Assembly: GCA_021234155.1 (NCBI GenBank)
Contig: JAJEKV010000005.1
Span: forward strand, 372,001-436,000
DNA length: 64,000 nt
Direction: 5' to 3'
DNA from: Isoetes taiwanensis
Lineage: Eukaryota > Streptophyta > Lycopodiopsida > Isoetales > Isoetaceae
The notes beneath the pieces were generated by a model. That model did no database searches, had not been told where the DNA came from, and saw nothing but the letters and a program-made list of their open reading frames with translations. Position 1 is the stretch's first letter. The number at the start of each line of letters is the position of its first letter. The translations under genes and the position numbers were made by a program. Positions 1 to 64,000 of the stretch are shown one piece after another.

Positions 1-900
1 AAATCTCTGTAAGGTCGGAAAAAATCCTTCACTTCTGCAGATCCGCTGGCCTTTGCAAAATCCATACATGATGTGCTCTGCTTGGCGAACTCTACTTGTA
101 AATCCACCCTTTGGTAAATAATCCTAAACCGGTAAATATTTGAACATGCTTGTTCAAGAGAGAAGAAAGGAAAAGGAATCTTGTTGTTTGATGTGCCATA
201 CCTGCTTGATGTGCCATACCAGCGTGAGCCCAGAAGTGCGCAGAGATGCTAAGAAACCCTAGATTTGCAGCAACATCTTTGTTGCAGAAGCAACGGGCCA
301 GGCCGAAGGCGCTCTGATCCACCGCCACAATTTTCTGAGACTTGTAAAAGAGTGTAATGCCAAGGCTGTAACGCATCCACCGCCACATTAAAAAACTAGT
401 CAAAAGCACGTTTGATTACTTTGCATAGCAAATTGTAAGATATGGTGTAGGTGGTGTTTTACAATATAAAATTGAATACGATTATAGAATATGGTTTGAG
501 CTTCCAGGTTTTGTGAAATTTATCTATGTCTTGCTGCATTTTCGTTACGAAATCTAAGAATTTGGCAGTCCTTTCGTCAGTGAGTAGTTGATGGTCAACA
601 AATGTTTCTCCAGTGAATTTGTTGACTACCTGGATTTGTTTGGAAGTGCTCTCCAATTTTATCCCGTAAGAAGTTAGTTAAAAATTAATGTTTTTTCCTG
701 ATTCCCCCACATATCTGTTGGATAAACCCTAAAGTAGGAAATAAAAGACTCGCATGAGATTTTAATTTATTGTCTTTTCATATCTTGTTGTTTGAGGAGG
801 AAATAAAAGATTTATAAGCATTATTCGAAGATGCCTAGAAGAAAATTATTACCAATGAGTTTAGACATGAGCCTAAATTTGAATGATCTAGTTTCATTGT
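1..900. other. Left edge, no recognised gene
   Basis: I recognise no gene here. A minus-strand reading frame of 65 codons (459-656) is rich in charged residues and could be a 3' exon of the neighbouring DUF7869-type gene, but nothing confirms it. A short direct repeat (GATGTGCCATACC twice, about 189-221) is visible. The stretch is AT-rich towards 900. Confidence 0.4.
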
Positions 901-959
901 AGAATGCATAAGCTTTTCATTAAGACAACGATGCACAAGTTTCATGAATCTTCTGCCAG

Positions 960-3900
960 AATACGGCCATCTGGACTATCTTGCTCAATCCTCGCTTTCC
1001 TGTCAAGGATCTTGAAATTGGATTTCATGGCTTTGCTACTCTTCACAATATCTGGAGTTAAACTAATTGTTTCCAAAACCACAAATGATATGGTGACAAT
1101 TACAAAAAATGTCTTCGTCACATCTCCAAACTGGCCATTTTATCTCTTGTCAACTTGGCCCCATACTATAATGCAACAAAGTCCATAAGAAGGAAATATC
1201 AACATTTGAGATATGCCATATTCTAACCCAGCTATTTGTCGTCTGACGAAGTTAAACTGCTTTGTTAGCAAATAAGTTTACTAATCCCTGATATGAGGTA
1301 CCCTTTCTGGCAACAGGCTCAAACCAAGAAACAAACACCTCTTCATAGTGAGGGAGATTAGGGTCCTCTACTGGGTCCTCTTCCGCAAAGGCCATCCACG
1401 TCGGGCAGTTATCATGTGGCCTGATCAGCAAGAGCATTCCTTTCTTCACATCTTGGTAGGGGTCGAATATTTCAACAGGGTTCTTGGGTCTACCAGAGAA
1501 AGGCCCGGACGAATGAGATGCACCAATGTGTTCATCCACCAATAAGTTGTCGGGTTCTTCTAATGCGGTTTGTCGCGGTCTTTGGGCCGTGAAACTCAAT
1601 GACGGTTCTACCCGGGGTGAATGTCCCCAAGCACTCGCGAACAAGGTGGACCAGTAGTCAATAACTTCATTCATATATGTGTTAGACCATGAGTTATCGC
1701 CGCTCTAGAAATAGGCGCCAAAGTGCATCATGTACTTTGCAATTGAAGCTCTCAAGGCACCTATATCCGTCAAGCTTTGATATGGTCTGCACTAACCTTT
1801 AGGTGACCCTCTAGGAATCATAGGTAAGCCTTGGGCATCCTCCTTCCACATTTTAATTCCCTTTTCAGGTAGCCACTCCCTATGCCCTGGCCTCATCTTG
1901 TAGAACATTAGTGGCCATCCATCATTCATGCAGAACTTGAAGAGTAGAGGTTCCAAATGACCACATAAACGGTCCTTCTTATCAGGGATAAAACCTTTCA
2001 CGAATTCTTTCCAGTTGGGAACCTCGACACACAAGGTAGGGCGAGGGAGACTTTGAACTACACCGCCTCAAGAGTTGCATAAGCTCCCGAATAGTCAATG
2101 CATCCGATCTTCTCAATAGAGTAGAGTAGTTTCCAAAGAGGGCATCTATGTCATCGTGGGTGTGTCCAACCATCATGAATCCCGCTTGCACCTGATCGAA
2201 GACACCTAACCAGACCAAGTATGACAAGTAAGAGAAAAGATACATGTTCTTGTTTTGTCCTGAGCAATTGTCTAGCTGCAAGTAAAGCCTCCTAGGCAAC
2301 TTCTTCGGTATCAGAGGGCCCTTGATAGGAGGCATAAAATCATTTCTAGTGCCATTCACCATTTTTGTCTTAAGGGCTTCCGTGTTCATAATTGCTCCAC
2401 CCCAGCAGCTTCCTTGATGATCTCATTTTCAAATGACCCCAGCTTGTCCTCAGATTGATTCTCTAGTGTTTTCAAGGTATGATTTAAAGATCCCACATGA
2501 AAATTCGAATCATTAGGCCAGAGGTCCAGCGAGAAGTGGCCCAAGGCACCTACACCATGCCCATGCATGAGAGCACCAGTAAGACTCACCTTCAACCATT
2601 CACCCCTCCATACAGATTTTGCTAGCTTCTCCAGACGAGGAACCATCGTCTTATTCTGATCCATCTTATCATGTATAATGGTTAAGGCATGTTCAGGAGA
2701 TCGATGAGACAAAGCTCTCCACGACCAAAGAAGACCCCGCAGGGAAAGTTGGGCTGTCATGTGAGATTTCCTTTCCACTGGCCGAAGCTCTCTTCTTTCT
2801 CTTGGATCTCTAGTCTTGGCAAGTTTCTCCTTTATCACAATACGTATTACACTTAGAAAATGCTATCCTTTTGGCGATTGCTACCTCAGAGTGGTTCTCC
2901 TTCCACGTTGACAAGAAGGACGATTGAGAAACATGTTTTCGCTCATCTCGTGGGACGGTTATATCTACCTCTTGATGTATGTCCTTTTTAGTCAAGATGG
3001 AAGGTAATCTCTTCACATTTTCTCTAGTTCCCCCACTCGTGAACCTTTTGAGCGTGTGGCATAGTTTCAGCATTTTCATCTATGTACATAGATAGCACAA
3101 AGACCACCTCCGGCCGGTGTATGAGACCTTGGCTTCATGGACCCGGAGTTTCCGGTTCCGCAATCCTCGGCCCTTCCATAAAAAGCTTCCTCCATTTGTA
3201 AAATGTAGAACCGGTATACCGTATGCACTATGCCATGCCTTCACACGACTTGCTCGTTGTTCAAAGATTAGCTTTTTTCACACATCCATTCTCTCGAACA
3301 AAGATCTAGCATGTTGTACTAAAAGTCGACGTTTTGAGCTTTTCATGTTCCAGTAGAAGGTCCTCATGGCGGATACCTCCTTAATCGTGGAAATTAGCAC
3401 AACATCTCTTCAAGCAAAGACATCGAGGACCCGAATCGCAAGATAGCTTCGGTGTGGTTTTCCTTTCACCTTTTTTGGGGTCGGCGCCCTCTCGCCTTCC
3501 TGTTCACCATGTGGTAATTGTCTTTTTTGTTACTCCAGCCTCCGCCTGATGGCATAAGCTTCCTTCTCGACCTCGGTCTCCTTCACGGCCCGAAACTAGG
3601 CTAGAAATCGGAATATGGCCAACGAACCAATGCTATTGGCCATCTCACCAAGTCATGCATCGTGGCATTTCGCACAAGCCCCGACAGAGCATAGAAATCT
3701 TTCGGGCATTGGCAACAAATTCATAATAGAAACCCCTATCCATGCTTCACCCAACTTCATGTCGATCACGACATCGTTTTGGATCTGCTAAAACGATGAC
3801 ACATGTACCATAAGGCAGTTTGTAGCACTCGTGCAGTAACTCACATGTCTTTTCCACTAGTTTATCCCTGCAAATCCCCTGCAATTCAATTGGTTCACTG

Positions 3901-4010
3901 TTTCCTTCACAGGCATTTACTGGAACTTGCCAATTTATCCGCTTGATCGACCGGTGGTGTGTTAACATCGGTGCCCGAGTGATTTCATTACAACGCCGCT
4001 TTTGGACCAA
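960..4010 (-). pseudogene. DUF7869-type protein gene, copy 1 (frame-disrupted)
   Basis: This minus-strand gene belongs to a large uncharacterised family (DUF7869) whose signatures I recognise. Reading from the 5' side: a possible N-terminal part at 4010-3747; a Cys-rich patch near 3420; LTKKDI and FLSTWKENH followed by FSKC at 3079-2810; IHDKMDQNKT in 2838-2386; LQLDNCSGQNKN and VGHTHDDIDALFG in 2389-1982; the DDGWP-type region NDGWPLMFYK with a WKED segment in 2034-1792; and PFSGRP with VSWFEPVARKGTSYQ in 1674-1252. A plausible last exon (acceptor TCCAG near 1068) ends with a stop near 960. The pieces change frame near 2835, 2386 and 2034; some changes may be introns, others are true breaks. 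The conserved D and H/D residues look like an RNase H-like transposase core, but that is inference. The function of the family is unknown. Confidence 0.65.
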
Positions 4011-4238
4011 AGAACTAAGCTACCGACGCCTTCCCCTAGGTGGTTCAATTCGGCTCGAAACCGGTAGTGGTATCTCGCCCATCAAAGACAACGACAAGAG
4101 AAACTACTATCAATTGCCCCGCACGGGACGTTGTGGTGATTTTTGAAGTTATGCACTCTGCCCTCAGCCACCTTCTTCCCCAACAGGTAGAAAGACTGTA
4201 GAGCTTCCATCCTAAAGAAAGTCAACACAGCTCGTCAA

Positions 4239-4675
4239 CATCGCGATGGCGATCCTCTGAACCTCATTAGTAGAAAAAATTCAGAGTACTCAAAGGCCAG
4301 AAGGGACGTCATAATACCTCAGGAAGATCGCGAAGGCGATCCTCTTGAGCACATGGGTATAAATGACACAAGCACAAGACACAGATGGGCCGGGGAGATC
4401 GCGACGGCGATCCTCTTCAGCACATGGGTATAAATGACACAAGCACAAGACACACGCCTTCGGACCTCCATGGTGGACATCTTGAATCCTTCAAATCTAC
4501 CTAGAATCTTTCTCTAATCTAACTAACCTTATTCAGTTCAAACTATTTTCTCTGACCATTTAAAAACCACTTATCTACTGGACTTACCTCGACAATATCG
4601 CAATCGCGATTAATTCGATGTAATCTCGCGTCGAGGTATAAGTGCTATGCTCCGGATGAACGCAGTCGCGATTCT
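4239..4675. repeat. GATCGC palindrome cluster A
   Basis: Imperfect palindromes of the form GATCGCGAnGGCGATCC occur at about 4239-4259, 4325-4345 and 4396-4416, with relatives at 4594-4615 (ATCGCAATCGCGAT) and 4661-4675. Each full copy carries a GATC or ATCG step in both arms. They lie just upstream of the minus-strand DUF7869-type gene, in the region where the two divergent genes would have their promoters. Confidence 0.75.
4325..4455. repeat. Direct tandem duplication containing a palindrome and a TATAAA box
   Basis: Two nearly identical copies of about 60 bp begin at 4325 and 4396 (71-bp period). Each contains a GATCGC palindrome followed by CACATGGGTATAAATGACAC. The copies differ at only a few positions, so the duplication is fairly recent. 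The TATAAA in each could serve as a core promoter element, but its direction of use is unknown. Confidence 0.8.
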
Positions 4676-4699
4676 TTCAGGCAGAGATCCGAACAGGTC

Positions 4700-5845
4700 C
4701 AACTGAGCAAAAAATAGATATTTGAGTAAGTCTCGCAAATCAAATGTTTATCGCAATATTAATTGCAGCTGTTATTTCCACAAGAAAATTGCCTTTCAGT
4801 AATTTTAAATGGAGATCTGTCGTGATCTGAACACCTGGGAGCAGAACCATTAGCAGAACCATTATGTTACAGTGTTATTCCCTCACTATCAGTTTGATCG
4901 AGAAATAAATAATTCAATTGGGCCTCGCGAACCAGATTATACAGATCCCTGAACAGCATATACCAAGAAAGAGATGGTGCAAATACAGTGAATTACATTA
5001 TGGTTGTGAAGGCACTATTATAACCTATACATAAACAACAAATCGAAAATCTCTCCTGAATTCGATAACTTCTAGCTGGATAAACAGTAAGGCATTAGGA
5101 TTTTGTACCCCGACAGCTTAAAGTAGGCGAGCGCCTTCAAGATGAGCCCTATAGCCCTTAAGAACAGATCGAAGCCCAAAACCCAACGAAGCTTAGACGA
5201 AGAACGAGCGCCCTCCGTAACACCCCCGCCGACATAATACCGGAAATCCCGCCTTCTAGATCGAGCGCGAAATTCAGGTTCTAAATTTGAAATGAGTTGT
5301 CTTTTTCAGTCCTTCAACCGCGCTCCATAGGCATGTAAATTTTGGTTCCGTAGGGCCTTTATTACGTACACAATTTGAATTTAGAGCCTCTTGTCCGGAA
5401 AATGCCACATTTACAATAAAGTTGTTGGGTGTCCATAAATAAGGGCGGCTGCATTAATGGTGGGTATTTATGAATGCCGGCCATATTAATGGCTGGCATT
5501 TATGGCGTGTCAGGTCCCGCACGTGCCGGATTAAATTAATCCGGTTTCCCCGACCAGTATTTATTCTCGCGATTCCTTCGACTTTGCATTCGCCCCGCAA
5601 CCCGACGGCGCCGAGCGATTCATAGCCGGACGCTTCGAAGCGCCTTCTACCGCGAAGCGTCTGAGAACCCGTTTTTCAAATCTTCCGGGCGCCGGGTGAT
5701 CCATGGCACCAAAAGCCCACCTCGAGAAGGTTAGTTCTAACCCCTCCGGCTCAAAAAGATCGGGCGGCGCGATTTCCTTCGATAGTGCATGTTTAATTAT
5801 ACTGTTCACCTTTTCGTAATGTAGTCATGATAAGGTCTGGAACTC
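4700..5845. other. Intergenic spacer between the divergent genes, with small palindromes
   Basis: No gene is recognised. The spacer holds a 19-bp perfect palindrome, CCGGATTAAATTAATCCGG (5526-5544), and an imperfect one (GCCGGCCAT/ATGGCTGGC, about 5477-5498) next to several CATAAATA/TATTTATG motifs. The position between two diverging genes suggests a bidirectional promoter region, which is inference. Confidence 0.5.
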
Positions 5846-5850
5846 AGCAG

Positions 5851-6061
5851 GATCGCGGCCGCAATCCTGGTGAGTGGTCGGATGGATCGCGTCCGCGATC
5901 CTGGCCGACGGCAGCATCGGCGGACGCGATCTGTTGAGTGGTCAACAACGGGGACGCGATCTTCACGAGAGCTTCATGACGTCTTGAGCGCGATCTTGTG
6001 AATCACTCATGAAGATCGCGGCCGCGATCGTCGTATGCTCTCATGAAGATCGCGACAGCGA
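5851..6061. repeat. GATCGC palindrome cluster B
   Basis: Copies are visible at 5851-5867 (GATCGCGGCCGCAATCC), 5884-5902 (GGATCGCGTCCGCGATCCT), about 5914-5931, 5951-5963, 5987-5996, 6013-6029 (AGATCGCGGCCGCGATC) and 6047-6061. Spacing is about 30-35 bp. The cluster ends at the apparent start of the plus-strand ParB-like/methyltransferase gene, and the last copy overlaps a possible ATG at 6043. Confidence 0.8.
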
Positions 6062-9000
6062 GCTTTGTTGAAATTACGGAAAAGGATGTGTGCGTTAGAG
6101 AATCGCGACACACCTCTTCCCTTCCGACTCTGGATTTGTTTGGTCCGGGCGTTGAACCCACTAAGATCATCACACCTTCAAATGAAAGAAAGTGGTGCAT
6201 TGAAATTGCACAGCAATTCCACACACTGGCTAAGGCGTACCGGCCAGAAAGACCTCTCTCGCTTGTTCCTCGTGACCGGCAAGAAAGCCGGCGACATCTG
6301 CCAGATAGGAATTGCAATCGCTATGTGGGAAGGAACAAAAACAATGTCCAAGACGCTCTAATATGCGTGAGAGGACACATACGTAATTTGCGTTCATTGA
6401 GTATGTTCTTAAATGGACAAACTATGATCCCTCGCTCATGGCAACTAGCAAGTTAAACAAGCCGCCCTGGGAAAGAATGTTCACCAGCGCGAAAGGATAC
6501 TACCGGGTACCGCAGTCCCTATGAATCTCGCTCTCTGTCGGGAATAACCGGGCAATAGGGATATATTATCCGCTTCTCGACATGCGTAAAAGGTTTGCAA
6601 AAGCGGATAAGAAACCACCTATCATTGCACTGAAAGCTAAACGAGATGAGAAGATGCCTTCTGTAATGGACACGAACTGGTTAAGGGCTCAGGCGAAGAA
6701 AAAACATGTGAAGCCTGTATCTCTAGCAGAGGCCTCTAACGCAAATTGGCAGAACAAACTGCACAGAAGCTTGAACAATTCAAACGGTTCTACCCGCTTG
6801 GTGTGAACTGGTTTATGAAGGTCTCAATATTCGATTCGAACAGAACCAGCCTCCCGCTAACCACGCTCAAACGACACTCTAGTGAAGAGTTTCAAAACGT
6901 ATCCTACGGAGGTGCTCATGCCGGCCGATGTTGTCCCATTCGACCCCATTACCAGGTGATTGTTATTGTTCATGATTTTTGGTTTGTGGCTTCTTAACTT
7001 ACAAGTACACGTTATATCAGGAAAAAGATCACGTGGAATACAGAGGCTGACCTTAAGGGCAAAAAATTTTGGATAATATCTGGTAACCATAGTATACGTG
7101 CATTTCCGGTTGCTATGCGGTGTTGTTGGAGAGTCGGAACAATACCGGAGTTTGTTAAAGTCTACGCGAGGAGAAGAACAAGAGTGCTTTAATGGAAACT
7201 TGACGGATAGAGAATACATTGAGTTGAGCATTCAAAGGCAATGAAGTAATCGCTAACATCGTATATATAGAGAGCCATTGATAGAGAAGCTCCAACAATT
7301 GCTGCATCAACATAAAGCGTATGGATGTCCTCCTCAAGGCCCCATTGGCACTGCCACCACCTCCGCATGGTAGGTATTTTTATTAGCCCACTCAATGACA
7401 TCGTGGCCGCGATTTCCCCGACCATTTGTTTTGTAGGACTTCCACGAGATAGCTACCACAACGTTGAAGGTGAAGGAGCTAAAGGGCGAGAAGCAATTTA
7501 TTTTATGGAGGAGTGGGTGTTGAGAAAGTTAATGGAAGTGGCCAACGATGGGTCAACAAGAAGATCCGTGATGAGCATGGAGATTTTCCCGATAAGCCCT
7601 CGAAGGACTTCTTCAACAAAACCTGGTTAAGATACCTTCGAGGCATGTCTAATGCGAGAGGTTTCTTAGCTTCGATGAGATTTTGGAAGGAAAGACATAC
7701 ATTAAGGTGCAAAGCAGATATCATGGCAGGTTTAATTGCCAGCAGCGCGCCATTGATATTAGAAGCCTGACCTTCATGCGGAAAGAGATTTTGTCATACG
7801 CTTCCACGCCGCCCGTAAAGAATACACTTTTTGGGAGGAGTTGCTTTCTGAATTTCCTGCTTTCACGGAACAGCGGATTCTAGATATTTCTGATTCGGAT
7901 ACAGAAGTACGTGAAAGCCAATTACAATAAGGAACATGTTGTGGGTAATTTACCCGTTGCATTTCTAGAACCCATTAGATCGATTTTGAAACCTGAAGAG
8001 GCTATCAAGATCAAGGAGAAGAAAAATGTTGTACATGCTGTAACAAAGGAAGGGATTCCTACCTCCACTCCAGTATCTGAGAATGCAACTATGGTGTTCA
8101 TAGACATTAGAGGATTCTCTGCATTATGGACGTGCAAGAAATATATGGAACTCTTCACAAGAATATCCAGCATGACAACTGCTAACATTTATCACCTTGT
8201 GATTCTGATGCGGTCTGCGAACTTGCGGATGCTTGCTTGGATGTACCAAAAACAGATTCAAGGCGGGTCCCATATTTCTGTAGGTACATATGACGAGCCG
8301 GGATGGGTGAACAAGAAAAGGGTGAAGGAATATCAGTATTACATCACCCATATGTGCATTAACAGAAGCGACTCCAGGGTGAACGCGATAATGCCGGAGC
8401 TGGAGCTTCGTTTGACACAGGTGAGCACTGCACCACAGAAGACGCCCTTGCCACCAATGCCTGTCAGTGGTGACGAAGATACTGATGAGAAAATGAAGAA
8501 GAAATGGCAGACATATTTCACGGGTAAACCCAGGTACAAGTTTGTCGGAATGGAAGGTGACCACGTGCTGAAGTGCCAGTTGAAGACATCATATGCTTAC
8601 TACCTGGTTGACAAGCTTGTGCCCAAGGATGGTTGTGTTCTTGATTTCTTCTCAGCAGGTACTGCTTCTCGTGTCGCCTTAATGCAGGGAAAGAAGAGTA
8701 TTGCTTTTGAAAGCCAGGGTAAAGTGTGCCGATTTCTGAGGGCTTTCCTGGATAAGCTCGAAAAACTGGTCAGGCAGGGCGCTGGGGAGACAGATGACGA
8801 GGATAAGGCAGAGCCTGAGAATGATCCTCATGCGGTCAATTTAAACATTACCCAACGAACAGATATATCTAACATCGATTCAATCTTGGATCAAATGGAT
8901 GAGAAAAGCTACGAGGAAAGAATGCAGGAAACGAAAAGACTTCTGGAGGCTAATGAGAAAGGTATTACTGCGCTAGAGCCCGTGTTTCAAAAATTGAGGG

Positions 9001-9381
9001 CTTTAAATGAAAAATTTGATGCCTACATGCCTTTCTTGACAGGCGGGTCGAGTTTCGAATACGTAGGCATGGTCGAGGACGGATCAAGAGGGTGAGCCAT
9101 CAGGCACACAAGAGCATCAGGTTCCAGCAATGAAAAAAAGCAAACTCTTCCATGCACTCGATATCGCATGTGCTGATACCCCCATGGATACTGACATTGA
9201 AGGACCGGATCCACATGTCCAACTCCTTGCGCAGACCATGTCTGTAGAAATCCCAGATAAAACAGGCTACACTGAGATGGACACAGAAGATCTTTTACAA
9301 AGGGGGCAGGAACATGTAGCTAGGATAGCTGCTGAGATAGGTGTTGTACCTGAGACAGTATCGGAAACCCAGATGGACTAA
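6043..9381 (+). pseudogene. ParB-like plus beta-class DNA methyltransferase-like protein gene, copy 1 (frame-disrupted)
   Basis: Several plus-strand coding pieces follow one another. A ParB-like segment is assembled across a 65-bp intron (6956-7020, GTGATT...TATCAG) and reads KKFWIISGNHSIRA, then LTDREYIELSIQ after a frame change; it corresponds to YYVLGGTHSYKA and TDEEAKVIAVSHN in copy 2. A second intron (about 7368-7436) carries a GATC-type palindrome. The longest open stretch, 7911-9095, has the order of a circularly permuted N6/N4 methyltransferase: VFIDIRGFS at the place of the catalytic motif IV (normally D-P-P-Y), then CQLKTS and motif I, LDFFSAGTASRVAL, at 8631-8690, then a coiled-coil-like acidic tail. 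A frameshift near 9093 joins it to a last piece ending at 9381. Motif IV here is DIRG, so activity is doubtful. Confidence 0.6.
7397..7417. repeat. Intronic copy of the element 1 palindrome
   Basis: ATCGTGGCCGCGATTTCC lies inside the second recognisable intron (about 7368-7436) of the ParB-like/methyltransferase gene. It is the only copy found within that gene body, and it avoids exons. Confidence 0.5.
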
Positions 9382-9506
9382 TTTCTGCCCATATGGCAAA
9401 GGAATGTACATTGAAATGTTTGAGGAATACAAATTACAATTCTTTGAGTTTACTATTTCAGTTTTGTTTTTTGTCTAAACGTTCCTTGACATGACAACTC
9501 ACAATG

Positions 9507-9629
9507 TTCGCCACCGCGATCCTCATTATCACTTTCAATTCTTTTTATCCATGTGTAGAGCTTAACGGAATTGTAATATTACATCCATGGGCTGGCTAGG
9601 CAGCTTCAAATCTTCGCCGTGGCGATCCT
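9507..9629. repeat. GATCGC palindrome cluster C (3' side)
   Basis: Two copies, TTCGCCACCGCGATCCT (about 9507-9523) and TTCGCCGTGGCGATCCT (about 9613-9629), lie 3' of the methyltransferase gene. Together with clusters A and B they bracket that gene. Confidence 0.7.
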
Positions 9630-9639
9630 GCTGAGTATT

Positions 9640-12600
9640 TTCACTCTTTCTTGTGGACCGCTCTTACTCACAAAGGAGCTTGGAATAGCCTTATACATGT
9701 CAAAGTCGGATACGTCGCTGATTGTGCCCAAAAAACAGCGGAAAAAACGTCAACTTTTACTCCGCTGCAACCATTTCCGGTGTTTTATAGACAACCAAGA
9801 ACCTATTTCATGCTAAACGAGAATTCCGAAATTCTCTAATTAATTAAATCGTGCTTATATAAAACAAGGGAAGGAGAAATTACCAGTCGTAATTAGAACC
9901 AATTTTTATCTGATCAACAAAGAAAAATATCAAGAATGAATAATTGGAAAGGAAGATTGCTTATCTGGAAATGGCTCTGTCACTAACATCTCTGTTAACC
10001 TTGCGCATAGAGCAGCCAAAATAGAAATCACTGATATCTTTGCTAACCTTGCGCATAGAGCAGCCCAAATAGTAAAGCTTGAGAAGAATTCCTGGTTGGT
10101 TTGCAGGGATTGCTTCAAATACATATGCTATGATGAGAACAAGTTTGCTCGTAGAATGATCACAACTCCAAAGAAAAATGCTGCACAGAAGCAAAATCTC
10201 TGAAAAATCTCTGTGAAGACCAAGCCTCTGTTCTGAAACAAACCTCTTGAAGACCAAGAACCTATCCGAAACAAACTCGACTGCACCAAAAACCTGACTG
10301 AGTGCAGATGTCGATGCTCTTTGCGAATTTTGCAGGCCAAGGCACTAAAAAAAACACTCCACGCCCCCTACACAGGCAACTCTATGCCATAGACAACTAG
10401 AAGCCACATGCCGATTACCAAAAGAAGAAATATATGTAACCGAGAAGGAGGCTTTGAATCGAACTACGGGTCTGCATCCTTGTAAAGGTAAAGTCGGTCT
10501 GGCGTTTGCTGGAAGACCTCAGAACAAAACAAGAATCCAAAGCAAGAATAGATTCCACGAAATCCCAAACTGTGCCACCGAAAACCATGCATCCACAAAA
10601 TGATCTATTATTTGAAGCCATGGGAGACGCTCTGAATGACAGAAAGAAATCTAAAGCATGCAAGCAAAGGCCATAAAAAGACTCGGAAGGCTGCCCAAAA
10701 CGAGCAAACAAAAACAGGGAAAGGAAATACGGAAAACAGCGAAGCGAACTGGGAAAAAAAATAGGCCAGGCAACAGCCAAGAAAACTGGAAGCATCCAGT
10801 GTCCGGAACACGAGCAAGCATTCTCTCCAACGCGGGCATAACTTCCCAGGCACCGCTGGAATTTCCAGGAATTTTCATGACCGTACATCAAATCCGACGA
10901 TTGTAATGCTCACACCTGCACAAAAATCCCACATGGCAGCAACATGGACACTCTGAAATTGCTTCAAAGTGTCCACTTGCGTTTGTGTAAACGTGCTAAA
11001 AATAAGGTGGGAAAAGTTTTTTCCTTGTCGGATTTTGAATTTTCTGATAACAAAATTTCGCTTCTTTACCGGATTTTAATGTCCACAGGCGACCGGAAAA
11101 AAGAGGACACCCACCTCCAAACACATTTTAAGTAAGTAGATCTGTAGACCATGTTCAAACCTCTACTTCCTGTATAAACATGCAGCGCATAGTAGTACTT
11201 TTGGCATCTAAACTATGCTCTAATGACTTCTTAGTTAAGTTATAAGATTATCCCACTTCCAAAAAATATTGAATGGTTGTTATCTTTTATTGTTGAGATT
11301 GTCGAAATATAGCATGTTGAAAATGTTCTCTCATTTCTATGCTGACGAAACATGTATTTCCATACTCTCCCCTATCAGCCTTGTCCTTATGCTTCTACCA
11401 TCCTTGTTCCATGCCGAGCACCAAATATCTCTTCAGGCCAATCCCATAAAGTCATGGTATCAAATACTTTATTGTTTTCAAGTAGCAGTTTTGATTGATT
11501 GTGAAAACATGACTTCAAAGCACCTTGATTTAATGTAGTTTTCTTTACCCTGGACCATCGTGGTTTTAGACAAAAACAACTTCGTAATTTTTATGTGTGG
11601 TTTTCACCATTGTTTATAGAGAAAAACAATGCCAGATTCTATGCATGGCTTCGCTCAAAAAAAAGGAACAATACATGGTTCTTAAATATAGCCTTCCGTG
11701 GACGTTAAAAATTTCTTCCTTCCTTCCTTCCTTTAACTAAAAACAATGCATGGTCCTTATATATAAGTTTTTTTAGCACAATTTTTCTTCAATTTTCTAC
11801 ATGTTATTTTTAGTATTTGTATTGCAACCACATGTTGTTTTTCAATAATAACACGTTTTTTCTAGTGTTGTTTTTGGTACAATAAGATATATATATATAT
11901 TTTTTTTGTAGTGTAGAAACAATGTGTTCAAATTAAGCAAAAACAATAAAAACAACAAAGATATGAAACTTAGGATTAGCGCCATGCTCTCCGCCATACA
12001 GAAGCCTGTGAGGGTTGTGCCAGACTCCATCTCCATATCTAGCTCTGGATTCTAATCTGGAATGAGAAAAATCACAGTTAGAAGCAACACAAAAGGGGAC
12101 ATCACTCAGAATTTTTGCACTCATCTTTCATGTCGGAAAGGCTGGTGGATAAGCCCCAGTAGTATTGACAAGGAAAAGGAATGCCGGACTAGTCTTGTTC
12201 AGGCAGAGGAAAAATGTAATGGCTCTGTGCTTAGCTATGGAGATCGGCTCAGCCATTGCTTCGAATCCGCTGCTCGTGGTTCCTGTCCATATGTCCTCGT
12301 AGCAGATCATGGAGGCCCTGATCTCCTGTTTAATAGAACTGTTCGTCAGAGCAGCATAAAGGTTCCCCTACCTCAAATGCAAGAGCTGATCTCCATCGCC
12401 CGCAACTAGAGCCCTCTCTCCTTTGAGAACCTGCCAGATTTGAAATCTCTACTTTTATTAGGTAATCAGACATGCAATGAGGCTTGCAAAGGGCCGAAAA
12501 AGACATGCAAAGACATGCAAAGATGAAAGGCATGCAGTCTGCATGCAATGGATAGAGGATTCGAAGTAGCGCCATAGCCAAAACCTTTGTTCTGGATCAC

Positions 12601-12950
12601 CGGAGTGGGAGCGGCGCAATGGCCATGGAGCTTCAAGTAAGAAAAAGTATTCATCACAATCCTGGTTCAAAAATTGCCCACAATGTCGGAAAGAGACAGC
12701 TCTGCATGTGTCAGATTCGTATTGCCAGAGAGCCATCATATTTTCGTATGGGCAGGCAGTAACAGGTGGAACTTGACACACGTGCCACAGGTGCTCACCT
12801 AACTCCTCTCTTTTCGTTCGAATCCTAGGTGAAGGCAACAGTGTGTCACTCCTCCCATTGGTCCACGTGTCCACCTGCCCTCATAATATGTCCGTTGGTG
12901 CCTTATTCCCGCCCGCCTTCTTGGTGTTAACATTTTAAAAGAGTAAGGTT
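9640..12950. other. Non-coding or unrecognised stretch
   Basis: Nothing here is confidently identified. A near-duplicated pair of about 45 bp (GCTAACCTTGCGCATAGAGC, about 9990 and 10045), a CTTC microsatellite (11707-11733) and a TA run (11888-11899) are visible. A Cys-rich minus-strand reading frame at 12458-12874 (with ACPYENMMALWQYESDTCR) has a protein-like composition, but I do not recognise the family and it has no confirmed partner exons. Confidence 0.4.
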
Positions 12951-13019
12951 TCCTCTTTTAATCAAGGTTAGGTTTCTAAATGTTATTATGTCCCTAGGGG
13001 TTGAAATGTAATTTGTGGC

Positions 13020-13835
13020 CTAGGTGGAGGTACGAGTCCCCCCTACCCTTTTTCCAAATCCCCCTAGGTTGGTTTTCTTGTTAAATAAGGTTAGGTTTCT
13101 AGCCGTCCTTAGGGGATATCGATATGTATTTCTTGGTTAAGGTGGAGGTATGAGTCCCCCTAGCCATTTTTTGCAAATTTCCCTAGTTAGATTTCCTTGC
13201 TAAAGAAGGTTAGGTTTCCGCCCGATCTTGTTTTTTGGGCCCCTAGGAGATATTGACATGTATTTATTGGCTAGGGTGGAGGTACGAGGCCCCCCCCCTA
13301 GTCGGTTTCTTTCCTTTTATCCTCCTGGTGGTTCGATTTATTTTATGTTCCTTGTCTTGTTGCCTAGCCTGTTTGGTTATGGTGCTTAGCCAAGGTTCTT
13401 GCCCCAAGGCTAGTGATCATGGGTTCAATCCCTTAGGATGTATGATAACTCTTGGTGGAGGTAAGAGTCCCCCAAAGTGTTGTGGTTATGAGATGATATT
13501 TTTGCAGATTTCGCGTATAGTGGAAGCTATCTTTCTTTCTAAGGGTCTTGCCTTGTTTGCATCATATGGCCCAGCCTTCTTGGTTGCAGTGCGTGGTCGA
13601 AAGGCAGACCTGGAGGCCAGTGGTCAAGGGGTCAATCCCGTGGGATGTATCTATTCTTTCTTTTTTCATGGTGGAGGTAAGAGTCCCCCCATTGATTTGT
13701 TGACTAGTTGTGTGCTTTTTAGTATATCTTATGGTCTGGCCCTTATGGATGTGGTATTTGACCCTAGGCTTGGGATCATGGGTTCAATTCCTAATTATGT
13801 AGGATACACTTGGTGGAGGTAAGAGTCCCCCCAAG
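13020..13835 (+). repeat. Tandem cluster of tRNA-like SINE-type units
   Basis: The motif GGTGGAGGTAnGAGTCCCCC recurs at about 13025, 13143, 13269, 13453, 13669 and 13812. In the last three units it follows a segment with GATCATGGGTTCAATCCC or a close relative. That resembles the RNA polymerase III B box of tRNA genes (GGTTCGAATCC). I see no complete cloverleaf, so these are not functional tRNA genes; a tandem array of tRNA-derived short interspersed elements is the best reading. Confidence 0.55.
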
Positions 13836-13869
13836 TGTTTATTTTTTGGGAGAGACTCATGATCCCCCC

Positions 13870-15545
13870 TGTGGGCCTTGCCCAGCTTCTAGTGTGTTTT
13901 TTATTGCCCAACCTGTTGTGGTGGCGTATATATGTGGTACAACCTGTTGCATGTCAAGGACGAGTATATGGCTGTTGAAGGTATTCCTGGCAAACCTTCA
14001 ACCTCAGTGGTTTTGAACCTCGAAATTGCTTAAGGCAACCATTCTATGCAAGAAACTTGCAAGATTTTGCAAAGAACTCAAGTTTCAAGTGATTTTCCCA
14101 AACCAAGAAAAGGCACTTTCAACAAAACTTATGCCACAAACAAACAATCTCGAATTTTAATGCCATTTCAATTGGAGCAGGTGTTCTAGTATGCAAAGAA
14201 TATATGACCAAAAGTGTAGCCCCAAAACATATGCAGAACCCGTTCAATTTTGACAATTTGGCCAAGTCAAACTAAAGTCAATGTTCCTGGGCAGAATTCA
14301 GATTTTTGTGGAATGAGCAAATGAGATATTTTTTCTATTCTGACACCTAGAGTTATCTCTAACATGCTTGCAAGCACAGTGGATCATGTTCTCTCAACAA
14401 GAAATATGCAAATGTGACCAGAGAAATTGATTTCCGGCTGGCAGACTATCACTTTGCAACAATGAATTAGAACTTAAGATTTTTGAGTTTTTTTACTGAT
14501 GTTTCTTGTAAGTTTTTCTTAAAATGAGTTGCGGCGGAGACGGATAAGAGGAAACTATGTGTAGGCAGGCCTGGAGCAGATATTTCTAGTTTTGTCATTT
14601 TCTATTTTTGCACGCATCCGAAGAAACCGATTTTGGGGGTCTAAATTTGGCCAAATTAAATTTTTTCAAAGCCCATTACATTTTGGAATAAGAAAATTCA
14701 GATTATAAGGATTTTTTGTTTTTAGGACAAGAATGGCTAGGGATGGGGGATTTGGCAACAAAGGTGATGATTTGGCCAACAAAGGGTGACATGGCAATTT
14801 AAGAGTGGTGATGTGGCAAGAAAATTAGCAAACAAAGTTTCTCCTAGTCAAATACTTTTTGTGACATGGATATGACATGGTGATGAGCACAATGGTGCTT
14901 GGATATTGAGATTTTTAGGCCAACTTTTTGCCTTTTCTAGGAAATGTCATGTCAAAGGTGTACTTCCTTTCTCTAACTTTTTTTTAGAGAGAGAATATGG
15001 TGGACTTTAGAAATAGCTGCAATTGTTCATATGTGATGGATGAGTAGCGTACTTTTGACTAGGAAAAATGGTCTTGCTAACTTTGGCCTCGACAAATGGC
15101 AATGGTGTATGAAAAGGGAGTGATTTTCTTGGGTGGAATGATGGTAGTAAAGCCATGAGAAATAACAAATCATGTCTTAAGAACTAACATCATGGAAAAA
15201 GCTTGAATCATGCAAAGTATCATTGAATTTTGAGTGGTCTTCCAAACTTTAACTTTGGAGCCTTCAACCTTTGACTTCAAGTGTTCAAGATGCTTAGGTG
15301 ATCAAATGTCCTTTAAAAAATGCCTATATGATGCCAAACTAGTGTCCATCTTTGGTTCTTCATATCAATGCGTCCTCTACAAGTTGCCAAATGATGGATG
15401 TCTTCAAGTTTCATGCGCTACAAGCTCACACGCGCGCGCGAAGTCAAATGCTAGTGAAGTGTGTCAAGCATGCATATAACTTGTATGCTACCATTTTGTG
15501 GAGTAATGGCATGTGGACAACTTGGTCATACATGGATTCTTAGAT
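13870..15545. other. Non-coding stretch
   Basis: No recognisable gene. The sequence is AT-rich with several short open frames that have no protein-like features. A GCGCGCGCG run lies near 15431. Confidence 0.5.
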
Positions 15546-15547
15546 AA

Positions 15548-15760
15548 CCATAAAAAACCACACCTCAAAAAAATACTACCTTAAAAAACACCACCTTAAA
15601 AAAAAAACATCCTTTCAAAAAACTATATTGCCTGAGAAAACAACACATTCTTAAAAAAGAAACTACACCTCCTTAAGAAACCACACGTTCTTTAAAAAAA
15701 AAACTATGGCTCCCTAAGAAAAACTACAGTATATCCTTGGAAAACCACACCTTAGTATAA
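15548..15760. repeat. Degenerate CCTTAAAAAACCACAC low-complexity repeat
   Basis: Units of about 25-35 bp made of A-runs and CCACACCTT or a close variant repeat at least six times. The array ends near the start of the hAT remnant, but no link is shown. Confidence 0.6.
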
Positions 15761-16062
15761 CTACGTATAGGTTTTTTCCAAATCTTCAAAAAAACAACCT
15801 GTATTTTGTTTTTACTGTTGTTTTCAGCCGTGGACCAAATGTTGGGGTTGTAGTGTGATGAATATTCGCACACTAATCTAATGGCAGGTACGTGCATTGC
15901 CTTTTTTATTATTTGTTTCATTCTCCATGTTCTTTGTTTGATTATAATATGTTCATATAATATAAGACTTCATTTTTTTTCTATATTCTATTCTTTTGCA
16001 AATTTTATATGGGTTTCTATGAGGAATTATATAGATTTAAGGCTTGTTAATTCTTCTTCTTT

Positions 16063-17636
16063 ATGACCGTTAGGCAAAGAGTTCATGGCAGCGTCACATC
16101 GAGCATATCTTATGCATTTGCTAGAAGTCGTCAAGGGAAGTCCATTTTATTCTTGATTGTGTACACATGTTACTTGATGGAGAAAGGAAAAGGCATTCCT
16201 TGCACACGTTTCTTAAAGTTGCTTGGGATTAAGGATGGTACATCGGATACCATTTATCAAAGTCTCATTGCTTATTTAGCTGACTTGGGTTTACCGATAT
16301 CAAGGCTAGTGGGTATTGCAACAGATGGTTGTAGTAGTATGGTTGGGTCTCAAAACAGACTTGTCACTCAATTACGAAGGGATGTGCTACACTTGGTTGG
16401 TGTACATTATGTGGCCCATCGAGAAGCTCTTGCAGCAAATGATGCCTTTAATTTCTTTCCAGTGTTCAAAGATTTGGAGAAGTTGGCAAGAAAAGTATGC
16501 TCATGGGTAGGCAGGTCTAGCAAGATGCATGAGAAATTGCGCTCGTTGGAGGAAGCTTTTGAGTTACCAAAGTTAAACTTGCAGCAAATTCATGAGGTAA
16601 GATGGTTGTCTCGTGGTAATGTACTCACCCGCATTGTTAAGTTGATGCCTGCTCTATTGCGTCTATGGGAGACGAATAATGAACGTGAGCTTCTAGCATC
16701 CTTTGAAAAGGCGAGTGTCCAATTTTATTTTCATTTTCTTGCCAATGTTTTGCTTGAGCTTCATCTTTTAAACAAGCAATTTCAAGAAGGAAGCATTGAG
16801 ATCTCAAGCATCTCGTCTACTGTTGCCTCCACTATTGGGATTTTAAAGTCAATGTTTGTTGGAAACTCATTTGGAAGGGGAGCAAAGTTTATAATCAAGT
16901 TCTTCTCTATGGTCAATGAGTTTCATGGCCATCTAGTTTATGATGATAATGATGGAATTACTCACAAGCGCGTGCTTTTATTTGATACATTTATAGTTGT
17001 TAAGTAGAGTGGTGGCTATCACTGATTTTATATAAATGATGGTGGATTTTGTAATAGGTATGCGCTTTCATTTGATACATCATCATTTGAAGAGATAATT
17101 GCATCATGTGGTAGGCTTGGTCAACAATACGTATTGAAAGTTATATCATGTTTGAAGACAAGATTTAATATGGAAGACACATGTAATGTTTTAGTAAGCA
17201 CAAAGCTTTTTAGCACAAATGATTATGCAAGCAATGAGAAGGAAATAGAAGGTGAAACTGCAAGAACTTTAGCGAAGGTAAATATGCATTTGTTGATGTT
17301 GAGAAATGCATTGCACAATCTTATGCCTTTGTAGTGAGATTAATGGTGCAGCATGGCCGCAAAAATATGAGGGCATTGTGGGATGCTTATAGACTGATTT
17401 TAACTTTGATGTTTATGACGAGGTGATGAAACTATGTCAAGCACTTCTTGTTCTTAAGCACAATGGAATGTGAGCGTGGTTTTCGACGACAAAACGTGAT
17501 AAAAGATGATTTACGAGAAAGTTTGAAGCTGTTAATGTTTTTATCATTGTCGCCTGATGTGGGAGATGCAAATTATGATCTGATTTTTGCTACTTGGATG
17601 CAAGACAAGCAACGCCGCATGGTGCCATTGTGAAAC
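16063..17636 (+). pseudogene. hAT-superfamily transposase remnant
   Basis: An open frame at 16063-17007 contains VGIATDGCSSMVGSQ, a spacer, VHYVAHREALA and HEVRWLSRGNV, which match the catalytic region of hAT transposases of the ZNF862/DUF4371-like type (the ATDGxxxMxG and HCxAHR signatures, here with VHYVAHR). The frame stops at 17007 and continues in others: 17134-17334, then 17448-17633 with MECERGFRRQNVIKDDLRESL, which matches the C-terminal dimerisation region (ERGFS..N.IK...R..L). No N-terminal BED finger was found. At least two frame changes make it a dead copy. I could not define its terminal inverted repeats. Confidence 0.75.
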
Positions 17637-17639
17637 ATA

Positions 17640-18490
17640 TCAATATGAGCTATTTTGGATCCTTTTATAGTTATCAAGACTTGGTGCCATTATGTTGTGA
17701 AACATATTATGCTACTACTGCTGCTAAGGTTATTTTGTATCATTTTCATAGTTATAAGAGTTAAAAAGTTTAAGTTTTGAATGTCTTTTAATGTTTTTTT
17801 TTCTTATTTTCATGGTTTAAGCTTTGAATGTCTCTCAAAAATTTGGACATGCAAAAGAATGGCAGACAAAAAATTCGCCCTTCAAATTGAATGGCAAGGT
17901 GCAAACTTGCCCTTCAAAAAAAAAACCTAGGGTGTCCCATTCAAATTTAAGGCTTGCCGATAAGGCCAAGATCATTTGAATCTGACCTCTAAAGCTCAAG
18001 TTATGAGCGCGAGAACAATTGACATTCTCTCTCGTGCTTTTTTTTCTTTATCTAATTTCTAATTCTCTTCTTTATCTAATTTCAGTGACTTAGATATTAC
18101 ATACAAGAGTTTTGGTAGAAAAAACTATTTTATTTTTTATTGAAACTCTGTTTTTTTCAACTAAAAATTTTGAAAAATCTTTTGCATTCCAACAATGACG
18201 CCCACAAGAAGCTATTGAGAGTAATTTTAGGTTCATTGCACTTGCATTGCCACGTCATCATCGTGTGATACCAGCATGCATGCCCTTAGCCTACTTACGA
18301 AACGCGTAGAATCAAGGTGAACGAAGACGAATGGACATTTTTTTTTTTTTCCCTCCGGGAGTACATAACGAACATAACTACCATAAATCCGAGTTTTGAT
18401 GGGTTCAAGGATCAATCAAGGAACCCATCAAGTTTAATCCATTCTGGTACCAAGCATGTGCAACATTGAGCATTTCCTTTATTGACCCAG
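17640..18490. other. Upstream region of the histidine kinase gene
   Basis: No gene is recognised. The stretch is AT-rich, with homopolymer runs near 17795 and 18340. It must hold the promoter and any 5' non-coding exon of the histidine kinase gene; no TATA box could be assigned with confidence. Confidence 0.4.
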
Positions 18491-18496
18491 AAAACC

Positions 18497-21400
18497 ATGA
18501 ACTGTTCGGAGGGCAACCTGCATTCGTGCCTTTCAAAATCCCAAATCATGCCAGAAATTATCACGGAGAATCAGGTAACACCCTTTTCTGTTGTCATTCC
18601 AATGGCTATCATGCTTGGTTACATAATGGGCAGAGTGGACAAAACAACTCTTGTTGAAGACTGCTTGAATCGGCTTCACAAGATTTTAAATGTTGTTAAG
18701 CGGGTATTGTGTTCAAGGTTACGGATTCAAGCCCTAGAAAGTAAGCTGAATGGTTGGGTAAGTAACCAGGAAGCACAGAAATTGAGAAAGCCCCTCCAAC
18801 TTTTACAGAGGACAGTCACATGTAGATGCAGTAGAGGAGAAACCAGGGGTTTCGAATGGCTCACTAGGGGATTGAGAGCATTGCATATGTTAGAAACTCC
18901 AGGAAAGGAAGTTGGTGATGATGATTCAGATTCTTTAACACCACCACCAATCTCTCCACATTCTTCATCTGATGAATCTTCCACACCGTCAAGAATGTCA
19001 TCAGTCTGTACACCTTGCTCTGTGATGCATAGCCCTTCCTTTAGTGGAAGAATGTCACCTTTGTTAGTTGGTTCAAAGAAAGGATCATTTTCAGGATCAT
19101 TTTCTAACTCGGACAGTCCGACGTATAATAAAAGTCCCATAATAATTAGTTCCAGGAGGCTTGAGTTGGACCTGGAGGGCATGATTGAAGATCATCGTTC
19201 AGTAGACAAAAGCACTAGTCCCATGCCTTTAGAACGTTCACCTCTATCCCCACAAAGAGCTGAAATGGCAAGGGCCAAACTAAAAGCAGTTATTGTGCAA
19301 GACAATGGATCGTTGGATGGAAGGTTTCCGGCGGCTGCTTGGATATGTGGAAAGGATGCACCCTTATTTCAGCTGAAGGATGGCTTCGGCTGGCTAGATC
19401 TTGTGGAATCCTCCTTACAATGTGTGTATGGTGAGGGATGGAAGGCAGGTGTTCATCCAGATGATTTGCCTAACTGCATGGAGGCCATTAATCTTGCGAA
19501 TAATGGAAAGGGCCCGTTCCAAATAGAATACCGTCTGAAGGTATGAATATTGCTTCAACATATAATGGCAACTTCTATAAATGCTGCATCTTAGAACATT
19601 CTATGCATCCATACTTTTGTTTGAGTGCTAAAGTTAAGTAATCACCAGCCTCTGCAATGGTTTACGAACACAATCAATTCAATGAAGGCTCATTTAGCTC
19701 TTCACTAAGCCGGGGACAAATTTGATGCAAAGTGCTCATATATCAAGGGGGGTGAAGTTTTTAAAAAATGTACTCTTCGTTTGGATTGTAGCCGAGCAGT
19801 AGCACATCCAATTCAGAGCAGTTACCTGCCTTTAGACATGTAAAGAGAATTGTCAGATGCTTGTAAGATTTTTATTTTTAAAAAATCTCTGCCATAAGAA
19901 CATACCATGCAGGCTGTACCTTAAAGTATTGTTCCATTTTGCCCTTGTGGTTTTCCTATTAGATAAGCTCAAGCTAATATTTCAAAGCTGAAAGTGTTAT
20001 CTTGTGCCATCGTACATTTTAAGTTTCTCCCTTTCAAGGGCATTTTAAAACCTAATGAGGGGGATACCATGGTTGAGTTTAAATTTGAAAAAATATGTTA
20101 TAAAGAAAGATCTTTATCTAAGTTGTTAAACTTGACAATTTTTTGAGCAGAGAATCTTATCATTCAGGTTTCTCAAGATGAATACAGATGGGTGATGGAT
20201 GTGGTAAAAGCAAGATTCTCTTCTACAGGAATTTTCCTTGGATTTGTTGGGTGGAGGGTCGACACCCACGATCGGAAAATTATAGAGAGTAATTATTGGA
20301 AGTACTGGTTACTTCCACATGAATTCCTTACAGAATGGAGTGCTGATGGCAAGTATTTCACGAAAGTGAGCCCTGCTTTTCCATCCTTTTTGGGGTGAGT
20401 TTTATGAAAAGGTGTCAAACGTTTCTAAATTACTTAATCAGACAGCTTCCATGCCTGCAAACTTTTCTTATGTAGCATATGTGTGTTGTTCTGGGATGAA
20501 ACTTATGCTGTCTTCCATATCCAGGTATCAAATGGAGGAATTCAAATCAACACCATGGCTTGAATTTATTCATCCAGACGATCGGAAGTCCACAGAAGAC
20601 GAATTTGTTAAACTAAGGGATGGAAAGCCTATCGTTAGCTTGATTAACCGGATCCGTTGCAAACCTGGGTTCAAGGTGAGAGCATGTTCTTAATATTGTA
20701 ATTCTGACTCTTCATGAAGCTCAAAACAACATTACAAGGAAATGCCAGTTGTGGTAACTTTTGATGGTTAGAGACTTTTGGACCAGGAGATGCCCAGAAG
20801 ATAGGACTCTAATTTGATTCAGTCCTCCGCAAAATGCTTGCTTTGAGTTAAACTTCTAGCAGATAAATCTGGTGTTCTGACAAACTTTGGCCCTTCCAGT
20901 AGGATTAGAAATGTTGATCTTAAATGAAAATGAAGATTAAATAAAAAGAACTCTGCTGCCAGACAACTGCTCGAGAACAAAATTTTGATGGAAGCAAAGG
21001 CAATTGTTTGGAATCTTTGAATTCCTGTTAATAACGCAATGGAGCTCAAAGAACTAGAATCAAGCAAGGTTATCCCGATAAAAAACGATCGAGCTATAAA
21101 GCTCGCTTAAATTGAAGGCCAAGAGATCATCCATCATGTCCCTATGCCCCTTGACTGCAGCTTGTGTCTATTGAAGTGCTTTTATATATCATTCTGATGT
21201 TAGTATCAAGAGTCTGAAAGTCAAAGTGGAATTGAATATGAAAAGGACGCCCTTCTGCAGATATCAGGGAATTCAAAGCCTGAATAAATGGAGGAACATA
21301 GACAGAATGACCGGCACCCATCCTCTGTATTATGGCATTCCATAGCTAAATTCTGTCAATGGCCTTACTTCCCAATTTTATTTATTCAGGTGGATGGTGC

Positions 21401-24400
21401 AAATTATATGGACGCGACGGGCATATATAAATGGCTCAACTGGACAGCAAGTGATGTTTTTTCAGCGTGTCGTGACATATCTGAGGATAGGCTGGCCCAT
21501 GAGGAGCTCAGAAGTTCAAAAGAGGAGCTTCAAAGGTAAGGATGATGCAAACAGTGCTTATTTAATTTGCTCTGTATCCTAAACACAAAGTGCAAGAGAA
21601 GTAACTAGTAATATATAAACGAAACAGGCCAAACCAGCCCATGGGAAGACAACAAATGATTGAGTTTATATTTGTTGTTCTTATAGGCACACATGGGACC
21701 TTCTACAGAAAGGTATATACTATTCATTAAGGTGACATGTTTGAAAACTGTTGCTGTTAATGTGTTCCTCGGATTTCCCCAAGCCTGTTGTTCGTTCCAA
21801 GTCATGGTGTGCTTTGCCAAGAGAACTTAGATGAACTTGCCTGGATTCATGAAATGGATATGACATAGGCATTGAAACCTCACCTATACCATTGCATAGG
21901 AGCTACATTGGATCACGACATCATCTTTTACATTTTCGTGTGAATATGCATCTTAAACTTAAACTTCATAACTGGTTGGGTTGATCGAGGTCTCAAATGC
22001 CATTTCAGTTAACCAGTTGATTATTAGCCCCGAAAATTGCAGCTGGAAGAGTTCCTTATCCTTGGTTCTTTTCTATAACTGCATTAATGACAATAGCTCT
22101 GTCTTCTGTTTTTTATAAAGTCTATGGTTTGCCTGTATATAGCTTAGTATTCAAATCTGTCGTCTTCCTCTTTATTATGAGGCACAACAATTTAATGTCG
22201 GAGTATTATGCAATAGGATAACAAGTGTGAGTTTTACAATTAGCACCTTGAGGACGGCAAATGAGAACCTGAGCTGAAGATATGAATGCACTTACTTTCC
22301 AGATTTTTCCCAAAGGAATTTAAATTAATTTCAGAACCCTTTGTGTGATGGCTAGAAGTGGGTGATTTGGGTCTGAGTAACTTGTGCAATATGCTTGTGT
22401 GTTGAACTGTTTCATAGACATATCTCCAATCTTGGTGTGGCTGATATTGGTTTGTACAAATAGTGCATACACTTGATTGTGCATAAATTAACAATGGAAA
22501 GTTGTCTTGGATGAAGCCCATCAAAGGAGTGGCTTTCTTGTAAGGTCTTGTAGATTCTAACTTGTACAGGAAATTGTTATCTAAAGTTTGTATACATTTA
22601 CTAGTAGTTGTGATATTTCTAATACTGTGCTTTCTTTGCTGTGACAGGATTGCAGACATTATTCCAGGTAATCTGAATATTATTGTCAGTATTTTGCCTA
22701 AATTCTCTTTGATCCATGCATTGTATTACTTTTCGTTGTTTTTATTCAGGAGGAATATTTTTGTATCGTATTGATACAAACAAGGAGGGAAGCTTTCCAT
22801 ATGTTAGTAAAGGAGCAGCAAGCTTGCTTGGTTGCCATGATGGTCCAGAGAATCATGTTGTGCATAATCTGGAAGGTATCTAAGTCATAGATATAAAAAC
22901 ATAATTGCTTAATTTATCTTGCATGTTTGTTATGGAAGAATGGTGCTAGTCTTATGTCTATGACGTGATTGTCCTGACGTGATTGTCCCTAAATTACTTG
23001 ACTGTGTCAACTAGGTGTGGTTGAATATAAAGAACACTTCCTCTTCTACTGCCTTGCGTACTATGAAATTAGGGAAAGGCTTCATTGTCACCTCAGGTCC
23101 CCAACCACTTTAGAGAAGCTTGTGAACTCTCCTAATCAGAAATATATGGCATCATATGTATGACTCAACTTAGGAGAAACATTCTCATGCAGAAAGAATT
23201 AGGTAAATCAGGGAAACAGTGTTGGCTTCATTCTTTGCACCAAGTATAGCTGCTTCCAAGGCAGGTGTCAATGATAGCAGGAAGGAAATCAGAGTTATTT
23301 GAAGGTGTAATTTTGCAAATGGCCAAGAAAGTTAAAAAAGAGGCAATCAAAAAAACAAGTCTCATCAGCTGCAAGATAAACAATGCAAATGTCATGGCAA
23401 CCTTTGTTTTTCCTTTTGTGCTTTTTATGTGTTCATAAAGAAATTGCTTCTAGATGATAGCAAGACTGTTAAAATCCCCAACAAGAAAAACAGGCCCAAA
23501 TATCCTGCTCCAATTGGAAGAATGAATCATCCCTGCCCAGCTCCCAGAATCATATGTTAGGGAATCCGTAGGTGGAAAATAGCCGTGACATATAGCTTGC
23601 CAATTGTTCCTGGCATTTCAGTTCAAATACACTGCTTGGAGCATAAATTCTTCAATATTGAAATTGCACAGGTGAGATTATGATGAACATAGCACGTAAT
23701 ATTCCCAACACCACGGAGTCTCCATCCTTAACATTCCACACAGAATGAAGCTATATGAATTTGGTAACCCTTTTTTTTTCACACTGGAGACAATAAGGCA
23801 AATGGGGCAAGTGTGCTGGATATGCAGTATCTTCCTAACTACTAGAGACTGTATTGGCTTAAATTTTAAGTGAGGAAAAATGAACAGTATTTCAAATCAA
23901 ATACTGAGTGGAACCAAATTTGCTCTTTAGAATGATGGTGCATTACATGTACATGTGGAATGCATGGCTTTTAGGACATTGGATACATCTTCCAAACATG
24001 TGCACATGTAGCATGATGACCTATTCAGTTGAGGCACATGGATTACGGAAATCCACAATGTTATGTACCGTTTAGGGTGTATGTGGAGGTAGGCTAGATT
24101 GGTGATATGCAAGTTTTATGTTGTATGTTTGTGCAAGTAAGGAATGGATGACGTCCATAGCATACTTCAGCTAAGTTGGAACAATCTTATGTGCAGATGA
24201 CGGGAACTTCCAATCCTCGAAGAAGGGAAAAGCATTTGGTAATTGTTAATCCTTGAAACTCATCTCAACATGAATAACCTGTTGCATAAGAAGTTACACT
24301 GGGATTATGAACCTTGGGGAGAAGAGTTTATGTCACAGTTTGAGCTAGCAGAGCTGCAAAATGGATTTTATTTCAGACTTGTTCCTCGTGTCTGCTGTCC

Positions 24401-27400
24401 AGTATTGTACATTTTTTATCTAAGGAGCTAAGTGTTTGCTTCAACTTTCAGGTCATAATGTGCATCCTGATGATTGGCCAAGATTGGAGGAGGCAATGCA
24501 TCACGCAGCTGTCACCACAAATCCATTAGATCATGACTATCGGTATATTCTAGCTACTGTAGTATGGGATACAAAAGAACATTATTCATTGTTGCAAGTA
24601 TGTTAAGTGCCCTGTCCTTTGACAACTGTGAAATAAGCCCTCTGTAAACTTTTCCTCATTATCTTTATAAACTTAATGGCTTCTCTAAGTCATATTTTTG
24701 TTCTCAAGCTCAAATTTTGGGCATCTGCCATGCATCATGTGCAACGTGCATATTGTATGCAGGGTTGTGAAGGATGGGGAGATTCGGTGGGTTAGAGTTC
24801 ACTCTGTTCCAAAAACAGGTCCAAACGGCGCAACTGATTGGTATGGTATTACATGGGACATGACTAAACAGCACCAAGCAGTAGATGCATTGAGGGAAGC
24901 CCGGGATAATGCTGAGAAAGCAGCTTTGGCCAAAGGCAACTTCTTGGTGAGAATATCTTGATGACATGAAATTGTTTTCTTTCTATCAGGCTATATGGCA
25001 AACTTGTTGGCTGCTATATTAAATAATATCTTTCTAGAAAAAAAAAAGGGATCAGTGCTCATGAGCATACCATAGGGCCTATCATCTATACGCAGCCCTC
25101 GACATTTCTACAAGACATGCCATCCAAATGTTCTCAATTATCTTAAAAAAATTAGGCATAAAATGAGCATCAGACCGGAATTAAAGTAACCATTGCCAAA
25201 CACAAGTAGAAAAGCACAATAGCTCGAGAAAATAAAGTATAAATCTAATGCCTATTGTGGGCAAGCCAAGAACATAGAAAAATATTCTCAGGCCAGTACA
25301 GATGTCTTCTTGATGGCAATGGAGATAAAGCATGACAATGTTAATATGGTCTCATTAGAGAGAATCAAGAAAACTGCCTCCCCTCCAATAAAGTAGAATC
25401 AAATGCATAAAAATATAGAAACCTGACATGGTTGTAAAACCCCTGCAGAGATATGAGCCAAATAAAGATCCACCCTTCCACATTTCATAAGCATACTTTG
25501 TACCCACATGGACGTTATTGTAGAAGGCTCATTAGTTTGCTGTTATCTCATATAATATATCTGGCAGATTTTTTATGCCCATTTTTTGCATCTTTCTTTA
25601 GGCCCACATGTCACATGAAATTAGGACGCCTATGAATGCTGTTATTGGAATGGGTGCGTTGCTTCTTGAAACTGATTTGACCGATGAGCAACGAGACTAT
25701 GTTGTAACCATTCGTAACAGTGGAGAGGCACTTCTCAGTATTATCAATGATATTCTCGATTACAGGTAATGTTGGTTTTAGAATGGCAAAAAATATGTAA
25801 CTACTTTATTCTATTTGGCATCTGTCTAGCCACAAATTGATGTGTCCATATAACTGGTTATAAAAACAACAAATGTGAAACATATGAAAGGGAAGTTTTT
25901 AGCACAAGAATATGCAAAACCAGTAGAAAATATCAGTCACTTAATTCTGAAGGCATTTTTTAGATCTGGCTTATTAATCGTTTTGTTAGTGTGGAATAAC
26001 ACCATATTTTAATTTCTTCATCTAGTTATGCTAAATAAGAGAAGCATAAACCTTGTATCTGTCTCATGAGTAGCTAAAAGTTTCTTCTTGCGAGCATAAA
26101 TGTTCTGGATCATGCTGTCAGTATAACAACACACTCATTTGCCGGTCTCATTGTTTTGTAGCAAAATTGAGGCTGGCAAGATGGAACGTGAAACTGTGCC
26201 TTTAGACATAGTCCAATTAATACGAGAATCATTTGACTTGGTTGTTCCGCAAGCAGCAGCTAAAGGACTTGAAATCACGTACACAGTTTCAGAAGCGGTA
26301 TGCTCCAGTTTTGAAGTTTAGTTACTTTTTGCACCATGTCAAGCCTGCATGTTCTTTCCATGTTTTTTGTGATGCCATAGCTATGTCACATCTTGTGTAT
26401 GTCTTTTTGGCTAATTCTCGATGCAACAAGAAAGCTTTATTTCTCATCACAGCAGTCTCTAGTATCAGGAACTTATTAAGATTGCATCTCTTAATATATA
26501 TGTTGATATTTAGAGTCAAGGGAACTGCTTCTAAAAATGCAAATGGATAATGCTCTTTGATTTCATGTTATAGGTACCACGAATTGTGCTAGGTGATTAT
26601 AATCGTGTCCGACAAGTTCTGGTATGTTCTCATGCATGTAGTTTTTCCTCCATACTTGTGGGTATGGTATTGAGACTGTGTAAATCATTTATAAATTCAC
26701 ATACTTACAAAGAAGAGTGGGAGGCAGGCATGACTTTGAAAAAACAAGTCCTAAAAACTCATATCCTGCATGGGCATTGTCTTAATGCATCTCAAACATA
26801 CCCTTCACACATGTAAATTTATTCCTTGTAAAATATATGTATCAATGTGAGGATCAAATAGTCAGGCCCGAACATCTGAAGCTGAATGGAACCTTATGTA
26901 TCAATGTGAGGATCAAATAGTCAGGCCCGAACATCTGAAGCTGAATGGAACCATACTGTTCTATCCGTCCTCTTTGAAGCTATAGTAGTTTACTTGGACG
27001 GTACAACCTATATCGTTAAACAGACCCGTTGTAGAAATATTTGAGGTTCAAATGGTCTGCCACAACCTGCTATCACATAAATGATATGTGCGGACATTTT
27101 TCATGAGAGATCAGGGGTTTGAACAATGATTGCTTTGCTGAGTTTTTTTAATGGTTAGACCATCGAGATTTGCAAATTATAGCTTGTAAGAGAGTAAGGA
27201 CAATTTCACGCCACTACTGAAAGATGGCAAGTCTTAATTTTCCAAGAAGGTACAGTTCGCAAGAATCAGGTCATGTAGCTCAAGTTTGTGGGTCTAAGGA
27301 ACATTCAAGAAAGACCCAGAAAAAGGGTTAGTGCTTTTGTTGGCTATACTGTGAGGACTGAGGATCAAAGTCCTTTCAAAGATTCGAAGCATGTATATGG

Positions 27401-30400
27401 TGAAGCGGTTACTTTAGTGGTGTTACAAATATGAAGGAATAAACATTAAAGACTTGATTCCAGTTTGGGAAAATAAGGATGTGGTATTTGCTGTCTATTT
27501 CTGCTATATATAAAGCGAGATTTGTTATCACTCTAACCTGTCAGAGAGGCTAAAAGGGAACCTCTCGCAAAGCATGTATAGTTATTGGCCACATCAGCAT
27601 GCGGCAATATGTTAGCATGATAGAGTAAGGCTTCATAAAAATATTTGCCACTTTGACCTCTTCTACTGTAAACCGCATACTTATGTTAATAATATATGCT
27701 ATGTAGTGAACTACAAAAGCTCAGACCAAGAAATGCATAACGGTAATGCATTGAAACTTCTAATTCCCATGGCGGGTCTCTTCACAGACATCAACTGATC
27801 GATCATCTTGAAAGCCTAGTTCTAGATGGTAGAGATTTGTATTGTTCTCATCCCTTAATCTGGATCTATGCCGGTATCTAGACATGTTGCGGTTGCCTTC
27901 CCACAGTGGTGGCATATCTAGAAAGAACTTAATTGTGACATAAAAGTCTGAATGTAAGCCTTTTTAACGTGATTGGAGTAGGGGAACTAGCTGCAAGCAA
28001 AGCGTAAATAATGTTTTGCGACTGTCTTCTTCAGGACAAAGATCCTGGGCGCCCTGATATCATCACTTTTAGTCAAAGAGAGCCTTTGTCCATTTGGGGT
28101 GGTTAAGGCATTAGTGTGTAAGATCAAGGAAAGTGGGTTGCATCAAATCATAATGGGATAACATGAACTCTGTTTTGCTGTGGTTAGAGGAATGACTTTT
28201 TATCCATCTAAAAAGCTGTGGTATTGTTACAGGTCAATCTCCTCACCAATGCTGTTAAATTCACAGAACGTGGTGGCATTTCAGTTAGTGTTGATGGGCA
28301 CAAATGTCCTTCAGAGGTCCAAAATGGTAAAGAGAATGGTACTAACTGTAAAGCCAAGGCAGTGGATACAGATTCCATAAAGACCATGTGGGAAATAAAG
28401 TTTTCTGTCAAAGACAGTGGAATTGGGATACCTGATGATAGGAGGAGTCGACTTTTTCAGGTGCCTTTTTCTTTTTATGCTTATTGCGAATTTGTAGAAA
28501 GCTATGCTAAATTGGTTTTTTACACGCAGGCCTTCAGCCAAGTTGATGCTTCGACGACGCGTAGATTTGGTGGAACTGGCTTGGGACTTGCAATTTGTGC
28601 TCGCTTAACAGCTCTACATGGAGGCCGAATTTGGTAATTATGGGTGGCATGCTCAAATTTTCTGCTGACATATGCCAGAATGTTACCATGAATATCTATA
28701 TGCAAATAAAAAAGCATGCATCTTTTGCAGCGTGATTGTGAGTTCTAAGAATCTAAAACAATGCACTCAAGTTATCAAGGTTTCTTGAGGTATTCGTGAT
28801 AGACTAGCGAATTCCGAAAAAAATTACAAACTAAAGATTAAAGGCTATATGTTGTACAAGCTTAAAATTTTTTCGTCTAATGCGTGCCAAGTAAGAAACA
28901 TGGAAAAATAAGTTATGGAAAAATAAAACAAGATTTGCTTGACGATCATAGCCAACAGGGTGGATGGTGCTCCAGGAGAGGGATCAACTTTCAATTTCAC
29001 AATACTCGCAGAGGACATTCCAGAAGCATCCAAAAAGCCTGATCAACATCTTCCATGCCTTCATGGTAAACGGGTATTAATTGTTGTTGGAAGTAGCAGC
29101 ACCCAATCCATGTGTGCGCGATTTTTGAGAAGGTGAACAACCAAAACAAATTAAGATATATACATAAGTTAAAGAAGAAAGGGACTAATGAGGACAATGT
29201 ACGAACAACATCAATATGTAGAATATTAATGCTAGCAATAGCTTTTGTTTGTGATACATGTAGTTGGCATATGAGACCTGTGTGCACCAGTAGTGGTGCA
29301 GAAGCCCTTGGACTCTTACGACAGATCGTGGACCCCAGTCCTAGAAAAGTCCGTGCGGATGAATATGCTTTTGATGCTATGCTGGTTGATAGTTCTCTGG
29401 TATGTTTGAACCAAATACACATGGCTTTTGTTTAATGATAAAGAGTTTAAGAGAGACAATTGAAACTGAAAAGAGATTTTGATTGTTGAGGTAACGGGAA
29501 TAGTACCGCATTTCAAAATTTTCCAAATATGTGCATAACCTTGGCTCCCTTGTAACCTAGACTCTTCAGTATGTACTCTTTGTTAAATCTCTGTCTCTCC
29601 CTTTTGTTTGTCTAGTGACCATATTCATGTTTGAAGCAATCATTGTTCTTTCTGCATACAACAGGTGGAACAGGATGATCCGGCAATTGTGGAGTGCATG
29701 GAGTTATGCCATAACACATTGACCAAAATTCGCACGATTCTGCTTGTGCCATATGGAAGGAGATCAAATATCTATGATGATGTGAGTGTAATTGTAAATG
29801 TACACCCCCAAAAGTTCAATAAAAGACAATGAAGTGGGAAAGGAGTTGAAAGTGGCAAAGAAGGGTGCACCATAATGTCAAGCTTTGCACTCTAGGTTTT
29901 TTGTGGTCAAAGAATGGTGTATATATGTCTGTATGAACAGTTGGGCACAGTTTGCTTCTAGTCGTGATAGATTTTTGTCAAAAGTCCTTAGAATTAAGTA
30001 AATGACTTATCGTTTTCTTTGAGGTTCAAAATTAAGGATAAAGCACGTGTTTAGAGGAATTTCAATGGTAATCTTTCCAATCAACCTTTCAATATGGATA
30101 ATGTGGCTGATTATGCATTGTAACTTTATCATGTTCCATACCTGCAGGGCAAAAAGAAGATCACATTTAACAGTTATGTTTCAAAGCCTGTTAAAGAATC
30201 AAACCTTTTGAATGAGCTGATGTATCTTCTTGTGAAAGAAGAAGATGTAGCAACATCCTTTGCAGCCAAGGGACCTAGGAAATCAGCTACTTCTGGGCCT
30301 CTTTCAAACTTGTCTGAACTTGGAAAGGTTCATCCTTTACGTCTTCTTATAGCAGAGGACAATAAAATCAACCAGAAGGTTTGCAGCTCCCCCTCACTCT

Positions 30401-31977
30401 CTGGATTTTTTTACTGCACTAGATGCGACATTTTAACCTACCCTTCAATGTTCATTTCAAAAGCTTCTCCATGCCATGGACAAGTTATAGTTCAGGTGGA
30501 ATAGCATCCGACTTACTAACTCTTAAAGAGCGTTTGGTCTATCCACTAACCCTTGTACAAACATCTTTATACCATTACGTTACCTTGCTGACTATGGATA
30601 TGAAGCTTTGTGTAATAAATTATTGAATATCCTGTGTGCGAGAATACACATGGCTGCCCAAGTCTTATTCTAGTCAGTTTTGTGTGATGGAAAGGGATAG
30701 AACTATAGGAAAGTGTTTTAGCATCGGAAAATTGGTTCTAGGCATATGTCCTGTTATTTGCTTGCCTCAGATTTGCTTATATATAACATTCACTTTCTCC
30801 GTTCTCTTTAATTATTTACTGGCCTGACAATGCGTTTTTATAGGTATTGGTTGCATTGCTAGGGAGGTTAGGCTACACAGCTGACGTGGTTAATAATGGA
30901 CTAGAGGCTTTGGAGACCCTTTCTCAACAAAAATCACCCAGGTTCGTTGACATGTGTGGACATTAAATCTAATATAATAGCTAATAAATTTATAAATCAC
31001 AAAAATTCAACCTTGTTAGTCAAACCAGACTCGCTGTCTTAATAGCCATATGCATCGACGGGTGTACACTGATGTATATGTATAAGTGCCATTCACTTTT
31101 TGGGATCATAGAAGAAACAATTTGAAGAGATCCAGCTAATTTGAGAATAAATGCATTATGCAAAAAAAGCAGACTCCCGCTTTCTCTTATCTGACACATC
31201 CTACATTTGGAGGTGTATCTCAACCCGTTCAATCTCTGCAGTGAGAGGTCTAGGCATTTTCAGAATTGGAGATTCACCTATTTGTCACTAACTGTATTAT
31301 GCGAAAGAAGCAGATCCCCATTTTCTTCTTATCTAACACAGCGTACATATAAAGATGTATGTCAGCCTGTGAGGTCCATGCATGTGTAATTGAGGTCATT
31401 TGGTGCATATTACGATCGGCATTGCCTTGTATAATCCTCCTATTTTAAATAGGTAAAACATGGTACAGACCCTGCAAAGGAATTGAAGAATTGATTCTAA
31501 TGATCACATTTTGAAGATGTTGTTAACTAACGCTTTGCTTCTGTTCTTAAGAGTCTGAAAGATTATGCATGGGTTAGATTCATTGGACTAATGGGTTGAG
31601 TTGCAGGTACGATGTTTGTTTTATGGATTGCTACATGCCAATTATGGACGGCATGGAAGCAACAAAAAGAATACGCGCAGAGATAGACCCCTGCCCAGTC
31701 ATAGTAGCAGTAACTGCAGCAGCAATGGAGGAAGAAAGGCAGGGTTGTCTTCAAGCAGGCATGCATATGTAAGTGAACTCAAATTCCTTAAACCTTTTTG
31801 TAAAAGAATCTGTTCAGCAACTAAGCTTTTAAAATTCCAATGTGCACACGTGATGTTTGCAGGTACATATCTAAACCGATTCAAGTCGATGAGCTCACTC
31901 ATGCCCTGAGATGCTGTTGGAGAGTGAAACAAGATCAGTTGAATTTAAGTCCGAGAACGCAAAATGTAAATAATTAG
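18497..31977 (+). CDS. PAS-domain hybrid histidine kinase (PHK-type), 20 exons
   Basis: Exons (approximate, phase-consistent): 18497-19540, 20168-20394, 20525-20675, 21390-21535, 22648-22667, 22750-22875, 24452-24542, 24763-24946, 25602-25765, 26162-26297, 26574-26621, 28233-28460, 28530-28633, 28959-29132, 29264-29399, 29665-29781, 30148-30378, 30844-30941, 31607-31768, 31863-31977, giving about 1,233 residues. The start is the first ATG after an in-frame stop at 18467. Order: one possible membrane segment (about 30-47), a Ser-rich linker, three PAS domains (about 280-650; FIHPDD and NVHPDDW seen), HisKA with the phospho-acceptor His in [12 protein letters not shown] (25614-25616), HATPase with [17 protein letters not shown] and GGTGLGLAI, a degenerate receiver, and a canonical receiver (IAEDNKIN, phospho-Asp 31626-31628, SKP Lys). 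It should sense a signal through PAS and feed a His-Asp phosphorelay. Moss homologues affect gametophore formation; the role here is inferred. Confidence 0.9.
26836..26953. repeat. Tandem duplication within a histidine kinase intron
   Basis: Two near-identical 59-bp copies begin at 26836 and 26895 inside the 1.6-kb intron between exons 11 and 12. They look like a recent local duplication with no evident function. Confidence 0.85.
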
Positions 31978-33700
31978 CGTATCTCGTTAGCAACACCAAT
32001 GTTTTTTTCTTGTTGGTAAATTGTAAATAAATCATGCAATATAGCATTCTTATTTTTGTAAAATGGCATGCCGTAGAAATGCACTTCACCATGTGCCATC
32101 ATCAATTTTGACCAGTATGTATGTGGTGTTTTACATAATATTAAAACTGAGAGTTCCCGAACTTTTCATTTTCACTCACTACTACAACCTATTTTTCAAA
32201 TACTAACTCCCATGCATTCAATTCAATTAAAAGGGACTTGTATACAATACTTTCTATCGTACCAATCTATTATTGGGAGGTGTTGCATGTAGAAAAACAT
32301 CCCACTTGTCTCATGTGCCCTTTGCACCGACCAAAAAAAGAGAACCCCATTTGTTTTTTTAAGACAAAAGCTCTTGTATATAAAATAAAAATAAATTAAA
32401 GTAATAATCATTTGATGGCGTCTTGCTCAAAATAAACATGGTGGTGTTGCACCAAGGGTTGCCCTCATGGAGTTGGTACTGAAGGGAAGACAAGAAAATT
32501 AATATGTAGTTTTATGATAGAGAGTAATAGTTGAAAGTAGAACATGAGTAATGGAGATCATAGGTATTTTTGAATGGTGTTGTAATCTATGCGTTCAAAT
32601 TGGATCTACAATTGTTTAATGAAGGATTTGACATCATTGGAAAATCTAGGCGTGGGTGTTGCAACATTTAAATATGCTTGAAATTTGGTAACAAAGTGAT
32701 GAGACTCTGTGAGAAGAACTTCATAACAAAAAGCATAGAATTGGATGGTGTACATTGGAAATTTGGTGCAGAGAGTTCGATGAATTTGAATGTTGTGTAT
32801 ACAATGGAGATATGTGTAAGCTTTGGGCAATAACATGATAGAAAAATTAAAGAAACATACTGGAGAGATACACCTTATTGTAGAATCTATGTTTTCCGGA
32901 AAGACCACATTAGTGTCGCGAGAAATTGATGGACAGAAAAAATTGGAAGATTAGTTAGTGGATCGACCATGTGTTTAATTGAGAATTTGCATTATGAGAA
33001 CAGTAACAACTTGTATTATACTTTTCAAGAAAGTTGTAGTAGTGAAGTCAAAGAGAGACACAATGATAGACAAATATAATGAGGTATCAAATATGAGGAT
33101 CAACACTCACGTCTTCTGGACATTGCTCACAAGCAAGAATTATTGGAAGAAGGATGGTCTACTCCACGCTTGAAGAAGCTTGCACATCGCAAAAATAGCT
33201 CGGCTCCTCAGCCTACGTTAGTTCACTCTGTAGCTCTAGTATCTCGCTACGACATTACAAGTGGATGTCCCCGATTAGTGGCATTGAGACACGGGGAGCG
33301 AGATCAAGTTGTCAATTAATGATTCTATGGATGTGGAAGTTCGAACTGGTTAAAGTAACTTTTTTATAAATATGATTATATATTATTCTTCTCTTTGTAG
33401 GAGAGGAAAATAGTGTGAACTGCATTATGCTGTCATGCTTAGATGGGTGGCCTTGCTTAGTTGGATCTGATTGTCCACTGGGTTTTTTATTCCTGTCTCT
33501 GCATTGTATTATGTATTATGATGGAGTGTTATTAATAAAGTTTGACGTCCTTCAAAAAAAAAATAGAAATGGTTATACATGTATATTGAAGTAAGAAAAA
33601 ATGAGATAACATGTTCAATGATCTTGTTGTACAGATAGATGTAATTTGAATTGATGAAGCTTAAGTTTTCAAGGATCTTATAATTTTTGTCAAAATGCTA
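31978..33700. other. Downstream non-coding region
   Basis: No gene is recognised. An AATAAA-like signal followed by an A-run (about 33531-33563) looks like the 3' end of a retroposed sequence on the plus strand, whose body I cannot identify. Confidence 0.4.
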
Positions 33701-33739
33701 GCAAAATAATATTTGTTGTAATTTTAGATGGTGATTTTT

Positions 33740-34410
33740 TATGTTTGAGTAATATAGTTGCTTGGGTGTATGCTTGCATTATGAATTAGTAATACGACTT
33801 TTGCAGGGCAGAGATCTAGCAATGCACTCAGACTCATTCCACTGGCGAAACTATCACTAAGGTAAAAGCGATGTGCGAAATATGCTATAGGGCGGCTGGT
33901 TTTATGGCAAGGAAGATAACACATTTTAGGCAGTGGAGATATATACAAGGCACCAAGTTCAGACATCATAGTATTAAAGTCCTTTGTGTCATCCATATGA
34001 TATTTCTTTAACCATTCTTTCAATTTCAATTTATTCTCATCGAGCTCATTTGCCTCATCGCCTGTTGTTTGTAACATGGGAACCTTTGCAAATTCAAGTT
34101 TGTAAGCAACATGTTTCTTTCTCTCACATGTCTTAGTGTTCCTGTGTTTCTGCATTTATTACAAAGTAGTCGAAAGTAATTCAACATCTGTTGTTATGAA
34201 ATTGTCAACAAATGATATAATTTCCTTATACGCAGCATATGGATATTGTGGCGTGTTATCAATCTAAAGGATTCGATGATCATGTGGACTCCCCTTGTGT
34301 TGAAACTGGATAACACATACAAAATCCTTGACTAAACTAGCCAAATTTTGATCTTGTTGAAGTGCTTTCTTCATTGCATCTATATGATTTACATAGTATC
34401 ATCGTGTACA
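33740..34410 (-). pseudogene. Helitron helicase-like (Rep-type N-terminal) remnant
   Basis: On the minus strand, from about 34410 down, the frames read LASLVKDFVCVIQFQHKGSP, then HDHRIL-IDNTPQYPYAAYK, then MQKHRNTKTCERKK. These match the Helitron-like N-terminal domain, in which an EFQ.RG.PH.H motif is followed by a D-rich stretch and a Q.HRHSKTC motif. Stop codons interrupt it (for example after RIL and before MQKHR). The second His of the HxH metal motif is present (PHDH). No PIF1 helicase part was found, so only a fragment remains. Confidence 0.65.
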
Positions 34411-34659
34411 AGTAACATGATCAAGATATCACGTGCATCACATGATGCAATATTTTTGTTGCTCAACTATTTCTTTTGTAGAATCTTTTAAATTTAGGAA
34501 ATTTATAACATTACTACATATGGCTCTAGGTTTTCTTAAAAAAAAAATCAAATTACGTAAGTTCATAAGGAAATGAAACCAATGCGAAAACAAGCTCGTG
34601 AAAAGCGCAAAGGACATGATTAAAAAATAAAATAAAAGGTGATTTCTATACTTGCCCAT

Positions 34660-36210
34660 TGTCGGTCCATAGTCTATTTAAAAATCAATAATATCCTTAT
34701 GTTAGACCATTTCAAGTTGAGGTTCGAGACATGAGCAGCTCTTGGACCACTTTATTCGCTGAAAACATCTGTTGAGCCAAAGAATCAACATGAAAAAGAA
34801 GAAAAGAGAATATCCATATGAAGAGGCTAATCTTAAAAACAATAGTAAATGGCTAGTGGTCCAATGTTCTTTTCTGATGACCCATGTAGTAAAATCTTGA
34901 TGTGTAAGAGAATCTAAGATCCTTGTGTATGTACAACTTAGCTACATGTAAGAGAATATCACTACCAACCAATTATGTATGGGCGATGCAATACCAACTA
35001 TCAATTATGGTGGGGGTGCATTGCAACCATCAACTTTGTATTTTAGTGCTAATATATTGACGTCATTTTATCTTTGGCATATTTATGTCATTTTATCTTT
35101 TATGGCAAAACAGTTTAGGAACTAGTAATAGGGCATTAGACACGATTTTTCTACCAAAATCATATGTTACTAGATATGTGTGCCCCACGATGTCGGGCAT
35201 TAATGTGTGGAATGGGTAGATGTAATGGAGTTTGTAGCTGGAATAAAATCATATAGGTTTGTCATATCCATAGATGGAATGGAGCATGAAGATGTTATAA
35301 ATATTTTTCATTTGAAGTGGGTATTGGATATTCGTGCAAAGGATTAAAATAGACCTTGCATTTAAGTAGAAACAAAGTATTAAAGAAAATGTGTATGAAA
35401 CCTTTTTAGATTTAGTTGTCAAAATTGCATTTTTTATTTAAAGAATGTCTACTATTCAATTTTAGTTATCCAAATGCTAGTTTTTTAGTGAAGTAGATGA
35501 ATTAAGTGCACATGTGCAAAACATGCGAATTTTTAGGTTCCAAATGCCACTCTCAGAATTTGTGAAGGTGGACAATGACGAAAAGTTGTATCGACATTAC
35601 TGAATGATAAGGAGTAAGGAGATAGATGCAGGAGTTGTGCTTGAAATAATCAGTGCATGAATTTTGTGCTTGATTGATATCTTAAATGACACATGATGAA
35701 AAGTTAAAGACATGGATCTAAAAGCAAACCCCAAACCCAAATCTTTCTCCTTATATTACCCATTACCCTTGCAGTTAGTTTATATGATGCAACCTAAAAA
35801 TATATCAACTTCAGGATAGCTCGAAATGCTTCTAAGGAGGAGATATAACTTCGAATTTGCCATTGTCTATAAACATTTTTTGAGGAGGTCAGCATCAATA
35901 TATTATGCTCCAAGAACTAAACTTAAGAATAATTGATAAAATTAGATATATGACATTCTATTCTCAATGATAAAAAAACATGTGTTAGAAGCTAGATGAA
36001 TGAATGATTAATAGCCTTGCATTTTAATCTTGAAGCTAATAAATGGCAATAAAAGTTGTTGTTAAAGATAAATATTATACCATTTTTATATATCATCCAT
36101 GTGTCATATAACCAAATCAAGGTTGATCATGGATACATTGTACACATCAAGCTATCCAAACTCTTTTTTGAGATCTCCATCACATAACATTAGAGTTGGA
36201 AAAAAAAGAC
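34660..36210. other. AT-rich non-coding stretch
   Basis: Nothing recognised. Short open frames lack protein-like features. Confidence 0.5.
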
Positions 36211-36215
36211 GACCA

Positions 36216-37330
36216 TATTGCACATCACATGAAATGCTAACTCGAAATGATTTGCAAACTACATACCATTGGCACATTGTTGACTTTGACTGCATACCAA
36301 TGGCCCACCTGAGCCATGCCATTGACTTTGACTTTCACCATTGACCTGTTTGACCATTGACTTTGACTTATTCAATTTCTGGCTTCGGCTTGTCGAAAAG
36401 TCTTCTCTAGAGCTAGGCTATGCCATCCAAATTGCGGATGCACTCAATTTCTTGACTTTGACTTCGACTTGACATGGCTTGCTAGAGACATTGACTTTGA
36501 CCATTGATTTTCTTCGACTTCGGCTTTGTCGAAAGCATTGACTTTGACTTTTGTTGGCTATGTTGACTTCGTTGACTTGTCGAAAGGTCAAGCTTTCGTC
36601 ATCCATATTGCACATCTCATGAAATACTAACTTGAAATGATTTGCAAACTACATACCATTGGCACATTGTTCACTTTGACTTTGACTTTCAATTGCCATT
36701 GACTTTGGCATTTAACATTGACTTCACTTTATGACCATTGACTTTGACTTCATGACTTCTTGGCTTCAGTTTTTCTCAAAAAGTCTTCTCCCGAGCCAGG
36801 CTTTGCCATCCAAATTATGGATGCACCCAATTTCTTGACTTGACTTGACTTGACTTTTGCTTGTCGAAAACATTGACCTTGACAATTGACTTGCTTTGGC
36901 TTTGACTTTGTCGGAAGCGTTGTCAGCTATGTTGAATTTGTTGACTTGTCGAAATGCCAAGCTTCTGTCATCCATATTGCGGGGGCACCCAATTTTAGAG
37001 TACGAAAGTCATAGACAACAAAATTTTCAAGCTTTTTTTTCCTCCATCCCAAACGAATTTCGATCGTTATAAGGGTGGAATTTCTTCAGAGCCAGGTTTG
37101 CCATCCAAATTGTGCATGTGCCCAATATCTTGACTTTGACTTTAGCTTGTCGAAGGCATTGACTTTGACCATTGACTTGATTTGATCTTGGCTTTGTCAG
37201 AAGGTTTGACTTTAACTTTGACTTGTCGTAAGGTCTTCTCTAGAGCCAAGCTTCTACCATCCAAATTGGGTTGGGCGGGTGCCCAATTTCAGAGTGTGAA
37301 AGTCATACTCTCAGCAAAACTTTCCAATCT
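36216..37330. repeat. TTGACTTTGAC-rich satellite-like region with a higher-order repeat
   Basis: The pentamer TTGAC, usually as TTGACTTTGACTT, recurs dozens of times. Longer units are also repeated: about 75 bp at 36216 recurs at 36607, and a unit with GCCATCCAAATT plus GCACCCAATTT (or variants) recurs at about 36420, 36800, 36965, 37100 and 37255. The long reading frames across it reflect repeat composition, not genes. Confidence 0.75.
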
Positions 37331-37379
37331 TTCTTGTCCTCCATCCCAAAAGAATTCCCATTGTAGCAAGAATGTAATT

Positions 37380-38105
37380 TTGCCATGTTCATCGCCTGAT
37401 GCTAACAAACATGTTTCAACATTTGGAAGGGAACTCATTCAATTGTGTGAAGTCTTCGAGATGGTAATTGATAATGGCTTAGGGCAATGGCCACACTTTA
37501 AAGGTATTACATGCAGACAGGATAGGCAGGGACGTGGTACTAATGTTGTTGATTATGTCATTTTCCAAGTGCAAGCCTTGGATATCATTTCAGATTTTTG
37601 AATTGGCACAAGACATAGAGATGAGAAGATAAATTCTGACCACTATCCACTTTATTTATCAGTAAAGTGGCAGCTTACACCTCTTCAACCCATTGCTATC
37701 CATGCTCGCATTCACTTGACCTATTCTAGATCTTTTGAATATGCACAGACATTAGCTCCTGCTCTTGAAGGTATTTTGGATTACCCAATTCTTCAAGAAC
37801 ATAATGTTGCATTTGTTGACGCTTTGCTTACTTCTGTTGTATCCTGCTTTGGTACATGCGCTTCTAGGGTTGCTCAGAATAGTAGGAAATCCTTTCCTAG
37901 AAATGAATGGTTTGATGCAGAATGCAAGCAGTTTAAAAGACACTTGCGAATGATCATTCAGCCAGATACACATCATAATGCCATCAAGAATTATAAGTTT
38001 GTGTTGAAACGCAAGAAGGCATGCTTTGTTGTTGAGCATCAGAAGCAAATGTTTGAATTGCTGCTATGTGAGCCTCGGACCTTTTGGCGCAAAATATTAT
38101 ATCGA
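37380..38105 (+). pseudogene. LINE non-LTR retrotransposon, endonuclease and linker part
   Basis: The piece 37383-37601 reads FGRELIQLCEVFEMVIDNG and then GRGTNVVDYVIFQ, the C-terminal half of an APE-type endonuclease; SDHYPL follows in another frame near 37637. The next open stretch (37716-38105) contains WFDAECKQFKRHLR and FVLKRKKACFVVEHQKQMF, which match the linker between endonuclease and reverse transcriptase. The frame runs into a G-rich minisatellite at 38141. The missing reverse transcriptase resembles the piece at 42020-43290. Confidence 0.7.
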
Positions 38106-38140
38106 CCACATCCTACTCTTAGACATATTTTTATACAACA

Positions 38141-38455
38141 ATGGGGGCAAGGGGAAGGGAAGGGGAAGGAGAAGAAGGGGCAAGGGGAAGAAGGGGCAAA
38201 GAGGCAAGGGGCAAGGGGAACGAAAGGGGGAGGGGCAAGGGGGAAGGGAAGGGGGAAGGAGAAGGGGCAAAGGGAGAAGAAGGGGGCAAAGAGGCAAGGG
38301 GGCAAGGGGGCGGGGGGGGAAGGAGAAGAAGGAGAAGGGGCAAGGGGCAAGGGAGAAGGGGGCAAGGGCAAGGGGCAAGGGGAGAAGGGCAAGGGGCAAG
38401 GGGAAGGTGGCAAGGGGCAAGGGAGAAGAGGGGGCAAGGGGCAAGGGAAGGGGCA
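38141..38455. repeat. GGGGCAAGGGGAAG purine-rich minisatellite
   Basis: About 315 bp of almost pure purine on this strand, with variants of GGGGCAAGGGGAAGG. Open reading frames exist in all six frames purely because of composition. G-quadruplex or triplex formation is possible. Confidence 0.9.
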
Positions 38456-38553
38456 TAATTTAATTAATTAATTAAATAAATAACTAATAAAAAAATAAAT
38501 AATTTAATTAATTTAATTAAATAAATAACTAATAAAAAAAAATATAAATCATT

Positions 38554-38587
38554 CTCCTCTTCTCGACTAGTGAGTCGAGAAGAGGAG
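38554..38587. repeat. Perfect 15-bp inverted repeat (hairpin)
   Basis: CTCCTCTTCTCGACT and its exact complement are separated by 4 bases (AGTG). It sits between an AT-rich tract (38456-38550) and the pectinesterase fragment. The inner TCTCGACT/AGTCGAGA arm matches the palindromic core of the minisatellite at 40810-41165. Confidence 0.9.
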
Positions 38588-39164
38588 AAATGGACTAGTG
38601 ATTGATCGGGGATGTTTGGGAAGGCTCCACTAATAAAACCCCCTCCTCATTCAAGAATGCATGTGGAATGTTAGTGGCGGAAGAAGAGCTTGAGGAGGCA
38701 TACCGACCATGTGCGTCTGGAAATCTGCGTCGTCGAAAGCTGCTCCAAAATTTGAGTTTGAGGTCACATCGCGTGAATCCAAGAACACCCTTATATTCTT
38801 TTTGTCTCACCCGATCCGCACATTTGTTTTTTTCGTCAGTAACATTAGCTTACAAATCGCCTTTTTTGGCCTGCAGCTGCTGCTGGCGCAGCAACCCTGC
38901 CTCTTTTCTTCCCTGCCCTTGCCTTCATCTCATCATCTTTTCGCCGCTGCTACCATGCCACTCATCATCTAGGCCCGCGTCCTGGGATCTTTGTCTCCTC
39001 TATCACCATAGCCATTCCGGCCTAGCCATGGCTATGGAAGCTCGTGCCTTGGCTTCTAGAGCTCAAAAAGAGGGCTCTTCCAATATGTATTTCAAATCTA
39101 AGCAAGGCAGTCCTACCTCTGTCATACTAGAATCGTCAATATTAAGTCCCAGTTCCTCGTCTTC

Positions 39165-39917
39165 CGGCAGCATGGAATGTGCTTGAGCCAGGGACTACCA
39201 CTTTTGGATCTGCAACTGTTGGTAAGAACCCTAATCCTTTGCATGTTTTTCCAACAAGGAGCCTACTTAATGAGTACGTTTATTCATGCAGCCATAAATG
39301 GACGGGGATTCATAGCCAGAAATTTAAGCATACAGAACACTGCAGGGCCCGAGAAGAATCAAGCAGTGGCGCTCCGGGTTAGTGCAGATCAAAGCGTGTT
39401 TTACAAATGCGGGATATGGGGATATCAGGATACATTATTTGCACATAGCCAGAGACAATTTTACAGAGAGTGCGAAATAGGAGGAACGATAGATTTCATA
39501 TTCGGAAATGCTGCAGCAGCTTTCCAGGCATGCAATATCGTAGCTAGGGTTCCACTAATGGGGCAGAATAATACTTACACTGCGCAAGGTCGGACAGATC
39601 CGCATCAAAACACAGGGTTTTCCTTTCAGGGTTGTCTTGTGGACGGAACTCCTGACCTAAAAAGCTCCATACCCACGACCCCGACCTTTCTAGGGCGGCC
39701 GTGGAAGGATTACTCGAGAACTGTGTTTATGCAGAGTGAATTGAGCTCTGTAGTGGACACTGCTGGTTGGATCCAATGGGACGATCGGCCGGAGTCGAGA
39801 CTATGCGGCGTGTTCTTCGGGGAGTTTGAAAACAGAGGCAAGGGGTCTGATCGGTCTGGTCGCGTAAATTGGAGCATTGCAATGAGCCCGCAGCAAGCAC
39901 ATTCTTGCTCTCCATAG
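39165..39917 (+). pseudogene. Pectin methylesterase gene fragment (5'-truncated)
   Basis: The reading NVLEPGTTTFGSATV ends at a GT donor after 39221. It continues across an intron (39222-39291) to AINGRGFIARN, NTAGPEKNQAVALR, YQDTLFAH, GGTIDFIFGNAAA, QGRTDPHQNTG and LGRPWKDYSRTVFM. These are conserved family-8 carbohydrate esterase motifs, including the catalytic Asp of DFIFG, the QGR motif and LGRPWK. The enzyme demethylesterifies cell-wall homogalacturonan. The N-terminal third (signal peptide, inhibitor-like region and first strands) is absent upstream. The C-terminal end changes frame after GRVNW, with EAFLVGGQF visible in another frame. It is therefore a non-functional duplicate that keeps one intron, so it was not retroposed from spliced mRNA. 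Confidence 0.8.
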
Positions 39918-40221
39918 CTGTGAAGCTTTTCTCGTTGGGGGTCAATTCCGGTGGGAGCTATGGCTATGGGAGCTTCTTCCGGAAAGAAAGAGTCCAACTG
40001 GTACAAAGGATTTTCGTCTCAAAGGTGTGTACCAAATTTTGAATTTCAACCATGGGCGGGAAAAAAAGGCGGGCTATTAGAAAAAAGGGGGTAAAAAAAT
40101 ACGTTTGAAATTTTTTTTTGAATTTCCAGCATGGGCAGAAAAAGGGTGGGGTATTAGAATAAAGTGGGGTAAAAAAATACGTTTAAAAAAAAAAGTATTC
40201 ACACGTTAAACATTGTTAAAC

Positions 40222-40350
40222 ATTATGTTGCCATAGGGGATGGTCTATTTTTTCGTAGGGGATGGTCTATTATGTTGCCATAGGGGATGGTCTATTTTTT
40301 CGTAGGGGATGGTCTATTATGTTGCCATAGGGGATGGTCTATTAGAAAAT
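40222..40350. repeat. 47-bp tandem repeat
   Basis: About 2.7 copies of a unit containing ATGTTGCCATAGGGGATGGT begin at about 40222, 40269 and 40316. A long G-run (about 40397-40428) follows shortly after. Confidence 0.85.
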
Positions 40351-40809
40351 ATATAGCATAGGATATTGTATTTATTAGAAAACATTGACATACTAAAAAG
40401 GGGAAGGGGGGGGGGGGGGAGGAGGGGGTTTCTATTTTTTGGTCTATGTATACATAGAAAATGCATAGGTATGGTGCGACTTAGAAAATACATAGGATAT
40501 GGTGCAACTAATAATGATTTGCACTCTATGATATTGGAGGTAGAAAACTATGTTTGTAGGCAAGTAGGTTCGCCACATTTGTTGTATGTTTGATTACATT
40601 TGAACAAAGGTATAGTATTATGATATGATGTTTGAAAGTTATTCATTTTTACCTCCCGGACCTGTTGTATTTTTCACTCTAAATGGCCTTAGACTTGTGT
40701 TTTTCATCTTGAGAGCTTTAGATCTGCGTTTTTTTTATTTTGGAGGGCCCTAGAACTGCATTTTTCACTGAGCTGCCTTCCTCGGTGGCAAAACCTGTGT
40801 TTTAAACTT

Positions 40810-41165
40810 TAAAGCTGCCTTTCGACTCTCGAAGTCGAAAGGCCTTCTCGACCCCAAAACCCGTTTTTGTTTTTCGCCTTTTTCGACTCTCGCGAAGTCG
40901 AGAAAGGCCTTCGACCCCTAAAAACCCGTTTTTCGCTTGAGTGCCTTTCGATTTCGCGAGTCGAGAAAGACCTTCGACCCCTAAAACTGCGTTTCTGCTT
41001 GAGGCCGCTTTTTCGACTCGGCGAGTCGAGAAAGGCCTTCACCCCTAAAACCTGCGTTTTTGCCTTGAGTTACCTTTTCGACTCAGCGAAGTCGAGAAAG
41101 TCCTTGACTGTGTTTTTTCCTTCGAAGCTGCCTTTCTCGACTCAGCGAAGTCGAGAAAGGCTCTC
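40810..41165. repeat. Minisatellite with a palindromic TTTCGACTC/GAGTCGAAA core
   Basis: Six diverged copies of about 60-65 bp begin near 40818, 40879, 40945, 41010, 41075 and 41132. Each has an inverted core, for example TTTCGACTC-GCG-AAGTCGAGAAA, followed by GGCCTT and a spacer with AAAACC. The palindrome is better conserved than the spacer. Confidence 0.8.
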
Positions 41166-42019
41166 AGCCCGCATTTTCCAAAAATGGCCCTAAGAACCGT
41201 GTTTTATTTTATTTTTTTGCCCAGTAGCATCACTTGACTAACTTGATTTTTCTTTTTTGCGCCCTTATCTCGACCGGATAGTACATGCTTGGGAGCAATG
41301 AAAAGACCAATTCATTGAAGAAAGATGCCGAGAAGAGGGTGGTGACATCAGGGTTGGACATACAAGCACGTGACCCATGAAGGAACTTCTCATACAAATT
41401 TCTATCGCCCTCGTAAGTTGCTCTATGACTTGGAGAGAGCTCCACGCCCTTTGCACTAGGAGGTTCATGTGTGAAGAGGGTGTAATCATTGTGCCCATAC
41501 GACCACTATGGTCTCTTCACCCATTGTAATATATATTGTAATGAGCCCATTTATAAATATAAGGTATCTCAAAACTAGTATTTTTGGTGATTAAGTAAAC
41601 AATTTGTTTAATTTTTAGATTTGGAATTTGTGATCTCTTGTCTACCCACCTAAGAAAATAGAGCCAAAATGTTCAACTAAGAATCTTTTCCAACTAGAAC
41701 TTTGGTTTCAATCTATAATGAAATTCCTATGTTTGAGTTGCATTGTTCTTGTTCTCGACTCAATTTATTAATAAAAATTAATTTTCCATTAGAACCTTTG
41801 GTAATGAAATTCTTATGTTTACGTTGCATTGTCTTCATCTCGCCATGCTATCTAGGAAAACTGGAAGAAAATCTTGGATGCACACTAATAGACAGAAATT
41901 GCAATTATGGCCAATTTTCGGGTCGAGGTGCTTCTTTTTGTGTAAATTAACAGAGTTCCGCAAAAAAGTGGGAATGGAATGAGTCCCACTTTAATTAAAT
42001 ACGACTTTTCATCACTGCT

Positions 42020-43290
42020 CTTTTAAATCAAGCTTTGCAAGAAGAATAAGGTCGTACCAATTTACAAAGCAGGTGATAAGAATGACCCTTCGAATTATTG
42101 CATGATTATGGCCAGTTCTATATTTTCAAGCTCCTAACCAGTATTACTGAAAATCAATTAACATCATGGGCAACATGCTATAAGTATATGTGCTATAGGA
42201 CAGGCAGGTTTTCGTCCAGGCTATTCTACGATAGACCATATTTTCACATTGCAATGCTTATTGGACATAGTCGAAGCTTGAAACAAGGCCTCTATATATG
42301 CTTTGTGGATTTTACTTATGCCTTTCATATAATACTTCGCGAGCTTCTTTGGCAGCACTTGCAAGCAATTGGAATTCCATAAGACCTTCAAAATGCAGTT
42401 TATTGGCTCTATGAAATGGTTTTTGCTAAGCTTCCATTATTGGGTATCCAAATCACTAGCAATATTGGAGCACATCAGTTACCCTCTATCTCCTACACTC
42501 TTTGGCTTGTACATTGATCAATTGGAAGAATGGCTTGATCACCATGGTGGAGAAGGTCCACATTTAGTACACAATATCATCAGGCAACTTATGTATGTTG
42601 ATGACGTGCCACTGCTAGTATGCAATAATATTTACATTCTACCATGAAGCACCATCTCCACTATATCAGCAATGTGCATCACATAGATGATAGGTAACTC
42701 CTTTTCGCCCTTGCCATGGCTGAATCTCCCCCACATTTGAAATAATGTTGGAGAGAGAATTGTAATGCATGGTTTGCCCGCTGGTCTATGCAATTAGAAC
42801 ACTGCATGGTGCTTGGGTAGTTCTGATCCTGAGCTTTTGCAACAATATCTCGATGATTGTTTTTCTTAGAAGATGTGGGATGTAGTTACCTTAGCCCAAG
42901 TTAAAACTGGTCATTATCATGCACATATAAATCCCACTTTGGCACCAAGACCACAAGCTTATTTGCTTGCTTCTCCAAGAGAAAGCTTGTAGCTATTGCA
43001 TCAATTCGCATAGGGCCCCACAAGCTATGGATTTAGACAGGATGGAAGCGGCCGCAATTGCCATGAGAACCAGATTATGTGCATGTTGCCAGTTACAGGT
43101 TATTGAAGATGAACGCCATACTCTGCTGATGTCCTAGTTTTAAGATGGTCAGGACTTTAGCATTTCATTCCATGCTCCCTTAGAGCCGCGTCTGTGCATG
43201 ACTTGGCATTATATATACTTGAGATTCTAGATGAGCATCTTCAATTACTGAGCCTTCAGTAGTCATCATGGTCTACTTAAATTTTCTTCT
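42020..43290 (+). pseudogene. LINE reverse transcriptase and C-terminal part
   Basis: Several frames together give KVVPIYKAGDKNDPSNY, FRPGYSTIDHIFTLQCL, LYICFVDFTYAFH, LSPTLFGLYIDQLEEWL and LMYVDDVPLLVCNN. This is the standard order of a LINE reverse transcriptase, with the catalytic YVDD (usually YADD). Further on, VIEDERHTLLM with nearby CP and Cys residues matches the C-terminal zf-RVT region. Many frameshifts mark a dead copy. It could be the second half of the LINE at 37380-38105, with 38.1-42.0 kb lying between. Confidence 0.75.
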
Positions 43291-43299
43291 TACTTGTCT

Positions 43300-44450
43300 A
43301 GTATCATCATTACTGCAAAGCATTTTCCCTTGAAAAACTTTCGAATCAGGGGTTTTTTTATCCTAGTAGTAATGGTTGTACTAGGCCATTGTATGGGTCC
43401 CATGGCCTTTTGGTTATTCTATTCTATTCCTCTCTCCCTCCTTCCCTCTCTCCTACCTATGTCTTCCTACGCACATCACACCACACTCTAATACGTCTCT
43501 TTTGCTTTTAGTGATGTATTTGCACGGTGATGTATTTGCACGGTCATAGAATTTCACTTTCTTGTGTGCCTCCGCATTAGCGTTATACTAATAGTTTGCA
43601 CTTAATTTCTATCTTTCTCTCTTTCGCCCTCTTACGCATGCACACTCACTCATTCATTCATCACACACTTACACATACCCATATATTTCTTCCTCGCTAT
43701 AGGACTCTACTATTTCATTTGCAATTCTTCCAGACAATCGACCTCTTGGTCCACTGCCAAAATGTGCCACAACAAAAAATCGCTCGCCTTAAGTTGGAAA
43801 CTTACATTTAGCATATGATTTCTCTAAGGTTTTCATATGATTTGGTGGTCATATTCATCCAGGTATACTAAAGAGTATTTTTAGAGTGCAACCTTTTGTT
43901 AGCCATTGATTTTAGAAAAGGGGGCAAATCCTGTGGTGGGGGCTTTTTTGTGCTGGTTGTGAATATCCTCCTAGTATTTTTAGGGTTCTTTTTAGGGTTG
44001 TGTAGATTAGGGTCTGATCTATGGATTGGATTCGTGGGAGGCCTTCAGGTCGTGGTCTTCTGGTTGTCGTGGTTTAATATCAGTCCTTGGTGGACGCCAG
44101 AATGCCCACCTCTAAGCAAACTACTTTTATATTCCAATCAAGTCAGGCTTCTGGGCGTATTCTTTCTTTTACAAATCCGACTATGGCCAAAACCTTCTCT
44201 TCTGGCCTTAAAGGCGAACTTTTGCACAACCAGAGATGTATAGGAAGCCACATTTAATTCCGGCATGGGTCGACATTGTATAATACAGCGGCTGAAGAGT
44301 CGGGCAGAATGAGGTTCCAACACCACCTGAATCCAATATTTCTGTTCCCCCTCTGCCTCCTCCTCATCCCAGACCATCTGTGCCTGAATATTCAAGACGT
44401 ATGAATATGCAAAGGCAGAAATTTCAGCCGATTGACATAGACAGCGAAGC
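43300..44450. other. Non-coding stretch
   Basis: No gene recognised. A short tandem GTGATGTATTTGCACG pair (about 43512-43541) and a CATT/CACA microsatellite (about 43640-43675) are seen. Confidence 0.5.
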
Positions 44451-44456
44451 AAGGTT

Positions 44457-45010
44457 ATGGAGAGTACTGGAACTGGACTTGGCATATGTTTGGACCTATG
44501 CGTGAAGAAATGCATTGAGAGCAAGAATTACTATGAAGGTAAGCGCGTGCATGCTCAAATTAATAAGTCTGGTTCTCGCTTTGGCAAGTTGTTAGGCAAT
44601 TTGCTTGTTCAGATGTATACAGACATAGGCACAGTCGATGATGCACTTCCTGTGTTTGATAGAATATGGGGTAGAAATGTAGAACTTTGGGACCTTATGA
44701 TTTCTGGATACATATTGATGGGCAGAGAAAATGATGCGCGTAAATTGTTTGAGTTAGTTAAGAACACTGAGGAATGTAAAACTGCCGCAGTGGCAATGCA
44801 GCAATGTGGCCTTGAGGTTGACGTCGATATATCTAAGATGCCTCAACGCGCCTGGTTCTAGATTATACACTTGGCTAATGAGGGACAAAGTCCAGAAAAT
44901 CTATTTAGAGAAGCTGTAAAGTACGAAGTGCATCCCAACACAGGGGCTGTCTTTCTAGAAAATGGCGCACATCTCAACAGATTTTCTGTATGCCATGTTC
45001 TACAGGTATT
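44457..45010 (+). pseudogene. PPR protein gene fragment (PLS type)
   Basis: The frame 44457-44861 contains CLDLCVKKCIESKNYYEGKR, VHAQINKSG, LLGNLLVQMYTDIGTVDDA, VFDRIWGRNVELWDLMISGY and ARKLFELV. These match consecutive repeats of plant PLS-class pentatricopeptide proteins, which bind organellar RNA. After 44861 the pattern goes on in another frame (NEGQSPENLFREAVKYEVHPNT, from about 44870). Only about four repeats remain, with no targeting peptide and no E/DYW domain, so this is a fragment. Confidence 0.7.
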
Positions 45011-45019
45011 CAGTGCTTC

Positions 45020-47140
45020 AGTGCTACAGGTATTCCATAGATGCATTTCGCACATTCAGCTTTGCCCATTTGAGATATTGAAAACAACTTACATTATCTC
45101 AGAATCCAAACAACTATGAAGCTCATATTCAGGTTTTCAAAGACACATTCTATTTTTTCCTTTATTGCTCATCTAATATGTCATTGTTACTGGCTTGCAG
45201 ATTATATTGCATTGCGAAAGCGAGAGCGTGCACAAGCAAGGAAGGGCAATTCTTGCCATCACCGAAAATTGTTTTCCCATGATGTGTGTGTTCATCCAGT
45301 TTCTTTGTTTCAGAAACAGGTCTTTGGTGCATTATAGGAACACGCAAGAAGCCGCTCCTCCAGTTTATCATATTCAACTGAGGCCTATGTAACTGGAATA
45401 ATGAGAGCATTTATAGCAACTGGCACAAATATATGGATTTTGAGGCCTATATAACTGGAATAATGAGAGCATTTATAGCAAAATTTGGAAGCTGTAGTGT
45501 CGGTGCTTCATTAGAGGAAACTTGAGAATGGAGAGAAGATATCTTGGTTGCTGCAAAATATATCTTCAGGTGTAACTGCCATGTTCTGCAATGATGTCAT
45601 GCTATGCACTTATTTTATCATATCCATTACTACTTAGTTCTGGCTACCAAGTTCCTTAAATTTTGAGTTGCATGCGTCATTTGCATATTCTTTATTGTTT
45701 ATAAATGTTGCTTATTCCATAAAGAAAGATGTGCTATTCCATGAGTTACAATGTTTTTAGAAACACATTGTTGACATTTCAAATGTTGAAAAGTTCAAAG
45801 TTCAAATGTATTCAGAAATCTGATGTTATGTTCTTAGGTACATAGTATTGGTAAAGGATATGTCCTCCAGCAAATGATCCACTGCTTTTGACACCGCTTT
45901 GTCTACCATATCTTCTCCAAACATCTTAAAAAGTATTGATTAGCAGGATTTTTAGTACCTCCATTAATCAAAGTAGGGTATTCGGAGTCTCAGGCTCAAA
46001 GTCTAAATTTGGAGCCTATAAATTATGCAATTTAAAATATATGGTTTACAATAACACATCATTCATTTTGTACTTTTATTTTATTTTGATTTTTATTTTC
46101 TTGTTTACCTCAGAGTTTATCTATGTTTGTTTCTTTTGGGGCCCGAAGGGCCCAAAAAAATTTCTATTCTAACAACCAACATAACTACTATTAACATAAA
46201 TTAACACAAACCATTACATTCAACATGGTTAAAATTAAATTCCCCCTTAAACTCCCTTTTGTTTGGGTGCATATTCGCACAGGGGGTGACTCCAGGCAAC
46301 GAGAGCTGTTGGATAGGCATATTCACCCCTTATTCCTTAATCTACATCGTACACAAAGTTCCTCGTTTGTGGGGTATGGACGTATAGAAATTGTTATACT
46401 GTATAACAAAATTTGCAAAATACTATAAGATCCACATACATACTATATTATTCACATTGCGATTGTAGATCCAATGTGTTGCCCATTTTTGGCAACATGG
46501 ACCAGCATCTATGTATCAAAACTTTTGTTTCATTTATATTTCCTCTAAGGAAAATTCCAGGCTATTGTGATCCCATTAGAGTTTGGAAGACATTTGACCA
46601 AGATTGGAAGGCATTGGGGATCTCATTTTATAGCCTAGTCTTTTCCTTGAGGTAAAGCACCTTTCTAGACACATTCCCATTTGTTTAACATTTTCCCTTT
46701 GATTTGAAGACCAGGCAAAGGCTATAGCAAGTTTATCAAGGAGTCACAAGGCATTTTACCAAAGTTCAACCTTATGAAGCTTACTTGAGTTGCATTAGTA
46801 GTTTTGAGGTCACACACATGAGAATGCCATCTTGGAAGTGAAATTTGCTCTTATTCTAGCCTTGAAGTTTGGAAGACCCTTATAGAAGTTTGGAAGACCC
46901 TTAGGTTTTTGAGCAAACCTATTTTCACCATGAGGTGTGATTTGAGCTTTAGAAACAATATGAGAAGAAATCAAGCGCTACAGAGGTACCCATTCATCTT
47001 ATATCCACCTTTTTTATATCCCAAGAGCCTTCAAAAACCTTTCTTTCACCATTTTTTCCACCTTTGAGTCCTTTTCTCATCATTCCACTACCCATTTTTT
47101 ATTGGTCCTACCTTCATTTGAGAATTGCCCCCTAATGAAC
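45020..47140. other. Non-coding stretch before element 2
   Basis: No gene recognised. A direct repeat of about 38 bp (ATAACTGGAATAATGAGAGC or its one-base variant) occurs at about 45381 and 45442. Confidence 0.45.
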
Positions 47141-47144
47141 AAGG

Positions 47145-47180
47145 TTTAAAATGAAACGCACTTATTTAAGAAGTGCGTTT
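47145..47180 (+). repeat. Left terminal inverted repeat of element 2, with fold-back
   Basis: The first 23 bases match the complement of 55729-55751. Inside it, AAACGCACTT (47154-47163) is followed after 7 bases by its complement AAGTGCGTTT (47171-47180), so the end can fold back on itself. Confidence 0.8.
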
Positions 47181-47614
47181 GAAAGATTCCTTTATAAAAA
47201 TTCAAAACTTGAAAAAAATGGACAAAATAGGGAGCAAAATAGATTGTTGAGCAAATAGCATTCAAAATACCCCAAAAAAAGCAACATTTTTGAAGCATTT
47301 TCATTTTTTAAGAAGAGCAAAAAAAAAAAAGCTTGTTTTGAGGAGAGAGACATTACATTTAAAAACTCATTAAGTATTTGTTGTTGAAAATAGAAGGAAA
47401 TATAGTTTTGTGTTTTTTGCAAGCTTAATATAAGTACTAAGAAAATCAAACATAGAAAAGAGAAAGAGTCCCAAATCATGAATCAAAAAAAAAGAATTGT
47501 TCTAATTAAGCATTGTTGAAGAGACAAAGTTTTCAGTTGAGAAATCTTCATCAAAATATATTGAAATTCTTAGCACATAGATTACAATGAAAGATAGTTT
47601 AAAATGTCCGCTCA

Positions 47615-47629
47615 GTATAAATTTATCTG
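47615..47629. repeat. Leftmost copy of the element 2 palindrome
   Basis: GTATAAATTTATCTG, a variant of GGTATAAATTTATACC, lies about 470 bp inside the left end, 3' of the methyltransferase gene. Confidence 0.6.
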
Positions 47630-48363
47630 AGGAGGTGGCTCTTCCCAAATCCACGGGACTCTCTCTCCCCTTAGGATCCGTCTCTTGCGAGGTTATAATA
47701 GCGAGACGCCCCCTTCCGATTCCAATGGTACAGTGTAGTGTCGTTTCTCGCTCAGCACCACAGCTCCCGGATCGAATTTAACTCCACCTCCTCATCTCTT
47801 CTTCCCATAAGTGGAGGTCGGATTTCAGATATGTGCCTTTTACATCGCCAAGCACCATTTTTTGCTCCCAATTCCTCGTTTTTCATCGGGAAAAGATTCA
47901 CAAGAGCTTATCCCGGGTCGATGAAACTTATTTTGTCCGGTCCATGTCGACGGAGACAACTTATTTGCGCTTATGGGCTTAAATGGCCGTGGTGCCCGAG
48001 CCAGAAAATGCGTCTAAGATCCGTCCCCTGTATGAGAAAACCATCAGATCAAATTATTAATAAGTCATTTGTGGCTTCGATAATGGGACACCACAGCCTT
48101 TGTCGCCGTGGGTCTCTTAATTTTTGCAAAACCAGGGAAGGCAAAACGCATTGCGGGGAGGAGTCTTCTCATTTCGCAGATTAAAGTGAACCATGGTTTT
48201 TTGGCTGCTGTTTGTAAAACCCTATGTGAAAATGCTCGAAACAACTTACTAAGCGGACCACCACCATGACCCTTAACGTTTGTTTTAAGCCCGCCAAACA
48301 AAGACAACAATGAAATATTAGTAAAATAAAAACAAGGAAAATAAGTTAGCTCAAGAGTGTGGC

Positions 48364-48495
48364 GGTATAAATTTATACCGGGGTTGCCTTTGCGGTATAA
48401 ATTTATACCGCGTCGCTAGTCCGTATAAATTTATCTGACATTGCCTTGCATATATAAATTTAAACCTTAGGGCGGTTGTGGTATAAATTTATACC
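48364..48495. repeat. Palindrome cluster in a methyltransferase intron (five copies)
   Basis: Copies at 48364-48379, 48394-48409, 48422-48437, 48451-48466 and 48480-48495, at 28-30 bp spacing. Three are perfect GGTATAAATTTATACC. They lie downstream of the GT donor at 48536-48535 on the minus strand, inside an intron. Confidence 0.85.
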
Positions 48496-49569
48496 GTGGA
48501 GTTACTAAAAGAAAAGCTGTTAAATGTTAAGCTTACCAAACGCAGTTTTCAAAGCCGCAGATTAAACTCCCATAGGTTTAAGCACCGACATTGTTTGTAG
48601 GTCCGAATGGAAAATGATGACCCTCCAAATTAGCGTGATAAGGTGACTTCCTTCAGGGCCTTCCAAAAGAGTGGACTTGCGATGCGGAAAGCCTCCTCGT
48701 CAAAAAGCGCTGTCCTTAATTTTGAAACCATAGGGAATGTCCGCAATGCATAATGTAAAGTTTCGCTTCTCCAAAAGTGTCCCCAGTGCGTAAATCACCC
48801 TCAACAACTCGTACATGCAGTCCGACCAAACGTTGTAAATCTTTCATAAGAAGTGTCAAAGCCGCTAGTGGCGACCTCCTTTCCCCGTTCGATTGCCTTA
48901 AGTCTCGGCCTCTCTTCCTTGGCCCCTACGAACCAGTTTTAAAAAATCCAATGGAGCCCCTTTTTCTTGTTCTCAGAAGAATATTGTGAGAAAAAAGGCA
49001 CAAACACGTAACATATTTTAGCAAAACTTACCCGACCACTAAAGTTGGGTAACAGCGTTTCTAATGATACTATCAGTGGTACAACTTGGGTAGAGAAGCT
49101 TGCACTCCTCCCAGTCCTCTAGGTTTAGCTGCTTCATTAACTCGGCCTGGCAGGTGACAATGTCTTTCTGACTGCAAAGAGAAACATGTTGTAAGACCAG
49201 AAAATGTAGAAGAAACACGGCATTGCAAATGTGGCTTACGTCTTAGCTTCCTTGGCCATTTCGTCTAATGTAAATTCCTTGGCCACGACTTTTTCCAAAA
49301 GGCTTAACAAAAATTTTCTTTGCTTTTTAATCCCTATAACTCAAGGCCCGTGGTACAATGCTCATATTTTTTTGCTTTTAATTCTCCACCCTTTTTGGTT
49401 TTCCATGAGTCGGGCTTGCTCTTTAAGCTCACCATCTTCGAACATACAAAAAATTCTTTCTTGAAGATCCCACACCTGTAAATGGACAAACGCCATTAGT
49501 TTAGTGTTGCTTAGCGTAAGAGAATATGTTGCACAGTCTACTTTCTAAATACGCATGGTGTGTAGTCAC

Positions 49570-49750
49570 GGTATAAATTTATACCGTCCTCGGACACCTG
49601 TGATAAATTTATAGGCGACTAGACACGCAGATAAATTTATCCGCATGATTAGGACGGTATAAATTTATACCGCGTCTCCGGTCCGGTATAAATTTAAACC
49701 GTCCCTAGTCGCGGTATAAATTTATACTGGCCACGGTATAAATTTATACC
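49570..49750. repeat. Palindrome cluster in a second methyltransferase intron (seven copies)
   Basis: Copies at 49570-49585, 49601-49615, 49629-49642, 49656-49671, 49685-49700, 49713-49728 and 49735-49750. Spacing is 22-31 bp. All lie inside the intron between the exons ending at 49816 and starting at 49475 (minus strand). Confidence 0.85.
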
Positions 49751-51437
49751 GTGCCAAGGCACTTGTAACCACGCTAAACATACTACAAAACATAGAAAGA
49801 AGAGCATTTACTTACTTGACCATCTCTGAATGCCAGCTGAAAGTAGTTATCGTATTGCTTTACTGCCATAATGGGCTTCTTATCATAGTCATAGCTGAGG
49901 CAAAGCACTCTGTCACGCAGGCTTCTCGAAGCTCCTGCAGCCTTGTTCTTTTGCTTTTAAAATCCTCTCCATGCATTTGTTTAAATTCCACGCACTCACG
50001 TTGCATGAAACGGATCTTGTCTATTAAACTCATTTTTAATCAAGTCATTGTCGAGATTATGACTCACGGCAATGACTTTTGCTTCTTCATCCGTTACACC
50101 AACGATATATGTGCTTCAACGGCTCTTCCACACTTTCTACGGCTTTCCTCTTTTGCTAGTTCTTTCCTTGCCTTGTAACTATGTGTGCCTCCAAGAACGT
50201 AGTATGTGTAATCTTCAAGTCGACCTTCTTGTAATCTTTTAGTTGGTTGACCGACTCGGCCCACCATAACAACTAGTGGCGACACATGGGCATGAGGATT
50301 CCTTCTCATTCTTTTGTTTCAAGATAGCCACATGTGCCGCGATGACTTCCGGACCAGAGCACTCGACCCCATCTTCATTTTTAGGTGGCCTCTTAATGGT
50401 GCTCAATGTCAAAGAAATAGTTTGCTTTAGCAGTTTAGTGTCATTCACCCGCTTGAGAATACCACTTGATTTATCTGCGGGCTTCACAACAATATCTGCT
50501 CCAGGAGCCTTCTGAAGAGCTTCTGTTGACTCCTCTATAGTCAAAGACTTTGTGCCTCTAGATTTCTTTTTTGTAGGAGCCTGTGTATCTACTACCAGGG
50601 AATGCTTCCTACCCTTTCCCTTTGTTACCACCGGGTTCCTCTTCCTCTTCTTCTTCTACTTCCTCGCCCTCTTCTTCAAGCTCTTCGACAGGAGTGGGGT
50701 ACCACTGACCTTTGACCAACTTTGTTTCTTCAAGAAAGCAACAACCGACATCAAAATGTCCACTATATCCCGTGAATGGGTTAAGTTAGGAGGATGACGG
50801 TGATAAATTTATCGTAAAGACACTAAACAATACTTACATGGCCACTCTTGTAATTGTCAGCCACGTACTCATGCACATCTTTGGGTTTGCACATGCTTAT
50901 TCGAAGCATTTTACTTTCAAGAACGTAGAAGACTTCCCCTTTGTCATGCATGCACTTCATTAAAATTTCATCATCGACGCCTCAGAGCAATAAGGTTGAC
51001 AATTTCACGGGGGGTAATAATCGTCGGGCCTTGTACTTGCCCTTCCCTCGATTGATGACACAAGTAAAGGCACGCCTCGGTGGGTTTGCTCTCTCTTGCA
51101 CCCCCGTGGGACGCACCAACGCCCTGGTCTTTCAGTTCAGATATCTCAGGGCTCTATTGGTGCGACCTTTGATGATCGGGCCCTTGTGTACAAACCTGAT
51201 CTTGGGGCTGGAAAAAGCGTAAAGAAGGCCATTTTTATGCAAGAAACAGAACCTTTTTCGACCTTTTGTAACATAAAAACAGTAAAAATAGAGGTGAAAA
51301 GAGCATAAAATCTACACTAAATTATCACTTTATTTGTGTTATTTAAGCTTAAAACGCAAGAATATTACTAAAATATTAAGGTTTGCGACACTTCTTTAAG
51401 CACTAGACACCAAAATTCCAAAATAGTTCTCGGATCG

Positions 51438-51829
51438 GGTATAAATTTATACCGCCGAGCACGAAGCGGTATAAATTTATACCCAATTAGACAGCCGCAG
51501 ATAAATTTATACCGCTAGGTGCTCGAAGCAGTATAAATTTATACCGTTCCCAATACGCCGGTATAAATTTATACCGCAGGGAAAAGCTCGAGCGTATAAA
51601 TTTATACCCATCCAGAACACTTTTATGTGATAAATTTATACGATCGGTTCTTCGAATCCAGATAAATTATACCGCCGTGCTCGAAGGAGATAAATTTATA
51701 CCGCTCCGAACCATACTTCCAGATAAATTTATACCGATCGTATTCTCGAACCAGATAAATTTATACCGCCAGGAAGGAAAGTGTATAAATTTATACCGAT
51801 CCGTAACCATATCGGTATAAATTTATACC
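51438..51829. repeat. Regular array of 13 palindromes in intron 1 of the methyltransferase gene
   Basis: Copies of GGTATAAATTTATACC or close variants (some begin AGATAAATTTATACC) start at 51438, 51468, 51499, 51531, 51560, 51593, 51628, 51660, 51688, 51721, 51753, 51781 and 51814. Spacings are 28-35 bp, about 31 on average. Spacers share CGAAG/CTCGAA fragments, so the array partly grew by duplication of a longer unit. It lies just 3' of the start exon. Confidence 0.9.
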
Positions 51830-51940
51830 GTGGGCCATAATTCTAGCGTGATTAAAACAAAAGAGAAACTAGAACAAGACGGTAGTAGACTTACGCGGGC
51901 CATGACAAGATAGACCCGCAGATAGACGCTCCAGCAGAGC

Positions 51941-51950
51941 AATATATAAG
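51941..51950 (-). promoter_or_regulatory. TATA box of the methyltransferase gene, copy 2
   Basis: CTTATATATT on the minus strand lies about 40 bp upstream of the ATG at 51903. The spacing fits a TATA box with a very short 5' leader. The opposite gene starts about 340 bp away on the plus strand. Confidence 0.5.
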
Positions 51951-52082
51951 CCGACCGCTGAAAAACTTCGACTGAAGCCGCGATATAGAAAAAGGTGGTG
52001 GCCGGCGGGCTTAAGTACCTCTGCTAAGTGTCGCCATATAGCTTCTCCATAAAGTTTTCAATACAAGTGTCCGTGAGTTTTC

Positions 52083-52227
52083 GTGATAAATTTATACCGT
52101 TTACGTTCTATGTTGCCCTCCCTCTGTATAAATTTATACCATCTCTCGTATAAATTTATATGAGTCTGCCGCCTTTAAGTTTTTTTTTCCCTGTATAAAT
52201 TTATACCAACTCAGATAAATTTATACC
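52083..52227. repeat. Palindrome cluster upstream of the DUF7869 gene (five copies)
   Basis: Copies at 52083-52098, 52125-52140, 52147-52160, 52193-52207 and 52213-52227. The last lies about 60 bp upstream of the ATG at 52286, and since each palindrome contains TATAAA on both strands it could act as a core promoter element. Confidence 0.8.
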
Positions 52228-52285
52228 GATATGGCTCGAGAGAAAGAACCGCAGAGCCTCAACTCGTTGCAGGCTTCCTCCCGCA

Positions 52286-55200
52286 ATGGCTTTCACACCT
52301 CCTCACCGCAGACACTGTGAAGTAGCCACTTAATATTCTACATCCGACATTCCAACACCCACCGTTGAGTTTACTCCAAAGAAGACCACCTCGGCTTCCA
52401 CCACCAGTTCAATTTACTCCACCACACCCTGCTCCTGAACGTCGTCTGCCCCCACCAATGCGTTTTACCCCACCTCAGGCTAGAGAGGTCAGACTACCTC
52501 CTCCACTTCATTTTAGTACGTCGCCCATAGTCCACCGTAGGCTCCCTCCACGGAGGCAAATCACACCAACTCCATCCATTTCGCTAAATGGTACTACAAC
52601 AAGTGGGAGCGGCAAAACGACACGCAACTCCCCGTGGTTCTACGACACTTCAGGAGCTGGTCAACTACGTCACCAGCCTCGATTACTTTTTCCCAGAGAG
52701 AGGGAAAGCACCTCCCCCCAGGACTTGCCCACATCAAACCTCTCAGCATCTACAAGTACACCTCATGTTGATCTCTCAGACGAAGAAACACCTCATGTTG
52801 ATGTCTCAGACGAGGACCTACCAAAGCCACAAGAGTCCATGTTCGAATTCAAAGCCCCTGCAAGTAAAAATCTTAAGCGTAACTTACACAAGAGAGCATG
52901 TACAACCGTTAGAAGAAAGAAACTCATGGACGAGGCTCACTTGCGGGCAACACATACAAAGCACTGTTGTTCTCAACGTTGTTTGCTTAAGATTGGACTA
53001 AAGGAATTGAGGTTGCTTCGTGATAGTTCTGATTCAATGACTCGCTAGACCAAAGGGGCTACTTAGCCTTCAATATTAGGCCGGATGATGGTGAGAAGTT
53101 TACTTACACTGCCTGGTGGCCACACTGTCATTGTCAAACGGCCTTCAAATTGATTCATGCTTTAGGCAAACAGACGACTTGACCGCCCAAGAAAAAGGCT
53201 TGACAAGAATCCGGGCATCAATGACTATCGCCATTCAGAGGCATAACCGTAATTCATGCCCTTCAATGTGTTTCCTGGATGGAAGGTTTCTTTAAGGAGT
53301 CTTGTGAGAAACTCCCTAACAGCCCTATGTACCACTTGAGTGACAATTTCACTAAAACAAGAAGTCGATAATTATAAGGAGATGTGTGTTGAGGCTGGAG
53401 AACGCTTTGTTCCGCTACTCTTACTTTTATCGTGGTTCGGAAAAAGAGTTTTCTCGGCGTGGCCATTCCTAGAAAGCATAGGATGTCTGTTTGTGCTACA
53501 TGCTCAATTAAAAGCTCGAGACAAAATGCAAGGACACTTCACACTAAAAGTAAGCTTCCGGGACGTGTTCTTGCCTAGTTCTAATTAAAAGTAGGTTCTT
53601 TCCTAAACATATTTTCCTTTCAGATGCATTGAAGGAGAAACTGAACAAGCACAGAGAACAACAATTTTTGGAAAGGAGAAAATTGACAAAACATAGGAAG
53701 AAAGCACTGGAACAACCACTCAACTACATATCGCTTGTTATTGATGGAATGGACCAGAAGAAGACCACCCTACCACATTTTGTCAATGTGCCTAAGGATG
53801 TCTTGAAGAAGATTTCATACATCCGCATGTTGTTGGTGCTATGGTATTTAATGGAAAACTATCTTGCAAGGCATTTTGAATTATCCAAACATTCATGCTG
53901 ATCCAAATCTCACTATCACAATATTGAATAAGCTTCTTTCCAATCTAGAACATATACCGGCTCAGATCTTGACTAGATAACACGACAAGGGAAAATAAGA
54001 ATCAGCGTTGTTTGTTTATCGTGTTATGCTAGTAGAGAAACAAATCTTCAAGAAGGTGAAGATTGGTTTCCGCTTGTTGGTCATACACACGACCAAATTG
54101 ATCGGATGTTCAAGAGGGTTCTCTAAACGCCTTGCTCGAAAAAAGCTCTAAGCCCCGCCAACCATGATTGAGGTCATCCAAGATTCCTACAATCCTCGCC
54201 CGGACATCGAAGTTATTGGAAGAAACTTATGATTTCAAGGAATGGATTTTTCGGAGAGATCAACTAGGTCATCGTGCTATTGAGCCCTTGAGAAACATTA
54301 CATTTCAGCATCAGCTCAAAATTTCACTTGTAGATGGCAAGGCCATCTTACAAGGAAAGAAATATGCCACATCCTTTTGGTGGCCAGCAAAGCAGTATTC
54401 AATTCATTTCAACATCCCCAATACTAGTTTCATGCTCTTCGCAGAGCAAATGCCTCTAAAAAAGCTTGAAAGAAATCACAAAGAGTAAAAAGGAGGGAAG
54501 AGCATTTGACTCAAATAAATCATTGGATTGTATTGAGACAAGTATTGGGCCCTGCTCTAACCACTTTGGGGAGGAGAGGATGCTTTATGGTGGCCTCAAT
54601 TTTTTTCTCGGCAATGTGACATGTTGCAAGCTTCATTACAAGGTCGAAGACCGGTTACATTCAACCGCCATCTAGGCAAACCCTCCCCAGGCAAGTTGAG
54701 AATCAAGAGGAACATGTAGAGATATTGGCTAGCTCTAGATGAAGATGACAGAGTCATGTACACCGCCCTAGACGCGACAAAGACAACAAGTTGCTCGAAA
54801 GTATCCGGGTTCGGCCTCGAGAGATTCAGAAGGAATGCTCATAGCTGTCCCGGTGATAATGATGAACCGGGAGGCCATTCTCGCTAGCTAAAGCATCGGA
54901 GGTAACAAGAGAGGATGGAATTCCCACCAATTAAAAGTGCATCGGATGAGAACGATCGCCGCTAATGCTTTCGATGGGAGTTATACTTTGGAGATGGTAA
55001 AAACAGAGTGGGAAAGAGAGCTAAGTCCAAAGCAAGCACTTCATGTCATAGATCTAATCAAGTAAAGGTTCTTGCATATGACTTTGTTCTGACTGCTGCT
55101 AATAAGTTACGTATGGTCACTCAAACTTTAATAAGGTCGGCATGTGGATTAGACAAACAAGCCAAAAAGGTGGCCAAAAAAGATGATGATGAAGACTCAC

Positions 55201-55346
55201 TTGTAGACAGTGAGGAAGAAGATCGTTCGAGTACATCCAGTGCTGAGAGTGAAGCTGAGGATGAAGGCTCGAGTGATCAGGGAATAAATGAGTCAGAGGA
55301 TGAGATGCATCCTGATCTTGCTGCAAAATGTAAGTTTGTCCGATGA
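52286..55346 (+). pseudogene. DUF7869-type protein gene, copy 2 (frame-disrupted)
   Basis: The gene starts at ATG 52286 (MAFTPPHRR) and runs through a Pro-rich N-terminus with repeated FTPP units (52365-52620), a short acidic direct repeat (HVDLSDEETP/HVDVSDEDLP) and a Cys patch, CCSQRCLLKIGLKELR. Later pieces give LSDNFTK and IPRKHRMSVCATCS (53335-53530), SLVIDGMDQKKTTLPHFV (53735-53795), LDNTTRENKNQ (from 53973), LVGHTHDQIDRMFKR in a shifted frame (about 54080), and FQHQLKISLVDGKAILQGKK (54300-54360). An acidic Ser/Glu-rich tail ends at 55346. The motif order matches copy 1, where DNCSGQNKN and VGHTHDDID are the counterparts. Several frameshifts and stops are visible. The function is unknown; a transposase-like role is inferred from context. 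Confidence 0.65.
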
Positions 55347-55728
55347 CTCGAACATGTAAAGAACAGAAAGTGCAGGTGATGATTGTCTGTCAAAATATCC
55401 TATATTTTTGACAATTTTGTTCATAATTTTGTACAATTTTCACAACCTTGAATATATCACTTCTTTGTCACTCTACTACCCTTGCTATTTTTTTTATTGC
55501 CCCTTTTTTGCTACACTTTATAAAAGTAACTATTTTTTGTTCTAGTTTAGGAGGATGAAAATTGCTATTTAAAATTTTTGCACGAAAGTTATGTTCAATC
55601 AACCCCTCAAAAATGGTACCTAAATTACTTAAATTGTCACACCTGTCACAAAAAAATCTTAAAAATGGACTTTTTTAAGGGAATTTTAGGGAATCTTTCA
55701 AAGATTCCTTTTGAAGTGCGTTTCCAGC

Positions 55729-55751
55729 AAATAAGTGCGTTTCATTTTAAA
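55729..55751 (-). repeat. Right terminal inverted repeat of element 2
   Basis: This 23-bp segment is the exact complement of 47145-47167. Just inside it, AAACGCACTT recurs once more on the minus strand in direct orientation (about 55715-55724), whereas at the left end the inner copy is inverted. Confidence 0.8.
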
Positions 55752-57605
55752 CTTTATGATCTAGAAAACCAAAAAAGGCAAGAAAACTCAATTTTCGCCC
55801 TCCTCTCACCTTCCTAAACCCTATTATAGCCTATTTGCACCTTTTCCCCATCTTTTTCCCATGATTTTTTCACCATCTCCAAGTTGCAGTATTCATTGAC
55901 CATGGGTCAAAAGGGCAAAAAATTGAAGTGTTTCAGCTCAACCTAAAATTTCTCTAGATGGAAAGCTTGGTAAAAAAGAGCTAATTTGGCTTTTTTAAAT
56001 TTTGAAAAAACCCTTGTAAAGGCCTTCAAATTTGGATTCTTGGGATGCGTGCCATAGAAAATAAAAAACCTATTCTAGCCTATCTACCCTATCTATTTCC
56101 ACATCACCTCTACATCGCTTTCCACATCTCCCCCCCCATTTTCATTCCCATTTCCACGCGGGCGCCAGGCGTGGGGGCCGCATTACACGGGTGGTAGTCC
56201 CCTCTGGCGTGGGTAACAAAGTTATTAGATCGGTCAACGCGTTATTCCTTATATCTGTGAGCTTCCAAAAATCTTTTTCGCCTGTGGGATATATAACCCT
56301 TAGGATTTTTTTGACGAACCCTAAAAAATAGGGGAAACCGCTAAACCGCCAATTAAATTTGCCTAAATCTGATTGAAGCCCCGCCAATTTTCACCCGAAA
56401 TTACCTCCTGAACCTTTTCCGAGACCGTGGGAATCCTCTGTGGCACTTGATCCGGGAAGAATTGCTCTAATTTGGCCTTAAATCACTCGGCCGAGCTAGC
56501 TTTTGGGAAGAACAGTTCTTAAGCCAGCAATACAGATCAAATCAACACGTCCCTCAGAGATATACCTCTGTGATTTTGGCGCACTGAATATTTCTTGATA
56601 TTATCTCACTCTACTCTGCTCAGATTTTTGCTCCACTTTGCTCGAAATTGAAGATCCGGCTCGGTGTGACCTGTTCAACATTGAGGCACTTCAATTGCAA
56701 CTCAAATAATCATTCCATGTTGCTTCATTGGTAGTTTTGAAGCTCTCGAGAGGCTCAGACAGCCTTGAAATTGCTCTCAAGCACTATTATTTTTCAAACT
56801 TTGGTAATACCCTGTTGACGTTATCAAATTTTCTGTATCACATTGCTATAATGCATGGTCTTTGCCTGGAAAACTATTGCCATCATTTTTCATTCATCTT
56901 TTGTAACTTTGCATTGTTTCTTTGAAAGCTTAAAACTAAAAACAAAACCAAAAACATTTATTCCAAGTTATGTCCCCTTCAGGCATGTGCATTTCATCTT
57001 TGTAAAGATCTTAAAAGTCTATATATTCCGAGAAAACCTATAAAAAGATCTTTCCTCATAACTGTTACAGAGTTTGCTTTTTTTTATATAGTTTTGGCTA
57101 AAATCATCCTTTTGCTATTTAAACCCTATGCACGTGATCTAGAGGCTATTCTGAAGTTGCCTCCACAGATCCCAACCCAAAATTCCTTATCAAACTCCTC
57201 CTGCAAATTTTGGCTCTCTGTTTTGGCACTGGCCAACTTTTTGACCTGACTTTGACCTCGATTTTCTTGACCTTCCCTTATTCAAATCGAGCCAAATTTT
57301 CACCAAAAGTTTCCTCTGTTTGTTGACCATCTATACCAACAACCAGATCTCAAAAATCTCATAGGGTTTGTCTGCAAGGTCAAATTTAGCTCTGACAGTT
57401 TTTTCAATTTCAGGGACTTCAGTGATTTTGAGACAACTAGCACTTCAAAAACAATTTTCTTGTTTCATATGATAAGGATTGATCACCCTAAGTGATCTGG
57501 AGGTTCTAACCACTTTGTTTAAGCTTCCTTTGAGGTTAGACTAAAATTCCAGGTTTTAGGCTAACATTTTGGAGGTTCTACCGAGATATTCACCTGGAAG
57601 TTGAA
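55752..57605. other. Spacer before the Ty3/gypsy coding region, possible 5' LTR or leader
   Basis: No gene recognised. It may include the 5' LTR and leader of the downstream retrotransposon, but I found no clear primer-binding site and no second LTR copy in the window to compare with. Confidence 0.4.
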
Positions 57606-57609
57606 CTCC

Positions 57610-58903
57610 ATGGCACCAAGAAAGCCTGCTGAGCCTGCTGAGCCTGCTGGACCATCTGAGGTAACTGGTCAACCAGATTTAGTAGGGGTAAGCATGAAAG
57701 TGGCTACCAGTTCCACAACAAATGTTACAAATATTTCTACTTTGCCTTTTCCTCCACAAGCTCCTTATCATTTTGAGCTTACTGTACCTGTTTCTTCCCC
57801 TTGTTATGATTCTTCCATGAATGCTAACCATTTTTTGAAGACTTTTGAAGAATATTATGAGGAGCATGGAAAGAAGAAAGGTACCAGGTTTTTCTTGAGT
57901 TTGCCAAATGCATGAAAGGTGATGAGGCCAGTCCTGGTTGGATTTTGAACCTGTCAATAGGTACTAAGTGGGATGAATTGGAACAAAGATTTGGTCAAGG
58001 TTTGGTAAGACTACTTCACCCCGTGATCTTGTTTTTGAGCTCAATTCCTTTTCTATTAAATCGGGTGAAAGTGTGAAACAAGATGTGGAAAGATTTAACT
58101 CTTATTTGCTTTGGTGTGTAATAGGAACCATATTTCCCACCCAACTTTGCATCCGGTTGCTTCCTTTATCGAGGTTTGATGTCCGTGCCTAAGATCTATA
58201 GGAAGTTATTAAAACTTCAAAAGTTTGGTGAGCTAGATTCTATCCATAAGACATTTGTAAAGGCTGTAGATTAAGTAGAAATGCTAAGCTATTTGCCTGA
58301 TGAAGAAGTCAGAGATCCATTCTACCCTCCTCATCATGATAATTTCAAACAGAGTTACATTATGCTAATCTTTGCCCCCGTGTATGCAGTTCGAAGGAAA
58401 AGAAGAAGCCAAAAGCTGAAGAGTTAGACCCTCAGGTTTCAAAAATGAAATCTGAGATAAGTAAGGTATCTGAAGCTCTTCTAGAAGTTACCAAACAACT
58501 CATGGAGTTAAAAAATAGTAACAATGCTCTTTCTTCTAGCTCTACCATACCTGAATGCACAAACTGTGGTAAGCCCTATCATAGGGCTGAAAATTGCTTT
58601 GCAAGATCTTGTCCTAAATGCCACAAAAGGGGCCATTTTGGTAGAGAATGTCCTGTTTGTTCTTTTTGTAAAGAGATAGGTCATGAGGAGAAGTTCTGCA
58701 GTGTCAAGAATTACCTTGCAAAGCAAGAAAAAGGTAAACAGGTGTCAAATGTTAGTTTTATTGAGACCTGTGCAGAAGAGCAAGAAGAACAAGATGTTAT
58801 GGTTGTGCAAACACGTGCTAGGCTCCATTCAGGTACCTCTGCAAGTTCTGTTCCACCAATTACAGCTCCTAAGGTAACATTTCAAATGAAATCCCGAATA
58901 TAG
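57610..58903 (+). pseudogene. Gag of the Ty3/gypsy element, with three CCHC zinc knuckles
   Basis: It starts at ATG 57610 with an Ala/Pro/Glu repeat (KPAEPAEPAGPSE). A retrotransposon Gag domain follows in shifting frames (FLKTFEEYYEEHG; TKWDELEQRFGQ; SVKQDVERFNSYLLWC near 58070-58120). The last piece, 58445-58903, has three consecutive knuckles: CTNCGKPYHRAENC, CPKCHKRGHFGREC and CSFCKEIGHEEKFC. Gag packages the element's RNA in a virus-like particle. Stops near 57915 and frameshifts break it. Confidence 0.8.
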
Positions 58904-58958
58904 CTCCTCCCCCGCTCAAAGGTATAAACAGAAAGATTTCGAGCTTGATGAATTTGAA

Positions 58959-59560
58959 TTGCTTATGAAAAACTCCAAGGTTAATGTAGACTTACTAACT
59001 CTATTGAGGATTGCACCATCATCACAGGGGAAAAGTTTATCAAGAATACCCAAAATGTTGAAGAAATTGTTTGCAGAGACTTGCAACAACATTTCTCAGA
59101 AGCCTTACACCGAGCACAATAATCAAGATCCGTGTGCTTTTACTTGTAGTGCTACTATAGGTACTTCCCATTTAGATAAGGTCTTCTTTGGATGGAGGTT
59201 CTTCTCTAAATGTCATGCCTTATCATGTTATGAAAACACTGAATCTCAAGGTAGAAGACAATACTTCTATTGTTCTAAAATCCTTTTCCAATGCTAAGGT
59301 AGTACCAAAGGGAGTGGTGAGGAATGTGTCTGTTAATACAGGAGGAATCATTGTTTTAGCTACATTTGTGGTTGTTGATTTTGAGAATGTTAACCATGCT
59401 AATATCTATGATTTATTATTGGGAAGAAGGTGGATGAAAACAGTAGATGCTAGGCCTATATGGTCTGAAGGCATTTGCACTATTTCAAATGGAGCAACTT
59501 CCATTAAATTGGTAAACAAAACTGACCCCTCTGCTAATATTAGGTTCATAGATGTGGAGC
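58959..59560 (+). pseudogene. Aspartic protease of the Ty3/gypsy element
   Basis: The active-site loop reads LDGGSSLNVMP (about 59185-59215), where the family consensus is D-S/T-G-A/S-S, followed by the downstream flap region and LLLGRRWM, the second hydrophobic-Gly motif. It would process the polyprotein. It follows the zinc-knuckle region with frame changes near 59180. Confidence 0.7.
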
Positions 59561-59797
59561 TAGGAGTTTACAGTTTAGGTCTAGATGTTGATATGAGTGA
59601 AGAAGTTATCAACTTTGCTCATGAAGAGTTCTCTGATCCAAAAGAAAACAAGGCCTACCTTTGGTTTGATGGAGGTATGTCTAAAAAAATTAGGGATTGC
59701 TTCTTCTGCTGCTATTCTGAAGGATGCAGATCTTAAGCTGATGACTAAGATAGGGAGAATTCATCCTAATATTTCTTCTAATGCAGCAGAGTATGCA

Positions 59798-60985
59798 GAT
59801 CGATCCGACGGATCGCGATTCTCGAGCCAGACGAGCATGCAAGAGTTGCATGCGTTGCCTGCATGCATTGCATGCATTTCGGGCCTCTCATCCGGTTAGG
59901 GGATCGCTATTTCTTCCTGCATTCGCCTTCAGCTTCTCATCGGCGCTTTCTCTTCGCCCAGCAGTGTTTCAGGTTATGTTCTATGCTCTCATGCAGAGGA
60001 GGGGCTTCCTCTTGCATGGGTTGACCTTTCGTGGCATTTCCTATCATTCTTGTTTCTCTTCGCGCTGACCCATGGCGGCGTATCCCTTCTGGCGTTTCTT
60101 ATGGTTCTCGGTTCTCTTCTACCTTGGCTGCGTTGACCTTTCTGGCGCATCCCTTCTGGCGTTTCCTATCTTTTCGTATCTCTTCCTATCCTTCTCGTCA
60201 AAGCTTCTACCTCGGCATTCCTCCACTATGGGGCAATTCTTGAGCCTTCATCTCGGATCGGCGGGAAGTTCTCTTCTTCGGGCGTTGTTGTGTCATGCGG
60301 TGCGGCTTCGAGAATCTGAATCGATCCGACCGGATCGCGATTCTCGAGCGGAGGCGAGCATCAAGAAGACCATCGTTACTGCATGCATTGCATGCATTCG
60401 GGACCTCTCATCCGGTTAGGGGATCGCTATTTCTTCTGCATTAGCCTTGACTTCTCATCGGGCGCTTTCTCTTCGCCCGGTGTTTCGGTTATGTTCTATG
60501 CTCTCCCTCCCTCCCTCCCTTAAGTATTTTGTTTTATATATGTTCACCGCGTGGCACGCGCTTTAATCGACCCTCGCTTTTTCGAGGTTTTGTTCTTCTC
60601 TATTGTGTTTTGTGGTCTTATGCAGTGTATTGTGGGCGTAACGACGTTGGTTTCTTTTGGGCGTGGGTTTTTGGGAAGTTTAGCAGGCGTTGTCTAAGCC
60701 CGCGCCTAGGGCTTATCGCTAGGGTTTTTCCTCGAAACCCGAAAGGGCGGGTTTTTTAATCCCGCGATAAGCCCTAGGCGTACACTAGCCAAACATCTAT
60801 GATATATTTTTGTATTTTGGGGTCCAGGTGTTATGACTGGATATTCCCTGTATTTTTTGTTTTTTGGGTAGCTTGCGATATGCAGCTACCCACTCTCTAC
60901 CATTGTAATTACACTGCTGGGATGAATAGAAAAGCCCCATCCATCGGGCGTTGTTGTGTCATGCGAGTCGCAGCTCGAGAATAGG
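59798..60985. mobile_element. Nested insertion made of two head-to-tail units
   Basis: This 1.19-kb segment interrupts the RNase H reading frame exactly. It consists of two related units (about 59798-60318 and 60319-60985). Each begins with CGATCCGACnGGATCG-type sequence plus GCGATTCTCGAG. Each ends with CGGGCGTTGTTGTGTCATGCG and CTCGAGAAT or CTTCGAGAAT. The first about 190 bp of each unit are closely similar (for example CTCATCCGGTTAGGGGATCG in both). It carries no recognised protein gene. It could be a dimer of a non-autonomous DNA element. Confidence 0.7.
60703..60780. repeat. 17-bp inverted repeat (stem-loop) in the nested insertion
   Basis: CGCCTAGGGCTTATCGC (60703-60719) and its exact complement GCGATAAGCCCTAGGCG (60764-60780) are separated by 44 bases, which contain a second weaker inverted pair (AAACCC/GGGTTT). 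It lies in the second unit of the insertion only. Confidence 0.85.
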
Positions 60986-61205
60986 GCCCTCATTGCAGGC
61001 CTACAGGAAGCAAGGTTCATGAATATTTCCTATATTGTTATCTATGGAGACTCACAACTCGTTTGCAAACAGATTTTGGGAGAATACCAAACAAAGCATC
61101 AAGATATAGAGGATCTGAACACATAAGCTCGAGAATTGCTAACCATTTTTTTATCATTGGGAGATTTATAATATTCCAAGGTCCAAAAACTTTGAGGCTG
61201 ATTCT

Positions 61206-62600
61206 TTGTGCAGGAAGACACTCTTAGAGTATCTATCTGAGGGACCTATCAAGGAAGATGTTCTAGATGAAGATGAGCTCTCTCAATTTCATCCTATCTT
61301 GACCATCAACCTAGCACAAGAGGAATCACACAAAGAGCTTGAAGTGCATAAGGGAGGTATGTCCAGAACTTTGCAAATGGGAGATCTATATGAAGAGGAA
61401 TGCAAAGGTAAAATGGTTAAGTACTTTGAAGATTGGGTGGATGTTTTTGCATGGGAATATTCAGAGTTGAAAGTTGATAGAAGCATTTGTGAGTTTGAGA
61501 TAAAAGTTCGTGAAGATACTAAACCTGTTATGCAGAGATTGAGAAGGATTAATTCCTCACTTTTAGATCTTATCAAGCAGGAATTATTCAAAATGCAGGA
61601 GTCAGGTTTGATAGATGACATTGTGAACCCTTCTTGGGTTTCTTATATTGTTCCAGTTCTAAAAAAGAATGGTTCTCTAAGAATATGTGTGGATTATAGA
61701 GATCTAAATAAAGCTACTATTAAAGATTGTTACCCTTTGCCTTTTTTGGAAGAAATTCTTTATGCAGTGGCTGGCAAGTCTATGTACTCATTTTTGGATG
61801 GTTTCTCTGGTTTTAATCAGATTAGCATCAAAAAGGAGGATCAACCAAAGACATCCTTCATTACTCCATGGGGAACTTATGCAATGAAAAGGATGCCTTT
61901 TGGATTAATGAATGCCCCTGCTACATTTCAGAGAGCTATGGATACTGTCTTTGCAAGCATGACTCCTGAGCAATTCAGGGTCTATCTTGATGATTTATGC
62001 CTAGGTACTGATACAAATGTTCATATTTCAGAGCTAACAAGGATATTTACATTGTGCAGACAGACTAGAGTTAATCTAAATCCAAAGAAGTGCATCTTTT
62101 TGGCATCCAAAGGCCAGCTTTTAGGTCATGAGGTTTCTGCTCAAGGCCTTCAAGTAGCTGAAGAGAAGATCATAGCTCTAAAAAAGCTTCAAACACCCAG
62201 GACAATTAAAGAGGTCAAGGGATTTATGGGAATGACTTCTTTCTTAAGGGTGTATGTGCCTAATTTCTCTCATCTTATTAGTCGCATCTCTAAATTGACT
62301 AGAATAGGCCAAGTTAGTAAAAGAGAAAGTAAATATAGGCCTGTTGTTTGGACTGATGAGTGTGAAAAGGCTTTTTTGCAGATCATAGAGGCTATTTGCC
62401 ATTCTACACTTTTAAAAACTCCAGACCTTTCATTACCATTTAAAGTTTATATAACCATTATTAAAAAAGTCTTTGGAGTTGCCATTTTGCGGGGATAGGC
62501 ATCCCATTGCTTTTGCAAGCAAACAATGGTCTCAAACCAAGAGAAGTATGCTAAGGTAGAAAGGTCTTCTTTGCTCTCATCTTTTTGATAGAAAGACAGG
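61206..62600 (+). pseudogene. Reverse transcriptase and degenerate RNase H of the Ty3/gypsy element
   Basis: The open frame 61206-62498 contains VLKKNGSLRICVDYRDLNKA, CYPLPFLEEIL, FSFLDG-type YSFLDGFSGFNQI, KTSFITPWGTYAMKRMPFGL, NAPATFQRAMD and the catalytic VYLDDL (the Y-x-D-D box). It then has the connection region PKKCIF and LGHEVSAQGL. The following RNase H keeps VVWTDECEKAFLQI and LPFKVYI, but the first catalytic Asp (normally in VYTDAS) is gone, and the rest, including FASKQW, is frameshifted. A stop at 62498 separates it from the integrase frame. Confidence 0.85.
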
Positions 62601-63970
62601 GACATCTTCTACAAAAATCCCAAGCCACTATCTACATGCAGCAGAACCCCATGCCTTTTTTGTATGGTAAGCAATTAGAAAAACCCAAGCTTCATAGATG
62701 GGCTTGTAGGCTCCAATCTTATGATTTAAAGGTAAAGGTCATTCATGTATTGAACAATCCGAGTTTATACTTACATGCTGCCTACTTTGAACATAAGGAG
62801 GTTGTACAAGAAGAAGAAATGACTAACCTTGTTGTAAATGAGCAGGACTTGTCAGCTATACAAGCTCAAGGTTGGCAACAACCTATTAGGAGGTTCCTTC
62901 AGTATCAAGAGATACCTTCTGAATTTTCAAAAAGCCAAGCTTACAAGTTTAAGTTAAAATGTTTGACTTACTCCTTGGTTGGTGACATTTTGTGCAAAGT
63001 AAACAGGGATGGTGTACTCTTAAGATGTGTTGATGAAGATGAAGCTGCCCTGGTACTTGCTGAAAATCACAAAGGTGTTTGTGGTGGTCATTTTGCAGCA
63101 GACACAACTGCCAAGAAAATATTGAGGTCTGGTTACTTTTGGCCTCATTTATTTAAAGATTGTTATGATGTTATAAAGACTTGTCATCGATGCCAGATCT
63201 TTGGCAAAAGAATCTTGCATCCTGCTCCTCTTACAGGAATTGTCTCCCTTGGTCCATTTCAAGTTTGGGGATTGGACTATGTTGGCCCTATCAATCCTCC
63301 ATGCTCAGCCCAGCATGAATACATTGTTGTAGCTACAGACCTGTTCACTAAGTGGTCAGAAGCAGCACCCTTAAGGAAAGCAAATGCCCATACTACTGCC
63401 AGATTTTTGCATGAGAATATTTGCTCTAGGTTTGACATTCCCTTTAAAATTTTGACTGATAGAGGCTCTACTTTTATTAATGAGGTGATTAATTTTCTTG
63501 TTTCAAGCCTCAAGATCAAGCATGTGAAAAGCTCAGCCTATTATCCTCAAGGAAATGGCCAAGCTGAGTCTACTAACAAAGTGCTTAAGGGTATTTTGCA
63601 GAAAACAGTTTGCCAAAACTAAAGGGATTGGCACTTGAAATTATATGATGCTCTTTGGGCTCATAGAATTACCTCTAAAGCAGCTACTAATGCCTCACCT
63701 TTCAGTTTAGTATATGGAGTAGAGGCTGTCATTCCAGTCGAGTTAGAGATACCCTCTTTAAGGATGGCACTCAAGCTTGAGTTGGAGTTTTCTGAAGCCT
63801 TGAAGCACATGTATGAAGTTCTATTAAAATTGGATGAAGAAAGGTTTGTTGCAGAGAATTACAACTTGCTGAAGAAGGCTAAGAGTGCAGCAGCTTTCAA
63901 GGCTGCTCACAAACTACAAGATAAGTTTGCACCTATGGAATTAGTTTTGAAGTGGAATCTTTGCAGATGA
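62600..63970 (+). pseudogene. Integrase of the Ty3/gypsy element
   Basis: A conserved linker (HRWACRLQSYDLKVKVIH) precedes an HHCC zinc finger (ENHKGVCGGHFAADTTAKKI, then IKTCHRCQIFG). The catalytic core follows with GLDYVGP (first Asp), LTDRGSTFINE (second Asp) and NGQAESTNK (Glu). A stop at 63622 interrupts the core's end. The next piece (63635-63970) gives LWAHRITSKAATNASPFSLV and VYGVEAVIP, the usual end of the core. No chromodomain is seen before the window ends. Confidence 0.85.
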
Positions 63971-64000
63971 AGGAAAGCTTTTCAAGTTTGAAAACCCACA

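Follow-up and report, generated by a model that had tools for sequence, protein, structure and literature searches.

As far as the accessible portions of its report go, Sola1-1_Ec32 of Ectocarpus is a 21.5-kb DNA transposon whose transposase gene is accompanied, on the other strand, by a gene combining ParB-like and N4/N6 DNA methyltransferase parts; for green and red algae, transposons with similar proteins are cited, and the authors suggest that the ParB-methyltransferase protein binds and marks its own element (PMC12477816). The Ectocarpus Sola-1 elements make up one family of 1,989 copies, 2 of which are intact (Table 1), and in the same portions the algal transposon-borne ParB-methyltransferases are noted without a named target (PMC12477816). 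The Arabidopsis VANDAL elements, in what is accessible of their reports, encode the anti-silencing protein VANC; related families have different targets, the target motifs occupy noncoding DNA (intronic, intergenic or terminal), in many cases as tandem repeats; that of VANC21 is YAGTATTAY, of 9 bases (PMC5735166, PMC10398659). Transposon-encoded anti-silencing with private target motifs has been shown for VANC (PMC5735166). Further, dinoflagellate and charophyte retrotransposons are described, in the accessible part of the source, as carrying captured C5 cytosine DNMTs (PMC5890265). In the literature searched on ParB, methyltransferases and transposons, the Ectocarpus report alone appeared directly relevant (PMC12477816).

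In this study, a 64,000-nt stretch of the Isoetes taiwanensis genome (the window) was found to hold two copies of one two-gene family, in which a DUF7869 gene is divergent from a ParB-like/methyltransferase gene, as judged by similarity to both genes on opposite strands. This agrees with the preliminary description, which had also hinted that such a gene content was undescribed; there it erred, as Sola1-1_Ec32 already has the opposite-strand ParB-like/methyltransferase gene (PMC12477816). The likeness to that DNA transposon lies in gene content, a transposase gene (putative in Isoetes) plus an opposite-strand ParB-like/N4-N6 methyltransferase gene, while the Isoetes elements measure about 8.6–10.4 kb against 21.5 kb, occur in a vascular plant and come with thousands of motif copies; lineage-specific palindromes and catalytic-loop loss, both present in the Isoetes family, are not mentioned in the accessible portions of the Ectocarpus report. 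With VANDAL the family shares an element-encoded second protein and element-specific motif arrays in noncoding DNA (presumed targets in Isoetes), but the VANC21 site has 9 bases and the Isoetes dyads 14–22 bp. VANDALs are Mutator-like, and VANC is not known to have a methyltransferase or ParB part, whereas the Isoetes family is probably of the Sola kind with a ParB-like/methyltransferase protein. ParB/parS partition systems combine a G-x-H block with clusters of long palindromic sites, and a ParB-like block of this kind and such clusters recur here; in contrast, the Isoetes ParB-like part shares one gene with a methyltransferase part and belongs to a nuclear transposon, and its similarity to ParB families is at E 0.003–0.011. 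With the captured-DNMT retrotransposons the family has a transposon-borne DNA methyltransferase in common, but those enzymes are of the C5 type, while the Isoetes one is of the N4/N6 type in a DNA transposon.

Copy 1, of the E1 lineage, spans 1291–9856 and shares 86–92% DNA identity with the genomic copies L014–L016. Its DUF7869-side end is truncated: similarity to full-length copies breaks off sharply at 1291, so that position 960, from which the preliminary description had drawn this region to 9640, is not an element boundary, and a further 4 kb to the left did not contain the missing end either. The clean end lies at 9856, with the terminus ...AAATCGTGCTT and the right terminal inverted repeat (TIR) at 9838–9856, followed by ATAT, a possible 4-bp duplication of which the opposite side is missing. 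The decayed DUF7869 gene, a putative transposase gene, occupies about 1393–4219 on the minus strand (tblastn with the L020 ORF, best E 2.2e-79) with a GHTHDDID-coding motif at 2145–2170; PF25273 DUF7869 matched its exon at 2389–2862 with E=7.7e-5, below the Pfam cut-off. On the plus strand, the ParB-like/methyltransferase gene lies at about 6130–9372 (tblastn best E 1.2e-169), with the ParB-like piece at about 6876–7504 (tblastn). Its catalytic loop is deleted, FIDIRGFS standing in place of motif IV, motif I reads LDFFSAGTAS, and PF01555 N6_N4_Mtase matched the ORF at E=0.006, below the Pfam cut-off. Between the two genes (4326–6029) lie half sites and E1-type palindromes GATCGC-N4-GCGATC at 4326, 4397, 5885 and 6014; this gapped dyad occurs 4 times in copy 1 and at most once in 5 block shuffles.

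Copy 2, of the E2 lineage, retains both ends at 47138–55755, with the left TIR AACAAGGTTTAAAATGAAACGCACTTAT and its partner at the right; these ends correct the limits 47145–55751 of the preliminary description. It is about 8.6 kb long, within the 8.3–8.9-kb group of TIR pairs, and its right end lacks the terminal GTT through a small deletion, so the target-site duplication is unreadable. As described before, this copy is flipped. The decayed ParB-like/methyltransferase gene lies on the minus strand at about 47761–50586 (tblastn E 1.8e-10 and 1.2e-46), with the methyltransferase part at 47761–48774, the ParB-like part at 49950–50586, and still legible motifs IV (IADIPYGF) and I (LDAFSGSGTT); the decayed DUF7869 gene, again a putative transposase gene, lies on the plus strand at about 52737–54305 (tblastn E 1.9e-49), with a GHTHDQID-coding motif at 54076–54101. 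Reading frames are broken in both copies, and all motifs previously quoted are present (VGHTHDDID/VGHTHDQID, SGNHSIRA/GGTHSYKA and LDFFSAGTAS/LDAFSGSGTTA). An E2 palindrome cluster at 48364–48495 falls in an intron-like gap of methyltransferase similarity, another at 49570–49753 separates the methyltransferase part from the ParB-like part, and arrays of the CGGTATAAATTTATACCG type with about 30-bp spacing fill 51438–52228 in the divergent intergenic region. Copy 2 contains 29 of the 30 ATAAATTTAT sites of the window, and in 100 dinucleotide shuffles of it the count of any one 10-mer palindrome never exceeded 2. The palindromes reported between the genes are therefore real, far above chance in copy 2 and as four gapped dyads in copy 1.

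The family is a cut-and-paste DNA transposon with two divergent genes, bounded by TIRs. A count over the 1.66-Gb genome gave 2,557 occurrences of the DUF7869 motif (reversed control, 0) and 643+643 perfect E2-type TIR ends (reversed control, 0), with 12 of 24 TIR pairs in the 8.3–8.9-kb size group. Among 10 systematically sampled DUF7869 loci, 8 had the methyltransferase gene by tblastn, divergent in all 8; of the remaining two, L006 gave a weak methyltransferase match only and L010 none. In the lists of the best 150 matches per gene, 22 of 150 methyltransferase matches had a DUF7869 match within 30 kb (expected, <1), arranged divergently in 19, in tandem in 3 and convergently in none. The target-site duplication was exactly 4 bp in all 15 copies with both ends readable, namely nine larger ones (L002, L003, L011, L012, L013, L015, L017, L018 and L020) and six short ones (L046–L051, in which the 4 bp are equal); comparison at 5 bp, run on the nine larger copies only, found them unequal in 9/9, and the other large loci fall outside the count with a readable end absent from the stretch taken. 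The L003 duplication, ATAT, is itself palindromic and so could equally belong to the inverted repeat. The TIRs, the 4-bp duplications and the linkage in 8/10 loci bear out the earlier proposal that the pair moves as a unit, and its genomic copies are not mostly unlinked. A tandem duplication of host DNA as the origin of copy 2 was ruled out, because copies with target-site duplications exist genome-wide. The family fits the Sola superfamily, which is said to have been marked out by Bao et al. in 2009 by a 4-bp target-site duplication and a DDD transposase.

Less decayed genomic copies matched PF25273 DUF7869 at E 1.9e-52. Their proteins are only about 25–30% identical between lineages, and the lineages share the aspartates of the VIDGMD (HDKMD in the E1 type), LQLDN and GHTHDQID/GHTHDDID blocks. 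Because of these conserved aspartates and the 4-bp duplications, we infer that DUF7869 is a DDD transposase, which would give DUF7869 a likely function. An AlphaFold model (A1; mean pLDDT 43.5) was of too low quality to reveal an RNase H fold, no sequence relative was found in the PDB at E up to 1, and no mention of DUF7869 was found in the literature searched.

By its sequence similarities, the second gene encodes a protein of prokaryote type that joins a putative ParB-like, DNA-binding part to a methyltransferase part of the beta class (N4/N6, acting on DNA). For the latter, less decayed copies matched PF01555 at 5e-17, the phage family phrog_67 at 8e-20 and the CcrM, MboIIA and RsrI structures at E 7e-9 to 2e-7. 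The ParB assignment is weak: three PHROG ParB families matched at E 0.003–0.011, none of them in more than 2 of the 7 members examined, no Pfam ParB match was found in the 7 members, and a G-x-H-S..A block is conserved. Phage Dori gp42, among the best 15 of 120 phage matches, has a methyltransferase and, in Pfam, no ParB match. The AlphaFold model of the E1 methyltransferase exon (A2; mean pLDDT 36.2) was too poor for use. The catalytic motif IV of DNA methyltransferases is (D/N/S)PP(Y/F/W); an intact form of it, DLPYGF or DIPYGF, was read in 6 of 9 E2/L003-type elements (L003, L004, L011, L013, L053, which is the L001 element, and window copy 2), while L002 and L012 were unmatched and the L009 gene lies mostly outside the stretch taken. 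The proteins of the E2 and L003 lineages are probably still able to methylate.

The palindromes are near-perfect dyads of 14–22 bp, and across 22 elements five core motifs were almost mutually exclusive, with 24–36 sites per element in the strongest lineage and 1–18 in the others. Less in keeping with private arrays are L008, with one exact site, L001, with two sites of the L006 type, and L010, with none of the five core motifs. Genome-wide, 7,218 GGTATAAATTTATACC and 3,070 AGTGTATTCYRGAATACACT sites were counted, with 0 for the reversed controls; chance palindromes were ruled out by the shuffles and these controls. Helical phasing of the spacing was considered and dropped, as L013 has about 31 bp in one array and about 28 in another. 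Of the 201 sites that lie within gene spans in 12 elements, 3 fell in coding similarity (2/5 in L017 and 1/12 in L005), against about 90 expected from the coding fraction. That the arrays are mostly noncoding and roughly tandem would also suit host-protein promoter, enhancer or insulator sites, or noncoding tandem repeats that expand without any link to the second gene, since tandem repeats can expand neutrally. We regard this explanation as improbable: neutral repeats need neither be near-perfect 14–22-bp dyads nor survive the loss of nearly all coding sequence, and under a shared host factor, related elements within one genome would not be expected to carry motifs that almost exclude each other. 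Among the ParB, methyltransferase and transposon literature searched, such lineage-private arrays in noncoding DNA are apparently new.

Six short derivatives (L046–L051; 2.2 and 4.8 kb) kept the ends and 8–10 palindromes; five had no protein match to either gene, and L050 has a methyltransferase remnant. The loss of nearly all coding DNA with retention of ends and palindromes is apparently new as well. That derivatives which still transposed keep both could mean that the palindromes are bound by the transposase, or by a TnpA-like accessory acting in transposition, and are required in cis for synapsis and cutting, with a different role for the ParB-methyltransferase protein. Arrays of such sites are found in CACTA and other plant elements, and in the E1-type element L017 two sites lie no farther than about 400 bp from the methyltransferase-side end. 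The E2-type arrays, however, are internal, in intron-like gaps and the divergent intergenic region; L013 has only one site <500 bp from the methyltransferase-side end, and about 3.5 kb separate its last site from the DUF7869-side end. A transposase role of the palindromes is therefore rated unlikely, though less so than the host-site or tandem-repeat explanation.

With moderate confidence, we favor a Sola-kind two-gene transposon with a putative DDD transposase, whose ParB-methyltransferase protein would bind the element's own palindromes against silencing. In this model it is this protein, and not the transposase or a host factor, that would recognize the palindrome of its lineage, which recurs in the element's introns and in its divergent promoter region. 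The presumed effect is anti-silencing: the bound protein would mark its own DNA or shield it from silencing by the host, in the manner of VANC on VANDAL elements. More tentatively, the captured bacterial ParB-methyltransferase may serve as a self-recognition system with a private palindromic address per lineage, by binding plus probably retained methylation in the E2 and L003 lineages, and in E1 as a binding-only shield resembling ParB spreading. If true, each lineage's protein finds and marks its own kin only, and E1 turned a DNA writer into a pure binder. In Isoetes the candidate target is legible in the sequence, as thousands of lineage-private dyads in one genome that are retained in short derivatives; the five motifs, several proteins and open-frame copies therefore offer a testable lock-and-key set for how selfish DNA distinguishes self, relatives and host. 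The palindrome arrays and the N4/N6 enzyme also indicate what to seek in plant 4mC/6mA data.

All 8 copies of the E1 lineage that were read, 7 of them in the alignment and one in the window, have lost the catalytic loop. The alignment, with one L003-type row as reference, showed a 9-residue gap at motif IV in 7/7 rows, and FID-x-R stands at this position in L014–L020 and window copy 1. Since the loop is gone, the E1 protein would act via binding alone, which makes this lineage a natural experiment to tell whether it is marking that matters or binding alone. Between close E1-lineage copies dN/dS was 0.33–0.43, in pairs picked among open-frame copies and hence biased toward constraint; for two wider pairs saturation precluded an estimate. 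Though without the catalytic loop, these close copies look constrained in sequence, a combination that is apparently new. The decay of many copies would fit a ParB-methyltransferase gene that is passive cargo from capture by one ancestor, but this is very improbable, as the gene keeps its divergent position across lineages whose DUF7869 proteins are about 25–30% identical, has stop-free open frames of up to 697 aa, shows the above dN/dS in pairs chosen for open frames, and occurs also in Ectocarpus Sola1-1, as far as that report is accessible. The palindrome arrays of the E1 lineage are small, with 3–9 core sites per element.

Both regions of the window were found to carry the gene pair that had been claimed for them, namely a DUF7869 gene and, on the opposite strand, a ParB-like/DNA methyltransferase gene (the second gene), with palindromes between and within the genes. 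Both copies are decayed. Copy 2, an E2-lineage element, spans 47138–55755 and has a terminal inverted repeat (TIR) at both ends, the right one without the terminal GTT. Copy 1, of the E1 lineage, has a terminus at 9856, and its likeness to full-length copies drops off sharply at 1291; the missing end was looked for in the next 4 kb leftward and not found. The two regions of the preliminary description are real, with copy 1 running 1291–9856 rather than 960–9640.

In the assembly (1,658,258,908 bases, 1,110 contigs), the DUF7869 motif pattern gave 1,281 + 1,276 matches and its reversed control 0. A DUF7869 family search yielded 9,910 first-look candidates, of which 150 were scored to give 150 matches, and the copy-1 methyltransferase ORF yielded 4,186 candidates, of which 103 were scored to give 105 matches, with stop-free open frames reaching 697 aa. 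A 28-base E2 terminal pattern occurred at 643 + 643 places (reversed control, 0), and the 100 places listed contained 24 plus/minus neighbour pairs ≤20 kb apart, 12 of them spanning 8,357–8,855 bases, four 2,202–2,261, two 4,790–4,812 and six other lengths. A 4-bp target-site duplication was present in 15 of 15 copies with both ends readable. Window copy 2, with its small end deletion, is outside this count, as are the other large loci, where the sequence taken lacked a readable end. The duplication-bearing copies include six of six short derivatives (L046–L051) and nine larger copies (4 E2-type, 1 L003-type and 4 E1-type), in which 5 bp were never equal in a scripted test; the L003 duplication, ATAT, is itself palindromic and might belong to the inverted repeat. 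The DUF7869 protein is most likely the transposase. Three of its sequence blocks contain conserved aspartates such as DDD/E enzymes use, and Bao and colleagues reportedly defined Sola in 2009 by a 4-bp duplication and a DDD transposase; the structure model had a mean pLDDT of 43.5, too low to show the fold. An unusual head-to-tail array of four identical DUF7869 motifs, ~4.2 kb apart on one strand, was observed at G000:C112:1332684-1345297 (−), and in L021–L024 (the DUF7869-side 1.4 kb of full E1-type copies) cross-matches between copies gave apparent internal direct repeats of ~140–170 bp.

Linkage of the two genes was assayed in 10 kb around every tenth place, starting at 2, among 100 motif matches listed, a sample that is systematic rather than random because the first 100 places fall on low-numbered, mostly short contigs. 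By tblastn, the second gene was on the opposite strand and divergent in 7 of 10 loci, and at L001 it lay just beyond the 10-kb stretch and was recovered after a 4.5 kb extension, making 8 of 10. The match in L006 was weak (E 7e-4), the rearranged L010 gave no second-gene match by tblastn, and a same-strand second gene was found in 0 of the 10. Among the best 150 methyltransferase-exon matches, 22 had one of the best 150 DUF7869 matches ≤30 kb away, vs. ~0.8 expected by chance (from a scripted 0.41 at 15 kb), and these linked pairs were 19 divergent, 3 tandem and 0 convergent. This linkage in the host genome, together with the duplications in all readable copies, supports the earlier proposal that the pair moves as a unit, rather than existing mostly as unlinked copies.

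An L003-type exon of the second gene matched N6_N4_Mtase (5e-17), a phage methyltransferase family (8e-20) and three enzymes of solved structure, CcrM, MboIIA and RsrI (7e-9 to 2e-7). The catalytic motif DLPYGF/DIPYGF was present in six of nine E2/L003-type elements (window copy 2, L003, L004, L011, L013 and L053, the last being the L001 element) and had no match in L002 and L012, while the methyltransferase gene of L009, also within the nine, lies mostly outside the stretch taken. In L003 the motif is upstream of motif I, the order of beta-class enzymes. For the other part of the protein, a ParB-like identity is weakly hinted at by a conserved G-x-H-S block together with PHROG families annotated as ParB-like partition protein, all matched at low significance (0.0032, 0.0037 and 0.011); a Pfam search of the second protein gave no ParB match.

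Alignment of seven E1-lineage copies with one L003-type copy revealed a 9-residue gap exactly at the PYGF position and a glycine loop one residue shorter (SGSGTT to S-AGTA), and window copy 1 agrees with them. In close E1-lineage pairs, chosen for open frames, dN/dS was 0.33–0.43 for the methyltransferase gene and 0.19 for DUF7869, with two wider pairs saturated. The simplest reading is that the E1-lineage protein would be without catalysis yet still in use.

Exact and gapped dyad scans of the two window copies and the large genomic loci showed one dominant palindrome motif in each of most lineages: CGGTATAAATTTATACCG in E2-type (24–36 cores per element), AGTGTATTCCGGAATACACT in L003-type (6–18 cores), AAATGGCGC-N4-GCGCCATTT in L005 and L008 (9 cores and 1), CTCGACTCGCGAGTCGAG in L006 (5 cores), and GATCGC-N4-GCGATC or ATCGCGNNCGCGAT in E1-type elements (3–9 cores). 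As null for exact palindromes, no 10-mer palindrome occurred >3 times in 100 dinucleotide shuffles per element; the exact 10-mer signal of the E1-type and L006-type arrays is not in every copy, and these rest on the gapped scan with five block shuffles per element as null. Cross-counting the five core motifs in 22 elements gave a diagonal, save 2 L006-type sites in the one element L001+L053, and 0 sites of all five in L010; because the motifs were defined on the same elements, this indicates exclusivity and is not an independent test. Independent genome-wide counts of two motifs gave 7,218 and 3,070 sites, with 0 for reversed controls. The palindromes sit in the intergenic region from which the two genes diverge and, within the methyltransferase gene, in intron-like gaps that separate its pieces. 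Within gene spans of 12 of the 22 elements, coding similarity holds 3 of 201 sites (2 of 5 in L017, 1 of 12 in L005) vs. ~90 expected from the coding fraction, an approximate contrast because tblastn undercounts exons.

Set against a full element, the six short derivatives, 2.2 and 4.8 kb long, match mainly at the ends and palindrome arrays and keep 8–10 ATAAATTTAT sites; at E 0.01 neither gene had a protein match in five of them, the exception being L050, which carries a methyltransferase-exon remnant. This pattern suggests a cis requirement for the palindromes in copies mobilised in trans. The main rival reading of the dyads is that they serve the transposase instead. We propose that the ParB-like/methyltransferase protein would act on them like VANC of Arabidopsis VANDAL elements, its closest functional parallel, the long dyads serving as its addresses whether or not methylation is involved. 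VANC binds noncoding motifs that are element-specific and brings about DNA methylation loss in its own family (PMC5735166, PMC10398659).

The gene content and general idea are not new, because Sola1-1_Ec32 of Ectocarpus carries opposite its transposase, as the quillwort elements do, a gene for a protein with ParB-like and N4/N6 DNA methyltransferase domains (PMC12477816, 2025), so the initial hint that no such element had been described does not hold. That paper suggests that proteins of this kind may bind their own transposon and modify it, and refers to examples from green and red algae; its Table 1 has a single Sola-1 family of 1,989 copies, 2 intact. As far as literature searches show, what is new is the family's large expansion in a vascular plant, palindrome arrays private to each lineage that are candidate targets, the persistence of these palindromes in short derivatives, and a lineage without the catalytic loop.

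Elsewhere in the window, a pectinesterase exon (39102–39917, +; PF01095, 1.9e-88) marks a host-type gene lying between the two elements, and a host-gene-like ORF at 18470–19546 (+) has a weak PAS-fold match below cut-off (PF08447, 6.7e-5). The 318-aa open frame at 16051–17007 (+) had no match in a Pfam search, and by eye we take it to resemble a hAT-related transposase fragment. A degenerate Gypsy-type LTR-retrotransposon occupies 58343–63622 (+), where reverse transcriptase (PF00078, 4e-27), integrase (PF00665, 3e-11) and RNase H accompany a weak gag zinc knuckle, and at 38144–38455 a purine-rich GGGGAA/GGGGCAA satellite-like array adjoins an AT-rich TTAA repeat.
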